45,347 nt of DNA from Bacteroidales bacterium. GTDB lineage: Bacteria > Bacteroidota > Bacteroidia > Bacteroidales > UBA932. The notes beneath the pieces are model-generated. The model did not search any database, was not told where the DNA came from, and was given only the letters and a program-made list of their open reading frames with translations. Every line of letters starts with the position of its first letter. Within the stretch, counting starts at the first letter, position 1. Both the position numbers and the translations under genes were made by a program. The stretch lies in the NCBI GenBank assembly GCA_017550025.1, contig JAFYLU010000032.1, positions 1 to 45,347 on the forward strand. Reading direction: 5' to 3'. Shown here one piece after another: positions 1 through 45,347 of this stretch.

Positions 1-227
1 AGCAGGCCCAAAGAGCCTAGTATCCAAGCGAGCCCCAAAGCACCATAACCGATATTATAGAGAGTTCCCCCTGATGGATTTTCAAATATAAACGCAAGGA
101 TTAGAAGACCGAAAAACATCAAGTTGTAGATCAACCAGAACCACCAATATTCACTTCTGGAGGCTTTTCCTTTAAAATCTGATTATTTTTTAATGAAGCA
201 GGTTTTGTAAGATTCAATGATATTCAT
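1..227 (-). pseudogene. DUF805 family membrane protein, early in-frame stop, cut by window edge
   Basis: Reading the minus strand from an ATG at 227-225 gives a start typical of DUF805 proteins (MNIIESYKTCF), then a TAA at 183-185 (codon 15). The same frame continues with DFKGKASRSEYWWFWLIYNL and hydrophobic residues to the window edge. The family normally has an aromatic residue where the stop lies, so this looks like a single nonsense change, not a frameshift. No ATG follows before the first membrane segment, so re-initiation looks unlikely. It lies 34 bp downstream of the CFI-box gene and may be the tail of the same operon. DUF805 proteins are small inner-membrane proteins of unknown function. 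The rest lies outside the window; a sequencing error cannot be excluded. Confidence 0.6.
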
Positions 228-261
228 ATCTAACTAATGTTTATATATAAGATATTCACTT

Positions 262-1044
262 TTAAACTTTTATCCTGCAAACTCCATATTTATCAGCTAG
301 AAATTGTACCATCTCCTTATATGAGTCCAGGCACCCCTGATTATCCCCCTTCCCCAACAAATCCAGACAATGATAAATCACATCTCTAATCATAGAATAT
401 ACAGAAGCAGCATCGAAATCTTGATCTATCGTCTTAACTATAGCAGGAGCAATCTCATAATATTCAGAAATAAGCTGCCTTCCTTCTTCATTTTGAGACA
501 TCCAATTATCCCGGAACTGTCTGAGTACATTCAATTCATCACAATCATCAGGCTTTCCGTAATGTTTGCACATCGCCGTAGTCAGGAAACAGAGCGAACC
601 GCTTGAGCCGGAAGAGGTCGAAGTCCCAGATCCGTAATTATGTGTTGAATACCTTGCATTATTAGCATAGCACACGAGCATAATCTGGTCTCCCGGGAAA
701 TAAAGCCCTTTATTTGCAAACCTCTGATACACACTATCAGGCATCGTATTTCTTGAGGCAACATAAAAATTGCGCCCACTGCGAGAACTTAACTTATCAA
801 CGAACTGATTTAAGCGATCGTCCTTACTATATTCCCAATCTGCACGGATAAAATCATACCATACAGTGGTCTCGCGACCGCGCAACGAAGATTCCCGGAT
901 AGTATCATCAGGCATTAAAGCCTCCCATACGCGACACGGGATATTGCATAAATATATACTTTGACCATATTTTGACCATTCTGAGGTCAGACATTCAAAT
1001 TCACGCAATTGAATATCACATCCTGCAATTGTTACTGTTGGCAT
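262..1044 (-). CDS. CFI-box-CTERM domain protein
   Basis: The protein has 260 residues. The N-terminal ~135 residues match nothing I recognise. A low-complexity Gly/Ser/Thr linker (about 138-150) joins them to a C-terminal domain starting CFLTTAMCKHYGKPDDCDEL (152-171) and continuing with LRQFRDNWM and ISEYYEIAPAIV. That is the signature of the CFI-box C-terminal domain found at the ends of many otherwise unrelated bacterial proteins; its biochemical role is not established. It has no signal peptide or clear membrane segment. It follows the metalloprotease gene by 25 bp on the same strand and is the last intact gene of the island train in the window. The linker-plus-tail design suggests a variable N-terminal module attached to a common adaptor, which is inference. 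Confidence 0.7.
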   Translation of the reverse strand: MPTVTIAGCDIQLREFECLTSEWSKYGQSIYLCNIPCRVWEALMPDDTIRESSLRGRETTVWYDFIRADWEYSKDDRLNQFVDKLSSRSGRNFYVASRNTMPDSVYQRFANKGLYFPGDQIMLVCYANNARYSTHNYGSGTSTSSGSSGSLCFLTTAMCKHYGKPDDCDELNVLRQFRDNWMSQNEEGRQLISEYYEIAPAIVKTIDQDFDAASVYSMIRDVIYHCLDLLGKGDNQGCLDSYKEMVQFLADKYGVCRIKV

Positions 1045-1069
1045 ATTTCATAAATAATTAACCTTCTTA

Positions 1070-1735
1070 TTACTTTCTTGTGCATCCAAAGGATGGATGC
1101 GCAAAAGATTCTTCAGGCGTAAGCGTAATCTGATCTCGAGACGTAAAGCCTTTCAATTCATTGACTTCAATCTCATTGAAATGTTTCATACAATCACTGA
1201 ATTTAGGAGCAGCCCCAAACTCTCCAAAATATGCCTTTGCATATTCCACTCCGGCCTCAATCGCCTCAACCCTGTCCGCTCCTCCGGGATGTGTCTCACA
1301 TTCCATTGTATCTGCAAGTGCATTCTCAAACTGGCTTACATCCATTCCGTTAAGTCCGGCCCTGACACCAGCAAAGAAATCACAGCAAAGTTCCTCCTGA
1401 TGGGAATTAAAACCAGTATCCATTCCCTGCAATACTCTATGCCCCATCTCGTGTGTCACCACCATATCAAGTCCATCCTGTTCAGAAATTCCCATTTCCA
1501 TAAACTGGTCATAACTGAACACAAGAATATCATCATTTAAAGTATATGGATTCAACGGATAAACGCCTATCGTATCCGATTCAGCCACCCCAAACGGCTC
1601 ATCAATATGAAAGAAATCACTGGCATCAGTAACAGACTGCATAATCATATCATCCGTCAAAGATGAGCCATAAAGTCCCCTGATATCATTGAACCAGGTG
1701 TCGGGAAGTAAATCTTGTATAAAATCTGGAAACAT
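1070..1735 (-). CDS. HExxH zinc metalloprotease-like protein
   Basis: The protein has 221 residues. A zinc metallopeptidase signature, HEMGH, lies at 95-99 in the context DMVVTHEMGHRVLQG. It is followed by EELCCDFFAGVRAG (114-127), whose acidic residues are the likely third metal ligand, and by a HPGGADR motif at 149-155. A HP-x-x-x-x-R motif after the active site is typical of M48-like and related gluzincin peptidases. No signal peptide or membrane segment is apparent, so a cytosolic protease is likely, with unknown substrate. It sits 52 bp after the 252-aa unknown and 25 bp before the CFI-box gene. Together with the caspase-like gene it makes two proteases in one train. Exact family assignment is uncertain. 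Confidence 0.72.
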   Translation of the reverse strand: MFPDFIQDLLPDTWFNDIRGLYGSSLTDDMIMQSVTDASDFFHIDEPFGVAESDTIGVYPLNPYTLNDDILVFSYDQFMEMGISEQDGLDMVVTHEMGHRVLQGMDTGFNSHQEELCCDFFAGVRAGLNGMDVSQFENALADTMECETHPGGADRVEAIEAGVEYAKAYFGEFGAAPKFSDCMKHFNEIEVNELKGFTSRDQITLTPEESFAHPSFGCTRK

Positions 1736-1787
1736 ATTTAGTTGATTAAGGTTTTAATATTATTGAGAGTGGAATAATGGAAATCTA

Positions 1788-2546
1788 TCACCTGATACGC
1801 GTCCTCATTTCATATGCCCTATCTATTGTTTCCTCATTGATATGTGAAACTTGCTGAGCGACCTGTGGCAGGTAATTATCCACTATTTTATAAAGTATTT
1901 TGGCCGGTGAACTTGTATCAGATAGAATAATTATGCTTGACATTATTCTTTTATATCCATCTACAGCATTTCCTCGTCTATGAGAAGTTATAACGTCTTC
2001 ATTTTTCGACAGAACAGGAATTGGCATCCAAGTCCTTCTCCCATAAATCCATTCTTCCACCTCTGCTTTAAAGATTTGGAACCTTTCATCGTGAAGGTGT
2101 TCTATTGTAGGAATGGAATGAACATACGCTTGAAAGATATCATTGAGTTGAAACAGAGATATTCTACGATGAAGTACCAACATGATAGGTATCACACTGG
2201 AATCTACTTCATCATAGTAACTAAGCGAAGTTCTACCTGCATACCACTCAAGAAGGGCTTTCATATAGACTGTTACTGCAGTATTAAAAATATCTGTATC
2301 TTCATAATCAGCAACAAAATCAAGACAATGACACTGAAGTAATAATTCTTCAAGGAGCATTTCACTGGTTGCGGAATTATTAGAATCATCGTGAAAATCT
2401 CGACAAGATCCAATTACAGTATGTATCAAAGACTCACTCTTGCAGTTCCTTTCTACAATGAGAATATCCTCTAATTTCTCTAAGGTGCAAATGACCCTAT
2501 CGAATACCACATCTTCTGACTTGAGCATTATCTCTATACCTCCCAT
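1788..2546 (-). CDS. Uncharacterised island protein, paralogue of the 315-aa protein at 7166-8113
   Basis: The protein has 252 residues and matches no family I recognise. It aligns along most of its length with the 315-aa protein upstream. Shared blocks include LxSED near the start, LLEWYAGR and YYDEVDxSVIPIM in the middle, RGxAxDGYKRI, and SxINEExID near the end. The longer paralogue has an extra acidic/charged C-terminal tail of about 50 residues missing here. It looks soluble and mostly helical. Both copies follow a zinc-ribbon gene by exactly 12 bp, so the pair was duplicated as a unit. The start could instead be the seventh codon (ATG at 2526-2528), which has GGAGGT upstream. Confidence 0.75.
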   Translation of the reverse strand: MGGIEIMLKSEDVVFDRVICTLEKLEDILIVERNCKSESLIHTVIGSCRDFHDDSNNSATSEMLLEELLLQCHCLDFVADYEDTDIFNTAVTVYMKALLEWYAGRTSLSYYDEVDSSVIPIMLVLHRRISLFQLNDIFQAYVHSIPTIEHLHDERFQIFKAEVEEWIYGRRTWMPIPVLSKNEDVITSHRRGNAVDGYKRIMSSIIILSDTSSPAKILYKIVDNYLPQVAQQVSHINEETIDRAYEMRTRIR

Positions 2547-2558
2547 AATACTTATTAC

Positions 2559-2942
2559 TTAAGGTTGCTTCATCAATTCCTCTATAAAGTTCTTGATCCA
2601 TAAAAGGTTTAGATCATTACCTATCCATGCACCTGTAACGGCTAAGGCATGATAAGAATGGGGGATTCTACAATCAAACTTAATAATACTCTCTAATCCA
2701 TCTTGTCTACAACATGGACACTCAAAATGAGCAAAGACCATTTTAAAATCATTCTCACATTTAGGGCAATACAAATGAGCATTATTCCCCACATACATAT
2801 CGCCTCTACACTTTTGGCAAACCCACTTTTGGGGAGTAACATAATGTCCTAATTCGACACATGTAGGACAGGGAGCAAACAATTGATAGTATTTAACACC
2901 GTCCTTGATAAAGCTTTTAAGTTCCATATTCGTTGATATCAT
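2559..2942 (-). CDS. Small zinc-ribbon protein (copy 4 of the island's shared module)
   Basis: At most 127 residues; the start is probably the sixth codon (ATG at 2925-2927), which aligns with the start of the copy at 8126-8488. The module reads: FIKDGVKYYQL, CPTC, CQKC, GDMYVGNNAHLYC (first Cys of CPKC), CPCC, then a variable stretch and a C-terminal helix ending in FIEELMKQP. Four CxxC pairs could bind two zinc ions. The last nine residues are identical to those of the copy at 8126-8488, suggesting a fairly recent duplication. It sits between a 55-aa membrane protein and the 252-aa unknown. Adaptor or sensor function is plausible but inferred. Confidence 0.8.
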   Translation of the reverse strand: MISTNMELKSFIKDGVKYYQLFAPCPTCVELGHYVTPQKWVCQKCRGDMYVGNNAHLYCPKCENDFKMVFAHFECPCCRQDGLESIIKFDCRIPHSYHALAVTGAWIGNDLNLLWIKNFIEELMKQP

Positions 2943-2949
2943 ATTTCAC

Positions 2950-3117
2950 CTATTCAAAGAAAAGGATATAGCAAATCATCAATATAATGACAATGATAAT
3001 CCGCACACCGATATTTTTCAGGAATACCTTCCTCCACTCTCTATTATATGCTTTATCATGTTCAGTATGATTGGTCTTCTTATTTGGAACTTCATCCGGA
3101 AAATACATTTTGCCCAT
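2950..3117 (-). CDS. Short membrane protein, 55 aa, MGKMYFPDE family
   Basis: A 55-codon reading frame runs from ATG (3117-3115) to TAG (2952-2950) on the minus strand. Its first residues, MGKMYFPDEVP, match the start of the 75-aa membrane protein at 3831-4058 (MGKMYFPDEIP), so it is a genuine gene. A charged Asn/Lys/His-rich stretch follows, then one hydrophobic segment (IGVRIIIVIILMICYILFF) and a terminal Glu. That suggests a single-pass inner-membrane protein with a cytosolic N-terminus. It lies just upstream of zinc-ribbon copy 4 and downstream of the 220-aa membrane-anchored gene. Its function is unknown; it probably pairs with a neighbouring component at the membrane. Confidence 0.72.
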   Translation of the reverse strand: MGKMYFPDEVPNKKTNHTEHDKAYNREWRKVFLKNIGVRIIIVIILMICYILFFE

Positions 3118-3142
3118 ACACACGTGTAAAACTATGTTTCTA

Positions 3143-3805
3143 TCATTTAGATTTGGAGAAGCATCTTATGAATTCTGCATCAAAACGTCTTTCCAAAGTC
3201 TCATATAGAGGGCTGCCAAATAAGTCTCTAAAAAAGTCGTACTTCTTTAGCATTTTTATAGTCTTGTCTTTTTTGCAATAACCACTGCAGAAGTGAGCCT
3301 GATTCATCATATAACAGAACAACTGTTCTGTAGTTAGCATGTCTGATATTAGTCTAACATAACGCCGTTTTGCTCTTGGTGACAAGAAGGACTTATCTAC
3401 CATTTCCACACAATCATATATGTACTTAAAGATCTGCTCTAACTCTGACCGATATTCCAACTCTCTTACAAAGTTCTCCCAGATCTCAGCAGATAAATGA
3501 CCATTCATATATTGTGTCCTCAATCTACACGAAGTTAACGAATAATAGTCCGTAAAACTTCGATAAATTGAGTGTTCAGTATTAACAACAAATTCACAAT
3601 CATCAGAACCATCTATGAACATCAACTTTCTTCCTTGTATTAACTCCGTGCTATTTATCCGAGTTCCCGAGAGTTGAACTCGTAGCATATTTGTCATAGC
3701 AGTAAACAATGTCTGAAATGACGAAACCATATACGATGCCAATGAAACCAACAAGGCGAAGAATGCTATAATAGCGACAATAATATCAACAAATACTGGG
3801 TCCAT
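3143..3805 (-). CDS. Membrane-anchored protein resembling putative phage abortive infection proteins
   Basis: The protein has 220 residues. One N-terminal membrane segment (about 5-27, VFVDIIVAIIAFFALLVSLA) is followed by a cytosolic helical region. The C-terminal half has the pattern ELEQIFKYIYDCVEMVD...RRYVRLISDMLTTEQLFCYMMNQ...MLKKYDFFRDL. This resembles the putative phage abortive infection (putAbiC) family, whose members combine N-terminal membrane segments with a Y-x-x-x-L-R-x-x-L-s-x-x-E-L-type core. The match is from memory of the family pattern and needs a profile search. It lies 25 bp after the 75-aa membrane protein and before its 55-aa relative. An abortive-infection-like effector would fit an anti-phage role for the island. 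Confidence 0.5.
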   Translation of the reverse strand: MDPVFVDIIVAIIAFFALLVSLASYMVSSFQTLFTAMTNMLRVQLSGTRINSTELIQGRKLMFIDGSDDCEFVVNTEHSIYRSFTDYYSLTSCRLRTQYMNGHLSAEIWENFVRELEYRSELEQIFKYIYDCVEMVDKSFLSPRAKRRYVRLISDMLTTEQLFCYMMNQAHFCSGYCKKDKTIKMLKKYDFFRDLFGSPLYETLERRFDAEFIRCFSKSK

Positions 3806-3830
3806 AATAGTTTAAGTTGAATTTTTGAAA

Positions 3831-4058
3831 TTATTTTATTTGCTCCCAGGCAAACATCAGGCAGCCTACAATAATTCCGACTAATACTAAACATAGGAGA
3901 GATTCCCAGAATGAAAAAGAATAATATCCGATCAAAATAGCGCCCGTAATTCCTCCACCTATAGAAACAACCCACTCTACGATATTTTTATCTTTCCAAT
4001 CTCGCTTCTTTTTCTTTGAATATGTAGGTATCTCATCCGGAAAATACATTTTTCCCAT
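3831..4058 (-). CDS. Small two-pass membrane protein, MGKMYFPDE family
   Basis: The protein has 75 residues. The start MGKMYFPDEIPTYSKKKKRDW is basic and presumably cytosolic. Two hydrophobic segments follow, roughly residues 29-48 (VVSIGGGITGAILIGYYSFS) and 53-70 (SLLCLVLVGIIVGCLMFAW). The N-terminus matches the 55-aa protein at 2950-3117, but the membrane parts differ, so the shared element is the soluble leader. It starts 2 bp after the stop of the caspase-like gene, so it is very likely co-translated with it. I do not recognise a known family. It may anchor or be cleaved by the protease, which is speculation. Confidence 0.72.
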   Translation of the reverse strand: MGKMYFPDEIPTYSKKKKRDWKDKNIVEWVVSIGGGITGAILIGYYSFSFWESLLCLVLVGIIVGCLMFAWEQIK

Positions 4059-4060
4059 AA

Positions 4061-5008
4061 CTAATACAAACAGAAATCTTTAGGATAAAAAGGAGCGTGA
4101 ATAAGTAATGGTAATTGATACTTATTCAAAACTTTAGCAGCATATATGCTAGCGAACTTATTAGCCTCCTCCAATATCTCCACTATACTCATTTCCTTAT
4201 CTATATACTCAAGCAGTCCAAAGGCAAACGGACTATGACCACCGGGAACACCATCCCAGGAATAGTGTCCTAAAGATGTAGAAACATCCATTATAGTATT
4301 CGGTCCTCCATTTACAGGATCCGTATCCCAATTACCTTCTTGGATACTTGCACAAGCATCAGATATAAGTATCACATTGTTAAAGCAAGGACTTAATTTT
4401 TCGTCCAACAACTCCAATGATATTGGATAAGATGGAGATGCACTTTCATCGGTCGCCATAATGTAATGCCGCCCTTGATTTGTTGCTCCGTGACCAGAGA
4501 AATAAAATAGGACATTCTCATAATATGGACCTTTCTCTTTGCAGAGCCTAAGTATAGAATCTACCATTGCATTTTTTGATAAATCTGTTTGCACAATGGT
4601 ATCAACCCCTATCTTCTGCAATTTCTCAGCAATAGCCCTGACATCACTAACACAATTATCTAATTTCGTACTCGGATAAGAGTAATTATTATTTCCAATC
4701 AACAACGCAACTATCTTTTTATTAGAAATCGGCGTTTCAGATAAAGGCACTTCTGTTCTTGTAGGAGCCTCATTCAATAATTCTCCATTCCACCAATATC
4801 CATAATGCACGGCAACACCATCCTTATACAATGTGCCGATACCCGACATTGTACCATTCACCCATGAGCCTAAATAAGATCTGCCATCTGGCCAGACACA
4901 AGAGGCTCTCACCGAATGCGGCAATCCATTTTCATCTAATGTTCCGATGTATAAACCACCATCGGGGAATGTATATGTTGAGAAATTGCTCATACTTATC
5001 GCCGTCAA
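4061..5008 (-). CDS. Caspase-like (C14) protease with N-terminal MORN repeats
   Basis: The protein has 315 residues. The N-terminal ~75 residues carry MORN-type repeats (PDGGLYIG, PDGRSYLGSWVNG, YKDGVAVHYGYWWNG). Then comes a caspase-hemoglobinase fold: ALLIGNNNY at about 101-109, LDNCVSDVRAIAEKL at 116-130, YFSGHGA with the candidate catalytic His at 173, and ILISDACAS with the candidate catalytic Cys at 219. Both members of the dyad are present, so it is likely active. Caspase-like proteases cleave partner proteins and in bacteria often trigger cell death or activate effectors. MORN repeats commonly bind lipids or proteins. Its start overlaps the preceding zinc-ribbon stop by 4 bp, implying coupled translation. 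Candidate substrates are the neighbouring proteins; this is inference. Confidence 0.88.
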   Translation of the reverse strand: MTAISMSNFSTYTFPDGGLYIGTLDENGLPHSVRASCVWPDGRSYLGSWVNGTMSGIGTLYKDGVAVHYGYWWNGELLNEAPTRTEVPLSETPISNKKIVALLIGNNNYSYPSTKLDNCVSDVRAIAEKLQKIGVDTIVQTDLSKNAMVDSILRLCKEKGPYYENVLFYFSGHGATNQGRHYIMATDESASPSYPISLELLDEKLSPCFNNVILISDACASIQEGNWDTDPVNGGPNTIMDVSTSLGHYSWDGVPGGHSPFAFGLLEYIDKEMSIVEILEEANKFASIYAAKVLNKYQLPLLIHAPFYPKDFCLY

Positions 5009-5319
5009 ATATTATCTAGAATGCACATAAACCATTTCAAGGAATTTTCGACAACGCCGACATTGCCTACAGAAATAGCAGATGCAATTTCTTTCCTTGA
5101 GGCTATTGTGCGATTATGAAGTCCTTTATCACAACTCATCCTCATATCAGTGATATGAGCATATTTTCCGCATCTGCTGCAATGAATAAATGCCCTCTCA
5201 TCAATATACAGCCGACCATTGCAGGTTCCTCCATGAGTCCACTGTTCTAATTGAAAATCATTATTATTTGCTGCACATTTAGGACAAGGCATTAACAAAT
5301 TAAATTTTCTCTGACTCAT
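5005..5319 (-). CDS. Small zinc-ribbon protein (copy 3, shortened)
   Basis: The protein has 104 residues. It lacks the N-terminal G-V-x-Y-Y-x-L strand seen in copies 1, 2 and 4, but keeps CPKC, then TCNGRLYIDERAFIHC (first Cys of CSRC), a lone Cys where the last pair normally lies, and a C-terminal amphipathic helix (ISVGNVGVVENSLKWFMCIL). The CNGxLYI-D-A-x-x-x-C core matches the tail of the large GTPase (CNGHLYVGDNAEMVCGKC). The gene overlaps the AAA+ ATPase end by 20 bp and the caspase start by 4 bp. It is therefore sandwiched between them and probably made in fixed ratio, suggesting an adaptor between ATPase and protease (inference). Confidence 0.75.
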   Translation of the reverse strand: MSQRKFNLLMPCPKCAANNNDFQLEQWTHGGTCNGRLYIDERAFIHCSRCGKYAHITDMRMSCDKGLHNRTIASRKEIASAISVGNVGVVENSLKWFMCILDNI

Positions 5320-6772
5320 TTCTCTTTCGCGCTTCAGTCGTCCTTTGCTCAGTACTCTTTATGACAGATACAGCGGACTTAAAGTCATCCTTAGTTATTC
5401 TAACATCATTAACATCCTTAGACATTGTTGCCTTTCCATTAACGTCCATTTGGAGTTGTCTCCTTATCGCGGACATCGCAGTTTCTGTATATAAAGCAGA
5501 AATGTCCGCTCCAGAAAAGCCTTCAATCAGATTAGCTAAAGACATCAAGAATTCATCGGTTACTGTATCATCGAATACGGTTTTATCCTCCCATTTAACA
5601 TATTTGCACAATATGTCATATCTGGACTCACAATCAGGTTGAGGTACCTCCAAATCTTTATCGAATCGACCTGGACGACGTAAAGCAGGATCAATTGCAT
5701 TTAATCGATTAGTCGCTCCAATAACAAAGACACGATGGCTTGATTTAATACCATCCATTAAGGAAAGAAGTTTACCGACTAAAGAAATTTCATGATTCTG
5801 GCTATCTTTCTCTCTGATTGATGCGATAGAATCAATCTCATCTATAAAGATCACTGCATTTCTCTTTCTTTCGGCTTCCTCAAATTTCTTCCCCAGATTA
5901 TATTCTCCGACTCCCTTATACTTTTGCAGTGCATCTGACAAATCAATCTCTATGAATGCTGCTCCAAAAGACTGTGCAACAGCTCGTGCAATCATCGTCT
6001 TACCGTTGCCTGGAGGTCCATATAGAAGAACTCCTTTCGGTGGTTTGACACCAAACTTTGCAAAATATTCAGGATAATTCAGCGGAAGCTGTATCATTCG
6101 TCTAAGCTCATCAATAACCTTTTTCTGTCCTCCTATTTTCGAGAAGTCAATTACCTGCTGTGGATTCAGTGGTTTGCCTTTAACGATTATCTCTGTCTCT
6201 GACGTTATCCTACAAGGCAATGAGTCAGACACCGGCTTGGGGATAACCTCAGTAAAGTCACATACCACAGCATCCTTGACAGATCTGTTGAAGAAGTATT
6301 TTTGCTGAGTACAAAAAAGATTGACCTGTTTTCTAAAATCTTTTTCAGCAGCCTCAAATTCAGTCTCAGACCAGGTCTCAACATCATCCTCACGCAATCT
6401 AATGGTCACAGATTCAGCTATAGGAACCTCGGAGATATCCATAACTGATATTTCAACTTCAGACCTTTTATTTGTCGTATTGTCTCTTTGAGGCATTAGT
6501 TCTTTAGCAAACCAGACATACCCTCTACCTTCAGTCAAATAACGTGATTGGCTAGGCAATTTTGCTAGTTTTGTATACAATACAAAATCCGTTAATTCTA
6601 ATGGATTATGACATTCTATCTTGATGTAAAATTCTACCATTCCATCACGATATGTCGGATATGCCTCTAAAAGTTCATTCCAGTCATCTTCCAACATCCA
6701 TGCAGTCAAGCCATGCGGCGACAGATCATAATGATTATGGGCAGCACTATATTTAAGAATTTTGAACTTCAT
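5300..6772 (-). CDS. AAA+ ATPase with Cdc48-like N-domain
   Basis: The protein has 490 residues. The N-terminal ~200 residues resemble the Cdc48/VCP substrate- and cofactor-binding domain (VPIAESVTIRL, then a region ending CRITSETEIIVKG). A single classical AAA domain follows: linker IDFSKIGGQKKVIDELR (209-225), Walker A GPPGNGKT (252-259), a YKGVGE pore-loop region (285-290), Walker B IFIDEID (308-314), sensor ATNR (353-356) and arginine fingers RRPGRF (365-370). All key residues are intact. The C-terminus is charged and helical. Known relatives unfold or extract proteins as hexamers. It is encoded 7 bp after zinc-ribbon copy 2 and overlaps copy 3, so ribbon proteins may be its adaptors. It probably feeds substrates to a protease or remodels the GTPase complex; the target is unknown. 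Confidence 0.9.
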   Translation of the reverse strand: MKFKILKYSAAHNHYDLSPHGLTAWMLEDDWNELLEAYPTYRDGMVEFYIKIECHNPLELTDFVLYTKLAKLPSQSRYLTEGRGYVWFAKELMPQRDNTTNKRSEVEISVMDISEVPIAESVTIRLREDDVETWSETEFEAAEKDFRKQVNLFCTQQKYFFNRSVKDAVVCDFTEVIPKPVSDSLPCRITSETEIIVKGKPLNPQQVIDFSKIGGQKKVIDELRRMIQLPLNYPEYFAKFGVKPPKGVLLYGPPGNGKTMIARAVAQSFGAAFIEIDLSDALQKYKGVGEYNLGKKFEEAERKRNAVIFIDEIDSIASIREKDSQNHEISLVGKLLSLMDGIKSSHRVFVIGATNRLNAIDPALRRPGRFDKDLEVPQPDCESRYDILCKYVKWEDKTVFDDTVTDEFLMSLANLIEGFSGADISALYTETAMSAIRRQLQMDVNGKATMSKDVNDVRITKDDFKSAVSVIKSTEQRTTEARKRNESEKI

Positions 6773-6779
6773 GGATAGT

Positions 6780-7148
6780 TTATTTACATTGTTTCAGCAA
6801 TGAAGCAGTCACTCTATTCAACCATTCCAAGCCAGCAAGCCCCGTAACCATACCGGAGATAGATAATGCTTCACCTAAATGTTTAAGGTCATCTAGGTAT
6901 ACACTTTTCTCATGTCCAGCTTTTTTACAATCACAGCAAACATATCCCCATTCTATAATTGGAGCACTATAACCACAATCCAGACAATAATAATATCCGT
7001 TATCGCCTATATACATATCTCCATCATCTTTAGTATGTTTCCAATATTCCGGAGTGGTTGGACGTCTTTCCATAAGACAGACAGGACATGCTATATACAA
7101 CTGATAATACTCGACCCCATTTTTTGTAAAATGTTTTACCTCTGGCAT
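6780..7148 (-). CDS. Small zinc-ribbon protein (copy 2)
   Basis: The protein has 122 residues. The shared module is clear: FTKNGVEYYQL, CPVC, then GDMYIGDNGYYYC (first Cys of CLDC), CCDC, and a C-terminal helix LSISGMVTGLAGLEWLNRV ending KQCK. The second CxxC pair of copies 1 and 4 is replaced by a His/Lys/Asp stretch (KHTKDDGD), so it probably binds one zinc firmly. The C-terminal G-x-A-G-L-E-W-L matches the end of the large GTPase (SKAGLEWFGR). It lies 17 bp after the 315-aa unknown and 7 bp before the AAA+ ATPase. Its function is unknown; adaptor is the simplest idea. Confidence 0.78.
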   Translation of the reverse strand: MPEVKHFTKNGVEYYQLYIACPVCLMERRPTTPEYWKHTKDDGDMYIGDNGYYYCLDCGYSAPIIEWGYVCCDCKKAGHEKSVYLDDLKHLGEALSISGMVTGLAGLEWLNRVTASLLKQCK

Positions 7149-7165
7149 AATTCTATATTATTAAA

Positions 7166-8113
7166 TTATTTGACATCAATATTAATTTCAGAATACTTGA
7201 TATTATGTGCATCAAGTATCTCTTTTACTTTTTCATACAGTAATGGATAAAGTTGATCCAGATCCTTATGTGATTCCGCTCTTGTTTCATTCTTTGGTTC
7301 AGAACACTTGATTTCAGTTACAAAACCTTGAGCCTTCCTTTCATACAATTCATCAATAGCCTCCTCATTAATATTTGAAATCTGCTTTGTTATGTCTGGC
7401 AGATACTTATTTACCATCTTATAGAACATTTTTACAGGTGCGCTCGTATCAAACGATGTTGTTAAAGCGGCTATGATTCTTTTATAACCATCCAATGCCG
7501 TTCCGCGAACATGAGGCGTGACATAACTTTCATTATCTGTCTGAATCGGAGGGTTATTTGCAGACACATCAGCATAATGCTTTCCTAACAGCCATGCCTC
7601 AACACCTTCCTTTACCATTATATACTTCTCTTCTTGAGTTCGTTCAACAGATGGAATCGTGTAAACATATTTTTGAAATATCTCCGATACGTTGTTTGAT
7701 TCATAGGTAATAGCCACCATAATAGGGATTACACTTGCATCTACTTCATCATAATAATCAAGCAAATGTCTACCAGCATACCACTCAAGAAGATCTTTCA
7801 TAAAAGACTCGACGGCAATTCTGAAAACCTCACTATCATCATAATGAGCCGCCATGTACAACGTATTGCATTGCAACGCCAATTCCATGAAATAACTATC
7901 ACGAGTAGGGACGTTTTTCACATCATCATGATAATCACGATCAGTTCCAACTGCTGTAAGTTTCAGTTCGAAAGCACTCCTTTGTCTTTCAGAATTAAGG
8001 AATCTCTCTAGTCTCTCCAAGGCAATAATTGTCCTATGGAAATTGTTATCCTCAGACTGGAGCTGCGCCTGAACGTCTCCAATCTGATCCTTTTTGTTTT
8101 TATTCCAAAACAT
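7166..8113 (-). CDS. Uncharacterised 315-aa island protein
   Basis: I recognise no known family. It looks soluble, with a basic start (FWNKNKKDQ), a helical body, and a charged C-terminal extension from about residue 265 (KCSEPKNETRAESHKDLDQ) ending in a possible short alpha/beta element. Blocks conserved with its paralogue at 1788-2546 are LLEWYAGRHLLDYYDEVDAS, RGTALDGYKRI and SNINEEAID. The conserved acidic/aromatic core (YYDEVD) could be a binding or catalytic site, but nothing in the sequence proves it. It lies 12 bp after zinc-ribbon copy 1; the same two-gene order recurs at 1788-2942. Confidence 0.75.
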   Translation of the reverse strand: MFWNKNKKDQIGDVQAQLQSEDNNFHRTIIALERLERFLNSERQRSAFELKLTAVGTDRDYHDDVKNVPTRDSYFMELALQCNTLYMAAHYDDSEVFRIAVESFMKDLLEWYAGRHLLDYYDEVDASVIPIMVAITYESNNVSEIFQKYVYTIPSVERTQEEKYIMVKEGVEAWLLGKHYADVSANNPPIQTDNESYVTPHVRGTALDGYKRIIAALTTSFDTSAPVKMFYKMVNKYLPDITKQISNINEEAIDELYERKAQGFVTEIKCSEPKNETRAESHKDLDQLYPLLYEKVKEILDAHNIKYSEINIDVK

Positions 8114-8125
8114 AATGTTTATAAA

Positions 8126-8488
8126 TTAGGGTTGTTTCATCAGTTCCTCAATAAATTTGTTTAACCAAGCCAGTCCAGCCACGCTTGATAGTGTCACCGC
8201 CATTGATAGAGAGGTTGAGATATTGGGCTGAGAAGTAAATTCAACCGTATTACACAACACTCCTGATGAACAGCATGGACATATATAATGAGCATAAATA
8301 GCTTTAAAGTCTTTTTCGCACTTAGAACAATACATATGTGCATTATCACCGACATAAATATCACCACCACATTCTCCACAAACCCAAAAACTAGGGTCAC
8401 AAGGACTACCATTTTTCATACATTCAGGGCAACTGACATATAGTTGATAATATATAACTCCTTCCTTGATAAAGTTTTTGATTTCCAT
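8126..8488 (-). CDS. Small zinc-ribbon protein (copy 1)
   Basis: The protein has 120 residues and shows the most complete form of the module: FIKEGVIYYQL, CPEC, CGEC, GDIYVGDNAHMYC (first Cys of CSKC), CPCC, and a C-terminal helix LSMAVTLSSVAGLAWLNKF ending FIEELMKQP. Eight cysteines in four CxxC pairs suggest two zinc sites. It follows the large GTPase by 12 bp. Since that GTPase carries a degraded form of the same module at its C-terminus, copy 1 may have arisen from, or given rise to, that fused domain. The short Ala/Gly-rich C-terminal helix might contact membrane or partner protein. Confidence 0.8.
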   Translation of the reverse strand: MEIKNFIKEGVIYYQLYVSCPECMKNGSPCDPSFWVCGECGGDIYVGDNAHMYCSKCEKDFKAIYAHYICPCCSSGVLCNTVEFTSQPNISTSLSMAVTLSSVAGLAWLNKFIEELMKQP

Positions 8489-8500
8489 ATACTTTACATC

Positions 8501-11008
8501 TTATATATTTCTCATTGCAGAAAGACAACGCCCAAACCATTCTAATCCTGCTTTAGATACAACGCTTCCGACAATGGCTGTATTAATATCTTGTATACTA
8601 TTTGTGCAATTCAAAACTTTAAAAGCATCACCATTCTCTTTTGATTCTTGCTTCCAATAATTGGCGTGCTTGATTTCTCCACACTTCCCACATACCATTT
8701 CGGCATTATCACCCACATAAAGATGTCCATTACATTCATTATCTCCGTGGATATATTTATCCAGTTTATGATACACCACCCCATCCTTCTCAAAAACTTC
8801 CTGATCCGGTGGGATTACAAAATGCGGTTCTTCTCTGGCCGGAGCAACAGGTAGATCCAGTTTCGAAGGAGCAGGCTGATCATAGGAGAAGATCGGCTTG
8901 TCAGGTTTCGGCTCTTCATACTGTTCAAACGAGAATTCCGGAATCTTCTGGTCCTCTGTCATTGGCGTGAAATCGACATCACCAGCATCAAGACCTTTTC
9001 TAAGCACATTCAGACTCGCAAGGAGGCCTCGCAATGTCTTGTTTTCTTCATCAAGCTTGAGCATACGAGCCTGAACCTTCTGCTCTCCCATCTGCTTGTC
9101 TGCCTTGATCTGATTAATGAGTTTCTCTACCGACTGCAGTTCCTTATCAATCGAAGAACCGATTGAGACTGTTCCTTCTGAAAGTTTAGCCCTTAAAAGC
9201 GCCACAGCATTTGTCACTGACTGACCTCTTTCTGAACGAATCTGGGCAACAACCTGTTCTGATGTCTTGATACGTATATTCTCTTCTATCTTCTCAATGC
9301 CTCGCTTCAATCCGGTAAAACCAGCCACAAGTACTCCGAGAATAGTTATAGGATTAGTGATTCCGAAAATAAGTCCAAGGACAAATCCTACTGCAATCTG
9401 AGTTGCCAAGGTCTTAATGAAATCGGCAGAGAATCCTAATGCACCGCCTGCTACAGCACCTCCAAAGCCAGCACCGAAGAAACCTGTAACCAAAGCAATA
9501 GCCCTCTCGGTCATACTTGTGGTCACAAAATCATCCGCTCCTGCAACTCTTAACTTTATCTTCTCAATATCAATAAATATCTGTGCAAGAGCAGCCTGAT
9601 ATTTATCTGCCATCTCATTTAACTGCATCTGCAGGAATGGCTCAAACTTTTCGGCTTGCCACCTTTTCTGCGATGTTTCAATACGATTCTGAAGTTTTTC
9701 AATCAGCTCCTTACTGAAACTATTGATACTTTCCTTGACCTTGAAAGGATTCCACTTCACGCGATTGATCTCACTGATTTCGATTTCATTGACAATCCTT
9801 GGGATATCAGAAATAAGTTCATCGTATCTATTTTCGAGTATTCTACCTGTGTCTACACAAATCTTTGAAATGTGATTCTCAAGAGATGTAATCCAGATAT
9901 CTTTCTCCTTTTTCAGTCTCTCAAGATTCGGTAACTCTTTCTGTAAACGCTTGTCTATTTCCTGGATAGAAGTTCCCAGCATCTTCTTCTCTGTCGGAAT
10001 TACTGTGGCAATTGCACGTTCCAATGCGACTTCCAGTTGACCAAGTGGCTGAAGCAATTTTATTGTTCCTCGCTTATTGGCAAGAAAATCATCAAGAGCC
10101 TCTTCAAATTCCGGCATTCCGGATTGGTTGAGCTTAACAGAATCTCCTTCATACTTACCATCCTTTGCTGCTTCTGCATTTATGAAGTATATTCCTTTTT
10201 CTCCTAATCTCGTCTTGTCACTCAGTCGCTTCGTTATATATCGTTTTACTTCTTCACGATCTCGCTCTTTTGTAAGATTGATCTTATTGCCCACAAACAT
10301 CGTATATTCGTGTCCACCCCCCAGAATATATGCATCAATGGCTTCCATGTCAATTATTCCGCAAGGCGACTGACAGTCCATTACGAAAATTATGGCATCT
10401 GCATTAGACAGATAACTCATCGTTACCTTTGTCCTTGTTTCATTTTCATTAAGTCCCGGGGTATCTATGATTTCTACCCCTTTCTCACAAATCGGCAGAT
10501 CCCAATAAATCTCCGCTTTCGCAAACGGGGTCTGAGCAATTCCCATCTTTTGATCAGGATCTTCCGTCTCATCATCAATTACAACATATTTATTAAGGCA
10601 CTCCACCGGAATCGGCATAGAAGGAATCTGCATACCTTTGTATTTCTCCATATGTAACTTGACATCATATGCCAATTTCGGTAATGGGGAAGGTACAGGA
10701 TGCTTGAAGTGGATTATAGCATGCTTCTCTTTTGAGTATTTAATTTCATTGATTACTGCCGTACAAGGGGTCGCTTTTGCAGGGAGCAAGTCACCACCGC
10801 CAAGCAAAGCATTGATGAATGTACTCTTGCCGACCTTGAACTGGCCCATGATCACCACCTTGAACGAGTCTTCGCTCAATTTTTTATACAGGTTCTCACA
10901 AACAGAAAGTTCTGACGACATCTTAAGGTCATTAAACACGCCTGCCGCCTGCTTGATATCCTCAAGCAACTGATTCTTTTTATTGTTATATAAATCTATC
11001 TGGCTCAT
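8501..11008 (-). CDS. Dynamin-like GTPase with membrane hairpin and C-terminal zinc-ribbon module
   Basis: The protein has 835 residues. It contains a dynamin/GTPase domain with G1 GQFKVGKST (55-63), switch threonines in AKATPCTAV, G3 DTPG (182-185) and a G4-like NKIN (241-244; canonical NKxD has Asp). Long helical stalk regions (about 320-490 and 575-670) flank a Gly/Ala-rich hydrophobic hairpin (about 503-565), as in bacterial dynamin-like proteins that insert into membranes. A Pro/Glu-rich linker (690-736) leads to a zinc-ribbon-like tail (737-835) with YVGDNAEMVCGKC and SKAGLEWFG. It overlaps the preceding GTPase stop by one base (TAATG). Bacterial dynamin-like pairs remodel or repair membranes, and some defend against phage; that role here is inference. 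The ribbon tail tethers it to the other ribbon-bearing proteins of the island. Confidence 0.88.
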   Translation of the reverse strand: MSQIDLYNNKKNQLLEDIKQAAGVFNDLKMSSELSVCENLYKKLSEDSFKVVIMGQFKVGKSTFINALLGGGDLLPAKATPCTAVINEIKYSKEKHAIIHFKHPVPSPLPKLAYDVKLHMEKYKGMQIPSMPIPVECLNKYVVIDDETEDPDQKMGIAQTPFAKAEIYWDLPICEKGVEIIDTPGLNENETRTKVTMSYLSNADAIIFVMDCQSPCGIIDMEAIDAYILGGGHEYTMFVGNKINLTKERDREEVKRYITKRLSDKTRLGEKGIYFINAEAAKDGKYEGDSVKLNQSGMPEFEEALDDFLANKRGTIKLLQPLGQLEVALERAIATVIPTEKKMLGTSIQEIDKRLQKELPNLERLKKEKDIWITSLENHISKICVDTGRILENRYDELISDIPRIVNEIEISEINRVKWNPFKVKESINSFSKELIEKLQNRIETSQKRWQAEKFEPFLQMQLNEMADKYQAALAQIFIDIEKIKLRVAGADDFVTTSMTERAIALVTGFFGAGFGGAVAGGALGFSADFIKTLATQIAVGFVLGLIFGITNPITILGVLVAGFTGLKRGIEKIEENIRIKTSEQVVAQIRSERGQSVTNAVALLRAKLSEGTVSIGSSIDKELQSVEKLINQIKADKQMGEQKVQARMLKLDEENKTLRGLLASLNVLRKGLDAGDVDFTPMTEDQKIPEFSFEQYEEPKPDKPIFSYDQPAPSKLDLPVAPAREEPHFVIPPDQEVFEKDGVVYHKLDKYIHGDNECNGHLYVGDNAEMVCGKCGEIKHANYWKQESKENGDAFKVLNCTNSIQDINTAIVGSVVSKAGLEWFGRCLSAMRNI

Positions 11009-12528
11009 TATCTTATACCCTCAATCTGATTTATAATATCATTTATCTTTTCTATTTCCTTATCCTCAGCACATTCGAACTCATCCTGACCATAGGTCTC
11101 AGCCCAAATCTTCTCTTTTTCACCTACGGCATTGGATAGTTCTTCGTATAATCCTTGGATTCTTGAAGGGATCATATCGGCCATCTTTCCTATGGTCTCA
11201 TCTACCACATTGGCGACAAGACCCTTTAAAGTCTCACGTTGGCCATCGATAACTTTATTGACATATCTGTCGCCGATTATTCCACAAGCAGCACTTACCA
11301 TTGCTCCGACAGGTCCTATAGCATACCATATCATAGTTGCCAATGTTGCGCTTCCAGCCATAGTTATGTATCTTGCAGTACGTAAGTTCTTGAACGTATG
11401 AGACTCTGAATCCAACTTAAAATCCAGATGATAATTCACAGGACTCTTATCTTCCATTGTTACAGATTGCCTGAAGCGGTTTTGCATCTCACGATTAAGC
11501 CAATTCAAGTCTCTCATAACACGAGATTGAACATTTGCATCCAAAGCATTTGACAAAGCCTCAATCTCATTTTTCAGCATTATTGGAAGCATCTTCTCCC
11601 ACCATTCCTTCGGATTCGGAGTGGAAATGATCGAAGCATTCAGTTTATCAACAATCTTGGCCTTAGACTTATTCAACTGCAGCAGAATAGTTTCCACACA
11701 CTCGCTTTCCAGCTTTTCGTATGCGACACGTATCTCTGACCATCCCAAACGGATCAATTGCTTTTTGGAAATCTTAGCACAATGATCCGCATATTTCAAA
11801 TCTCTTTCGGCTACCAGCTTTAACTTCTTGTCATTAACTTCTGAAATGAGATTATCTGTAGTTTTCTCTATTATTCTTTCTGCAATCTGAACACGCTGGT
11901 CTAATGTATTTCCACTGGATAAAGATTTTTCAATGACTGCCTTAAGAACTAGTGCTCCGTATTTATCTGAAATATCATCGGGAACTTCCATTAATTCTTC
12001 ATCAGAATAATACACAACCGGTAGATTTGGCTGCTTCGCAGTAACATATCTGACAACCTCAGGCAATTCTTTAGGTTTTACATTGTTCAGATGAGTAACA
12101 CATAAAACTATGTATTTATGGCCTCGTTCCATCAGTTCACCTAATACACGGACATCATCAAGACTCCACAATGCAGTTGCCTTCAAACACAAAACCACTA
12201 CGTCTGACATCATATATCCCATCTCAGGACATTTTTGGTCAATATCAAAACCTGTCCTTATTTCATATGCCAATCCCGATGATTCAGGCTTCACCTCATA
12301 TAAACTTCCCGGCTTGAATATGCTTGTAGGCAATACATCTGAATCCAGCATAGAATTGACCAAAGAACATTTTCCCGATGCCTTTGCTCCTATGACACTG
12401 ACTATGGGTGATTTATGTTCTAAAAACAGATCCAAGTCATCCAGCATTACGAGGTCTGTTTTCAAACAATGCTGCTCGGACAATATCCGGAGCGAGTGTA
12501 TCTTATCTTTTACCTGCTGATATCTCAT
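11008..12528 (-). CDS. Partner dynamin-like GTPase with degenerate G domain
   Basis: The protein has 506 residues. The P-loop reads GAKASGKC (47-54): the Ser/Thr that coordinates magnesium is Cys. No DxPG G3 motif is seen before SDVVVLCLKA, and the G4 region reads THLN. It therefore probably binds GTP weakly or not at all. Helical regions follow, with a hydrophobic hairpin near residues 385-420 (YITMAGSATLATMIWYAIGP). Two adjacent, unequal dynamin-like genes are a known bacterial arrangement, where the two proteins form a hetero-complex. The start overlaps the acidic 129-aa gene by 4 bp and the stop overlaps the active GTPase start by 1 bp. It is probably the regulatory or structural half of the GTPase pair. 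Confidence 0.78.
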   Translation of the reverse strand: MRYQQVKDKIHSLRILSEQHCLKTDLVMLDDLDLFLEHKSPIVSVIGAKASGKCSLVNSMLDSDVLPTSIFKPGSLYEVKPESSGLAYEIRTGFDIDQKCPEMGYMMSDVVVLCLKATALWSLDDVRVLGELMERGHKYIVLCVTHLNNVKPKELPEVVRYVTAKQPNLPVVYYSDEELMEVPDDISDKYGALVLKAVIEKSLSSGNTLDQRVQIAERIIEKTTDNLISEVNDKKLKLVAERDLKYADHCAKISKKQLIRLGWSEIRVAYEKLESECVETILLQLNKSKAKIVDKLNASIISTPNPKEWWEKMLPIMLKNEIEALSNALDANVQSRVMRDLNWLNREMQNRFRQSVTMEDKSPVNYHLDFKLDSESHTFKNLRTARYITMAGSATLATMIWYAIGPVGAMVSAACGIIGDRYVNKVIDGQRETLKGLVANVVDETIGKMADMIPSRIQGLYEELSNAVGEKEKIWAETYGQDEFECAEDKEIEKINDIINQIEGIR

Positions 12529-12914
12529 AACTCAAAGTTGTCATCACTGTTAAACATAGCCTCATGCTCATCTATATATAATGTAGAATCTTCAGTATCA
12601 TTATTCGCAATCTCAAAACCATTCGCATCAGGTTCAGATGTATCGTTCCATTCACCATCTAACAAATGCCCGTCAACTTCAGGTAAATCAAAATCATCAA
12701 ATCCATAAGCAGAATATTCCGGATTCAAATCGACGACTGCCTCATTTACCCAATCCTGGCCTGTATATCCTACTTCATCAACAAGTTCCTGCATATCTAT
12801 ATCTGACTTCAAGCAAGTCTCCACATACCCGACTTCTTCAGCAGTCAGATTGCCCTCAAGATATGCTCCAAGCATTTCTTCCGATATTGGCAACGGCTCC
12901 AAATGTTTCAGCAT
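12525..12914 (-). CDS. Small acidic protein with anti-sigma-like N-terminus
   Basis: The protein has 129 residues. The N-terminal ISEEMLGAYLEGNLTAEEV resembles the helix that opens many anti-sigma factors (the E-L-L-x-x-Y-L-D-G-x-L pattern), but the His/Cys zinc ligands and a membrane segment are missing. The C-terminal two thirds are strongly acidic and low-complexity (FDDFDLPEVDG, NNDTEDSTLYIDEHEAMF). The gene overlaps the sigma-factor stop by 7 bp and the GTPase start by 4 bp. Position and N-terminus suggest a cytosolic anti-sigma factor or a link between the sigma factor and the GTPase pair; both are inference. Nothing in it indicates an enzyme. Confidence 0.6.
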   Translation of the reverse strand: MLKHLEPLPISEEMLGAYLEGNLTAEEVGYVETCLKSDIDMQELVDEVGYTGQDWVNEAVVDLNPEYSAYGFDDFDLPEVDGHLLDGEWNDTSEPDANGFEIANNDTEDSTLYIDEHEAMFNSDDNFEL

Positions 12915-13468
12915 ATTCCCTCCTTTTTGAGCGTCATGACAAACTGCTCTTTAGCCAGTTTATGTTTATTGTAATAGTTGTCCATCGACATTCCCAGCAG
13001 CTGGGCCGTTTCTTCATTGCTCTTTTCTTCCAGATAACGGTATCTGATAAGAGTCCTGTATCTCATATTAGGCATCTGGGCCAAGACTATCTCGATATCG
13101 CTATGATTGATTGAACTTATATTTAAAGTGGAAGTTTCATGGATATTTCTATCAGTTGGCTCTGAATCTGCGAGTTCAATTCTTTTATGGAAAAGCTGCC
13201 TGCAATAATTCTCTGCAACGATCTTAAGCCATAGGACAAAATGACAACGGAATCCGAATGATTCCAAAGGACTTTTTCCTGTTTGAGGATTTGGAGTCAT
13301 TATATATACATAAATTGTATTAATGAACTCGACGCACGAACTACAATCAGTATAGTATTTATTCCATACTGATTTAAACAAAGGATAATATTCAATATAA
13401 AGATATTGCTTTGTTATAGCCACATCCCTGGATAAGATTCCTTGCACTATTTCCTGATCGCTGGTCAT
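12908..13468 (-). CDS. ECF-like sigma-70 factor
   Basis: The protein has 186 residues. Region 2 is recognisable but divergent (YYPLFKSVWNKYY, then FVLWLKIVAENYCRQ). Region 4 is clearer, with a helix-turn-helix in RYRYLEEKSNEETAQLLGMS followed by YYNKHKLAKEQF. The length and the lack of regions 1 and 3 fit the extracytoplasmic-function class. It is the first protein gene of the island train and is preceded by a structured RNA with its own promoter and terminator. It probably directs RNA polymerase to this operon or to other island promoters, with the next gene as its regulator. No second copy of a non-standard promoter was identified, so its target is unknown. Confidence 0.82.
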   Translation of the reverse strand: MTSDQEIVQGILSRDVAITKQYLYIEYYPLFKSVWNKYYTDCSSCVEFINTIYVYIMTPNPQTGKSPLESFGFRCHFVLWLKIVAENYCRQLFHKRIELADSEPTDRNIHETSTLNISSINHSDIEIVLAQMPNMRYRTLIRYRYLEEKSNEETAQLLGMSMDNYYNKHKLAKEQFVMTLKKEGIC

Positions 13469-13479
13469 TTAGTTTAGGT

Positions 13480-13518
13480 CGTGCGTTTCTGCGACAGTCT
13501 CCCGGAATCACAGATGCA
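13480..13518 (-). promoter_or_regulatory. Hairpin in the leader just before the sigma-factor start
   Basis: Between the RNA terminator and the sigma ATG, GUGC...GCAC and UCUG...CAGA can pair to form a short hairpin that ends about 12 nt before the start codon. It could affect translation; this is visible pairing only, not a recognised element. Confidence 0.3.
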
Positions 13519-13519
13519 C

Positions 13520-13794
13520 AAAAAAAGACGTGGGAGTCTTACTCTGCCTATCCCCAATGCAGGCCTTGGCGAAGCCTATCAGAAGGATAAGCAACGCAGC
13601 TAGCCCACGTCAGGGATGATATGCAGTATCTCCACGCCAAAGGCGTAGTGACTGAATCGTCACCACCGATATGGACGTTCCCGTTGCCGTATCTTCTTCT
13701 GATTAGTTCAAACCGCCAAGTTTGCATTGAGAAGATAAACGTCAAGTAACGTCTTCGTATGTCAAGCCCACCCAACCCATATCGGGCTAGCCAA
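13520..13794 (-). ncRNA. Highly structured RNA (or attenuator leader) upstream of the sigma factor
   Basis: On the minus strand a TATATTTG box (13801-13808) predicts a transcript starting near 13794. The following ~275 nt contain many exact helices: 13786-13791 with 13599-13604; 13777-13785 with 13666-13674 (9 bp); 13738-13743 or 13748-13753 with 13674-13679; 13730-13737 with 13690-13697; 13720-13724 with 13709-13713; 13659-13663 with 13648-13652; 13642-13646 with 13634-13638. It ends in an 8-bp stem, 13604-13611 with 13527-13534, followed by seven Us. The outermost helix uses bases next to and sharing one with the terminator stem, forming either a pseudoknot or alternative folds. It does not match the tmRNA, RNase P, SRP or cobalamin riboswitch motifs I know. 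A separate RNA and a leader controlling the sigma operon are both possible. Confidence 0.6.
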
Positions 13795-13800
13795 GCTTTG

Positions 13801-13808
13801 CAAATATA
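13801..13808 (-). promoter_or_regulatory. Bacteroidetes-type -7 box (TATATTTG) for the structured RNA and island operon
   Basis: An exact TAnnTTTG match lies 7-8 bp before the outer 5' helix of the RNA. No TTTG lies at the usual 19-20 bp spacing; the nearest is 12 bp away (13821-13824), so the -33 element is weak or absent. That may mean an alternative sigma factor contributes. Confidence 0.55.
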
Positions 13809-13852
13809 AGATTAATTTTACAAAAACGATTAAAACTGCATGAAAAACACAT

Positions 13853-13881
13853 CACCCCGAAAGTTTCAGGCTTTCGGGGTG
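13853..13881 (-). terminator. Terminator of the mtaD-punA operon
   Basis: An 11-bp perfect stem, 13853-13863 with 13871-13881, has a 7-nt loop and is followed on the minus strand by a T-rich stretch. It lies about 23 bp after the punA stop and separates the core operon from the island. Confidence 0.85.
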
Positions 13882-13904
13882 ACGGAAAGATTACCTATAA
13901 ATTA

Positions 13905-14732
13905 TTATAAGGATTCAATCAGCTTCGTGAACAAGGCAGTCATCTTGTCCGCAGCGGCATTGGCTGCCTCCACGACATCGTCTCCGTCGTTCACATAATC
14001 GTCTGCATAGTCGTCGTGGGCCTCGTTGGTAATGACGGAAATACCAAAGACAGGAATATCGGAATGACGCGCAACAATCACTTCAGGGATTGTAGACATT
14101 CCCACCGCATCAGCTCCGATCAGACGGTAATATTTATATTCCGCAGGAGTCTCGTAAGTCGGGCCGGTACTTGCGAAATACACACCGCTCTTGAGCTCGA
14201 AGCCAAGGCCGGCCGCGATCTCGAAAGCTCTCATCCTCAAACCTTTGTCATACGGACGTGTCATATCAGGGAATCGTGGTCCGAACTCATTCATGTTAGG
14301 ACCGATCAGAGGATTCGGAAGATGGCTGATATGATCAGTGATGACCATGAGGTCACCTACCTTAAAATCGAAATTGACGCCTCCTGCAGCATTCGACACG
14401 AAGAGATACTGTATGCCGAGGACTTTCATGACCCTGATAGGCAGGGTGACAAGCTCCATCGGATAGCCTTCATAGAAATGGAACCTTCCCTGCATTGCAA
14501 CGACAAATTTGCCTCCCAGCTCACCAGCTATGAAATTGCCCTTATGACCGACTGCTGTGGACATAGGGAATCCCGGTATTTCCTTATATGGTATGACTGT
14601 CGGATTCTCAATCTTATCGGCAAGCTTTCCGAGGCCACTGCCGAGGACAATGCCTGCAAACGGCTTTCTGCCGTCAAGTCTGGCCGCGATATATTCTGCG
14701 GCAGTCATGATCTTTTCTACTCTTGGATCCAT
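13905..14732 (-). CDS. punA: Purine nucleoside phosphorylase (trimeric type I)
   Basis: The protein has 275 residues, a normal length. It phosphorolyses purine nucleosides (mainly inosine and guanosine types) to free base and ribose-1-phosphate in the cytosol. Family motifs present are VLGSGLG (phosphate loop), [34 protein letters not shown] and [10 protein letters not shown] with the base-binding Glu/Asn region (SVITNEAHD). It starts 13 bp after mtaD, so both belong to one transcript. The pairing makes sense because MtaD yields S-inosylhomocysteine or methylthioinosine-type purine nucleosides. Methylthioadenosine phosphorylase is a relative, but the motifs favour PNP. Confidence 0.93.
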
Positions 14733-14745
14733 AGAAACTGTTTTT

Positions 14746-16017
14746 CTAATTGATTTTATTCAACAACTGTCGCGCCGAGGCGATTATTTCCTCCTCGCCA
14801 GGCACAACCCTGTTCCTCATGATGAACTTTCCGTTACATATCACAGAGTCGATGCAGTCTGAATGTGCGGAGTATACAAGGTTAGCCTCGAACGAGCCTG
14901 GAGAAAGGAAGTTGTAGCTGCGGGTGTCCACGATAAGGATATCAGCCAGCGCCCCCTCGCGAATGCGTCCTATGTCGAGCCCGAGAGCCTTGCCGGCATT
15001 TGCTGTAGCCATGGCCATGAGTTCGTCAAGAGGCATTGCCGAAGGATCGTTCCTCCATGCCTTCTGGATCATGGCTGATGTCTTCATCGTCTCGAGCATG
15101 TCGAGATTGTTCGAGGATGCGCATCCGTCCGTTCCGAGACATATGTTGGCTCCGGCATCACGCAGTTCATTATAAAGGAATCTGTAGCCCGAAGCGAGCT
15201 TTAGGTTCGAATTCACATTATGCACGCATGTGACCCCTCTCTCACCGAGGATACGCACATCGTTTTCCGTCAGCCACAGCGTATGCGCCGCAATGACATC
15301 AGGTCCGAGGACGCCGAGGCTGTCGAGATATTCCACAGGGGTCATGCCGCCGTGTGCAGCCTTGCAGTCCTCAATCTCCTTCCGGGTTTCTGAAACATGG
15401 ATATGTATCTTAAGACCCTTGGAACGGGCGAAATCCACTGCCCAGAGCATCATTTCCTCACGGACAGAATATATGGCATGCACAGCGATTGCAAAGACCG
15501 TCTGGTCGTTCCACTTCATCGCCTCCTCATACATCTGCATGCACTGAAACTTCTGTCTTTCCGATTCGGCGGGATCGTTTCTGTCTAAAACGACATAGGC
15601 GAGTACCGGACGGAGTCCGAGCTCTACCGCAGCCTTATGCGCCATTGGCATATGCCAGTAATGATCGTTGAAGGTAGTCGTTCCGGTCTTGATCATCTCC
15701 AGACAGGCAACCTTCGTCGCATGGTAGACATATTCGTCATCGATCTTCGACTCGATCATCCATATGCGGTCCAGCCACTCATGGAATGAGATGTCCTCTC
15801 CCACTCCCCTCATCATCGCCATACCGGCATGTGTATGCATATTCACAAATCCGGGGACAGCCGCCATTCCTGTGCAGTCTACGGTCTCCACATCATCATC
15901 TGCACACACAACATGCTCATTATCAGCCGGTACTATGGAAGCAACAGTTTCTCCATCAATAAGGATATCCGACACAATTCCCTCTGACACAATATTTTTC
16001 AACAGAATCCTTCCCAT
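14746..16017 (-). CDS. mtaD: 5-methylthioadenosine/S-adenosylhomocysteine deaminase-type amidohydrolase
   Basis: The protein has 423 residues. It has an amidohydrolase fold with metal ligands in [16 protein letters not shown] (after IHIH), AAHTLWL and GTDGCASSN, as in MtaD and related TRZ/ATZ deaminases. The reaction removes the 6-amino group from methylthioadenosine or S-adenosylhomocysteine. SAH-derived toxicity control and purine salvage with the downstream punA are the likely roles. A TAACTTTG box at 16039-16046 provides a promoter with a ~15-nt leader. The exact substrate (MTA, SAH or another aminopurine) is not decided by sequence. Confidence 0.88.
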
Positions 16018-16038
16018 AATTCATAAATATTTAATTTT

Positions 16039-16046
16039 CAAAGTTA
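16039..16046 (-). promoter_or_regulatory. -7 box (TAACTTTG) for mtaD-punA
   Basis: A TAnnTTTG match on the minus strand lies 22 bp before the mtaD ATG, in the AT-rich divergent region shared with the oxidoreductase operon. The -33 element is not obvious. Confidence 0.5.
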
Positions 16047-16104
16047 GAAAATTTTCTATTAAAACCGCGCCATAAAAAGTATTTTAATGAAAACGAAAAC
16101 TATA

Positions 16105-16136
16105 TTTGACAATTCGATAAAAAAGCCATATATTTA
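16105..16136 (+). promoter_or_regulatory. Promoter of the 2-oxoacid:ferredoxin oxidoreductase operon
   Basis: TTTG at 16105-16108 is followed after 20 bp by TATATTTA (16129-16136), one mismatch from TAnnTTTG. This predicts a transcript start near 16143 and an ~88-nt leader before the ferredoxin subunit gene. Confidence 0.5.
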
Positions 16137-16230
16137 CTTCGTTTTTGAAGTCAAAAACCGAAAAACACGAAATAAGTAAAAGACAAAGGCTTGAACTTAA
16201 TATCAAAAACAATCTAAAAACTATATCGTA

Positions 16231-16449
16231 ATGGCATTCAAAGGAGCTATCGAAGTCGATTCACAGAAATGCAAGGGATGCGGAGTATGTGTCGAAAATT
16301 GCCCGACGAAGAGCATCGAGCTCTCAAAGTTGGTCAACAACAAGGGTTATCATTATGCCGAAATGGTAGGAGAAGCATGCATCGGTTGTTCAAACTGCGC
16401 TATCGTATGTCCTGATTCGGTGATTACTGTTTACAGAGTTAAAATCTAA
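16231..16449 (+). CDS. 2-oxoacid:ferredoxin oxidoreductase, delta (ferredoxin) subunit
   Basis: The protein has 72 residues and two 4Fe-4S motifs: CKGCGVCVENC and CIGCSNCAIVC, each followed by P. It carries electrons from the catalytic subunits to external ferredoxin. It lies 5 bp before the alpha subunit gene and is the first gene of a delta-alpha-beta-gamma operon, the usual order for KorDABC/Vor enzymes in anaerobes. The enzyme decarboxylates 2-oxoacids to acyl-CoA with reduction of ferredoxin, and it is oxygen-sensitive, fitting an anaerobic host. Confidence 0.92.
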   Translation: MAFKGAIEVDSQKCKGCGVCVENCPTKSIELSKLVNNKGYHYAEMVGEACIGCSNCAIVCPDSVITVYRVKI

Positions 16450-16454
16450 TTGAT

Positions 16455-17537
16455 ATGGCAGAGAAAATTCTGATGAAAGGAAACGAGGCGATTGCCATAT
16501 CGGCAATACGCAACGGTGCGGACGGATATTTCGGATATCCTATCACTCCGCAGTCTGAAGTAATGGAGACACTCATGAAGGAAAGACCTTGGCTCACAAC
16601 AGGCATGGTCGTTCTCCAGGCGGAAAGTGAGACATCTTCAATCAACATGGTATATGGCGGCGCATGCTGCGGAAAGAAGGTGATGACATCATCAAGTTCT
16701 CCGGGAATCAGCCTCATGTGCGAAGGACTCAGCTACCTCGCTGGTGCTGAACTTCCTTGCGTGATCGTCAACTGCCAGCGCGGAGGCCCTGGTCTTGGAA
16801 CCATCCAGCCAAGCCAGAGCGACTACAACCAGAGCGTAAAGGGCGGCGGACACGGAGACTATAACGCCATCGTGCTTGCACCTGCATCAGCACAGGACAT
16901 GTACGACTTCGTAGACACAGGATTCGACCTTGCATTCAAGTACCGTACTCCTGTCATCATCCTTGCTGACGGAATCGTAGGCCAGATGATGGAGAAGGTG
17001 GAGCTCCGTCCTGAAAAGCCACGCATGACAGACGAAGAGCTCAAGGCTATCGCTCCATGGGCTACAACTGGAAAGACTGCTGACAGAGACTACAACTTCA
17101 TCACTTCCCTCGCCCTCGAGTCTGACGTTCAGGAAAGATTCAACCAGAAGCTTGCCGCGAAGTACGAGGTGATCAAGGAGAATGAAGTAAGATATGAGGA
17201 ATACATGACTGAGGATGCCGAATATCTCTTCGTGGCATTCGGCTGCTCTGCGAGAATCTGCGAGGCAGTTGTTGACCAGCTCCGCGAAGAAGGAATCAAG
17301 GCAGGTCTTCTCCGTCCTGTGACACTCTTCCCGTTCCCTACAAAGAAACTTCAGGAAATGTCAGGACAGGTAAAGAGCATGATGAGCATCGAGCTCAACC
17401 TCGGACAGATGGTTGACGATGTAAGACTTGCTGTCAACGGAGCTTGCCCGGTAGGTTTCTACGGAAGACAGGGCGGTAACATCTACACTCCAGACGAGAT
17501 CGTAGACGCGTTCAAGAAGTTCAACAATCTGAAATAA
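16455..17537 (+). CDS. vorB: 2-oxoacid:ferredoxin oxidoreductase, alpha subunit (VorB/KorA type)
   Basis: The protein has 360 residues. The N-terminal pyrimidine-binding region of pyruvate:ferredoxin oxidoreductase type is present: GNEAIAISAIRNGADGYFGY, PITPQSEVME, QAESETSSINMVYGG and QRGGPGLGT. A C-terminal transketolase-like domain follows (FVAFGCSARICEAVV, RPVTLFPFP). With the beta subunit it forms the thiamine-diphosphate active site. Annotators call such subunits VorB (branched-chain 2-oxoisovalerate) or KorA (2-oxoglutarate). Sequence alone does not decide, though the four-gene split form is typical of both. Confidence 0.9.
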   Translation: MAEKILMKGNEAIAISAIRNGADGYFGYPITPQSEVMETLMKERPWLTTGMVVLQAESETSSINMVYGGACCGKKVMTSSSSPGISLMCEGLSYLAGAELPCVIVNCQRGGPGLGTIQPSQSDYNQSVKGGGHGDYNAIVLAPASAQDMYDFVDTGFDLAFKYRTPVIILADGIVGQMMEKVELRPEKPRMTDEELKAIAPWATTGKTADRDYNFITSLALESDVQERFNQKLAAKYEVIKENEVRYEEYMTEDAEYLFVAFGCSARICEAVVDQLREEGIKAGLLRPVTLFPFPTKKLQEMSGQVKSMMSIELNLGQMVDDVRLAVNGACPVGFYGRQGGNIYTPDEIVDAFKKFNNLK

Positions 17538-17546
17538 GGAAACACA

Positions 17547-18320
17547 ATGAATATAGAAGATATCAAGAAACCCGAGAACATCGTCTACAAGAAGACCCCT
17601 GTTCTTACAGATACAGTGATGCACTACTGCCCGGGCTGTTCTCATGGTACTGTCCACAAGCTCGTTGCTGAAGTCATCGAGGAGATGGGCATCCAGGACA
17701 AGACAATCGCCGTGAGCCCTGTAGGTTGTTCCGTATTCGCATACAACTACCTGAACATCGACTGGCAGCAGGCTGCCCACGGACGTGCTCCGGCACTTGC
17801 TACAGCTACAAAGCGACTCAACCCTGACAAATATGTATTCACATACCAGGGTGACGGTGACCTTGCTTCAATCGGAACAGCAGAGATCATCCATGCATGC
17901 AGCCGCGGAGAAAACATCGTAGTTATCTTCATCAACAACGGTATCTATGGTATGACCGGTGGCCAGATGGCTCCTACAACCCTCCTCGGAATGAAGACAG
18001 CCACTACTCCGTACGGCCGTGATGCGAAACTCAACGGATTCCCTCTCGTGCTTGCACCTATGATCGCACAGCTCGACGGTACAGCTTTCATCACCAGACA
18101 GTCTGTCCATACCGCAGTTGCAGCCCGCAAGGCAAAGGCAGCCATCAGAAAGGCATTCGAATACAGCCAGAAAGGCATCGGACTCTCATTCGTAGAGATC
18201 GTGGCAACATGTAATTCAGGCTGGAAGATGAGCCCTGTAGCGGCAAACAAGTGGATGGTGGAGAACATGTTCCCTAAGTATCCGCTCGGAGACATCAAAG
18301 ACGTCCTCAAGGCCGAGTAA
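17547..18320 (+). CDS. 2-oxoacid:ferredoxin oxidoreductase, beta (thiamine diphosphate) subunit
   Basis: The protein has 257 residues. It has CPGCSHG, GCSVFAYNYL, a thiamine-diphosphate/magnesium motif GDGDLASIGTAEIIHA and NNGIYGMTGGQMAPTT. It binds the cofactor and catalyses the decarboxylation step with the alpha subunit. It starts 9 bp after the alpha gene and precedes the gamma gene by 31 bp. Confidence 0.92.
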   Translation: MNIEDIKKPENIVYKKTPVLTDTVMHYCPGCSHGTVHKLVAEVIEEMGIQDKTIAVSPVGCSVFAYNYLNIDWQQAAHGRAPALATATKRLNPDKYVFTYQGDGDLASIGTAEIIHACSRGENIVVIFINNGIYGMTGGQMAPTTLLGMKTATTPYGRDAKLNGFPLVLAPMIAQLDGTAFITRQSVHTAVAARKAKAAIRKAFEYSQKGIGLSFVEIVATCNSGWKMSPVAANKWMVENMFPKYPLGDIKDVLKAE

Positions 18321-18351
18321 GAAACGATTGTAAAAAAATCACACTGAAATT

Positions 18352-18897
18352 ATGAAAGAAGAAATCATCATAGCAGGTTTCGGAGGACAGGGTGTCCTCT
18401 CGATGGGTAAGATCCTCGCATACTGCGCTATCATGCAGGACATGGAGGTCACTTGGATGCCTTCGTATGGTCCTGAAATGCGCGGCGGTACAGCGAACGT
18501 CTGCGTCATCATCAGTGACAAGAAGATCAGCTCTCCTATCGTAACAAAATACGACACAGCGATCATTCTCAACCAGCAGTCTCTCGACAAGTTCGAAAGC
18601 GCTGTGAAGCCGGGCGGACTCCTCGTATACGATCCAAACGGTATCATCAACCCGCCAACAAGAACTGACATCCAGATCTGCAAGATCGACGCTATCAACG
18701 TAGCAGGTCAGGTAGGAAATGCAAAGGTCTACAATATGGCTGTAATGGGTGCGTTCCTCAAGATGAAACCGCTCATCAAGCCTGAAAACATAGACAAGGG
18801 TCTTGCAAAGTGCATCCCTGCACGCTACGCAGACCTTATCTCACTCAACAAGGCCGCAATTGAGGAAGGTCAGAAGGCCGTTGAGATAGTCCGCTAA
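18352..18897 (+). CDS. 2-oxoacid:ferredoxin oxidoreductase, gamma subunit
   Basis: The protein has 181 residues. It opens with EIIIAGFGGQGVLSMGKIL and has MPSYGPEMRGGTANVCVIIS, the hallmarks of the gamma (catalytic-domain II) subunit, which contributes to CoA binding. It is the last gene of the operon; a strong terminator follows 20 bp downstream. Confidence 0.92.
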   Translation: MKEEIIIAGFGGQGVLSMGKILAYCAIMQDMEVTWMPSYGPEMRGGTANVCVIISDKKISSPIVTKYDTAIILNQQSLDKFESAVKPGGLLVYDPNGIINPPTRTDIQICKIDAINVAGQVGNAKVYNMAVMGAFLKMKPLIKPENIDKGLAKCIPARYADLISLNKAAIEEGQKAVEIVR

Positions 18898-18917
18898 GGA
18901 TTGATTCCACACAATAC

Positions 18918-18964
18918 AAACTGCTTTGATTTTCTTATTTTATTTTGAGAAATCAAAGCAGTTT
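18918..18964 (+). terminator. Terminator of the oxidoreductase operon
   Basis: A perfect 15-bp inverted repeat (18918-18932 with 18950-18964) with a 17-nt loop is followed by a T-rich tract. The next promoter's -33 element lies in its loop. Confidence 0.85.
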
Positions 18965-18974
18965 ATTATTTTTG
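18944..18974 (+). promoter_or_regulatory. Promoter of the coiled-coil/zapA operon, nested in the upstream terminator
   Basis: TTTG at 18944-18947 and TATTTTTG at 18967-18974 are 19 bp apart, matching the Bacteroidetes consensus. The start would be near 18981, about 15 nt before the first ATG. The -33 box is in the loop of the preceding terminator. Confidence 0.6.
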
Positions 18975-18996
18975 CAGACGGTTGAATTTTGTAGCA

Positions 18997-19269
18997 ATGC
19001 TGGAAACTGTAAAAGGAAAGATAGGGCAGCTGATTGCCTTGTACGAATCGGAAAAGATGGAGCGCATGAAGCTTCAGGCCGAGCTGGAACAGTCCAGAAA
19101 CCAGAATGAGACCTACAGGAAGCAGATAATTGAGTTAGAGAGACAACTCGATAACCTGAAACTTACAGAAGCGTTCAAGGCAGGAAGCACGGATACGGCT
19201 TCAGCCAAGAAAAAGATAGACAGCCTGATAAAGGAGATTGACAGATGCATATCACTTATGGAGGGTTAA
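18997..19269 (+). CDS. Small coiled-coil protein upstream of zapA
   Basis: The protein has 90 residues counted from the ATG at 18997; an upstream TTG in frame is too close to the predicted transcript start. It is almost entirely heptad-like helix (VKGKIGQLIALYESEKMERM, then LQAELEQSRNQNETYRKQII). It contains no catalytic motif. It ends 1 bp before zapA starts, so they are co-translated. A role beside ZapA in division-ring assembly, like ZapB-type coiled coils, is inferred from position and shape only. Confidence 0.75.
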   Translation: MLETVKGKIGQLIALYESEKMERMKLQAELEQSRNQNETYRKQIIELERQLDNLKLTEAFKAGSTDTASAKKKIDSLIKEIDRCISLMEG

Positions 19270-19270
19270 T

Positions 19271-19567
19271 ATGGCACAGAACATCAAGATACATATTGCT
19301 GACCGTCCATACTCGCTCAAGGTGACATCAGAGGAGCAGGAGGCCTTGATAAGAAAGGCGGCGGAGGAGGTGAACAAGAAGATACTTGCATACCAGAGTC
19401 GACTCCAGGGAAAAGGAATAGTAGAGTTGCTGTCGTTCGCGGCACTTAACTTGTGCATGTCGAACATAACCCTTCAGGAACAGCTTAAGACAGCTGCTGA
19501 AGACGAGAAGAACCTTGTGAAAGAATTGGAAGGTTATCTTGATAATATTGATAAAAACAGCCGTTAG
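19271..19567 (+). CDS. zapA: Cell division protein ZapA
   Basis: The protein has 98 residues. The N-terminal IKIHIADRPYSLKVTSEEQE and the following helix IRKAAEEVNKKILAYQSR match ZapA, which binds and bundles FtsZ at the division ring. The C-terminal half is a coiled coil (QEQLKTAAEDEKNLVKELEG). The ATG at 19271 lies right after the previous stop (19269). It is followed by the probable 6S RNA. Confidence 0.88.
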   Translation: MAQNIKIHIADRPYSLKVTSEEQEALIRKAAEEVNKKILAYQSRLQGKGIVELLSFAALNLCMSNITLQEQLKTAAEDEKNLVKELEGYLDNIDKNSR

Positions 19568-19577
19568 TTACATTTTT

Positions 19578-19722
19578 TGCTGAAATCAACACTAATAATG
19601 TAACCGGGAACACTCGGATGGCGATGACGGACCTATGTGACCCTCAGGGGGATTCCGCTTATGCGGGACGGAGGATTTCAGAACCTGTATCCGGAGCCCA
19701 AATCTTATTTATTAAGATTTTC
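19578..19722 (+). ncRNA. ssrS: Probable 6S RNA (ssrS) in the zapA-rny gap
   Basis: The 267-bp gap between zapA and rny has no reading frame but strong pairing. An exact 8-bp helix pairs 19580-19587 with 19674-19681. An alternative closing helix pairs 19605-19607 plus 19613-19619 with 19689-19699. Internal hairpins include CCGC-UUAU-GCGG near 19655-19666. A terminator-like hairpin (19700-19707 with 19713-19720) follows. 6S RNA is often encoded beside zapA; that position and the long imperfect-hairpin form are my basis. Ends are uncertain, and a second weaker terminator-like hairpin lies near 19760-19791. Confidence 0.5.
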
Positions 19723-19834
19723 TGACAAACTTGCTAACGGCTTATTCTTAATAACTTGACCAGTCAGCTTCCACGGCCGGCTGGCCATTTTTGTGTTTGA
19801 AAACCAATAAAAACTAAAACCATTTTACATAATT

Positions 19835-21376
19835 ATGAGTATCGTATTTTACATCCTGTCGTTTGTCCTGGGCGCTGTTCTCGCCTTGGGCACCTACATA
19901 TTTGTCCGTAAGATACTTCTTAAGGGACAGAAGGAGGAGATAATCAAGAAAGCCGAGCTTGAGGCCGAGAGCATAAAGAAGGAGAAGATCTTCCAGGCAA
20001 AGGAGAAGTTCCTTCAACTTAAGAGTGAGCACGAGCAGTATATCAATGAAAAGAACAAGCAGATCAGCGAGACTGAAAGCAGGCTCAAACAGAAGGAAAA
20101 CTCTCTGAACCAGCAGAATTCCGAGCTTGGACGCAAGAACAAGGAGGCTGACGCTATCAGACAGAACCTGAAGGCACAGGTAGAGATTGCCACAAAGAAG
20201 AGCGAAGAATATGAGCAGCTCAAGCAGGAGGCTCTCAAGCAGATCGAGGATATTGCAGGGCTTACAGCTGTCGAAGCCAAGAACCAGCTCATGGAAAGCA
20301 TGAAGGCCGAGGCCAAGACACAGGCACAGTCATACATCAACGATGTGATGGACGAGGCAAGACTGACTGCAAGCAAGGAGGCCAAGAGAATAGTGATCAA
20401 CACTATACAGAGGACAGCATCGGAGACGGCGATTGAAAATGCCGTGACTGTATTCCATATCGAAAGCGACGAGATAAAGGGTAGGATCATCGGCCGTGAA
20501 GGACGAAACATCCGCGCCCTCGAAGCCGCTACCGGAGTAGAGATCGTGGTTGACGACACACCAGAGGCAATTCTCCTTTCAGCATTCGACCCAGTGAGAA
20601 GAGAGGTTGCACGACTTGCCCTTCACCAGCTGGTAATCGACGGCCGCATCCATCCGGCCCGTATCGAGGAAGTGGTTGCAAAGGTACAGAAGCAGCTCGA
20701 GGACGAAATCATGGAAACAGGTAAGAGAACATGTATCGACCTCGGAATCCATGGAATGCACATCGAGCTCGTGAAGCTTATCGGACGAATGAAATATCGT
20801 TCTTCATACGGACAGAACCTCCTCCAGCATGCCCGCGAGGTTGCCAACATATGTGCTACCATGGCATCTGAACTCGGACTCAATCCAAAGATTGCGAAGA
20901 GAGCCGGACTTCTCCACGATATCGGAAAGGTATCAGACGAGGATCCAGAACTTCCACATGCAATCCTCGGTATGAAGCTCGCCGAGAAATATAAGGAGAA
21001 GCCAGAAGTATGCAACGCTATCGGTTCACACCACGAAGAAGTCGAAATGACATCAATCATCTCTCCTCTCGTACTGGTGGGTGACGCGATTTCAGGCGCA
21101 AGACCTGGTGCACGCCGCGAGGTTATCGAGTCATATATCAAGAGGCTCAAGGACATGGAGGATATAGCCAAGTCTTACAACGGAGTGACAAAGACTTATG
21201 CAATCCAGGCAGGACGCGAGCTCCGCGTGATCGTAGGTGCAGACCAGGTGACAGATCAGGATGCAGAGGCACTTTCAACAGAGATTGCAAGAAAGATTCA
21301 GGAAGAAATGGTATATCCGGGACAGGTAAAGATCACCGTTATCCGTGAGACCAGATCTGTAGCATTTGCAAAATAA
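19835..21376 (+). CDS. rny: Ribonuclease Y
   Basis: The protein has 513 residues, normal for RNase Y. An N-terminal membrane anchor (about 3-25) is followed by a long coiled coil (about 30-190), a KH domain ([20 protein letters not shown]) and an HD metal-dependent phosphohydrolase domain with [20 protein letters not shown] and [17 protein letters not shown]. It is a membrane-bound endoribonuclease that starts mRNA decay. It may be read through from the upstream region or from its own promoter; dsbD follows after 18 bp. Confidence 0.96.
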
Positions 21377-21394
21377 CCACCTAAATATCTAAAG

Positions 21395-23350
21395 ATGAAA
21401 AGATTTCTGACAATATTGACAACATTGTTCATCAGTGTTGCATCATTTGCCCAGGGCCAGCTTGTGACATGGTCATCCCACGTGGAGAAGGCAGAAGGCG
21501 ATATCTGCAAAGTGATCTTCACGGGCAAGATCGCTGACGGATACCACACATATACGCTTACGGATGAGTTCTCGGCAACCGAGATCATGGATGCCGCAGT
21601 AGAAGGTGGCGAGCTTGTAGGCGGACCTTATGAAATCAGCGTTCCGACAGAGGAAACTGACGAATTCGGAGATCCTGCGAAGCATTACTATAATGAAATT
21701 GTTATTGCGCAGGACATCAAGGTTAACGGCGAAAACACAAGATACACCGGTACTATCTTTACAAACTCATGCACAGGCGGAGCCTGCAAGGCAGAATATT
21801 ATGACTTCGATGTAAAGGTCGGCGGCAATGCAGTTGTAGCTGCGGCAACTGAAGTTTCAGAGCCGGAGCCTGTCCAGAAGACCGCATTCCCATGGGGACT
21901 TATCCTTCAGGCTATTCTCTGGGGATTTGCGATGCTTCTTACCCCTTGCGTGTTCCCGATGGTTCCGATGACAGTGTCGTTCTTCCTCAAAGGCTCGGGA
22001 TCAGTGGCACAGGGACGTTTCAAGGCTGGAATGTATGGCTTGTTCATCGTCCTTCTCTACACACTCCCTATTGCGCTTCTTATTGTGATCACAAGAATCA
22101 TCGGAGGAGAATCAGTTACAGCTGACATCTTCAACTGGATCGCTACACACTGGCTTCCAAACATCCTCTTCTTCATCATCTTCATGGTGTTTGCAGCTTC
22201 ATTCTTCGGAGCGTTCGAAATTACCCTCCCGCAGTCTCTCGTCAACAAGAGCGACAAGGGTTCTGACAAGAAGGGACTCGCAGGAGTATTCTTCATGGCC
22301 CTCACACTCGTACTTGTGTCATTCTCATGCACAGGTCCTATCGTAGGTAATGTCCTTATCCAGGCCACATCAAGCAACGGAGCATGGTGGATTCCTATCG
22401 TTACAATGTTTGCATTCTCACTCGCATTTGCCCTTCCTTTCACACTCCTCGCATTCTTCCCTTCACTCCTGAAGGATCTTAAGAAGAGCGGTGGCGGATG
22501 GCTCAATACTGTGAAGGTAGTAATGGGATTCATCGAGGTTGCACTCGGATTCAAGTTCCTCAGTATGGCAGACCAGACTTACCACTGGGGTATCCTCGAC
22601 AGAGAGGTTTACCTTGCAATCTGGATCGTGGTCTTCGCACTCCTCGGATTCTACCTCCTCGGCAAGCTCAAATTTGCTCACGATGACGATGTACCGCATG
22701 TTTCAGTACCAAGATTGAGCCTTGCAATCGTAGTGTTCTCATTCGTAGTATACATGATTCCTGGTATGTGGGGAGCACCGCTTGACATCCTTTCAGGCTA
22801 CCTTCCGCCAATGTCAAGTCATGACTTCGTCCTTACTCCGGGCAGCACATCTCATGTAGTTGTAACAGACGCACAGTCACAGACAGGTGAAAAGAAATAC
22901 GACTTCCTGCATCTTCCACATAACCTCGAAGGCTACTTCGACCTTGAGGATGCATTGGCAGTGGCAAAAGAAGCCGGCAAGCCTGTTTTCGTGGATGTAA
23001 CCGGCCATGCATGCGTAAACTGCCGCGAGATGGAGCAGAGAGTATGGAGCGATCCTGCAGCTCTTGAAATCCTTCGCAATGACTTCGTGATATGCGCTCT
23101 TTATGTTGACGACAAGCACAAGCTTCCTGAAGAAGACTGGGTGACCGACGCAGAGACAGGTAAGGTATACAAGGATCTCGGCCGCGCTAACTCATATATC
23201 GCGAGAGAGAAATTCAATGTGAATGCTCAGCCTAACTATGTGCTCCTCTCCCCTGACGGCGAGATACTTGTTCCGACTCACAGCTACGACCTCTCTGTAG
23301 AGAACTTCATCAAGTTCCTCAAGAGCGGACTCGAAGCTAACGCAAAGTAA
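21395..23350 (+). CDS. dsbD: DsbD-like thiol:disulfide interchange protein
   Basis: The protein has 651 residues. It has a signal peptide (MKRFLTILTTLFISVASFAQ) and a periplasmic N-terminal domain with a cysteine pair (NSCTGGACKAEYYDF). About eight membrane segments follow, with redox cysteines in LTPCVFPMVPMT and SFSCTGPIVG. The C-terminal thioredoxin-like domain carries HACVNCREME (CxxC). The three-part layout moves electrons from cytosolic thioredoxin to periplasmic proteins. It lies 18 bp after rny and is followed by a terminator. Confidence 0.93.
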   Translation: MKRFLTILTTLFISVASFAQGQLVTWSSHVEKAEGDICKVIFTGKIADGYHTYTLTDEFSATEIMDAAVEGGELVGGPYEISVPTEETDEFGDPAKHYYNEIVIAQDIKVNGENTRYTGTIFTNSCTGGACKAEYYDFDVKVGGNAVVAAATEVSEPEPVQKTAFPWGLILQAILWGFAMLLTPCVFPMVPMTVSFFLKGSGSVAQGRFKAGMYGLFIVLLYTLPIALLIVITRIIGGESVTADIFNWIATHWLPNILFFIIFMVFAASFFGAFEITLPQSLVNKSDKGSDKKGLAGVFFMALTLVLVSFSCTGPIVGNVLIQATSSNGAWWIPIVTMFAFSLAFALPFTLLAFFPSLLKDLKKSGGGWLNTVKVVMGFIEVALGFKFLSMADQTYHWGILDREVYLAIWIVVFALLGFYLLGKLKFAHDDDVPHVSVPRLSLAIVVFSFVVYMIPGMWGAPLDILSGYLPPMSSHDFVLTPGSTSHVVVTDAQSQTGEKKYDFLHLPHNLEGYFDLEDALAVAKEAGKPVFVDVTGHACVNCREMEQRVWSDPAALEILRNDFVICALYVDDKHKLPEEDWVTDAETGKVYKDLGRANSYIAREKFNVNAQPNYVLLSPDGEILVPTHSYDLSVENFIKFLKSGLEANAK

Positions 23351-23374
23351 GAAACAAGCACTCAATAACTTGAA

Positions 23375-23408
23375 AAGGCTGTCACGATAACGTGGCAGCC
23401 TTTTTTTT
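23375..23408 (+). terminator. Terminator after dsbD
   Basis: A 12-bp stem (23375-23386 with 23391-23402, one G-U pair) has a tetraloop ATAA and is followed by eight Ts. Confidence 0.9.
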
Positions 23409-23448
23409 GTGGCGATGATCAATCCGCCGTAATCCTACTAATGCAGAC

Positions 23449-23474
23449 AAAAAAAGCCGGCTGAAATAGCCGGC
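23449..23474 (-). terminator. Terminator after glnS
   Basis: A 7-bp GC-rich stem (23456-23462 with 23468-23474) with a 5-nt loop is followed on the minus strand by seven Ts. It lies 19 bp after the glnS stop. Confidence 0.85.
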
Positions 23475-23492
23475 CTGATATAAGATTTTGTC

Positions 23493-25160
23493 CTAGAACT
23501 TAAAGCTGTCCTTAAGGGCTGTTGTCTTGTTGAAGACGAAGTGCTCAGGAGTGCTGTCGTAGTCCTTGAAGAAGTATCCTACGCGCTCGAACTGAACTGC
23601 AATGCCTGAATTGTCCTCGATAAGTGCTGGTTCTGCATAACCCTTTGCAAGAACGAGGGATTCTGGGTTGAGATAGTTCTTGTAGTCTTCTCCCTCCGGA
23701 ATCTGACCCATCTGCGCCTCTGTGAAGAGCTTGTCGTACAGGCGGAGCTCAACTTCCTTGGCATGCTCTACAGACACCCAGTGGATTGTGCCTTTTACAG
23801 AACGCCACTCGCCACCTGGTCGTGATGTAGGGTCATATGTACACTTGATCTCGACGATGTTGCCTTCAGCGTCCTTTACGACCTCCTGACACTTGACGAT
23901 GTAAGTGTACTTGAGACGTACCTCTCCGTCCGGCTTAAGACGGAAATACTTCTTTGGCGGCTCTTCCATGAAGTCGTTTCTTTCGATGTAAAGCTCACCT
24001 GTGAAAGGAACCTTGCGTGACGGTCCTTCAGGATCTGCAGGATTGAGAGGTGCATCGAACCACTCTACCTTGCCTGGCTCCCAGTTGGTGATAGTAAGCT
24101 TGACAGGGTCCTGAACCACCATGTAGCGGTTTGAACGCTCGTTGAGGTCCTGACGTACACACCACTCCATGAGCTGGAGGTCGATGAGCTGCTCGCGCTT
24201 TGCAACACCAACCTTCTCTGCAAACATACGCATTGACTCCGGTGTATATCCACGACGGCGGATACCGCAGATTGTAGGCATACGAGGGTCATCCCATCCG
24301 CTTACGAAGTTGTTCTTTACGAGCTCGAGGAGCTTACGCTTTGACATCACTGTATATGTGAGGTTGAGTCTTGCGAACTCATACTGATGTGACGGGAAGA
24401 TACCGAGCTTCTCAATGAACCAGTCGTAGAGAGGACGGTGAACATCGAACTCAAGTGTGCAGATAGAGTGGGTGATGTTCTCGATACTGTCTGACTGTCC
24501 GTGAGCATAGTCATACATCGGATAGATGCACCACTTGTCACCTGTACGGTGGTGATGAGCATGGATGATACGGTAAAGGAGAGGGTCGCGGAAAAGCATG
24601 TTAGGATGAGCCATGTCAATCTTCGCACGGAGCACCTTCTCGCCTTCTGCGTATTTTCCGGCCTTCATTTCTCGGAAAAGCTGGAGATTTTCCTCTACGC
24701 TACGGTTACGGTAAGGGCTCTCTGTTCCCGGCACCTGCACAGTACCACGGCCGGCACGGATTTCCTCCTGTGTCTGGTCATCAACATAAGCGAGACCCTT
24801 CCTGATGAGTTCCTCTGCCCACTCATAAAGCTGGTCGAAGTAGTCAGAAGCATAGCGCTCGTTCTCCCACTCGAATCCGAGCCATTTGATGTCTTCCTTG
24901 ATAGAGTCTACATATTCAGTATCCTCCTTTACAGGATTTGTATCGTCAAAGCGGAGATTGGTCTTTCCGCCATATTTCTTGGCAAGTCCGAAATTGATGC
25001 AGATACTCTTCGCATGACCGATGTGAAGATATCCGTTAGGTTCTGGCGGGAAGCGGGTCATTATCGATTCGTGCTTTCCGCTTGCGAGATCAGCCTCAAT
25101 GATCTCTTCCAAAAAGTTGAGATTTCTGGTCTCAACAACTTCTTTGTTTACCTCTTCCAT
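23493..25160 (-). CDS. glnS: Glutaminyl-tRNA synthetase
   Basis: The protein has 555 residues. It is a class I synthetase with the HIGH motif in RFPPEPNGYLHIGHAKS and the KMSKS-type motif in TYTVMSKRKL. GlnRS rather than GluRS is indicated by LRFDDTNP, RDPLLYRI, CTLEFDVHRPLYDWF and the C-terminal anticodon-binding beta-barrels. The start MEEVNKEVV (ATG at 25158-25160) is chosen because the longer frame would begin upstream of the promoter box at 25195-25202. Confidence 0.96.
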   Translation of the reverse strand: MEEVNKEVVETRNLNFLEEIIEADLASGKHESIMTRFPPEPNGYLHIGHAKSICINFGLAKKYGGKTNLRFDDTNPVKEDTEYVDSIKEDIKWLGFEWENERYASDYFDQLYEWAEELIRKGLAYVDDQTQEEIRAGRGTVQVPGTESPYRNRSVEENLQLFREMKAGKYAEGEKVLRAKIDMAHPNMLFRDPLLYRIIHAHHHRTGDKWCIYPMYDYAHGQSDSIENITHSICTLEFDVHRPLYDWFIEKLGIFPSHQYEFARLNLTYTVMSKRKLLELVKNNFVSGWDDPRMPTICGIRRRGYTPESMRMFAEKVGVAKREQLIDLQLMEWCVRQDLNERSNRYMVVQDPVKLTITNWEPGKVEWFDAPLNPADPEGPSRKVPFTGELYIERNDFMEEPPKKYFRLKPDGEVRLKYTYIVKCQEVVKDAEGNIVEIKCTYDPTSRPGGEWRSVKGTIHWVSVEHAKEVELRLYDKLFTEAQMGQIPEGEDYKNYLNPESLVLAKGYAEPALIEDNSGIAVQFERVGYFFKDYDSTPEHFVFNKTTALKDSFKF

Positions 25161-25194
25161 ATCTCTGGTAATATTGAATTTGCAAATAATCGGG

Positions 25195-25228
25195 CAAATA
25201 TACTGAATTTTTGCTATATATCCGCAAA
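25195..25228 (-). promoter_or_regulatory. Promoter of glnS
   Basis: TATATTTG (25195-25202 on the minus strand) has TTTG 22 bp upstream (25225-25228). The predicted transcript start near 25188 gives a ~28-nt leader. Confidence 0.55.
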
Positions 25229-25250
25229 ACAAGGGAGTATCTTGAAAACA

Positions 25251-25287
25251 AAAAAAGCCGCCATACCCTTCACAGGGGACGACGGCA
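25251..25287 (-). terminator. Orphan intrinsic terminator in the glnS-AraC divergent region
   Basis: On the minus strand a 12-bp GC-rich stem with one mismatch closes a short loop and is followed by seven Ts. No minus-strand gene lies between it and the plus-strand AraC gene, and the glnS promoter lies downstream of it. It must therefore end an unknown short transcript or block antisense reading from the AraC side. Confidence 0.6.
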
Positions 25288-25505
25288 ACCAGATTGGATT
25301 TTAAACCTGTATTAAGATATACCGATTATTCCGATTTCTTAATAGAAGATAGTTTAAGTAAGTAAGTAGCCTTCCAACTGATTTTCCGAATGCAAATTTC
25401 CGCATTCGATCAGGAAAATTAAAGTACCATTTCCGAATAAGAATATGCAATTTCCATACATCGAGTAATTTTATTGCTATCTTTGTATCGAAAAAGGACA
25501 AAATT
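25288..25505 (+). promoter_or_regulatory. AraC-gene upstream region with promoter and repeated sites
   Basis: A TATCTTTG -7 box at 25478-25485 lies 20 bp before the AraC ATG. Upstream are a 7-bp inverted repeat (CGAATGC...GCATTCG, within about 25387-25408) and two related blocks beginning TTTCCGAAT (near 25383 and 25430), each followed by a GCAA(A)TTTCC element. These could be autoregulatory binding sites. No protein gene is apparent in this gap. Confidence 0.45.
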
Positions 25506-26372
25506 ATGGCAGAACACATATTCAAGGAGTACGGATTAGATAGAATGACCATCTATGAGATGAACCAGGAGACCATCATAAAGTCTCCTGTCAAGCTTCA
25601 GAACTACCATCTCATAATGCTGACTGAAGGCAGCATAGAAATCGATGTGAACTACAGGATATTCCAAATGACAGGACTGTCATCACTCCATTTGTCTGCT
25701 GGTGACATCATCAGGAAAATCAAGGCATCTGACAAGGTCAGGGGATACCATATAGTATTTTCAGATGAATTTCATGCGGAAATCCGTTCGACAAGGAACT
25801 CACCTATCAACCTTCAGCTGAAGAAAGAGTATCCTTACCAGATCTTCACCGAAAAAGAATATGATTTTCTCTTGCAGTCTGTGTCCAGGCTCATAACTTA
25901 TATCAATGACACCACCCACTTCTACCACGCACTCGTGATCAAGAACGAGGTGCATAACCTTGTCCTCAACATTTCTGACAAGAGAAGGAAGGAACACGGG
26001 GATAAAATCTATAAGGCTGACCGACAGAAGATGATTCTCGAAAGATTCAAGGGCCTTCTGAACGGCCACTGCGAAAAGCAGCATGAGGTGAGCTGGTATG
26101 CGGAAGCCCTCACTATCAGCGCGGACTATTTGTCGAAAATCACAAAAGAAAATGACGGAAGATCAGCACGCGCATGGATAAACGAGGCCATCATCGCGAA
26201 AGCCGCATCACTGATGCATTATGCTGACCTGAATATCAAGGAAATCAGCGAAAAGCTCAACTTCACAGATCAGTCGAGCTTCGGAAGATTCATAAGAAAA
26301 AATACCGGTATGTCGCCAAAGGAATTCCGCGGATATGTCACGGACACAGACAACATACCGGTTATAAGTTAA
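25506..26372 (+). CDS. AraC family transcriptional regulator
   Basis: The protein has 288 residues. The N-terminal ~150 residues resemble a cupin-type sensing domain (LTEGSIEIDVNYRIFQMTGL, then LSAGDIIRKI). The C-terminal AraC/XylS domain has two helix-turn-helices, SWYAEALTISADYLSKITKE and NIKEISEKLNFTDQSSFGRF, followed by RKNTGMSPKEFR. The ligand is unknown. It ends convergently with mntP, sharing the overlapping stop region, so mntP regulation by it is not implied by position. Confidence 0.9.
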   Translation: MAEHIFKEYGLDRMTIYEMNQETIIKSPVKLQNYHLIMLTEGSIEIDVNYRIFQMTGLSSLHLSAGDIIRKIKASDKVRGYHIVFSDEFHAEIRSTRNSPINLQLKKEYPYQIFTEKEYDFLLQSVSRLITYINDTTHFYHALVIKNEVHNLVLNISDKRRKEHGDKIYKADRQKMILERFKGLLNGHCEKQHEVSWYAEALTISADYLSKITKENDGRSARAWINEAIIAKAASLMHYADLNIKEISEKLNFTDQSSFGRFIRKNTGMSPKEFRGYVTDTDNIPVIS

Positions 26373-26929
26373 GCCAATGTGTGTTCAAACAATATCTTGA
26401 GTCCCATAGCAATCAGGATAAAGCCGCCGACGAATTCGGAGCATGACTTGTATCGGTTGCCGAAAAGATTGCCGATAAAGACTCCGACGCCGGAAAAGAG
26501 ACCTGTCGTCAGTCCGATGATCAGGATTGCAATCCATATATTCACCTGAAGGAAGGCAAATGAAACTCCGACTGCCAGGGCGTCAATGCTCGTGGCGACA
26601 GCCATTGCAAGCATGGTCCTGAACGAAAAGTCAGGGCTGACAGGACATGAGTCTCCTTTTTCCAGAGACTCCTTGATCATATTTCCACCGATCAGTCCGA
26701 GCAGGACGAATGCTACCCAGTGATCGATATTCGATACGAAATCTGCAAATGCAGATCCGAGGAAGTAACCGAGCAGAGGCATGAGCGCCTGAAAGCCACC
26801 GAACCACAAAGCTGTGCACAGAGCATGCTTCGGCCTTACGTTTCTCACGGACAGGCCCTTGCATACAGACACGGCAAAGGCATCCATAGACACTCCCACA
26901 GCGATGATAAGGATTTCAGCTATTCCCAT
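26369..26929 (-). CDS. mntP: Manganese efflux pump MntP
   Basis: The protein has 186 residues and six predicted membrane segments in two similar halves. The conserved acidic motifs VSMDAFAVSVCKGL and ATSIDALAVGVSF are the MntP (YebN) signatures. It exports Mn2+ from the cytosol. It starts 8 bp after the nucleotidase gene and is the last gene of the holA operon. Its stop overlaps the AraC stop by 4 bp on the opposite strand. No mntP riboswitch is visible, since the gene has no leader of its own. Confidence 0.93.
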   Translation of the reverse strand: MGIAEILIIAVGVSMDAFAVSVCKGLSVRNVRPKHALCTALWFGGFQALMPLLGYFLGSAFADFVSNIDHWVAFVLLGLIGGNMIKESLEKGDSCPVSPDFSFRTMLAMAVATSIDALAVGVSFAFLQVNIWIAILIIGLTTGLFSGVGVFIGNLFGNRYKSCSEFVGGFILIAMGLKILFEHTLA

Positions 26930-26937
26930 GTTGCAGT

Positions 26938-27744
26938 TTAGAATTCAACGGTCAGACATCCCACATTGAGGCCCCATTTCCAGTTCTGAACGACTATGAC
27001 ATCGTCTCCTTCAGCATCCTTCACCACCTGCTTCTTATGGAGCAATGTATGCGAATGTCCTCCTACAATCACATCCACATCACTCAACTGCGAAGCAAGA
27101 TCCTTGTCCTCACGATATCCGAGATGCGACAGACAGATGACAAGGTCACAATCCTTCTCATTCTTGAGATAAGCGGCATACCGGTTCACGACATCAGCCG
27201 GCTCAAGATAGTTGAGATCCTTCGCAACACTCCTGTCCACGACCTTCATTATATCTGTAAGAAGTCCGATCACGCCTATCTTCTTTCCGGCCCTCCTGAC
27301 TATGACATAAGGCTCGACAAGTCCTTCAAGAGGAGTTCCTGCGAAATCATAATTCGCGCATACAACATCCGCTTCGAGGTTCTCAAGTCTGCGGGCAAGC
27401 TCCGGGATGCCATTATCAAACTCATGATTTCCAAGGGCCACCACATCATATTTCATGGCATTCATGACATCGATCTCGATATTGCCATTCAATTCCGTAA
27501 AATAAGAGGTACCCTGGCCGAAGTCACCTGCATGTAGAAGAAGCACATTGCGTTTTCCTTCTGCTCTACGTACACTATCAATATACGCAGCCTGTTCGAT
27601 CACTCCTCCCCTGCCGATATATTCCCCGCTTCTTTGCGGATCAATATGGCTGTGCGTGTCATTCAGATGAATGATGGTAAGTTCCTGCGCATATGCAGAA
27701 AACACTGCAAGAGCAGCAATAACGGTAAAAATCAATCTTCTCAT
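26938..27744 (-). CDS. 5'-nucleotidase/UshA-like metallophosphatase (catalytic half)
   Basis: The protein has 268 residues. A signal peptide (MRRLIFTVIAALAVFSAYAQ) precedes a calcineurin-like metallophosphatase domain with IIHLNDTHSH, HAGDFGQGTSY, LGNHEFDNG, SHLGYREDKDLA and VGGHSHT. These supply the two-metal site of UshA-type nucleotidases. The C-terminal substrate-binding domain of UshA is absent here and is encoded by the preceding gene, which overlaps by 4 bp. The periplasmic role would be nucleotide scavenging. Confidence 0.9.
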   Translation of the reverse strand: MRRLIFTVIAALAVFSAYAQELTIIHLNDTHSHIDPQRSGEYIGRGGVIEQAAYIDSVRRAEGKRNVLLLHAGDFGQGTSYFTELNGNIEIDVMNAMKYDVVALGNHEFDNGIPELARRLENLEADVVCANYDFAGTPLEGLVEPYVIVRRAGKKIGVIGLLTDIMKVVDRSVAKDLNYLEPADVVNRYAAYLKNEKDCDLVICLSHLGYREDKDLASQLSDVDVIVGGHSHTLLHKKQVVKDAEGDDVIVVQNWKWGLNVGCLTVEF

Positions 27745-28589
27745 TTTCTTCTCCTCTCCATATTCTTAACGATGACACGACCATCTGTCTGATACTCGAC
27801 AGGCTTTCCTGCCGCTGTAAGGGCATTCACATGGTCCAGAACCGCATCAATCACATTAATATCCTCGAAGACGGTAACTGAAACGGCATTCTGCTCGAGA
27901 GCGAGTCCGTCTCCGCCACCAAGCAGGAAGGATATCGTAGCAAGACCGTATATCTTATCGTCATCAATAGGTTCACCGCCTATTTCAGCCGAAACCAGCT
28001 TTCCTCCATCAGCCACAACACGCACACCGCCAAGGACCTGGAAGCGTCCGGCAGCCATAGTTTCAAGAATCTTCCTGATCTGACTTCCCTTATGCTCTAC
28101 ATATGTAATCTGATTCTTGAAAGGGAACATAGAGAGCATGTCGTCAAGAATTATGTCTCCCTGGGGCATGTCGATACGGATACCGCCGAAATTTGTTATG
28201 CCAATATCCACCTTCTTTCCTGCATGTTTCTCTACCTGCTCCATAAGCAGATCGACAAACCAGTTCGAGAGAGGACTTTCAGGATATCCCGACTCCATGG
28301 CTCTTGTAGAATATCCGATGACGTCCTTGACCCTTGCCATTGCCGGCTGGGCATCGAGAACGATAGCGGCTGTCTTTCCGACAATCGAACGTTTCGGATA
28401 TGTCTTTCCGTCAGGCGACACATATCTGCAGCCACGGAAGGTTCCGACAGCTTCTTCCACATTATCCTTCGACGGAGAAACGCATCCTGTCCTGCTTCCG
28501 TCCATCTGAACATGTTTCCACTTATAATCCTGTCCTGCCGCACATATGGTGAACAGAGCCACCGCTGCAGTCAAAATAGTCTTCTTCAT
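27741..28589 (-). CDS. 5'-nucleotidase C-terminal domain protein (substrate-binding half)
   Basis: The protein has 282 residues with a signal peptide ending near TICAAGQ. It has the 5_nucleotid_C signatures NWFVDLLMEQV, ITNFGGIRIDMPQGDI, MFPFKNQITYVEHKG and LLGGGDG. In UshA this domain follows the phosphatase domain in one chain. Here it is a separate gene placed first, with the catalytic half after it (ATGA overlap). The two proteins probably pair in the periplasm. Confidence 0.9.
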   Translation of the reverse strand: MKKTILTAAVALFTICAAGQDYKWKHVQMDGSRTGCVSPSKDNVEEAVGTFRGCRYVSPDGKTYPKRSIVGKTAAIVLDAQPAMARVKDVIGYSTRAMESGYPESPLSNWFVDLLMEQVEKHAGKKVDIGITNFGGIRIDMPQGDIILDDMLSMFPFKNQITYVEHKGSQIRKILETMAAGRFQVLGGVRVVADGGKLVSAEIGGEPIDDDKIYGLATISFLLGGGDGLALEQNAVSVTVFEDINVIDAVLDHVNALTAAGKPVEYQTDGRVIVKNMERRRK

Positions 28590-28610
28590 AGTATCATAAT
28601 TATATTAAGA

Positions 28611-29972
28611 TCAATTCTGCCTGAGCCATTTCCAGAGGTCCTTGAAAGTGGTCTTCTTGCCGAACATCAGGATTCCGATCTTATATATCTTTGCCGAAGC
28701 CCATCCGCATGCCACGAAAGTCACGACAAGAAGCACGATTGAAAGTACAAGCTCTCCTGTCGGCACTCCATACGGAATGCGGGCAAGCATGACGATCGGA
28801 GAAGTCAACGGTATCATGGAACCCCACCATACGACAGAGCTGTCAGGAGCTTTGAATGCATACATGGCTATAAAGAATGCAAGCATCAGCGGTACGGTAA
28901 GAGGAATCTGAAGCTGCTGGGTATCTGCTTCGTTCTCTACCGCCGAACCGACGGCCGCATATAAAGAGGCATAAAGGAGATAGCCAAGGATGAAATATAT
29001 CACGAAAGCAAAGATCATCTGTCCCCAGTTGAAGTCCATGAGAGTCTTGAGAACGGTTCCGAGTCCTCCCTCTTCTGACATGGAAGTGGTCATCTGCGCG
29101 ACATCCACTCCGCCCATCTGGCCTGTCATCTCCATCATCTGCTCTGCCTGTGCAGGGTCTCCCATAAGGGCATCAAATCCTATGAATGCAGAGAAGCCTC
29201 CGACGAGAACCACAGTAAGGACGATCCAGAGGAAGAACTGGGTAAGAGCAACGCATGCTACGCCAATGATCTTTCCGAACATGAGTTCGGTTGCCTTAAC
29301 AGACGACACGAGCACCTCTACAACCCTGCTTGACTTCTCTTCGATCACGCTCTGCATCACCATTCCGCAGAACATCATCACAAACATATAGATGATCATT
29401 GAAAGGACCATCGATATGATCATCGGCACCTCGAAAGAAGATTCCTTCTCCTCGCCGGAATCATCCATCACATATGTAGACATAGGTACATTCACCTTGA
29501 TATCCTCCATGATGGTCTTGAGGTCGGCAATGTCATATTGCGAAATACGATAATCTTCTACAGCATCATTGATCCTGTCATTGATCTCACCGGTAAGGTC
29601 TATGCTCAACGGCTTTTGAGAATACGAAGCTACTGTCAATGACCTGCTTACAGAATCAATCGGTGATATGACTACAAGAGCGTCCATTCCCTTTTCTGCA
29701 AATGTCGCCTTCATATCCTCAATGGATTCAGCGGAAAAGTCCGTATAGTTTACAGACTTGCTGTCGGTAAGATATGGCAGCGCTATTCCGGACTGATCTA
29801 TCACAGCTACCTCCTTGCCCTTTTCCTTCGCCATAAGCATGATCACACTCGGAAGAATGCAGATTGCGGCAAAAAGCACAGGAACAAGGAAGGTTGTCAC
29901 AAGGAACGATTTCTTCTTTACGCGGATAAGATACTCACGCGAAATGATTGTCTTTATGTTTCTGAATTTCAT
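28611..29972 (-). CDS. ABC transporter permease (NatB/ABC-2 type)
   Basis: The protein has 453 residues. One N-terminal membrane segment (about 20-45) is followed by a large extracytoplasmic domain (about 50-185), then five more segments beginning IISMVLSMIIYMFVMMFCGM. The motif SRVVEVLVSSVKATELMFGK, just after the second segment, is typical of NatB-like exporters. It forms an exporter with the ATPase encoded 3 bp upstream. The substrate is unknown; sodium, antibiotics and peptides are known for the family. Confidence 0.88.
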   Translation of the reverse strand: MKFRNIKTIISREYLIRVKKKSFLVTTFLVPVLFAAICILPSVIMLMAKEKGKEVAVIDQSGIALPYLTDSKSVNYTDFSAESIEDMKATFAEKGMDALVVISPIDSVSRSLTVASYSQKPLSIDLTGEINDRINDAVEDYRISQYDIADLKTIMEDIKVNVPMSTYVMDDSGEEKESSFEVPMIISMVLSMIIYMFVMMFCGMVMQSVIEEKSSRVVEVLVSSVKATELMFGKIIGVACVALTQFFLWIVLTVVLVGGFSAFIGFDALMGDPAQAEQMMEMTGQMGGVDVAQMTTSMSEEGGLGTVLKTLMDFNWGQMIFAFVIYFILGYLLYASLYAAVGSAVENEADTQQLQIPLTVPLMLAFFIAMYAFKAPDSSVVWWGSMIPLTSPIVMLARIPYGVPTGELVLSIVLLVVTFVACGWASAKIYKIGILMFGKKTTFKDLWKWLRQN

Positions 29973-29975
29973 ATG

Positions 29976-30890
29976 CTATGCCTCCTCTGTAACAAGTTTG
30001 ATGAAAATGTCGTTCATTCTCGGAACCAGTTCCTTGAATGAATTGACCGTAAGGTCCTGTGAAAGAATGTGCTTAAGAGCCTCATTGGCATTGGAGTGCG
30101 CATCGAGGGAAAGCACCGCCGTATGTCTTCCGGAATCATCCTGGTCTGAAATGACCTTGAAGATGCCATCTGCAGACACGAGAGAGCGGGACGAAGTATA
30201 TATAAGTTCGACATTATTGTTGCCGTATTTGCGTCTGATCTCGTCCACACCTCCCGATATCACCACATGTGACTTGTTGATCAGGGCGATATTGTCGCAA
30301 AGTTCCTCTACCGACTCCATATTGTGTGTCGAAAGAATGATGGTGGCCCCTTCTTCCTTGAGTCGGAGGATCTCTTCACGGATAACCTGCGCATTCACAG
30401 GGTCAAATCCCGAGAACGGCTCGTCAAGGATGAGGAGAGACGGTTTATGAGCTACTGTGGTGATGAACTGGATCTTCTGGGCCATACCCTTGGAAAGTTC
30501 TTCCACCTTCTTGTTCCACCAGCTTTCGATTCCGAAACGGACGAACCACTTCTTGAGTTCAGTCGAAGCCTCGCGATAGCTCATTCCCTTGAGCTGGGCG
30601 AAATACATAGCCTGTTCTCCCACCTTCATCTTGCGGTAGAGTCCGCGTTCTTCAGGAAGATAACCGATCTTCTCGACATCATCCTGCGTGATAGGCCTTC
30701 CGTCGAAAAGCACCTCACCGGAATTAGGTATGGTTATACGGTTGATTATACGGATGAGTGTTGTCTTGCCGGCTCCGTTCGGACCGAGCAGACCGAAGAT
30801 CTTTCCCTTCGGAATATCTACCGAAACATGATCAAGAGCCACTTTCTCTCCGAAGCTCTTGCATACATCTTTACATTGGATGATTCCCAT
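29976..30890 (-). CDS. ABC transporter ATP-binding protein (NatA-like)
   Basis: The protein has 304 residues. Walker A GPNGAGKTTL, Q-loop region IGYLPEERGLYRKM, signature LSKGMAQKIQ, Walker B LLILDEPFSGFDPVN and switch His in LSTHNM are all present. The C-terminal extension of about 85 residues (DUF4162-like) is common in the NatA group. It sits between holA (17 bp upstream) and the permease (3 bp downstream). Confidence 0.93.
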   Translation of the reverse strand: MGIIQCKDVCKSFGEKVALDHVSVDIPKGKIFGLLGPNGAGKTTLIRIINRITIPNSGEVLFDGRPITQDDVEKIGYLPEERGLYRKMKVGEQAMYFAQLKGMSYREASTELKKWFVRFGIESWWNKKVEELSKGMAQKIQFITTVAHKPSLLILDEPFSGFDPVNAQVIREEILRLKEEGATIILSTHNMESVEELCDNIALINKSHVVISGGVDEIRRKYGNNNVELIYTSSRSLVSADGIFKVISDQDDSGRHTAVLSLDAHSNANEALKHILSQDLTVNSFKELVPRMNDIFIKLVTEEA

Positions 30891-30907
30891 ATTCTGTTAA
30901 TGACTTG

Positions 30908-31948
30908 TTATACATTCAATATCTTTGCGGTAAGCTCGACCATGAGTTCGGCTGCCCCCGCCTCCCCGGCATCGCCGCCCTTACCTTTATAATCATACTC
31001 TTTGAGCAAGGCTATCACTGCCATGCATTTCTTCACGGGATAATTGCGCACAGCCGTATCATATTCACTGAAGAAATAAGGATTGACTCCCAGCACCTTG
31101 GCCTTCTTGTCATTGGCAGGCCTCGGATCATTCATCAGCAGGGCGCCATATTTCAGGATCCTGTAGAAATGGGTATACAGCGCACTGACTGCCATAGGCA
31201 TTGCAAACTTCGCGGCAGACCCTATGTATGAAGCTATACGCAGAGCCTTCGCAGCATTCTTCATAGAAAGTTCCCTCGTAAGCTCGAATATGCTGAACTG
31301 GCGGCTTATTCCCACATTCCTTTCTATATCTGATGCGCTCACCTCAACCGTGCCTTCAGGAAGATTCTTCAGCATCTTTTCCGTCTCGATGGCGATCTTG
31401 CCCAAATCCGTACCTGCATGCTCACCTAGCAGGGCGGCGGCATCCGGAGCGATACGCAGACCCTTTGTCTGATAGAACATCGAGATCCATCTCGGCATCT
31501 CATAGTCCCTCAAAGCCTGCGAATCCACTACCACACCCATCTTCGAAACCGTCTTGTACAATGATTTCCTCTTGTCTGCTCCTGCTCCATGCATGGCAAT
31601 CACAAGGACGGTCGATTCAAGAGGCTTCTGACAATATACGGCAAGCTCCTCAAGGCTCCTCATCATCTGGGCTTCCTTCACTACCACAAGCTGCCTCTCC
31701 GCAAACATGGGATATCTTCTCGCAGCCGTAATCACAGCATCAGCATCGACATCCGCACCATAGCATACGGTCTGGTTGAAGTCCTTCTCGCTTTCATCAA
31801 GACAATGCTCCATGATGGCATCGCATACCATATCGACATAGTAGGATTCATCTCCCATAAGAAGATAAACCGGCTTGAAGACACCTGCACGGGCATCCTT
31901 CACTATCTCCCTGCACAGGGAATCCGTTTCTGCAAAACCTTTAGCCAT
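30908..31948 (-). CDS. holA: DNA polymerase III, delta subunit
   Basis: The protein has 346 residues from the ATG at 31946-31948. The start FKPVYLLMGDESYYVDMVCD and the following FAERQLVVVKEAQ match the delta subunit, which opens the sliding clamp as part of the clamp loader. The central LLGEHAGTDLGKIAIETEKM and C-terminal LALYTHFYRI-like helices also fit. A TATATTTG box at 31955-31962 lies only 6 bp before the start codon, suggesting an almost leaderless mRNA. It leads a six-gene operon down to mntP. Confidence 0.9.
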   Translation of the reverse strand: MAKGFAETDSLCREIVKDARAGVFKPVYLLMGDESYYVDMVCDAIMEHCLDESEKDFNQTVCYGADVDADAVITAARRYPMFAERQLVVVKEAQMMRSLEELAVYCQKPLESTVLVIAMHGAGADKRKSLYKTVSKMGVVVDSQALRDYEMPRWISMFYQTKGLRIAPDAAALLGEHAGTDLGKIAIETEKMLKNLPEGTVEVSASDIERNVGISRQFSIFELTRELSMKNAAKALRIASYIGSAAKFAMPMAVSALYTHFYRILKYGALLMNDPRPANDKKAKVLGVNPYFFSEYDTAVRNYPVKKCMAVIALLKEYDYKGKGGDAGEAGAAELMVELTAKILNV

Positions 31949-31954
31949 AATCTG

Positions 31955-31962
31955 CAAATATA
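31955..31962 (-). promoter_or_regulatory. -7 box (TATATTTG) of the holA operon
   Basis: An exact TAnnTTTG match on the minus strand lies 6 bp upstream of the holA ATG. The transcript would begin at or next to the start codon. No TTTG at the proper -33 spacing is seen. Confidence 0.5.
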
Positions 31963-32037
31963 ACAATATTTCCCGACATGCCGGAAACTGCAGGTTGGAA
32001 ATTGAAAACAGAGACTGCTTGACCGGGGCAGAGGCAC

Positions 32038-32064
32038 AAAAAAAAGAGCCTCTGCCGAGGCTCT
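32038..32064 (-). terminator. Terminator after hpf
   Basis: An 8-bp perfect stem (32045-32052 with 32057-32064) with a tetraloop is followed on the minus strand by eight Ts, 12 bp after the hpf stop. Confidence 0.9.
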
Positions 32065-32076
32065 CTGGTTAGACTT

Positions 32077-32367
32077 TTATTCTGCTCTTTTCTCTTTTGC
32101 TTTCACAAGTTTCTCCTTGAGAATGTCTGCGCAGTCTACAACTGCATCTTCGAAGGTCTTTGCATTCTTCTCTACCACGATTGTGCTGCCAGGAATATTT
32201 ACCTGAACCTTCACATTCTTGTTCTCATGGTCTGGAAGCAACGAAAGCGCCACATCCACTCCTGTTACTGCATCATAGAACTTCTCGATCTTTGAGAATT
32301 TCTTTTCTACAAAGTCCAACAGTTTCTGATCTGCGTCGAACTTGATGCTCTGAACTCTAATCTCCAT
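32077..32367 (-). CDS. hpf: Ribosome hibernation-promoting factor (HPF/RaiA family)
   Basis: The protein has 96 residues from the start MEIRVQSIKFDADQKLLDFV. It matches short HPF/RaiA proteins: KKFSKIEKFYDAVTGVDV, then VNIPGSTIVVEKNAKTFEDA. It binds the 30S subunit and stabilises inactive ribosomes under starvation. The start is supported by GGAGGT 5 nt upstream, unusual in this phylum, which lies within the last codons of xerC (11-bp gene overlap). It is the last gene of a four-gene operon. Confidence 0.9.
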   Translation of the reverse strand: MEIRVQSIKFDADQKLLDFVEKKFSKIEKFYDAVTGVDVALSLLPDHENKNVKVQVNIPGSTIVVEKNAKTFEDAVVDCADILKEKLVKAKEKRAE

Positions 32368-33343
32368 GTTTACCTCCGTTTTTTGCCCTTGGGTGGGCTT
32401 GTTCATAATTAGATTTAAGCTTTGCGATAGTGCCATGGGTATAGACCTGGGTCGCCGCCAGCGAAGAGTGCCCGAGAAGTTCCTTTATGGAATTTATGTT
32501 CACATCCTCGTTCATGAGTCCGGTAGCAAGAGAATGACGCAGGACATGGGGAGACTTTCTCCCAGTCATGCCTTCAAAATCCTTCAGCCCCTTCTTCACG
32601 GCTCTGTCGACATACGCAGGATAGAGGCGTTCTACCCGGTAAGTGACAAGCAGCGGTTCTTTCAAAGACCTTTCCCCACCACACATCGTCTCAACTGCTT
32701 TCAAATATAACAATATTTCATCACATAAGGAAGGAATCAGCGGAATTTCTCGCATTTTATTTCCTTTTCCGAGCACTTTGACAATATTTCTGCCAAAATC
32801 AACATCTCCAATGCAAAGTCCGATGAGTTCCGCGCGTCTCAAGCCGAGAGAATAAAGCATGGAAATGATAAGTCTGCGGAGACGGTCTTCATACATTTCC
32901 TTTCCGCTCCGGGTGTCATGATTCCGAATGAAGAAGTCCAGTTCCCCGGGATCGAGAACATAGGATGTCCTTTCAAAATATTCATTCATCGCCTCCTTGC
33001 GGTAGAATTCCGGAAGACGCTTCGACTGACGGGGCTTGGCGACAAGCTTCACCGGATTGGACTTCAGATGCCCTTCCTTGACAAGATAGCGGCAGAAAGA
33101 GCTCAATGCAGAAAGATGAAGGCAGACGGTTCTTGCAGATAGTCCTTCCTCAAGGCGCGCAGCCTCATAACTTCTGATTTCGGAGTGATTCAATGACATC
33201 AGCAGGTCAGAGTCAGACACGTTTTCCCCTCCATGAGCATGGAGCAGGAAATTCCGGAGGACATCATCATATATGTCCACTGTACGCACGGAATATCTTC
33301 GGATATTCCTTATATATGAAATGTATCTATCCTTAAGGGTCAT
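32357..33343 (-). CDS. xerC: Tyrosine recombinase XerC
   Basis: The protein has 328 residues. An N-terminal SAM-like core-binding domain (about 1-110) is followed by the catalytic domain with Arg in LYSLGLRRAELIGL, Lys in VLGKGNKMREIPL, HxxR in SPHVLRHSLATGL, His in LLGHSSL and Tyr in TQVYTHGT. All residues needed for dimer resolution at dif are present. It overlaps the CCA-enzyme gene by 4 bp and hpf by 11 bp. It is therefore part of a core operon, not an island integrase. Confidence 0.93.
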   Translation of the reverse strand: MTLKDRYISYIRNIRRYSVRTVDIYDDVLRNFLLHAHGGENVSDSDLLMSLNHSEIRSYEAARLEEGLSARTVCLHLSALSSFCRYLVKEGHLKSNPVKLVAKPRQSKRLPEFYRKEAMNEYFERTSYVLDPGELDFFIRNHDTRSGKEMYEDRLRRLIISMLYSLGLRRAELIGLCIGDVDFGRNIVKVLGKGNKMREIPLIPSLCDEILLYLKAVETMCGGERSLKEPLLVTYRVERLYPAYVDRAVKKGLKDFEGMTGRKSPHVLRHSLATGLMNEDVNINSIKELLGHSSLAATQVYTHGTIAKLKSNYEQAHPRAKNGGKHGD

Positions 33344-34857
33344 GACCTTTCTACAGGGAAAAGTCCGAACTCGGCAGCCTTTTCACGCATGAGGGCATCT
33401 GCAGCCTCGAAGGTATTCTCGATGTCTCCGTCAAGAATTGCATTCTTGACAATTTCCTTGAGCTTGCCTATGACATTAGACGGTTCTATCGCGAAAAGCT
33501 CCATCACATAGTCGCCAGTGATAGGATTCTTGAAATTGCGGATGGCATCCTTCTCCTCGACCTCTACAAGCTTGGTCTTCACAAGCTCGAAATTGGCATG
33601 GAGACGGGCTACCTTGCGAGGATTCTTTGATGTGATGTCCGCCTTGCACAAGAGCATGAGATCATCGATGTCATTGCCCGCATCGAAAAGCAGCCTGCGG
33701 ACCGCGGAATCAGTAACTTCTTCAGTAACAAGGGCGATAGGCCTCAAGTGGAGACTGACGAGTTTCTGGACATATTTCATCTTTTCGTTCAGAGGCATCT
33801 TCAGACCCTGGAAGATCTTCGGGATCCAGCGGGAACCGACCACCTCATGTCCATGGAAAGTCCAGCCCACATTCGGATCATATCTCTTTGTGGCAGGTTT
33901 TGCGATATCATGCAGCAGGGCTGCCCAGCGGAGCCACACATTCGGCTCGGTCCTTACCTTTTCGATCTCAACCCCGTCTTCATAGACATAGTCCTTGAGA
34001 CTTCCTCCTGCAATTGCCTCCATTTCCAGAACGGCCACATTGTCAAGTACTTCAAGAGTATGGGAGAAATTCTCCTTATGTCCCTTTCCGTCTACGGTCT
34101 CCACACCCTTGAGGCGTGCCAGCTGCGGAAGCACATAATCAAGAAGTCCGGTCTCTTCGAGGAGTCTGAATCCGATAGACGGCTTCGATGTCACAAGCAT
34201 CTTGTTAAGCTCCTCCACAATCCTCTCCTTCGAAAGGATCTCCATGCGTGTCTTGTTCCTGGCGATGGATTCAAGGGATTCGGGAACTATCGTGAACTTC
34301 TGTTCCTGTGTAGAAAGCTTTGTGGCGAACCTGATCGCCCTGACCATTCTCAACGGGTCATCGCTGTATGTCGTATCCGGATCGAGAGGTGTGCGGATAA
34401 TGCCTGCGGCAAGGTCTCTGATTCCACCGAAAGGATCTACCAATGCACCAAAATCCTCCTTCTGGAGGCTGAATGCCATCGCATTGATGGTAAAGTCTCT
34501 GCGAAGCTGATCATCCTCAAGGGTTCCGTCCTCCACGATCGGCTTGCGGGAATCCCTGCGGTACGACTCCTTTCTGGCCCCTACGAACTCAACCTCTATG
34601 CCCCTGTACCTGAGCATGGCGGTTCCGAAGTTCTTGAACACGGAAACATTGCTGCGTACCTTCTCTCCGACTGCCTCGGCAAGCTCTATACCGCTGCCTT
34701 CGACAACTATGTCTATATCCTTGCTTGGACGGCCGAGAAAGCAGTCTCTCACATACCCTCCGATCACAAAGGCACGGACACCTATCTCCGCCGCAGTTTC
34801 CGAAACGATTGAAAATATCTTGTGGTCAAGAAATCCCTGTGTAATTGTTGCTGACAT
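33340..34857 (-). CDS. cca: CCA tRNA nucleotidyltransferase with HD domain
   Basis: The protein has 505 residues. It has the class II nucleotidyltransferase motif FVIGGYVRDCFLGRPSKDID with the catalytic DID, DDQLRRDFTINAMAF, and the RRPGR-like DPLRMVRAIRFA. A central HD domain follows (WAALLHDIAKP) and then a helical tail. It adds or repairs the 3' CCA end of tRNAs. A poly(A) polymerase is the alternative within the same family. It lies 10 bp after the HsdR_N-like gene and overlaps xerC by 4 bp. Confidence 0.9.
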   Translation of the reverse strand: MSATITQGFLDHKIFSIVSETAAEIGVRAFVIGGYVRDCFLGRPSKDIDIVVEGSGIELAEAVGEKVRSNVSVFKNFGTAMLRYRGIEVEFVGARKESYRRDSRKPIVEDGTLEDDQLRRDFTINAMAFSLQKEDFGALVDPFGGIRDLAAGIIRTPLDPDTTYSDDPLRMVRAIRFATKLSTQEQKFTIVPESLESIARNKTRMEILSKERIVEELNKMLVTSKPSIGFRLLEETGLLDYVLPQLARLKGVETVDGKGHKENFSHTLEVLDNVAVLEMEAIAGGSLKDYVYEDGVEIEKVRTEPNVWLRWAALLHDIAKPATKRYDPNVGWTFHGHEVVGSRWIPKIFQGLKMPLNEKMKYVQKLVSLHLRPIALVTEEVTDSAVRRLLFDAGNDIDDLMLLCKADITSKNPRKVARLHANFELVKTKLVEVEEKDAIRNFKNPITGDYVMELFAIEPSNVIGKLKEIVKNAILDGDIENTFEAADALMREKAAEFGLFPVERS

Positions 34858-34867
34858 AATCCGTTAT

Positions 34868-35266
34868 CTACATTCTGTCATATACGGGAACCTGATCGAT
34901 GCAGGCAAAACCTGACACGGTGCGGCCGAACATGAATGTCCTGTTCCCGTTTGTAATCAATAAATATTTCACATTCAGGGCCATGTTATATCTTATGGCC
35001 TGATCGAGCACTTCCTGCGTGAGTTCAACCTCTGGTCTCTTGCATTCGACGACCATCAAAGGCTGCGCCTTTCGGTCATAGACAAGTATGTCCGCCCTGA
35101 ATTTCTTTCCGCCGAGCCTGAAGCCGACCTCGCTCATCATCAAGTGCAATGGCACTTCCATTCTTTGGGAAAGGACACCGATACACCATTGGCGCACCCT
35201 CTCCTCCGGAGTGAGGGTCACTTCCTTTTTCCTTAAAGGATCCCATATGGTCTGTCTTTCTTCCAT
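34868..35266 (-). CDS. HsdR_N-like small nuclease-fold protein
   Basis: The protein has 132 residues and matches the type I restriction HsdR N-terminal-like family found as a stand-alone gene in Bacteroidota. A PD-(D/E)xK core is visible: FRADILVYD, then MVVECKRPEVEL. No helicase, methylase or specificity gene is nearby, so it is not a restriction system. It is the first gene of the cca-xerC-hpf operon. Its function is unknown; DNA or RNA end handling would fit the fold. A TATATTTG box (minus strand, about 35293-35300) starts the transcript. Confidence 0.8.
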   Translation of the reverse strand: MEERQTIWDPLRKKEVTLTPEERVRQWCIGVLSQRMEVPLHLMMSEVGFRLGGKKFRADILVYDRKAQPLMVVECKRPEVELTQEVLDQAIRYNMALNVKYLLITNGNRTFMFGRTVSGFACIDQVPVYDRM

Positions 35267-35290
35267 GCAGTCAAGTTAACCGATCAATCT

Positions 35291-35322
35291 GCAAATATAG
35301 TCAAAATTATTCGTAGCTTTGC
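35291..35322. promoter_or_regulatory. Divergent promoters for the HsdR_N-like operon and the RluA gene
   Basis: The minus strand has TATATTTG (about 35292-35299); the plus strand has TAGCTTTG (about 35314-35321). They lie back to back in the 73-bp gap between divergent genes, each giving a leader of about 15-25 nt. Confidence 0.55.
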
Positions 35323-35339
35323 AGACAAAATCAGAGATA

Positions 35340-36038
35340 ATGGCAAAAGGCAGAAGAAGAAACGACGATCTTGAGATCATATATGAAGATCAGTGGCTGA
35401 TAATAGTCGACAAGCCCAGCGGATTGCTGAGCATGTCCACCGGAAAGAGCGGCGAAGACACCGCATATGCAAGAGTCTATGACTATGCAGGCAAGATTTT
35501 CGTCGTGCACAGACTCGACCGAGACACCTCCGGCCTGCTTGTATTCGCAAAGGACGAAGAGACCAAGATCGCTCTCCAGAGCAATTGGGAAGAGGCCGTG
35601 CAGGAGCGTGGCTACACAGCCCTCCTGGAAGGAAAGATAGATGACGAGGAAGGATGGATAGAGTCCTGGCTGTTCGAAAGCAAGAAATCTCTGAAAGTGC
35701 ATTGCTACGAACTGGGACCGAAAGACACTCCCGAAAAACCTCCACGCAAGGACTGGCAATACGCATCGACTCACTGCCGCAGACTCAAGCACATCGAGAT
35801 TGACGGACTGACATACACCCAGGTGGAGTTCAGGCTGGAAACCGGAAGAAAGAACCAGATCCGAGTTCACTCACAGTGGATCGGTCACCCGATAGCCGGC
35901 GACAGGAAATATGGAGCCGAGACCAATCCTATCGGACGTCTGGCCCTTCACGCCGGAGTATTGTCCTTCATCCACCCTTGGACAGGAAAGACAATGAAGT
36001 TCACATCACGGCCCCCTCGTTCATTCAGAAAAGACTGA
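35340..36038 (+). CDS. RluA-family RNA pseudouridine synthase
   Basis: The protein has 232 residues from the ATG at 35340. The catalytic motif VHRLDRDTSGLLVFA holds the conserved Asp, and ETGRKNQIRVHSQWIGHPIAGD and LALHAG are also typical of RluA-type enzymes. No S4 domain precedes it. It isomerises uridine in rRNA or tRNA; the exact target cannot be read from sequence. Its last 14 bp overlap the convergent GT2 gene. Confidence 0.93.
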   Translation: MAKGRRRNDDLEIIYEDQWLIIVDKPSGLLSMSTGKSGEDTAYARVYDYAGKIFVVHRLDRDTSGLLVFAKDEETKIALQSNWEEAVQERGYTALLEGKIDDEEGWIESWLFESKKSLKVHCYELGPKDTPEKPPRKDWQYASTHCRRLKHIEIDGLTYTQVEFRLETGRKNQIRVHSQWIGHPIAGDRKYGAETNPIGRLALHAGVLSFIHPWTGKTMKFTSRPPRSFRKD

Positions 36039-37026
36039 TGATCTTATACATCCTGATTGAAAATCGGATGTTTCCCATACGGTAAAGAAGGATATTGAAA
36101 ATGTTTTTCAGGCCGAAGGACATGATTCCCAGAGACTTGTCCTGGCTCATCACGTCATAGACCCATCCAAGATAGGCTTTGTCCAGAAGCGAGGTCCTGC
36201 GGCTTGAAAATACCTTGAGCAAACGGCAGCAATACTTGCCCACGACCTCCCTGTGATATATGGAGGCAAGCTTTGCATTGGCCGGACATCTTTCTATTAA
36301 ACTCTGAAGTGCATCAATATATGAAGGCAGAAAACGGCGCATCTGCATTAGGTGACAGTCAGAAACGATGTCTCCGCCAAGAGAGTCCGGTCTGTTGTGA
36401 TAAGCATAAACCGCCACACTGCATGTCCGCAAAGAGGTGCATGATGCAAGGAAATTCAGGACAAATAGCCTGTCCTCTCCATAATTCAGGTCTTCACGGA
36501 AGCACAGATCACCCAAAGCCTTTCTGCGGAACAGCTTTGCCCATGGCACTTCAATCAGGTCATTGCCTCTTCTGACATTTGTCTGGAAAAAGCTGTCAAT
36601 ACTGCCGCTTCCGTATGTGCGGTCTCCGGACGGATGCACTTCCCTTCCGGGGATTCCTCCGAAGAAAGCCGTATATCCTCCCACTACAAGATCCTCACCT
36701 GTCACCTGCTCCATCACGCTTTCCAAAGCATCCGGAAGCAGTGCATCATCTGCATCCACAAACATCACATACTCTCCCTTGGCGAGATTCATGCCCGCAT
36801 TTCTTGCCGATCCGACTCCGCCGTTCTTCTTATGGACGGTTCTGAACCGAGGATCCGTAGAAGAATACCTGTCACATATCAAAGGAGAGGAGTCAGTACT
36901 GCCGTCGTCAACAAGGATCACTTCGTAAGAAGTGAAGCTCTGCTCGAATATACTGTCCAGACATCTGGCAAGATAGCTCTCCGCATTGTAGACAGGTATG
37001 ATAATGCTCAGTCTGTTTTTGTTCAT
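36025..37026 (-). CDS. Glycosyltransferase family 2
   Basis: The protein has 333 residues from MNKNRLSIIIPVYNAESYLA; a longer start is possible but lies upstream of the best match. The GT2 (GT-A) motifs LVDDGSTDSSPLICD, KNGGVGSARNAGM, GEYVMFVDADDALL and a later EDRLF are present. It likely adds one sugar to a surface polysaccharide. It is similar to the GT2 at 39174-40193 along its length (same LARLASIYHREVV-type and final RMGNIRFS/IGSIRLA blocks), so they are paralogues. Confidence 0.9.
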   Translation of the reverse strand: MNKNRLSIIIPVYNAESYLARCLDSIFEQSFTSYEVILVDDGSTDSSPLICDRYSSTDPRFRTVHKKNGGVGSARNAGMNLAKGEYVMFVDADDALLPDALESVMEQVTGEDLVVGGYTAFFGGIPGREVHPSGDRTYGSGSIDSFFQTNVRRGNDLIEVPWAKLFRRKALGDLCFREDLNYGEDRLFVLNFLASCTSLRTCSVAVYAYHNRPDSLGGDIVSDCHLMQMRRFLPSYIDALQSLIERCPANAKLASIYHREVVGKYCCRLLKVFSSRRTSLLDKAYLGWVYDVMSQDKSLGIMSFGLKNIFNILLYRMGNIRFSIRMYKIISLF

Positions 37027-37157
37027 AGGATCAAATTTATATAGAATCACGACCTTACCCTACAAAGATAGCCAATACAGACGGGAATTCCGCAAAGATG
37101 CTGATGAATTTTAAGAATTACTGACACGGCTGCGGTCTGCAGATGGCAAATTATTAT

Positions 37158-37165
37158 TAGATTTG
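37158..37165 (+). promoter_or_regulatory. -7 box (TAGATTTG) for the hydrolase-GT4 pair
   Basis: A TAnnTTTG match lies 20 bp before the hydrolase ATG. No clear -33 TTTG is present. Confidence 0.45.
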
Positions 37166-37185
37166 TAGAGCCAATCATTTATGAC

Positions 37186-38103
37186 ATGAAAACCGAAGAG
37201 ACCGTAATCAGTTCCTCATACGACGAGCTTGGCATCAGCACCCTGATATGCAGGCCGGAAACAGCTCCGAAAGCCGTGGTTCAGTTTGCTCACGGCATGT
37301 GCGAGCACAAGGAAAGATATATCCCGTTCATGAAGTTCCTCTGCGACGAAGGATATGCATGCGTCATACATGACCATAGAGGTCATGGCAGGTCGGTAAA
37401 GAGCGAAGATGACCTCGGATTCATGTATGAAGGGGGCTGGGAGGCTGTCATCGACGACATCAGAACTGTCAACAGATATGTTTCTGAAACATTTCCTGGA
37501 TGCAGGATACATCTGTTCGGACACAGCATGGGGTCACTGGCTGTGAGGTGTTTCGCTAAAAGGCATGACGACCTTATAGACAGCCTTATCGTATGCGGAA
37601 GTCCGAGCGCCAACCCTGCAGCCGGAGCCGGAAAAGCCCTTACAAGGATCATTGCAACGATAAGTGGAGAAAGGCACAGGCCGAAACTGATCAACAGCAT
37701 CGCCTTCGAAGGATTCAACAAGAAATTCAGCAGCGAAGGCCTTAATGCATGGCTTTCCGCTGACAAGGACAATGTAAGGGAGTATAACCAGGACCCGCAT
37801 TGCGGATATGTCTTCACTGCGAACGGCTTCATTTCCCTCTTCTCCATGATGCAGGACTGCTACTGCGCAAAGGGCTGGAAGGTCTCGAAACCTGATCTTC
37901 CCATACTTTTCATAGCCGGCAAGGACGATCCGTGCATAACAGACGAGAAGCAATTCGGAAAGGCCGTGGACTTCATAAAGAATGCCGGATACGGCAATAC
38001 AGGATCGATACTGTATGAAGGATTGAGACATGAGATCCTGAACGAGACACAGAAGGAAAAGGTATGGAGCGATGTGCTCGGATTCCTCGAAAGACACAAC
38101 TAA
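37186..38103 (+). CDS. Alpha/beta hydrolase (Hydrolase_4/monoacylglycerol lipase-like)
   Basis: The protein has 305 residues. The oxyanion region VQFAHGMCEHKERY, nucleophile elbow FGHSMGSLA, acid in LFIAGKDDPCI and the final His in EGLRHEILNE form a full catalytic set. DHRGHGRS is also typical. It has no signal peptide, so it is cytosolic; the ester substrate is unknown. The GT4 gene follows 12 bp downstream. Confidence 0.9.
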   Translation: MKTEETVISSSYDELGISTLICRPETAPKAVVQFAHGMCEHKERYIPFMKFLCDEGYACVIHDHRGHGRSVKSEDDLGFMYEGGWEAVIDDIRTVNRYVSETFPGCRIHLFGHSMGSLAVRCFAKRHDDLIDSLIVCGSPSANPAAGAGKALTRIIATISGERHRPKLINSIAFEGFNKKFSSEGLNAWLSADKDNVREYNQDPHCGYVFTANGFISLFSMMQDCYCAKGWKVSKPDLPILFIAGKDDPCITDEKQFGKAVDFIKNAGYGNTGSILYEGLRHEILNETQKEKVWSDVLGFLERHN

Positions 38104-38115
38104 TCAGTATAAGCG

Positions 38116-39204
38116 ATGGCTATAATAGGGAAAGATATTTCTGACAGGATCCTTATGACCGGCGACTACTACCTCAACAATCATCCGGGAGGTATTTCTG
38201 CAGTCGTAGACTACTGGAGCCGCAATTTCGAGACTCTCAACTACTACCCTATATACAAGAACGGAGGAAAACTGGTCAAGGGATGGTGGTTTCTCACATC
38301 ATATGCAAGGCTTGCCCTCAAGATGCTGACTGACAGAAGAGTGGAGATCATACACCAGCACACTGCGGCCGACGGTTCATTCTGGCGCAACGCCCAGCTG
38401 GTCCGCCTCTGCAAGTTCTTCGGCAAGAAAGTCATACTCCACATCCATGCAAGCCGATTCAAGGATTTTCATGACGAAGCCGCTCCTGCCGACAGAAAAA
38501 GAATCATCGACACACTGAAGAGCACAGACAGGCTGATAGTCCTTTCAGAATCATGGAAGGAGTGGTTCATGGGAATAGGAATCGAGGAGGAGAAGCTGAC
38601 AGTGCTGCACAATATAACTCCGGAACCTACCATCATCCCGGAAGTCCGGCATAACGACGGAAAGGTCCGTTTCCTTTTCCTTGGCGAGATAGGCCCGAGG
38701 AAAGGCGTATTCGACATCCTGCGCGGTCTGGCTGCACACCGCAGCGAGGCGGAAGGGAGACTCGTGCTTCACGTGGGAGGCAACAGGATGGAAAAGGAAC
38801 TGCTTGACACAATAAGTTCAAGCGGGCTTGAAGATATGGTAGTATTCGAAGGATGGGTCAGCGGCAGAAAGAAGCTCGAGCTCCTCAACACTGCAGATGT
38901 ATATATACTCCCTTCATTCAACGAAGGACTGCCGATCAGCATACTGGAAGCGATGAGCTATGGTTGCCCGATCATATCCACACCTGTGGGAGGCATCCCG
39001 GAAGTGGTGGACAGCAACGGAATTCTGGTCACGCCGGGAGATTCGGAGCAGATATGGAATGCAATGAAGCGCTATATCGACGATCCCGCCATCATAGAAT
39101 CAGAAGGCAATGCAAGCCGAAGGAACGTAGAGACATACCTTCCGCAGCATGTGATGAACCATCTCAAGGAAATTTACCTGAAGATGCTTGAGGTAAGACG
39201 GTAG
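38116..39204 (+). CDS. Glycosyltransferase family 4 (GT-B)
   Basis: The protein has 362 residues. An N-terminal glycine-rich acceptor region (HPGGISAVVDYWSRNF) precedes the nucleotide-sugar site with VRFLFLGEIGPRKGVFDILR, YILPSFNEGLPISILEAMSYG (the E-x7-E motif) and STPVGGIPEVV. It makes one glycosidic bond in a surface glycan. Its 3' end overlaps the convergent GT2 gene by 31 bp. Confidence 0.92.
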   Translation: MAIIGKDISDRILMTGDYYLNNHPGGISAVVDYWSRNFETLNYYPIYKNGGKLVKGWWFLTSYARLALKMLTDRRVEIIHQHTAADGSFWRNAQLVRLCKFFGKKVILHIHASRFKDFHDEAAPADRKRIIDTLKSTDRLIVLSESWKEWFMGIGIEEEKLTVLHNITPEPTIIPEVRHNDGKVRFLFLGEIGPRKGVFDILRGLAAHRSEAEGRLVLHVGGNRMEKELLDTISSSGLEDMVVFEGWVSGRKKLELLNTADVYILPSFNEGLPISILEAMSYGCPIISTPVGGIPEVVDSNGILVTPGDSEQIWNAMKRYIDDPAIIESEGNASRRNVETYLPQHVMNHLKEIYLKMLEVRR

Positions 39205-40193
39205 ATGTTCAAGGCAAGCCTGATGCTGCCGATCTTGAAGAGAAGGATGTTCGGCACCTGACCTGCACGGACCGATAGCAGATTCAATCTGTCATCTTTC
39301 TTCATATAAGCATACAGCCTGGCCATTGACTCCTGAGTCATCAGACTGGATTTCCTTCTGGCAAAGCATGTCAATATGCGGCATACGTATCTCGACACCA
39401 CATCAATATGATAGAGCCCGGCAAGTCTGACACTTGAAGGATACTGTCGTCCGAGTTCTTCAAGCAGAGGCACATATGATTCAAGAAGAAGGAATATCTG
39501 TGAAAGATGTGAGTCAGAAGTCACATCGCTGCTCAATGATTCCTTTCGGATATGATATTCATAGACCGATTCGGGCAATGTGGCTGCGGAAGCGATATAC
39601 CGAAGGAAACCGAATACAAAGATCTTGTCTTCTCCATATCGGAGATCTTCATCGAATCTGTGTGAATTTGCCTCGATCAGTTCTCTTCTGTATAGCTTGA
39701 AACATGATGAGTTGAGCAGGAAACAGTCCTTCTCTCCGATATTGTCATCGAGGAACCGGCATAAATCGTCTGCACCCTCATACTTCTTGAGAAAGTAAGG
39801 TCTGTTGACCTCAACCACTTCAGAATCAACCACCTTTTCAAATCCTCCCATCACCATATCGGCATCCAGGGCCGCCATTTTCTTCAGGGTCTCCGGCTTG
39901 AGCACATCATCAGCATCAAGGAACATAACATATTCTCCAGAGGCCGCCTCCAGTCCTGCATTTCTGGCCGAACTTACCCCGCCGTTAGGCTTGTGTATGA
40001 CGCGGACGCCCTCATAAACGGATGCCAGATCATCACAGACCATGGAACTGCCGTCAGTACTGCCGTCATCCACAAGAACGACCTCAAATGACGGAAAATC
40101 CTGCTTCATAAGCTCATCTACGGTATTCCTGATGGAGTCCGCAGCATTATAGACCGGTATTATGACCGATATCTGCACATTATTTCTCATCAC
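39174..40193 (-). CDS. Glycosyltransferase family 2 (paralogue of 36025-37026)
   Basis: The protein has 339 residues. It has ISVIIPVYNAADSIRNTVDE, VDDGSTDGSSMVCDDL, NGGVSSARNAGLEAASGEYV, MFLDADDVLKPE and YGEDKIFVF. It is the last gene of the flippase-FrhB-pyruvyl transferase operon, overlapping the pyruvyl transferase by 14 bp. It probably extends or decorates the repeat unit handled by that operon. Confidence 0.9.
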   Translation of the reverse strand: MMRNNVQISVIIPVYNAADSIRNTVDELMKQDFPSFEVVLVDDGSTDGSSMVCDDLASVYEGVRVIHKPNGGVSSARNAGLEAASGEYVMFLDADDVLKPETLKKMAALDADMVMGGFEKVVDSEVVEVNRPYFLKKYEGADDLCRFLDDNIGEKDCFLLNSSCFKLYRRELIEANSHRFDEDLRYGEDKIFVFGFLRYIASAATLPESVYEYHIRKESLSSDVTSDSHLSQIFLLLESYVPLLEELGRQYPSSVRLAGLYHIDVVSRYVCRILTCFARRKSSLMTQESMARLYAYMKKDDRLNLLSVRAGQVPNILLFKIGSIRLALNIYRLTSSIFR

Positions 40194-41262
40194 TCAAAGC
40201 CTTGTCTATAAATAAGAAAGAATCCGCACGTCTGTCCTCAAGCCTTGACTTCACAGGGCCAAAGTCCATCGCAACAGGCTCAAGAGCAGCGCAAGGATCC
40301 ACCAGTCTGTCTTCCGCACCTATGGACGAAAGCAGCTCCACATATCTTAAGTCGTAACCGTTCCAGAGAGGAAATGCATAGAAAGGAGTCTCGAAAAGAA
40401 TCGAGAATACAGTGCCATGGAATGATGTGGTCAGAACATATCGGGCATATTTGAAAAGAGATACGAAATCCCTCACAGAATACCTTACGGCAGAAAGATC
40501 TATGACCTCACAACCTCCTCCTATCTTTGCCGCCAGCTCTTCAGCCTTCCTGCGGAGCAATCCTTTGTTCTTCTTCTCCCAACGGACCTCATATACAAGG
40601 ACATAATTTCTGTTCTTCCATTTTTCATCAAGAACAGGATTCCATATGTCCGCATCTGTGAGCAAGGTAGGGTCAAGACAGACATCGCAGTGTCTTCCTG
40701 TAATCTGACTCACCTTGTCAGCGACCTCAGCCTCGCGCATGGAAAGCCGGTCAAAGCCATCTGTCCATTCCTTGAGATCGGACTCAATGGTCTGCACTGA
40801 TTTCATGTCAGCACTTATGGCATAGCCTACCACACGACTGCCGACCGACCTGTCAAACTTTCCCATATATACAAGATCAGTCTTTCCTCCGAGACAATGG
40901 AGGCTCCAAAGCTGGTCGCTTCCTATCACATAACAATCAAAATCCCGAGGAACGGCAGCATCACATGGTGCTGTCATATCAAGATATTCATCACGGAATC
41001 TCCTGAAATTCCTTGACCTGCATGGAGCAAGAAGGAACTTCTTCGCATTCTTCTTCAGATAGGCGAAAGCTCCTGACAATCCTCCCGAATCACGAAGCAT
41101 CCTGACACTTAACAGCTTATAAAACTCTTCGATCCACGGCTGCCTGTAATCTATGACACGGACATCATGTCCCCTGCGCCGCAGAATCTCCTGCAGAGCA
41201 TAACATTGAAGAACCGCCCCGTAATTATGGGCCCTGTGAAATGTCAATATACCTATCTTCAT
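40180..41262 (-). CDS. Polysaccharide pyruvyl transferase family protein
   Basis: The protein has 360 residues from the ATG at 41262, which overlaps the previous stop by 4 bp. The start MKIGILTFHRAHNYGAVLQC, YALQEILRRRGHDVRVIDYR, YVIGSDQLWS and TTSFHGTVFSILFETPF are the family's signatures. The enzyme attaches pyruvate ketals to sugars from phosphoenolpyruvate, giving negative charge to the glycan. Its pairing with an FrhB-like protein is a common Bacteroidota and enteric capsule-locus arrangement. Confidence 0.9.
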   Translation of the reverse strand: MKIGILTFHRAHNYGAVLQCYALQEILRRRGHDVRVIDYRQPWIEEFYKLLSVRMLRDSGGLSGAFAYLKKNAKKFLLAPCRSRNFRRFRDEYLDMTAPCDAAVPRDFDCYVIGSDQLWSLHCLGGKTDLVYMGKFDRSVGSRVVGYAISADMKSVQTIESDLKEWTDGFDRLSMREAEVADKVSQITGRHCDVCLDPTLLTDADIWNPVLDEKWKNRNYVLVYEVRWEKKNKGLLRRKAEELAAKIGGGCEVIDLSAVRYSVRDFVSLFKYARYVLTTSFHGTVFSILFETPFYAFPLWNGYDLRYVELLSSIGAEDRLVDPCAALEPVAMDFGPVKSRLEDRRADSFLFIDKALSDEK

Positions 41263-42419
41263 CTTCTGCCTGTCAATCTTCTTATCAAAACCTTCAGCTG
41301 CCACGCCTTGTATCTCCAGCCCATATCGCCCCATTTTCGTGCAACATGTCTGAATCCCTTTTCTGCATATTCCTTCTCGAAAATTTCCCTGTCCTTATAT
41401 ATGCGGGACGGACGGAACAGATTCGGGTTCTTCCTCGATATGAAATCTCCGGACAGCTTCACATGAATCATATTCAGCTTTTCGCGAGCCTCATCCAGCA
41501 ATGCTTTTCCCTTTTCAGTATGGCAGATGACCATGGATGTGCCTGCATCACCATCCATTTCAGGCATGACTTCACCAATACCCCAGAAATCAGCTATAGT
41601 GATGTCAGCCTTTCTCTCACCAAGATGATAAGGGCAGACTGCACAGCTATGGCGGAGCATTATATTCTTATAGAAGAGGACCTTGAATGTTTCACGCGTG
41701 AGAGTCTTTCCGCCGCTGTAGCGGAAAGTCTCATTATGCACCTTCCATCCTCCAGACGTCTTGTCCCGGAAGCAGACCTTATCAATACTTCCTTTTCGCC
41801 CCATATACGCCACATAATCCTCCCATACGGCTGGTGAGGGCACTCCATGACAGATGAAATCCACAAGTACGAGCCCTTCCTTCAGGCGTTCCGGTATATA
41901 TGAGGCCAGGCCTGCATTCTGGCAAGGAGTACCTGTAAACATAACTTCCCTGCCTTCAGACAGATCTTTTCTGACCTGTCTGAACACCTCTCCCATATCG
42001 CTCTGCACATATTTGCTGCCTCTCAAGCGGTCTCTTTCTGCTGCTGTCACCGCCCGGGTATGACTCACTGTAAAATCATCATTCATGGCAGCACCATAAA
42101 TAGCTCCGCTTCCAGACAGGACGACATCGGACAAGGCAGTAAAGGCTCCCCCGCTCTGACTTTCCGCCAATGCCGCATTATCCTTGTTTCGGGCGGCATA
42201 AACCGAAAGCGTCACTTCCTCTGCTGAAGGAGCCGGCTCATGTGCCTTCACGAAATCACAGACCTTTTCACAAAGACCACATTGCGTACATCTGTCTTCA
42301 AGGATTTCCGGATATGGAAAACCCAGTACATCCCGTCTCATGACTATTGCATCATGAGGACAGACTGCCTTGCATGCAGTACATCCGCAGCACCGTGACT
42401 TTTCCTTAACCAGCATCAT
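41259..42419 (-). CDS. FrhB/FdhB-type 4Fe-4S protein of polysaccharide loci
   Basis: The protein has 386 residues from the ATG at 42419. Two 4Fe-4S motifs (CCGCTACKAVCP and CTQCGLCEKVCDF) precede the coenzyme F420 hydrogenase beta-subunit-like domain (SGGAFTALSDVVL, TGTPCQNAGL, DFICHGVPSP, ADITIADFWG). In polysaccharide clusters this family is thought to supply electrons for a reductive sugar-modifying step; the chemistry is unproven. It overlaps both neighbours by 4 bp, so it is translated together with them. Confidence 0.88.
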   Translation of the reverse strand: MMLVKEKSRCCGCTACKAVCPHDAIVMRRDVLGFPYPEILEDRCTQCGLCEKVCDFVKAHEPAPSAEEVTLSVYAARNKDNAALAESQSGGAFTALSDVVLSGSGAIYGAAMNDDFTVSHTRAVTAAERDRLRGSKYVQSDMGEVFRQVRKDLSEGREVMFTGTPCQNAGLASYIPERLKEGLVLVDFICHGVPSPAVWEDYVAYMGRKGSIDKVCFRDKTSGGWKVHNETFRYSGGKTLTRETFKVLFYKNIMLRHSCAVCPYHLGERKADITIADFWGIGEVMPEMDGDAGTSMVICHTEKGKALLDEAREKLNMIHVKLSGDFISRKNPNLFRPSRIYKDREIFEKEYAEKGFRHVARKWGDMGWRYKAWQLKVLIRRLTGRR

Positions 42420-43945
42420 CTTCTGAACCTTTTGTATAACATGTCTCTGATATCCTTTCGTTCCTTGGCACTGCAGCCTACCATTAAAACGGATAATCCT
42501 GCAGAGGTGACGCACAGGATGACACTCAAGCAGAAGCCAAGGAAGCCATCCGGAATGAAACCATCAAGAACAGAAGGCAGAATCAGTGCGGCCGCAACCA
42601 CGCAGACCACATTAAGACACACCCTGCGGAGGAATCCTCCAACATCAAGCCCTATCATACTCTTCAGCATCACAAGTCTGGCGGCAAGGCATATGACAGA
42701 CAGGCCTATAGCCACCACCACTGTGACTTCCGGCTGGAAACCTGCACGGAGAAAGATATATGATAGAGGAAGATTAAGCAATATAAGACCTCCTACTACC
42801 GTCTGGTAGCGTCTGATATCACCTGTAGCCTGGGCTGCTGTCATCAGTGGGTTGGAAAGGGATTCGCACAGGGCGAAGATAAGGAAAAGCCTGACAAAAA
42901 CCACAGTATGAGCGGGCACATCCTTCAGCCAGAGTGACAGCAGGTATTCCGTATTGAAAAGGATCGGAAGGGCAATAAGGAAAAGCAGATAAAAAGACAT
43001 CCTTGATGACTTGCGCACGAGCGAAAGCATATATTTCATGTCTCCTGAAGCATATGACTTGGTTATCTGCGGATTTATCGCAGTCATGAAATTGGTCACA
43101 AAGCCCTGGACAGCACCGTTCAGCTGGACTGCAACACCTCTGGCGGCATTCACGGCAGGACCGGAGAAGATATTGACGAGGATATTGCCGCCATGATCCC
43201 GCAGCACTCCGGATGTGACACCGATGAAGCTCCATCCCGCAAAAGAAAACATCTCCTTTATCAGAGGCCTGTCAAAGACTGGGCGGAATCGGCATTCCGG
43301 GAAATGCAACCTGCAGTAAATCCCATAAGCGAACCTTACGACAAGTACGACACCTGCCATGAGGGCGGAATAAAGTATAAGTCTGTCAGAAGCGGAATGC
43401 GCGATTATGAAGGCCACTGCAAGACGGAGGAGTCCGTCCAAAATACCGATATATGCATATGCGGACATCTTTTCATGAGCCGTAATGGAGGCCATCTGCG
43501 GAACGCTGAGAAGATTGATGACAAATGCCATTATGGAAAAATGCAAGACCCATTGAGCGGCAGGAATCCTCAAAGGATCAATGGTCATCTTGTTCTGTAT
43601 GAACCATAAACCTGCAGGTTCAGCAATGACAGCGACAGCAATTGCAAGAATGATCTGGATGGTGACGGCGGTGGAATACACCTTTTCAAGCTGTGCATCC
43701 GACCCCTTTCCCATCTCGAATGTAATGAATCTTGCGACAGCGGAATTCAATGCTCCGGAAATGATCGTGAACATGGCGACGACACCTCCGACCACATTAT
43801 AAATTCCGAAGTCATTCTCTCCCAAAGCCTCGAGCACGACTCTGGAGGTATAGAGTCCGACAAGCATAAGGGCGAACATCCTGACATAAAGCATCAGGGT
43901 GTTCTTCGCGATTCTTTCGCCTCTATGCGTATCTTTCTGCTCCAT
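42416..43945 (-). CDS. Wzx-like polysaccharide flippase (MATE/MVF fold)
   Basis: About 509 residues from the ATG at 43945; an in-frame ATG at 43957 is an alternative. About 12-14 hydrophobic segments (AKNTLMLYVRMFALMLVGLY, YNVVGGVVAMFTII, LFLIALPILF) and LQLNGAVQGFVTNFMTAINPQ fit repeat-unit flippases that move lipid-linked sugars across the inner membrane. TAAATTTG at 43966-43973 (minus) starts the operon with a very short leader. Confidence 0.88.
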   Translation of the reverse strand: MEQKDTHRGERIAKNTLMLYVRMFALMLVGLYTSRVVLEALGENDFGIYNVVGGVVAMFTIISGALNSAVARFITFEMGKGSDAQLEKVYSTAVTIQIILAIAVAVIAEPAGLWFIQNKMTIDPLRIPAAQWVLHFSIMAFVINLLSVPQMASITAHEKMSAYAYIGILDGLLRLAVAFIIAHSASDRLILYSALMAGVVLVVRFAYGIYCRLHFPECRFRPVFDRPLIKEMFSFAGWSFIGVTSGVLRDHGGNILVNIFSGPAVNAARGVAVQLNGAVQGFVTNFMTAINPQITKSYASGDMKYMLSLVRKSSRMSFYLLFLIALPILFNTEYLLSLWLKDVPAHTVVFVRLFLIFALCESLSNPLMTAAQATGDIRRYQTVVGGLILLNLPLSYIFLRAGFQPEVTVVVAIGLSVICLAARLVMLKSMIGLDVGGFLRRVCLNVVCVVAAALILPSVLDGFIPDGFLGFCLSVILCVTSAGLSVLMVGCSAKERKDIRDMLYKRFRR

Positions 43946-43965
43946 AATCCGTTGCATACAACCTA

Positions 43966-43973
43966 CAAATTTA
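43966..43973 (-). promoter_or_regulatory. -7 box (TAAATTTG) of the flippase operon
   Basis: A TAnnTTTG match on the minus strand lies 20 bp before the flippase ATG at 43945. A start about 7 nt downstream supports that ATG over the earlier one. Confidence 0.5.
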
Positions 43974-44072
43974 CGAAAATTTATATATTTTCCCGCAAAA
44001 GATTCCACACATAATCCCAAACCGGGGCAAAATCATGCTGACACAGACCCGCAAAGATATTAATGAAATAAA

Positions 44073-44105
44073 TTTTGGTTATCTCATGGATTATTTCTAA
44101 TTTAG
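44073..44105 (+). promoter_or_regulatory. Promoter of the Dabb gene with overlapping inverted repeat
   Basis: TTTTG (44073-44077) lies 20 bp before TAATTTAG (44098-44105). A 7-bp inverted repeat (TTTAGTG...CACTAAA, about 44101-44127) overlaps the start region and could be an operator. Confidence 0.4.
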
Positions 44106-44138
44106 TGCTCGATTTAGGAACACTAAACACTAACAGAT

Positions 44139-44438
44139 ATGGTAAGATATTGTGTAATGTGGAAGTTTAAGCCATCAGATGGAAAGACTTCCAAAGAACT
44201 CGCGGAAGAAGTCAAGGAAAAATATGAGTCCCTCCTGGGACTCGTGCCTGGTCTTAAGAGCATTGAAGTCGGAGTAAACCGCAATGAAGGAAAAACTTCA
44301 TATGATGCAGTTATGCTTGCAGACTTTGACAGCTGGGAAGCTCTTGCAGCTTACAAGGCCGACACCTTGAGGGGCAATGTAATCGAATATGTAAAGACCA
44401 TTGCTGATGTTCGCGCGAAGGTCGAGTACGAAAGATAG
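44139..44438 (+). CDS. Dabb family (stress-responsive alpha/beta barrel) protein
   Basis: The protein has 99 residues. It begins MVRYCVMWKFKPS and shows the dimeric ferredoxin-like pattern GLKSIEVGVNRNEGKTSYD, then VMLADFDSWEALAAY and a final VIEYVKTI helix. The family includes small cytosolic dimers, some with oxygen-related or cyclase activities; most are uncharacterised. It is a single-gene unit with its own promoter and terminator. Confidence 0.88.
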   Translation: MVRYCVMWKFKPSDGKTSKELAEEVKEKYESLLGLVPGLKSIEVGVNRNEGKTSYDAVMLADFDSWEALAAYKADTLRGNVIEYVKTIADVRAKVEYER

Positions 44439-44457
44439 GATACCATATCCTAAAATG

Positions 44458-44484
44458 AGGCTGTCCGTGAGGACAGCCTTTATT
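44458..44484. terminator. Bidirectional terminator between Dabb and TetR genes
   Basis: A 9-bp perfect stem (44458-44466 with 44471-44479) has a GTGA tetraloop. T-rich sequence follows on the plus strand and a shorter T-tract on the minus strand, so it can end both convergent genes. Confidence 0.8.
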
Positions 44485-45104
44485 TATTCCCTTATACCAT
44501 TGACTATAAGAAGCTTGATGTCTTCTCTGCGTTTATCGAGATAATCCTTTCGGAGATTAGAGTCACACTCCCCGTTTGCAAAACCTTTAGGGGCAACGAT
44601 AAAGACAGAAATGATCAGTGACATGATATTCATCAGCAGGTCTATAGCTCTTATTGACCGTATCCTGCCGGCAGAGATTTCCTCCTCAACCATGCTCTCG
44701 AACCTGTCAAATGCACTGCTTCTGCTCTCATTGCGAAGATATCGGTCCCTGAACTTGTCCCAACGGCCCGGATTCATCAGAAGTTCGTTTACAATGAACG
44801 GTGTGAGCCTCTCATCAAGCTCCAGAATGCCGAAATAGAAGTCAATGACATTCTTTATCCTTTCGATAAAGTCCAGAGACTCATCAAGCGGAGCATCGAG
44901 ATACTCTACAAACTGTTCCACTTTCGGAGCAAAAACATCCCAGAACAGCTTTTCCTTGGTACGGAAATAATAATGTATCAGCGCCTGGTTACATCCGACA
45001 GTCTTTGCAATCTCTGTCGTCGATGTACCATTGAATCCCTTTTCAAGGAAGAGGCGTTCCGCCACCCAAAGTATACGTTTCTCTATATTCTGATTCCTTT
45101 CCAT
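44484..45104 (-). CDS. TetR family transcriptional regulator
   Basis: The protein has 206 residues from MERNQN (ATG at 45102-45104). The N-terminal helix-turn-helix is clear: KRILWVAERLFLEKGFNGTS, TTEIAKTVGCNQALIHYYF, RTKEKLFWDVF. The ligand-binding half is helical, with one hydrophobic stretch (AIDLLMNIMSLIISVFIVAP). No efflux gene adjoins it inside the window, so targets are unknown. The AcrR-like C-terminus may bind a small lipophilic ligand. Confidence 0.88.
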   Translation of the reverse strand: MERNQNIEKRILWVAERLFLEKGFNGTSTTEIAKTVGCNQALIHYYFRTKEKLFWDVFAPKVEQFVEYLDAPLDESLDFIERIKNVIDFYFGILELDERLTPFIVNELLMNPGRWDKFRDRYLRNESRSSAFDRFESMVEEEISAGRIRSIRAIDLLMNIMSLIISVFIVAPKGFANGECDSNLRKDYLDKRREDIKLLIVNGIRE

Positions 45105-45122
45105 TTCAAAACAGTTAAGATA

Positions 45123-45153
45123 CAAATATAGTTATTTGAAAGATGGATTCAAA
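45123..45153 (-). promoter_or_regulatory. Promoter of the TetR gene
   Basis: TATATTTG (45123-45130) and TTTG (45150-45153) on the minus strand are 19 bp apart, an excellent consensus match. A second -7-like TATTTTTG lies further upstream (45172-45179). Confidence 0.65.
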
Positions 45154-45347
45154 TAGCAGACACCTCGCATGCAAAAATAAAAGTTGCCTGATCTATCCTT
45201 TAATCATTATATTTCCTCTATAAATCAAGATTACATACTATCTGTGCACCTCCGGTGGCATCATGACTTCTCATAAGTGCGTGAGGATACCCCACTATCG
45301 GTGATAGCGGTGATATGATAATATAACAATTTCCTCTGCGAACTAAG

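Follow-up and report, generated by a model that had tools for sequence, protein, structure and literature searches.

Does the block of sixteen genes at one end of a Bacteroidales contig work as one conflict system, and under what control? The original prediction, made from the sequence alone, saw such a system there, with its own ECF sigma factor. The window analysed here is a 45,347-nt stretch of contig JAFYLU010000032.1, and its source is a draft genome of 83.5% completeness and 6.4% contamination.

A single gene train

All sixteen open reading frames lie on the minus strand between positions 262 and 13468, compact and many of them overlapping, exactly where they had been predicted. Neighbours overlap or are separated by at most 25 nt at 13 of the 15 junctions; 11 junctions fall between -20 and +17 nt, and the remaining four measure 25, 25, 52 and 200 nt. 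Their common orientation and tight spacing make a single gene train, headed by a TAnnTTTG box with a conserved leader RNA behind it. The region (228–13468) is indeed AT-richer than its flank (13905–45347), with 38.7% against 47.9% G+C. The downstream end of the train is truncated by the contig end, which leaves a DUF805 fragment (1–227, minus strand) with an in-frame TAA early in its frame. Pfam scans covered all 16 genes and NCBIfam scans 10 of the 16. The predicted domain content stood in part: the large dynamin, AAA, caspase, zinc ribbon 4 and CFI-box-CTERM assignments exceed curated cut-offs, but the sigma, small dynamin, MORN, metalloprotease and AbiC-like matches are weak or sub-cut-off.

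Sigma factor and dynamin pair

The first gene encodes an ECF-type sigma factor of 186 aa (12908–13468), which matches TIGR02937 below its cut-off (E = 1.3e-8; 34.6 of 42.9 bits) and reaches 24.8 of 25.7 bits for Sigma70_r4_2. A copy on contig C27 of the same genome is 89% identical, and close copies are confined to this genome (121 congeners searched). The following gene product (129 aa, 12525–12914) is considered anti-sigma-like, as the putative partner of the sigma factor, by position and homology. Its sole Pfam trace is a sub-threshold zf-HC2 match (0.089), and it shares 50% identity over 84 aa with the head of a C39-like partner encoded elsewhere in the genome. The C39-like domain of its homologues is absent from the window copy, so that the sigma-release step proposed below would be missing here or located elsewhere. 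Control by the train's own sigma factor was borne out only insofar as a sigma gene heads the train; upstream stand an ordinary-looking TAnnTTTG box and the leader RNA, and this leader is also present without any sigma.

Two dynamin-like proteins are encoded side by side. The smaller (506 aa, 11008–12528) has degenerate GTPase motifs: its P-loop reads GAKASGKC, DxPG is absent, and the Dynamin_N match (0.0073) covers the P-loop part only. It was also matched by the PADLOC LeoBC model (5.5e-7). The larger (835 aa, 8501–11008) carries a C-terminally fused zinc-ribbon domain, identified by ribbon alignment. It exceeds the curated cut-off for Dynamin_N (PF00350, 1.2e-23), matches Dynamin-like_hel_bact (5.9e-8), and in PADLOC matches LeoA (6.3e-25) and LeoBC (1.9e-23). 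With GQFKVGKS and DTPG motifs, and NKIN instead of NKxD at G4, it is an active-looking GTPase as judged from its motifs.

Zinc ribbons and cargo proteins

Zinc ribbons occur as four separate proteins in addition to the fifth fused to the large dynamin. Ribbons 1 (8126–8488), 2 (6780–7148) and 3 (5005–5319) were recognized by ribbon alignment, the second also in the Pfam scan, and ribbon 4 (2559–2942) exceeds the curated cut-off for PF08792 (A2L, 3.2e-5). A ribbon gene lies directly ahead of each of HP-A, the AAA ATPase, the caspase and HP-B. This gene order, together with paralogy, suggests that the ribbons may serve as a shared adaptor for partner proteins. HP-A (315 aa, 7166–8113) and its paralogue HP-B (252 aa, 1788–2546) are 44% identical, and no convincing family for HP-A was found in Pfam or NCBIfam. 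The predicted self-duplication thus extends to the ribbons and to the HP-A/HP-B pair. A zinc-ribbon match outside the window (G149) was set aside as a chance match, its frame being rich in CxxCH motifs and, by eye, multihaem cytochrome-like.

The AAA+ ATPase is of Cdc48/PAN type (490 aa, 5300–6772; PF00004, 1.5e-39), with one AAA domain and its own N-terminal region. Walker A, Walker B and the arginine finger are all present; TIGR01243 gives E = 5.8e-77 but 259.6 of 802.65 bits. The caspase-like protease (4061–5008; PF00656, 7.6e-23, over the curated cut-off) retains the SGHG (His) and SDAC (Cys) motifs, and the MORN match at its N-terminus is weak (0.11). Next come a 75-aa protein with two TM-like stretches by crude hydropathy (3831–4058) and an AbiC-like protein of 220 aa (3143–3805; PF16872, 4.3e-4, 21.2 of 22 bits), in which hydropathy marks an N-terminal TM-like stretch. 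A zinc metalloprotease-like protein (1070–1735) has an HEMGH motif and a PF01435 (M48) match below cut-off (0.025). The last complete gene encodes a CFI-box-CTERM protein (260 aa, 262–1044; NF041770, 8.5e-18, over the curated cut-off).

A structured leader RNA

Between the promoter box and the sigma gene lies a structured leader RNA of about 290 nt that the original prediction did not include. The box itself (TATATTTG, 13801–13808, minus strand) is of the form TAnnTTTG, the Bacteroidetes -7 consensus. The RNA (13520–13800, minus strand) comprises a 5' hairpin and the 244-nt core of model R1, with a T run at its end, and is supported by fold z and covariation; fold z is -6.7 for 13515–13800. 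Of 31 copies, 29 have such a box 22–91 nt ahead of the core, whereas by chance (random positions, interval of 20–95 nt) one is expected in 2.5% of cases.

Covariation backs two competing folds, one of which closes with a terminator-like hairpin and T run about 50 nt ahead of the sigma start codon. Two-sided changes in both folds exceed shuffled and slid controls, the shuffled controls ignoring kinship among copies. In a sequence-only alignment of 32 copies, hand-picked among 51 that score 60 bits or more, 89.3% of cells are paired in fold A and 91.7% in the core of fold B; the initial version of fold B, with 83 pairs derived from the window halves, reached only 76.2%, and its 43-pair core was selected after inspection of those pairing counts. 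The terminator hairpin with its T run and the mutually exclusive fold both appear conserved, as an attenuator would need. The helix between the 5' segment and an internal segment has at least 8 Watson–Crick pairs in 13 of 19 motif-containing sequences (23 examined; raw count) and is weak in the rest; both sides changed in two copies (L091 and L139), and L138 has a 6-bp variant.

In partial draws of genomes that count the source itself, 41 of 330 congeners and 31 of 218 genomes of the order carry the leader RNA; at genus level it occurs in 27 of the 157 genera sampled from the order, again counting that of the source. Stricter filters were used in RNA searches over more than 40 genomes. Two exact patterns did not detect it in viral contigs, blastn did not detect it in phages or plasmids, and it was absent from the other sigma loci searched, L013, L014, L032, L033, L034, L059 and L060. 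Sigma and RNA are hence separable. The cargo behind the leader is varied and much of it reads as lipoproteins or exported proteins (by eye, no tally), and the RNA is therefore no pointer to a defence role. Ten copies gave no match in Rfam 15 (those of the window and L031 at gathering score and, on the short stretch, at E ≤ 1; eight others at gathering), and identity with 6S RNA or another known RNA was dropped accordingly. The available portions of the main texts of Weinberg 2010 (PMC2864571) and Fremin 2021 (PMC8040213) hold no description of this RNA; a table in the former gives the Bacteroides-2 motif without an Rfam number. The leader RNA may possibly have been an unnamed candidate before, for example in supplements of earlier surveys.

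Insertion site and distribution

In five of six congeners examined, NAD synthase comes after PNP, either immediately or with an MBL gene in between. In the source genome the operon comes after PNP instead of MBL/NAD synthase. Elsewhere in this genome (contig C34), MBL–NAD synthase is preceded by DUF1232, TM-like and WG-repeat genes running towards MBL. These genes adjoin those that follow PNP in congeners, which argues that the train is an island inserted after PNP. The far end of the train is likely represented by the DUF1232, membrane and WG-repeat genes on C34, synteny being the basis for relating contigs C30 and C34. Replacement of the congener neighbourhood agrees with the transfer suggested originally. 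No integrase was recognized beside the operon.

Occurrence is patchy, as also anticipated: in partial draws of genomes, the large dynamin was present in the source and in just one of 197 other genomes of the order (2 of 198), and HP-A in 1 of 41 (the source only), and the close sigma copies show the same restriction. A scan of genome contigs with two N-terminal patterns returned only one locus, in a genome of another family of the order (G054). The large dynamin has only distant dynamin matches on plasmids, in 7 records at <60% identity, and in phages, in a single record. In viral contigs, no relatives of the large dynamin were found by six patterns, and none of HP-A/HP-B by two.

Related sigma loci

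The G054 operon contains sigma, anti-sigma-C39, a third dynamin, a small dynamin and a large dynamin, the latter two side by side as in the window (32% and 44% identity to the window proteins, respectively). Sigma, an anti-sigma-like protein, a degenerate small dynamin and an active-looking large dynamin therefore recur together in another family.

Related sigma factors are usually paired with a C39-like partner; the C39 matches at L014, L031 and L060 are below curated cut-offs, and in G004 sigma and the C39-like domain share one frame, both sub-cut-off. The C27 sigma locus encodes a dynamin, Hsp70, a second dynamin and a zinc-ribbon array in which near-identical heads are joined to different tails. 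One C27 gene looked GrpE-like by eye and has no Pfam family. Similar sets are found at G044 (dynamin, Hsp70, two DO-GTPase-like genes, one above the Pfam cut-off, and dynamin) and G627 (dynamin, Hsp70 with a zinc-ribbon tail, dynamin and a zinc-ribbon protein). A vWA identity for a G627 gene was abandoned, as no Pfam family was found. Other relatives head SIR2-like (below cut-off), TIR and nSTAND1 genes (G021), or a C39-like and RyR partner with TIR-FGE, preceded by the window's type of leader RNA (G940). The expected conflict-gene context is thus present among relatives of the sigma factor.

Comparison with known systems

No description of the full gene set was found in the open-licence literature searched; its logic matches GTPase-centric conflict systems as the available text of Kaur et al. 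2020 (PMC7159879) presents them. These DO-GTPase/GAP1 systems combine paired or paralogous GTPases, zinc ribbons, TM components and variable effectors, some with HSP70 and GrpE. The window shares with them a pairing of GTPases, zinc ribbons, TM components (by crude hydropathy) and variable effectors, and the related G044 locus has two DO-GTPase-like genes beside dynamins. In contrast, the window has dynamins, and GAP1, tubulin and Hsp70 were not recognized. Neither dynamin of the window was matched by a DO-GTPase domain (PF19975 or PF19993) at E ≤ 1, whereas one gene of related locus L032 has it; no GAP1 family was among the matches listed for the sixteen genes (for the AAA gene, the best 25 of 28 families). 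In the text seen of PMC7159879, 'dynamin' does not appear, nor does 'sigma' at a word start in the main text.

The joining of ECF sigma and caspase in one operon resembles the predicted EACC/caspase-centred conflict operons, as described in the accessible part of Kaur et al. 2021 (PMC8195603). Unlike in EACC1, the window caspase falls below cut-off for NF047832 (33.9 of 140 bits), and dynamins are present instead of a recognizable TRADD-N protein. Both window dynamins match PADLOC Leo models, but the two have no one-to-one correspondence to LeoA, LeoB and LeoC, the LeoABC set is incomplete and the gene set differs, with a fused zinc ribbon and a sigma factor at its head. The AAA domain matches IetA (7.2e-30); in contrast to IetAS, NCBIfam IteA reaches 85.3 of 510 bits and the partner protease was not recognized, and the ATPase is closer to Cdc48, itself below cut-off. 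JUMPstart and EAR are leader RNAs of long acquired operons, located between promoter and first gene. The window leader RNA has the same position in accessory operons, but differs in its competing folds, terminator-like 3' hairpin, occurrence in Bacteroidales and lack of an Rfam match.

Interpretation and alternatives

We interpret the train as a transferred GTPase-centred conflict island, probably directed against phage or envelope damage, with a probability of about 0.5. The gene content and the operons of related sigma factors support a GTPase-centred conflict system of new composition with a putative role in defence, probably a membrane-linked system with its own transcription switch. The anti-sigma-like protein would hold the sigma factor until an intracellular cue, with the C39-like domain of homologous partners serving the release step, and released sigma would raise expression of the train. 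The two dynamins could form a heteromeric membrane scaffold responding to membrane damage or phage entry, to which zinc ribbons, as a common adaptor, would bring the four proteins encoded directly after the ribbon genes. The ATPase would unfold target proteins, the caspase and metalloprotease would cut, and the small TM protein and AbiC-like protein would act at the membrane. The known components of GTPase-centred conflict systems would thereby be extended by dynamins, a sigma factor and a zinc-ribbon adaptor present in several copies, and the proposed order of events is testable.

The same parts could instead make up a regulated envelope-stress or protein-quality-control operon, in which the dynamins repair membranes, damaged membrane proteins are removed by the ATPase and the proteases, and sigma senses envelope stress, with no role in conflict. 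Sigma, dynamins, AAA ATPase and metalloprotease all suit such repair, as does the cargo of many leader-RNA operons, which reads as lipoproteins or exported proteins, and PADLOC, run on 10 of the 16 proteins, gave single-protein matches and no set. Rarity and transfer are, however, unusual for housekeeping stress genes, and relatives of the sigma factor head SIR2-like/TIR/nSTAND1 and TIR-FGE operons; we consider this account rather unlikely.

For the leader RNA, we favour an attenuator, in which the 3' hairpin and T run would stop transcription before sigma and folding of the whole leader into a competing rod would permit readthrough. It could also be a stand-alone small RNA, such as a 6S-like rod, ending at the terminator, with a separate sigma-dependent promoter for the operon, to which the RNA would be unrelated. 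The strong hairpin and T run that finish fold B would suit this, as would the one or few copies in most carrier genomes. Against it, the first ORF starts 41–55 nt after the RNA in 22 of 31 copies, compared to 5.5% of random positions (9 of 40 matches, all <60 bits and some antisense, were omitted); in the order-level set (1 of 21 matches omitted) this spacing was seen in only 6 of 20 copies, with a start within 120 nt in 17 of 20. Up to eight matches in one genome and the lack of Rfam matches also argue against a stand-alone RNA, which we regard as improbable. Chance accretion at a mobile-island hotspot, with the dynamin pair, ribbon–effector pairs, AbiC and CFI-box not cooperating, would fit the 200-nt gap between the AbiC-like gene and ribbon 4 and the G054 dynamin module, which stops at its large dynamin and includes no ribbons, AAA or caspase, but is doubtful given that the genes overlap and run in a single direction and that ribbon paralogues recur along the train, one of them as part of the large dynamin.

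The larger point may be the leader RNA, a structured element that fronts very different accessory operons. Tentatively, it could act across Bacteroidales as a bistable gate, silencing accessory or mobile operons by termination and opened by a common cue. The island would then have two serial thresholds, the RNA gate and a sigma/anti-sigma loop controlling the dynamin scaffold with its ribbon-recruited proteases. If the leader does gate these operons, it bears on how many acquired blocks are controlled and on whether defence islands share a trigger. Possible gate-opening cues include an altered RNA polymerase, slower transcription and a product of a phage.

Gene train, island ends and composition

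The sixteen-gene minus-strand train of the original prediction was confirmed: its ORFs begin with a sigma factor at 13468 and finish with a CFI-box-CTERM protein at 262, the junctions are tight, and G+C is lower than in the flank (38.7% vs 47.9%). The transcription order is sigma, anti-sigma-like protein, small dynamin, large dynamin with a fused zinc ribbon, zinc ribbon 1, HP-A, ribbon 2, AAA ATPase, ribbon 3, caspase, two-TM protein, AbiC-like protein, ribbon 4, HP-B, metalloprotease-like protein and CFI-box protein. The 15 junctions, in this order, measure -7, -4, -1, 12, 12, 17, 7, -20, -4, 2, 25, 200, 12, 52 and 25 nt. The window is the entire contig C30 (45,347 bases) of a draft assembly (2.62 Mb, 121 contigs, 83.5% complete, 6.4% contamination). 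The contig end cuts the train within a DUF805 fragment (window 1–227), where an in-frame stop early in the frame may be real decay or an assembly error.

Matches over the curated cut-offs were obtained for the large dynamin (Dynamin_N, 1.2e-23; bacterial dynamin helical domain, 5.9e-8), AAA ATPase (AAA, 1.5e-39), caspase (7.6e-23), ribbon 4 (A2L zinc ribbon, 3.2e-5), CFI-box protein (8.5e-18) and DUF805 (2.9e-7, for the part beyond the stop). The sigma, AbiC, M48, MORN and small dynamin matches fell under theirs. The large dynamin has its sequence motifs (GQFKVGKS, DTPG, NKIN), as do the AAA ATPase (GPPGNGKT, VIFIDE, RRPGRFD), caspase (SGHG, SDAC) and metalloprotease (HEMGH); the GTPase motifs of the small dynamin are degenerate (GAKASGKC, with DxPG absent).

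Ribbon proteins directly precede HP-A, the AAA ATPase, the caspase and HP-B, another is fused to the large dynamin, and alignment revealed a C-terminal segment past the metal sites that is common to the ribbons. Effector-associated domains are considered, in two papers (PMC7159879, PMC8195603), to join partners to one scaffold. By analogy, the zinc ribbons would be a common adaptor linking partners to one scaffold, and their placement is as might be expected of such a shared adaptor.

Upstream of sigma lies PNP (PF01048), found at E≤1e-60 in 34 of 41 genus genomes (own included), at 91–94% identity in the nearest congeners. In five of six congeners inspected, with gene names by likeness, PNP is followed by NAD synthase, directly or behind an MBL-fold gene; the sixth, named likewise, has a different gene there. 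In G670 the order is PNP, 52 nt, MBL, NAD synthase. In the genome studied here, NAD synthase and MBL (both Pfam-confirmed) are on another contig, C34. On the MBL side expected to face PNP, C34 encodes a DUF1232 protein, a 211-aa protein assigned to no family and a WG-repeat protein; the three genes are directed towards MBL, as the train would be. Together with the order in congeners, these extra genes point to a block between PNP and MBL. It appears from synteny to span at least 13.5 + 2.1 kb, its middle unassembled.

Distribution and related sigma loci

The own genome is counted in every distribution figure. The system proved rare and patchy in the sampled genomes. Of 198 order genomes, two, the own and G054, carried the large dynamin at E≤1e-20; among 395 class genomes, a two-row alignment query (E≤1e-40) matched one, the own, and gave no G054 match row. 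HP-A occurred in 1 of 41 genomes. For the window sigma, three of the 121 congeners searched gave matches at E≤1e-15: the own genome, with two copies, and two others at 27–30%. Anti-sigma-C39 was present in 9 of 247 genomes. A zinc-ribbon alignment search returned 2 of 247 genomes, the own and one whose match was judged chance.

The G054 operon opens with sigma and anti-sigma-C39, followed by a third dynamin (Dynamin_N, 2.6e-11), the small dynamin (32%) and the large dynamin (44%); past the latter, no more same-strand genes were noticed up to an opposite-strand gene. A second sigma of the own genome, on contig C27, is 89% identical to the window sigma. Its partner retains a C39-like domain (match under cut-off), which the window anti-sigma-like partner lacks. 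There follow a dynamin with no close similarity to the window dynamins, Hsp70, another dynamin, a 188-aa protein, a protein of TM-like look and zinc-ribbon proteins. In the extracted C27 locus, L031, an array of double zinc-ribbon proteins (325–4954) has near-identical heads (86–94% DNA identity over 168–192 nt) and differing tails. A tRNA gene (L031 14146–14216), a possible integration site, lies a few hundred bases upstream of the sigma module.

Four further genomes carry related arrangements. In G044 a sigma and its C39 partner (over cut-off) are followed by a dynamin, Hsp70, a pair of DO-GTPase-like genes (one over cut-off, the other below) and a further dynamin; in G627 sigma and a C39 protein, each over cut-off, precede a dynamin, Hsp70 with a zinc-ribbon tail, a second dynamin and a zinc-ribbon protein. 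In G021 (L059 3780–9597) a related sigma stands directly upstream of SIR2-like (under cut-off), TIR and nSTAND1 genes, and in G004 (L060 6099–7118) sigma and a C39-like domain share a single reading frame, both matches under cut-off. A fifth, G940, encodes a membrane protein (weak RCK and RyR matches), a sigma 30% identical to that of the window, a partner carrying a C39-like and an RyR domain, and TIR-FGE. These loci thus show a sigma, usually with a C39-like partner, recurring at the start of operons of the GTPase, chaperone, TIR and STAND kinds.

The island falls outside the DO-GTPase/GAP1 family, whose defining domains were not found in it. By composition and context it is a new variation on GTPase-centred conflict systems. 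The proposed conflict system stands in part, as to novel composition and conflict-type context; its defence function is something we infer.

A conserved leader RNA

Independent of the island is a second finding, a conserved leader RNA of ~290 nt (window 13520–13800) between a promoter-like TAnnTTTG box and sigma. Other copies lie at loci L089–L102, L131–L148 and L168–L187; none of the ten copies scanned had an Rfam match. The window and C27 share the 354 nt that precede sigma (77% match over 12792–13822), and the window RNA has a fold z of -6.7. A DNA search at E≤0.01 matched 22 of 151 congeners, and in ten, counting the own genome, a match reached at least 236 nt. With a covariance model built from eleven copies, 41 of 330 congeners had the RNA at E≤1e-4. 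At the order level (E≤1e-3) the model matched 31 of the 218 genomes, representing 27 of 157 genera, with at most eight matches per genome. The 21 order-level matches, which took no part in shaping the model but were aligned to it, had 94.4% of cells paired and two-sided changes in 328 cells vs 96.6 in shuffles.

Leader position was assessed on the 31 copies (genus set plus own genome) that scored 60 bits or more among 40 matches. The box lay 22–91 nt before the RNA core in 29, vs 2.5% of random positions (window 20–95 nt). The first ATG (ORF of at least 60 codons) fell 41–55 nt past the core in 22, against 5.5% of random positions and 5.9% of positions after gene ends. Among 20 order-level copies, 18 had the box, 17 an ATG within 120 nt and six an ATG at 41–55 nt. 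That the RNA is a conserved structured leader is well supported.

Two folds were evaluated on a sequence-only alignment of 32 copies. Fold A, a rod of 64 pairs, had 89.3% of cells paired, with 152 two-sided cells vs 51.0 in shuffles uncorrected for kinship of the copies and at most 58 when slid. Fold B, two hairpins and a T run, had 91.7% paired over a 43-pair core that was chosen after its first pairing counts were known, with 45 two-sided cells vs 14.8 (shuffles likewise uncorrected) and at most 18. The strand GACGTGGG pairs with CCCACGTC in fold B, just before the T run, and with the 5' half in fold A; the folds are mutually exclusive. Core energies in the window are -96.6 kcal/mol for the whole and -43.0 and -43.2 kcal/mol for the halves. 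This arrangement has the plan of a transcription attenuator; a role as regulated gate is less well supported than that of conserved structured leader.

Both sigma operons of the own genome (window and C27) lie behind the RNA. Its cargo elsewhere includes sigma-TIR-FGE (L135), JAB and ThiF (L148), Hsp70 (L142), tubulin-like (L094), AbiH (L093), Schlafen AlbA_2 (L089) and, behind a weak 35-bit copy, DUF3800 (L138); many further operons read as lipoproteins or exported proteins. Such varied cargo makes the RNA a marker of accessory operons rather than of defence in particular. Immediately upstream of the RNA in L143, L144 and L176 (two genomes of different families) are a RadC-like gene, assigned by domain scan in L143 and by likeness in the others, and a 195-aa frame, identified as a tyrosine recombinase through Pfam in L143 and L144 and through likeness in L176. 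One small contig of G824 holds three matches to the RNA (35, 21 and 217 bits) within 2.5 kb (L138 2251–4750).
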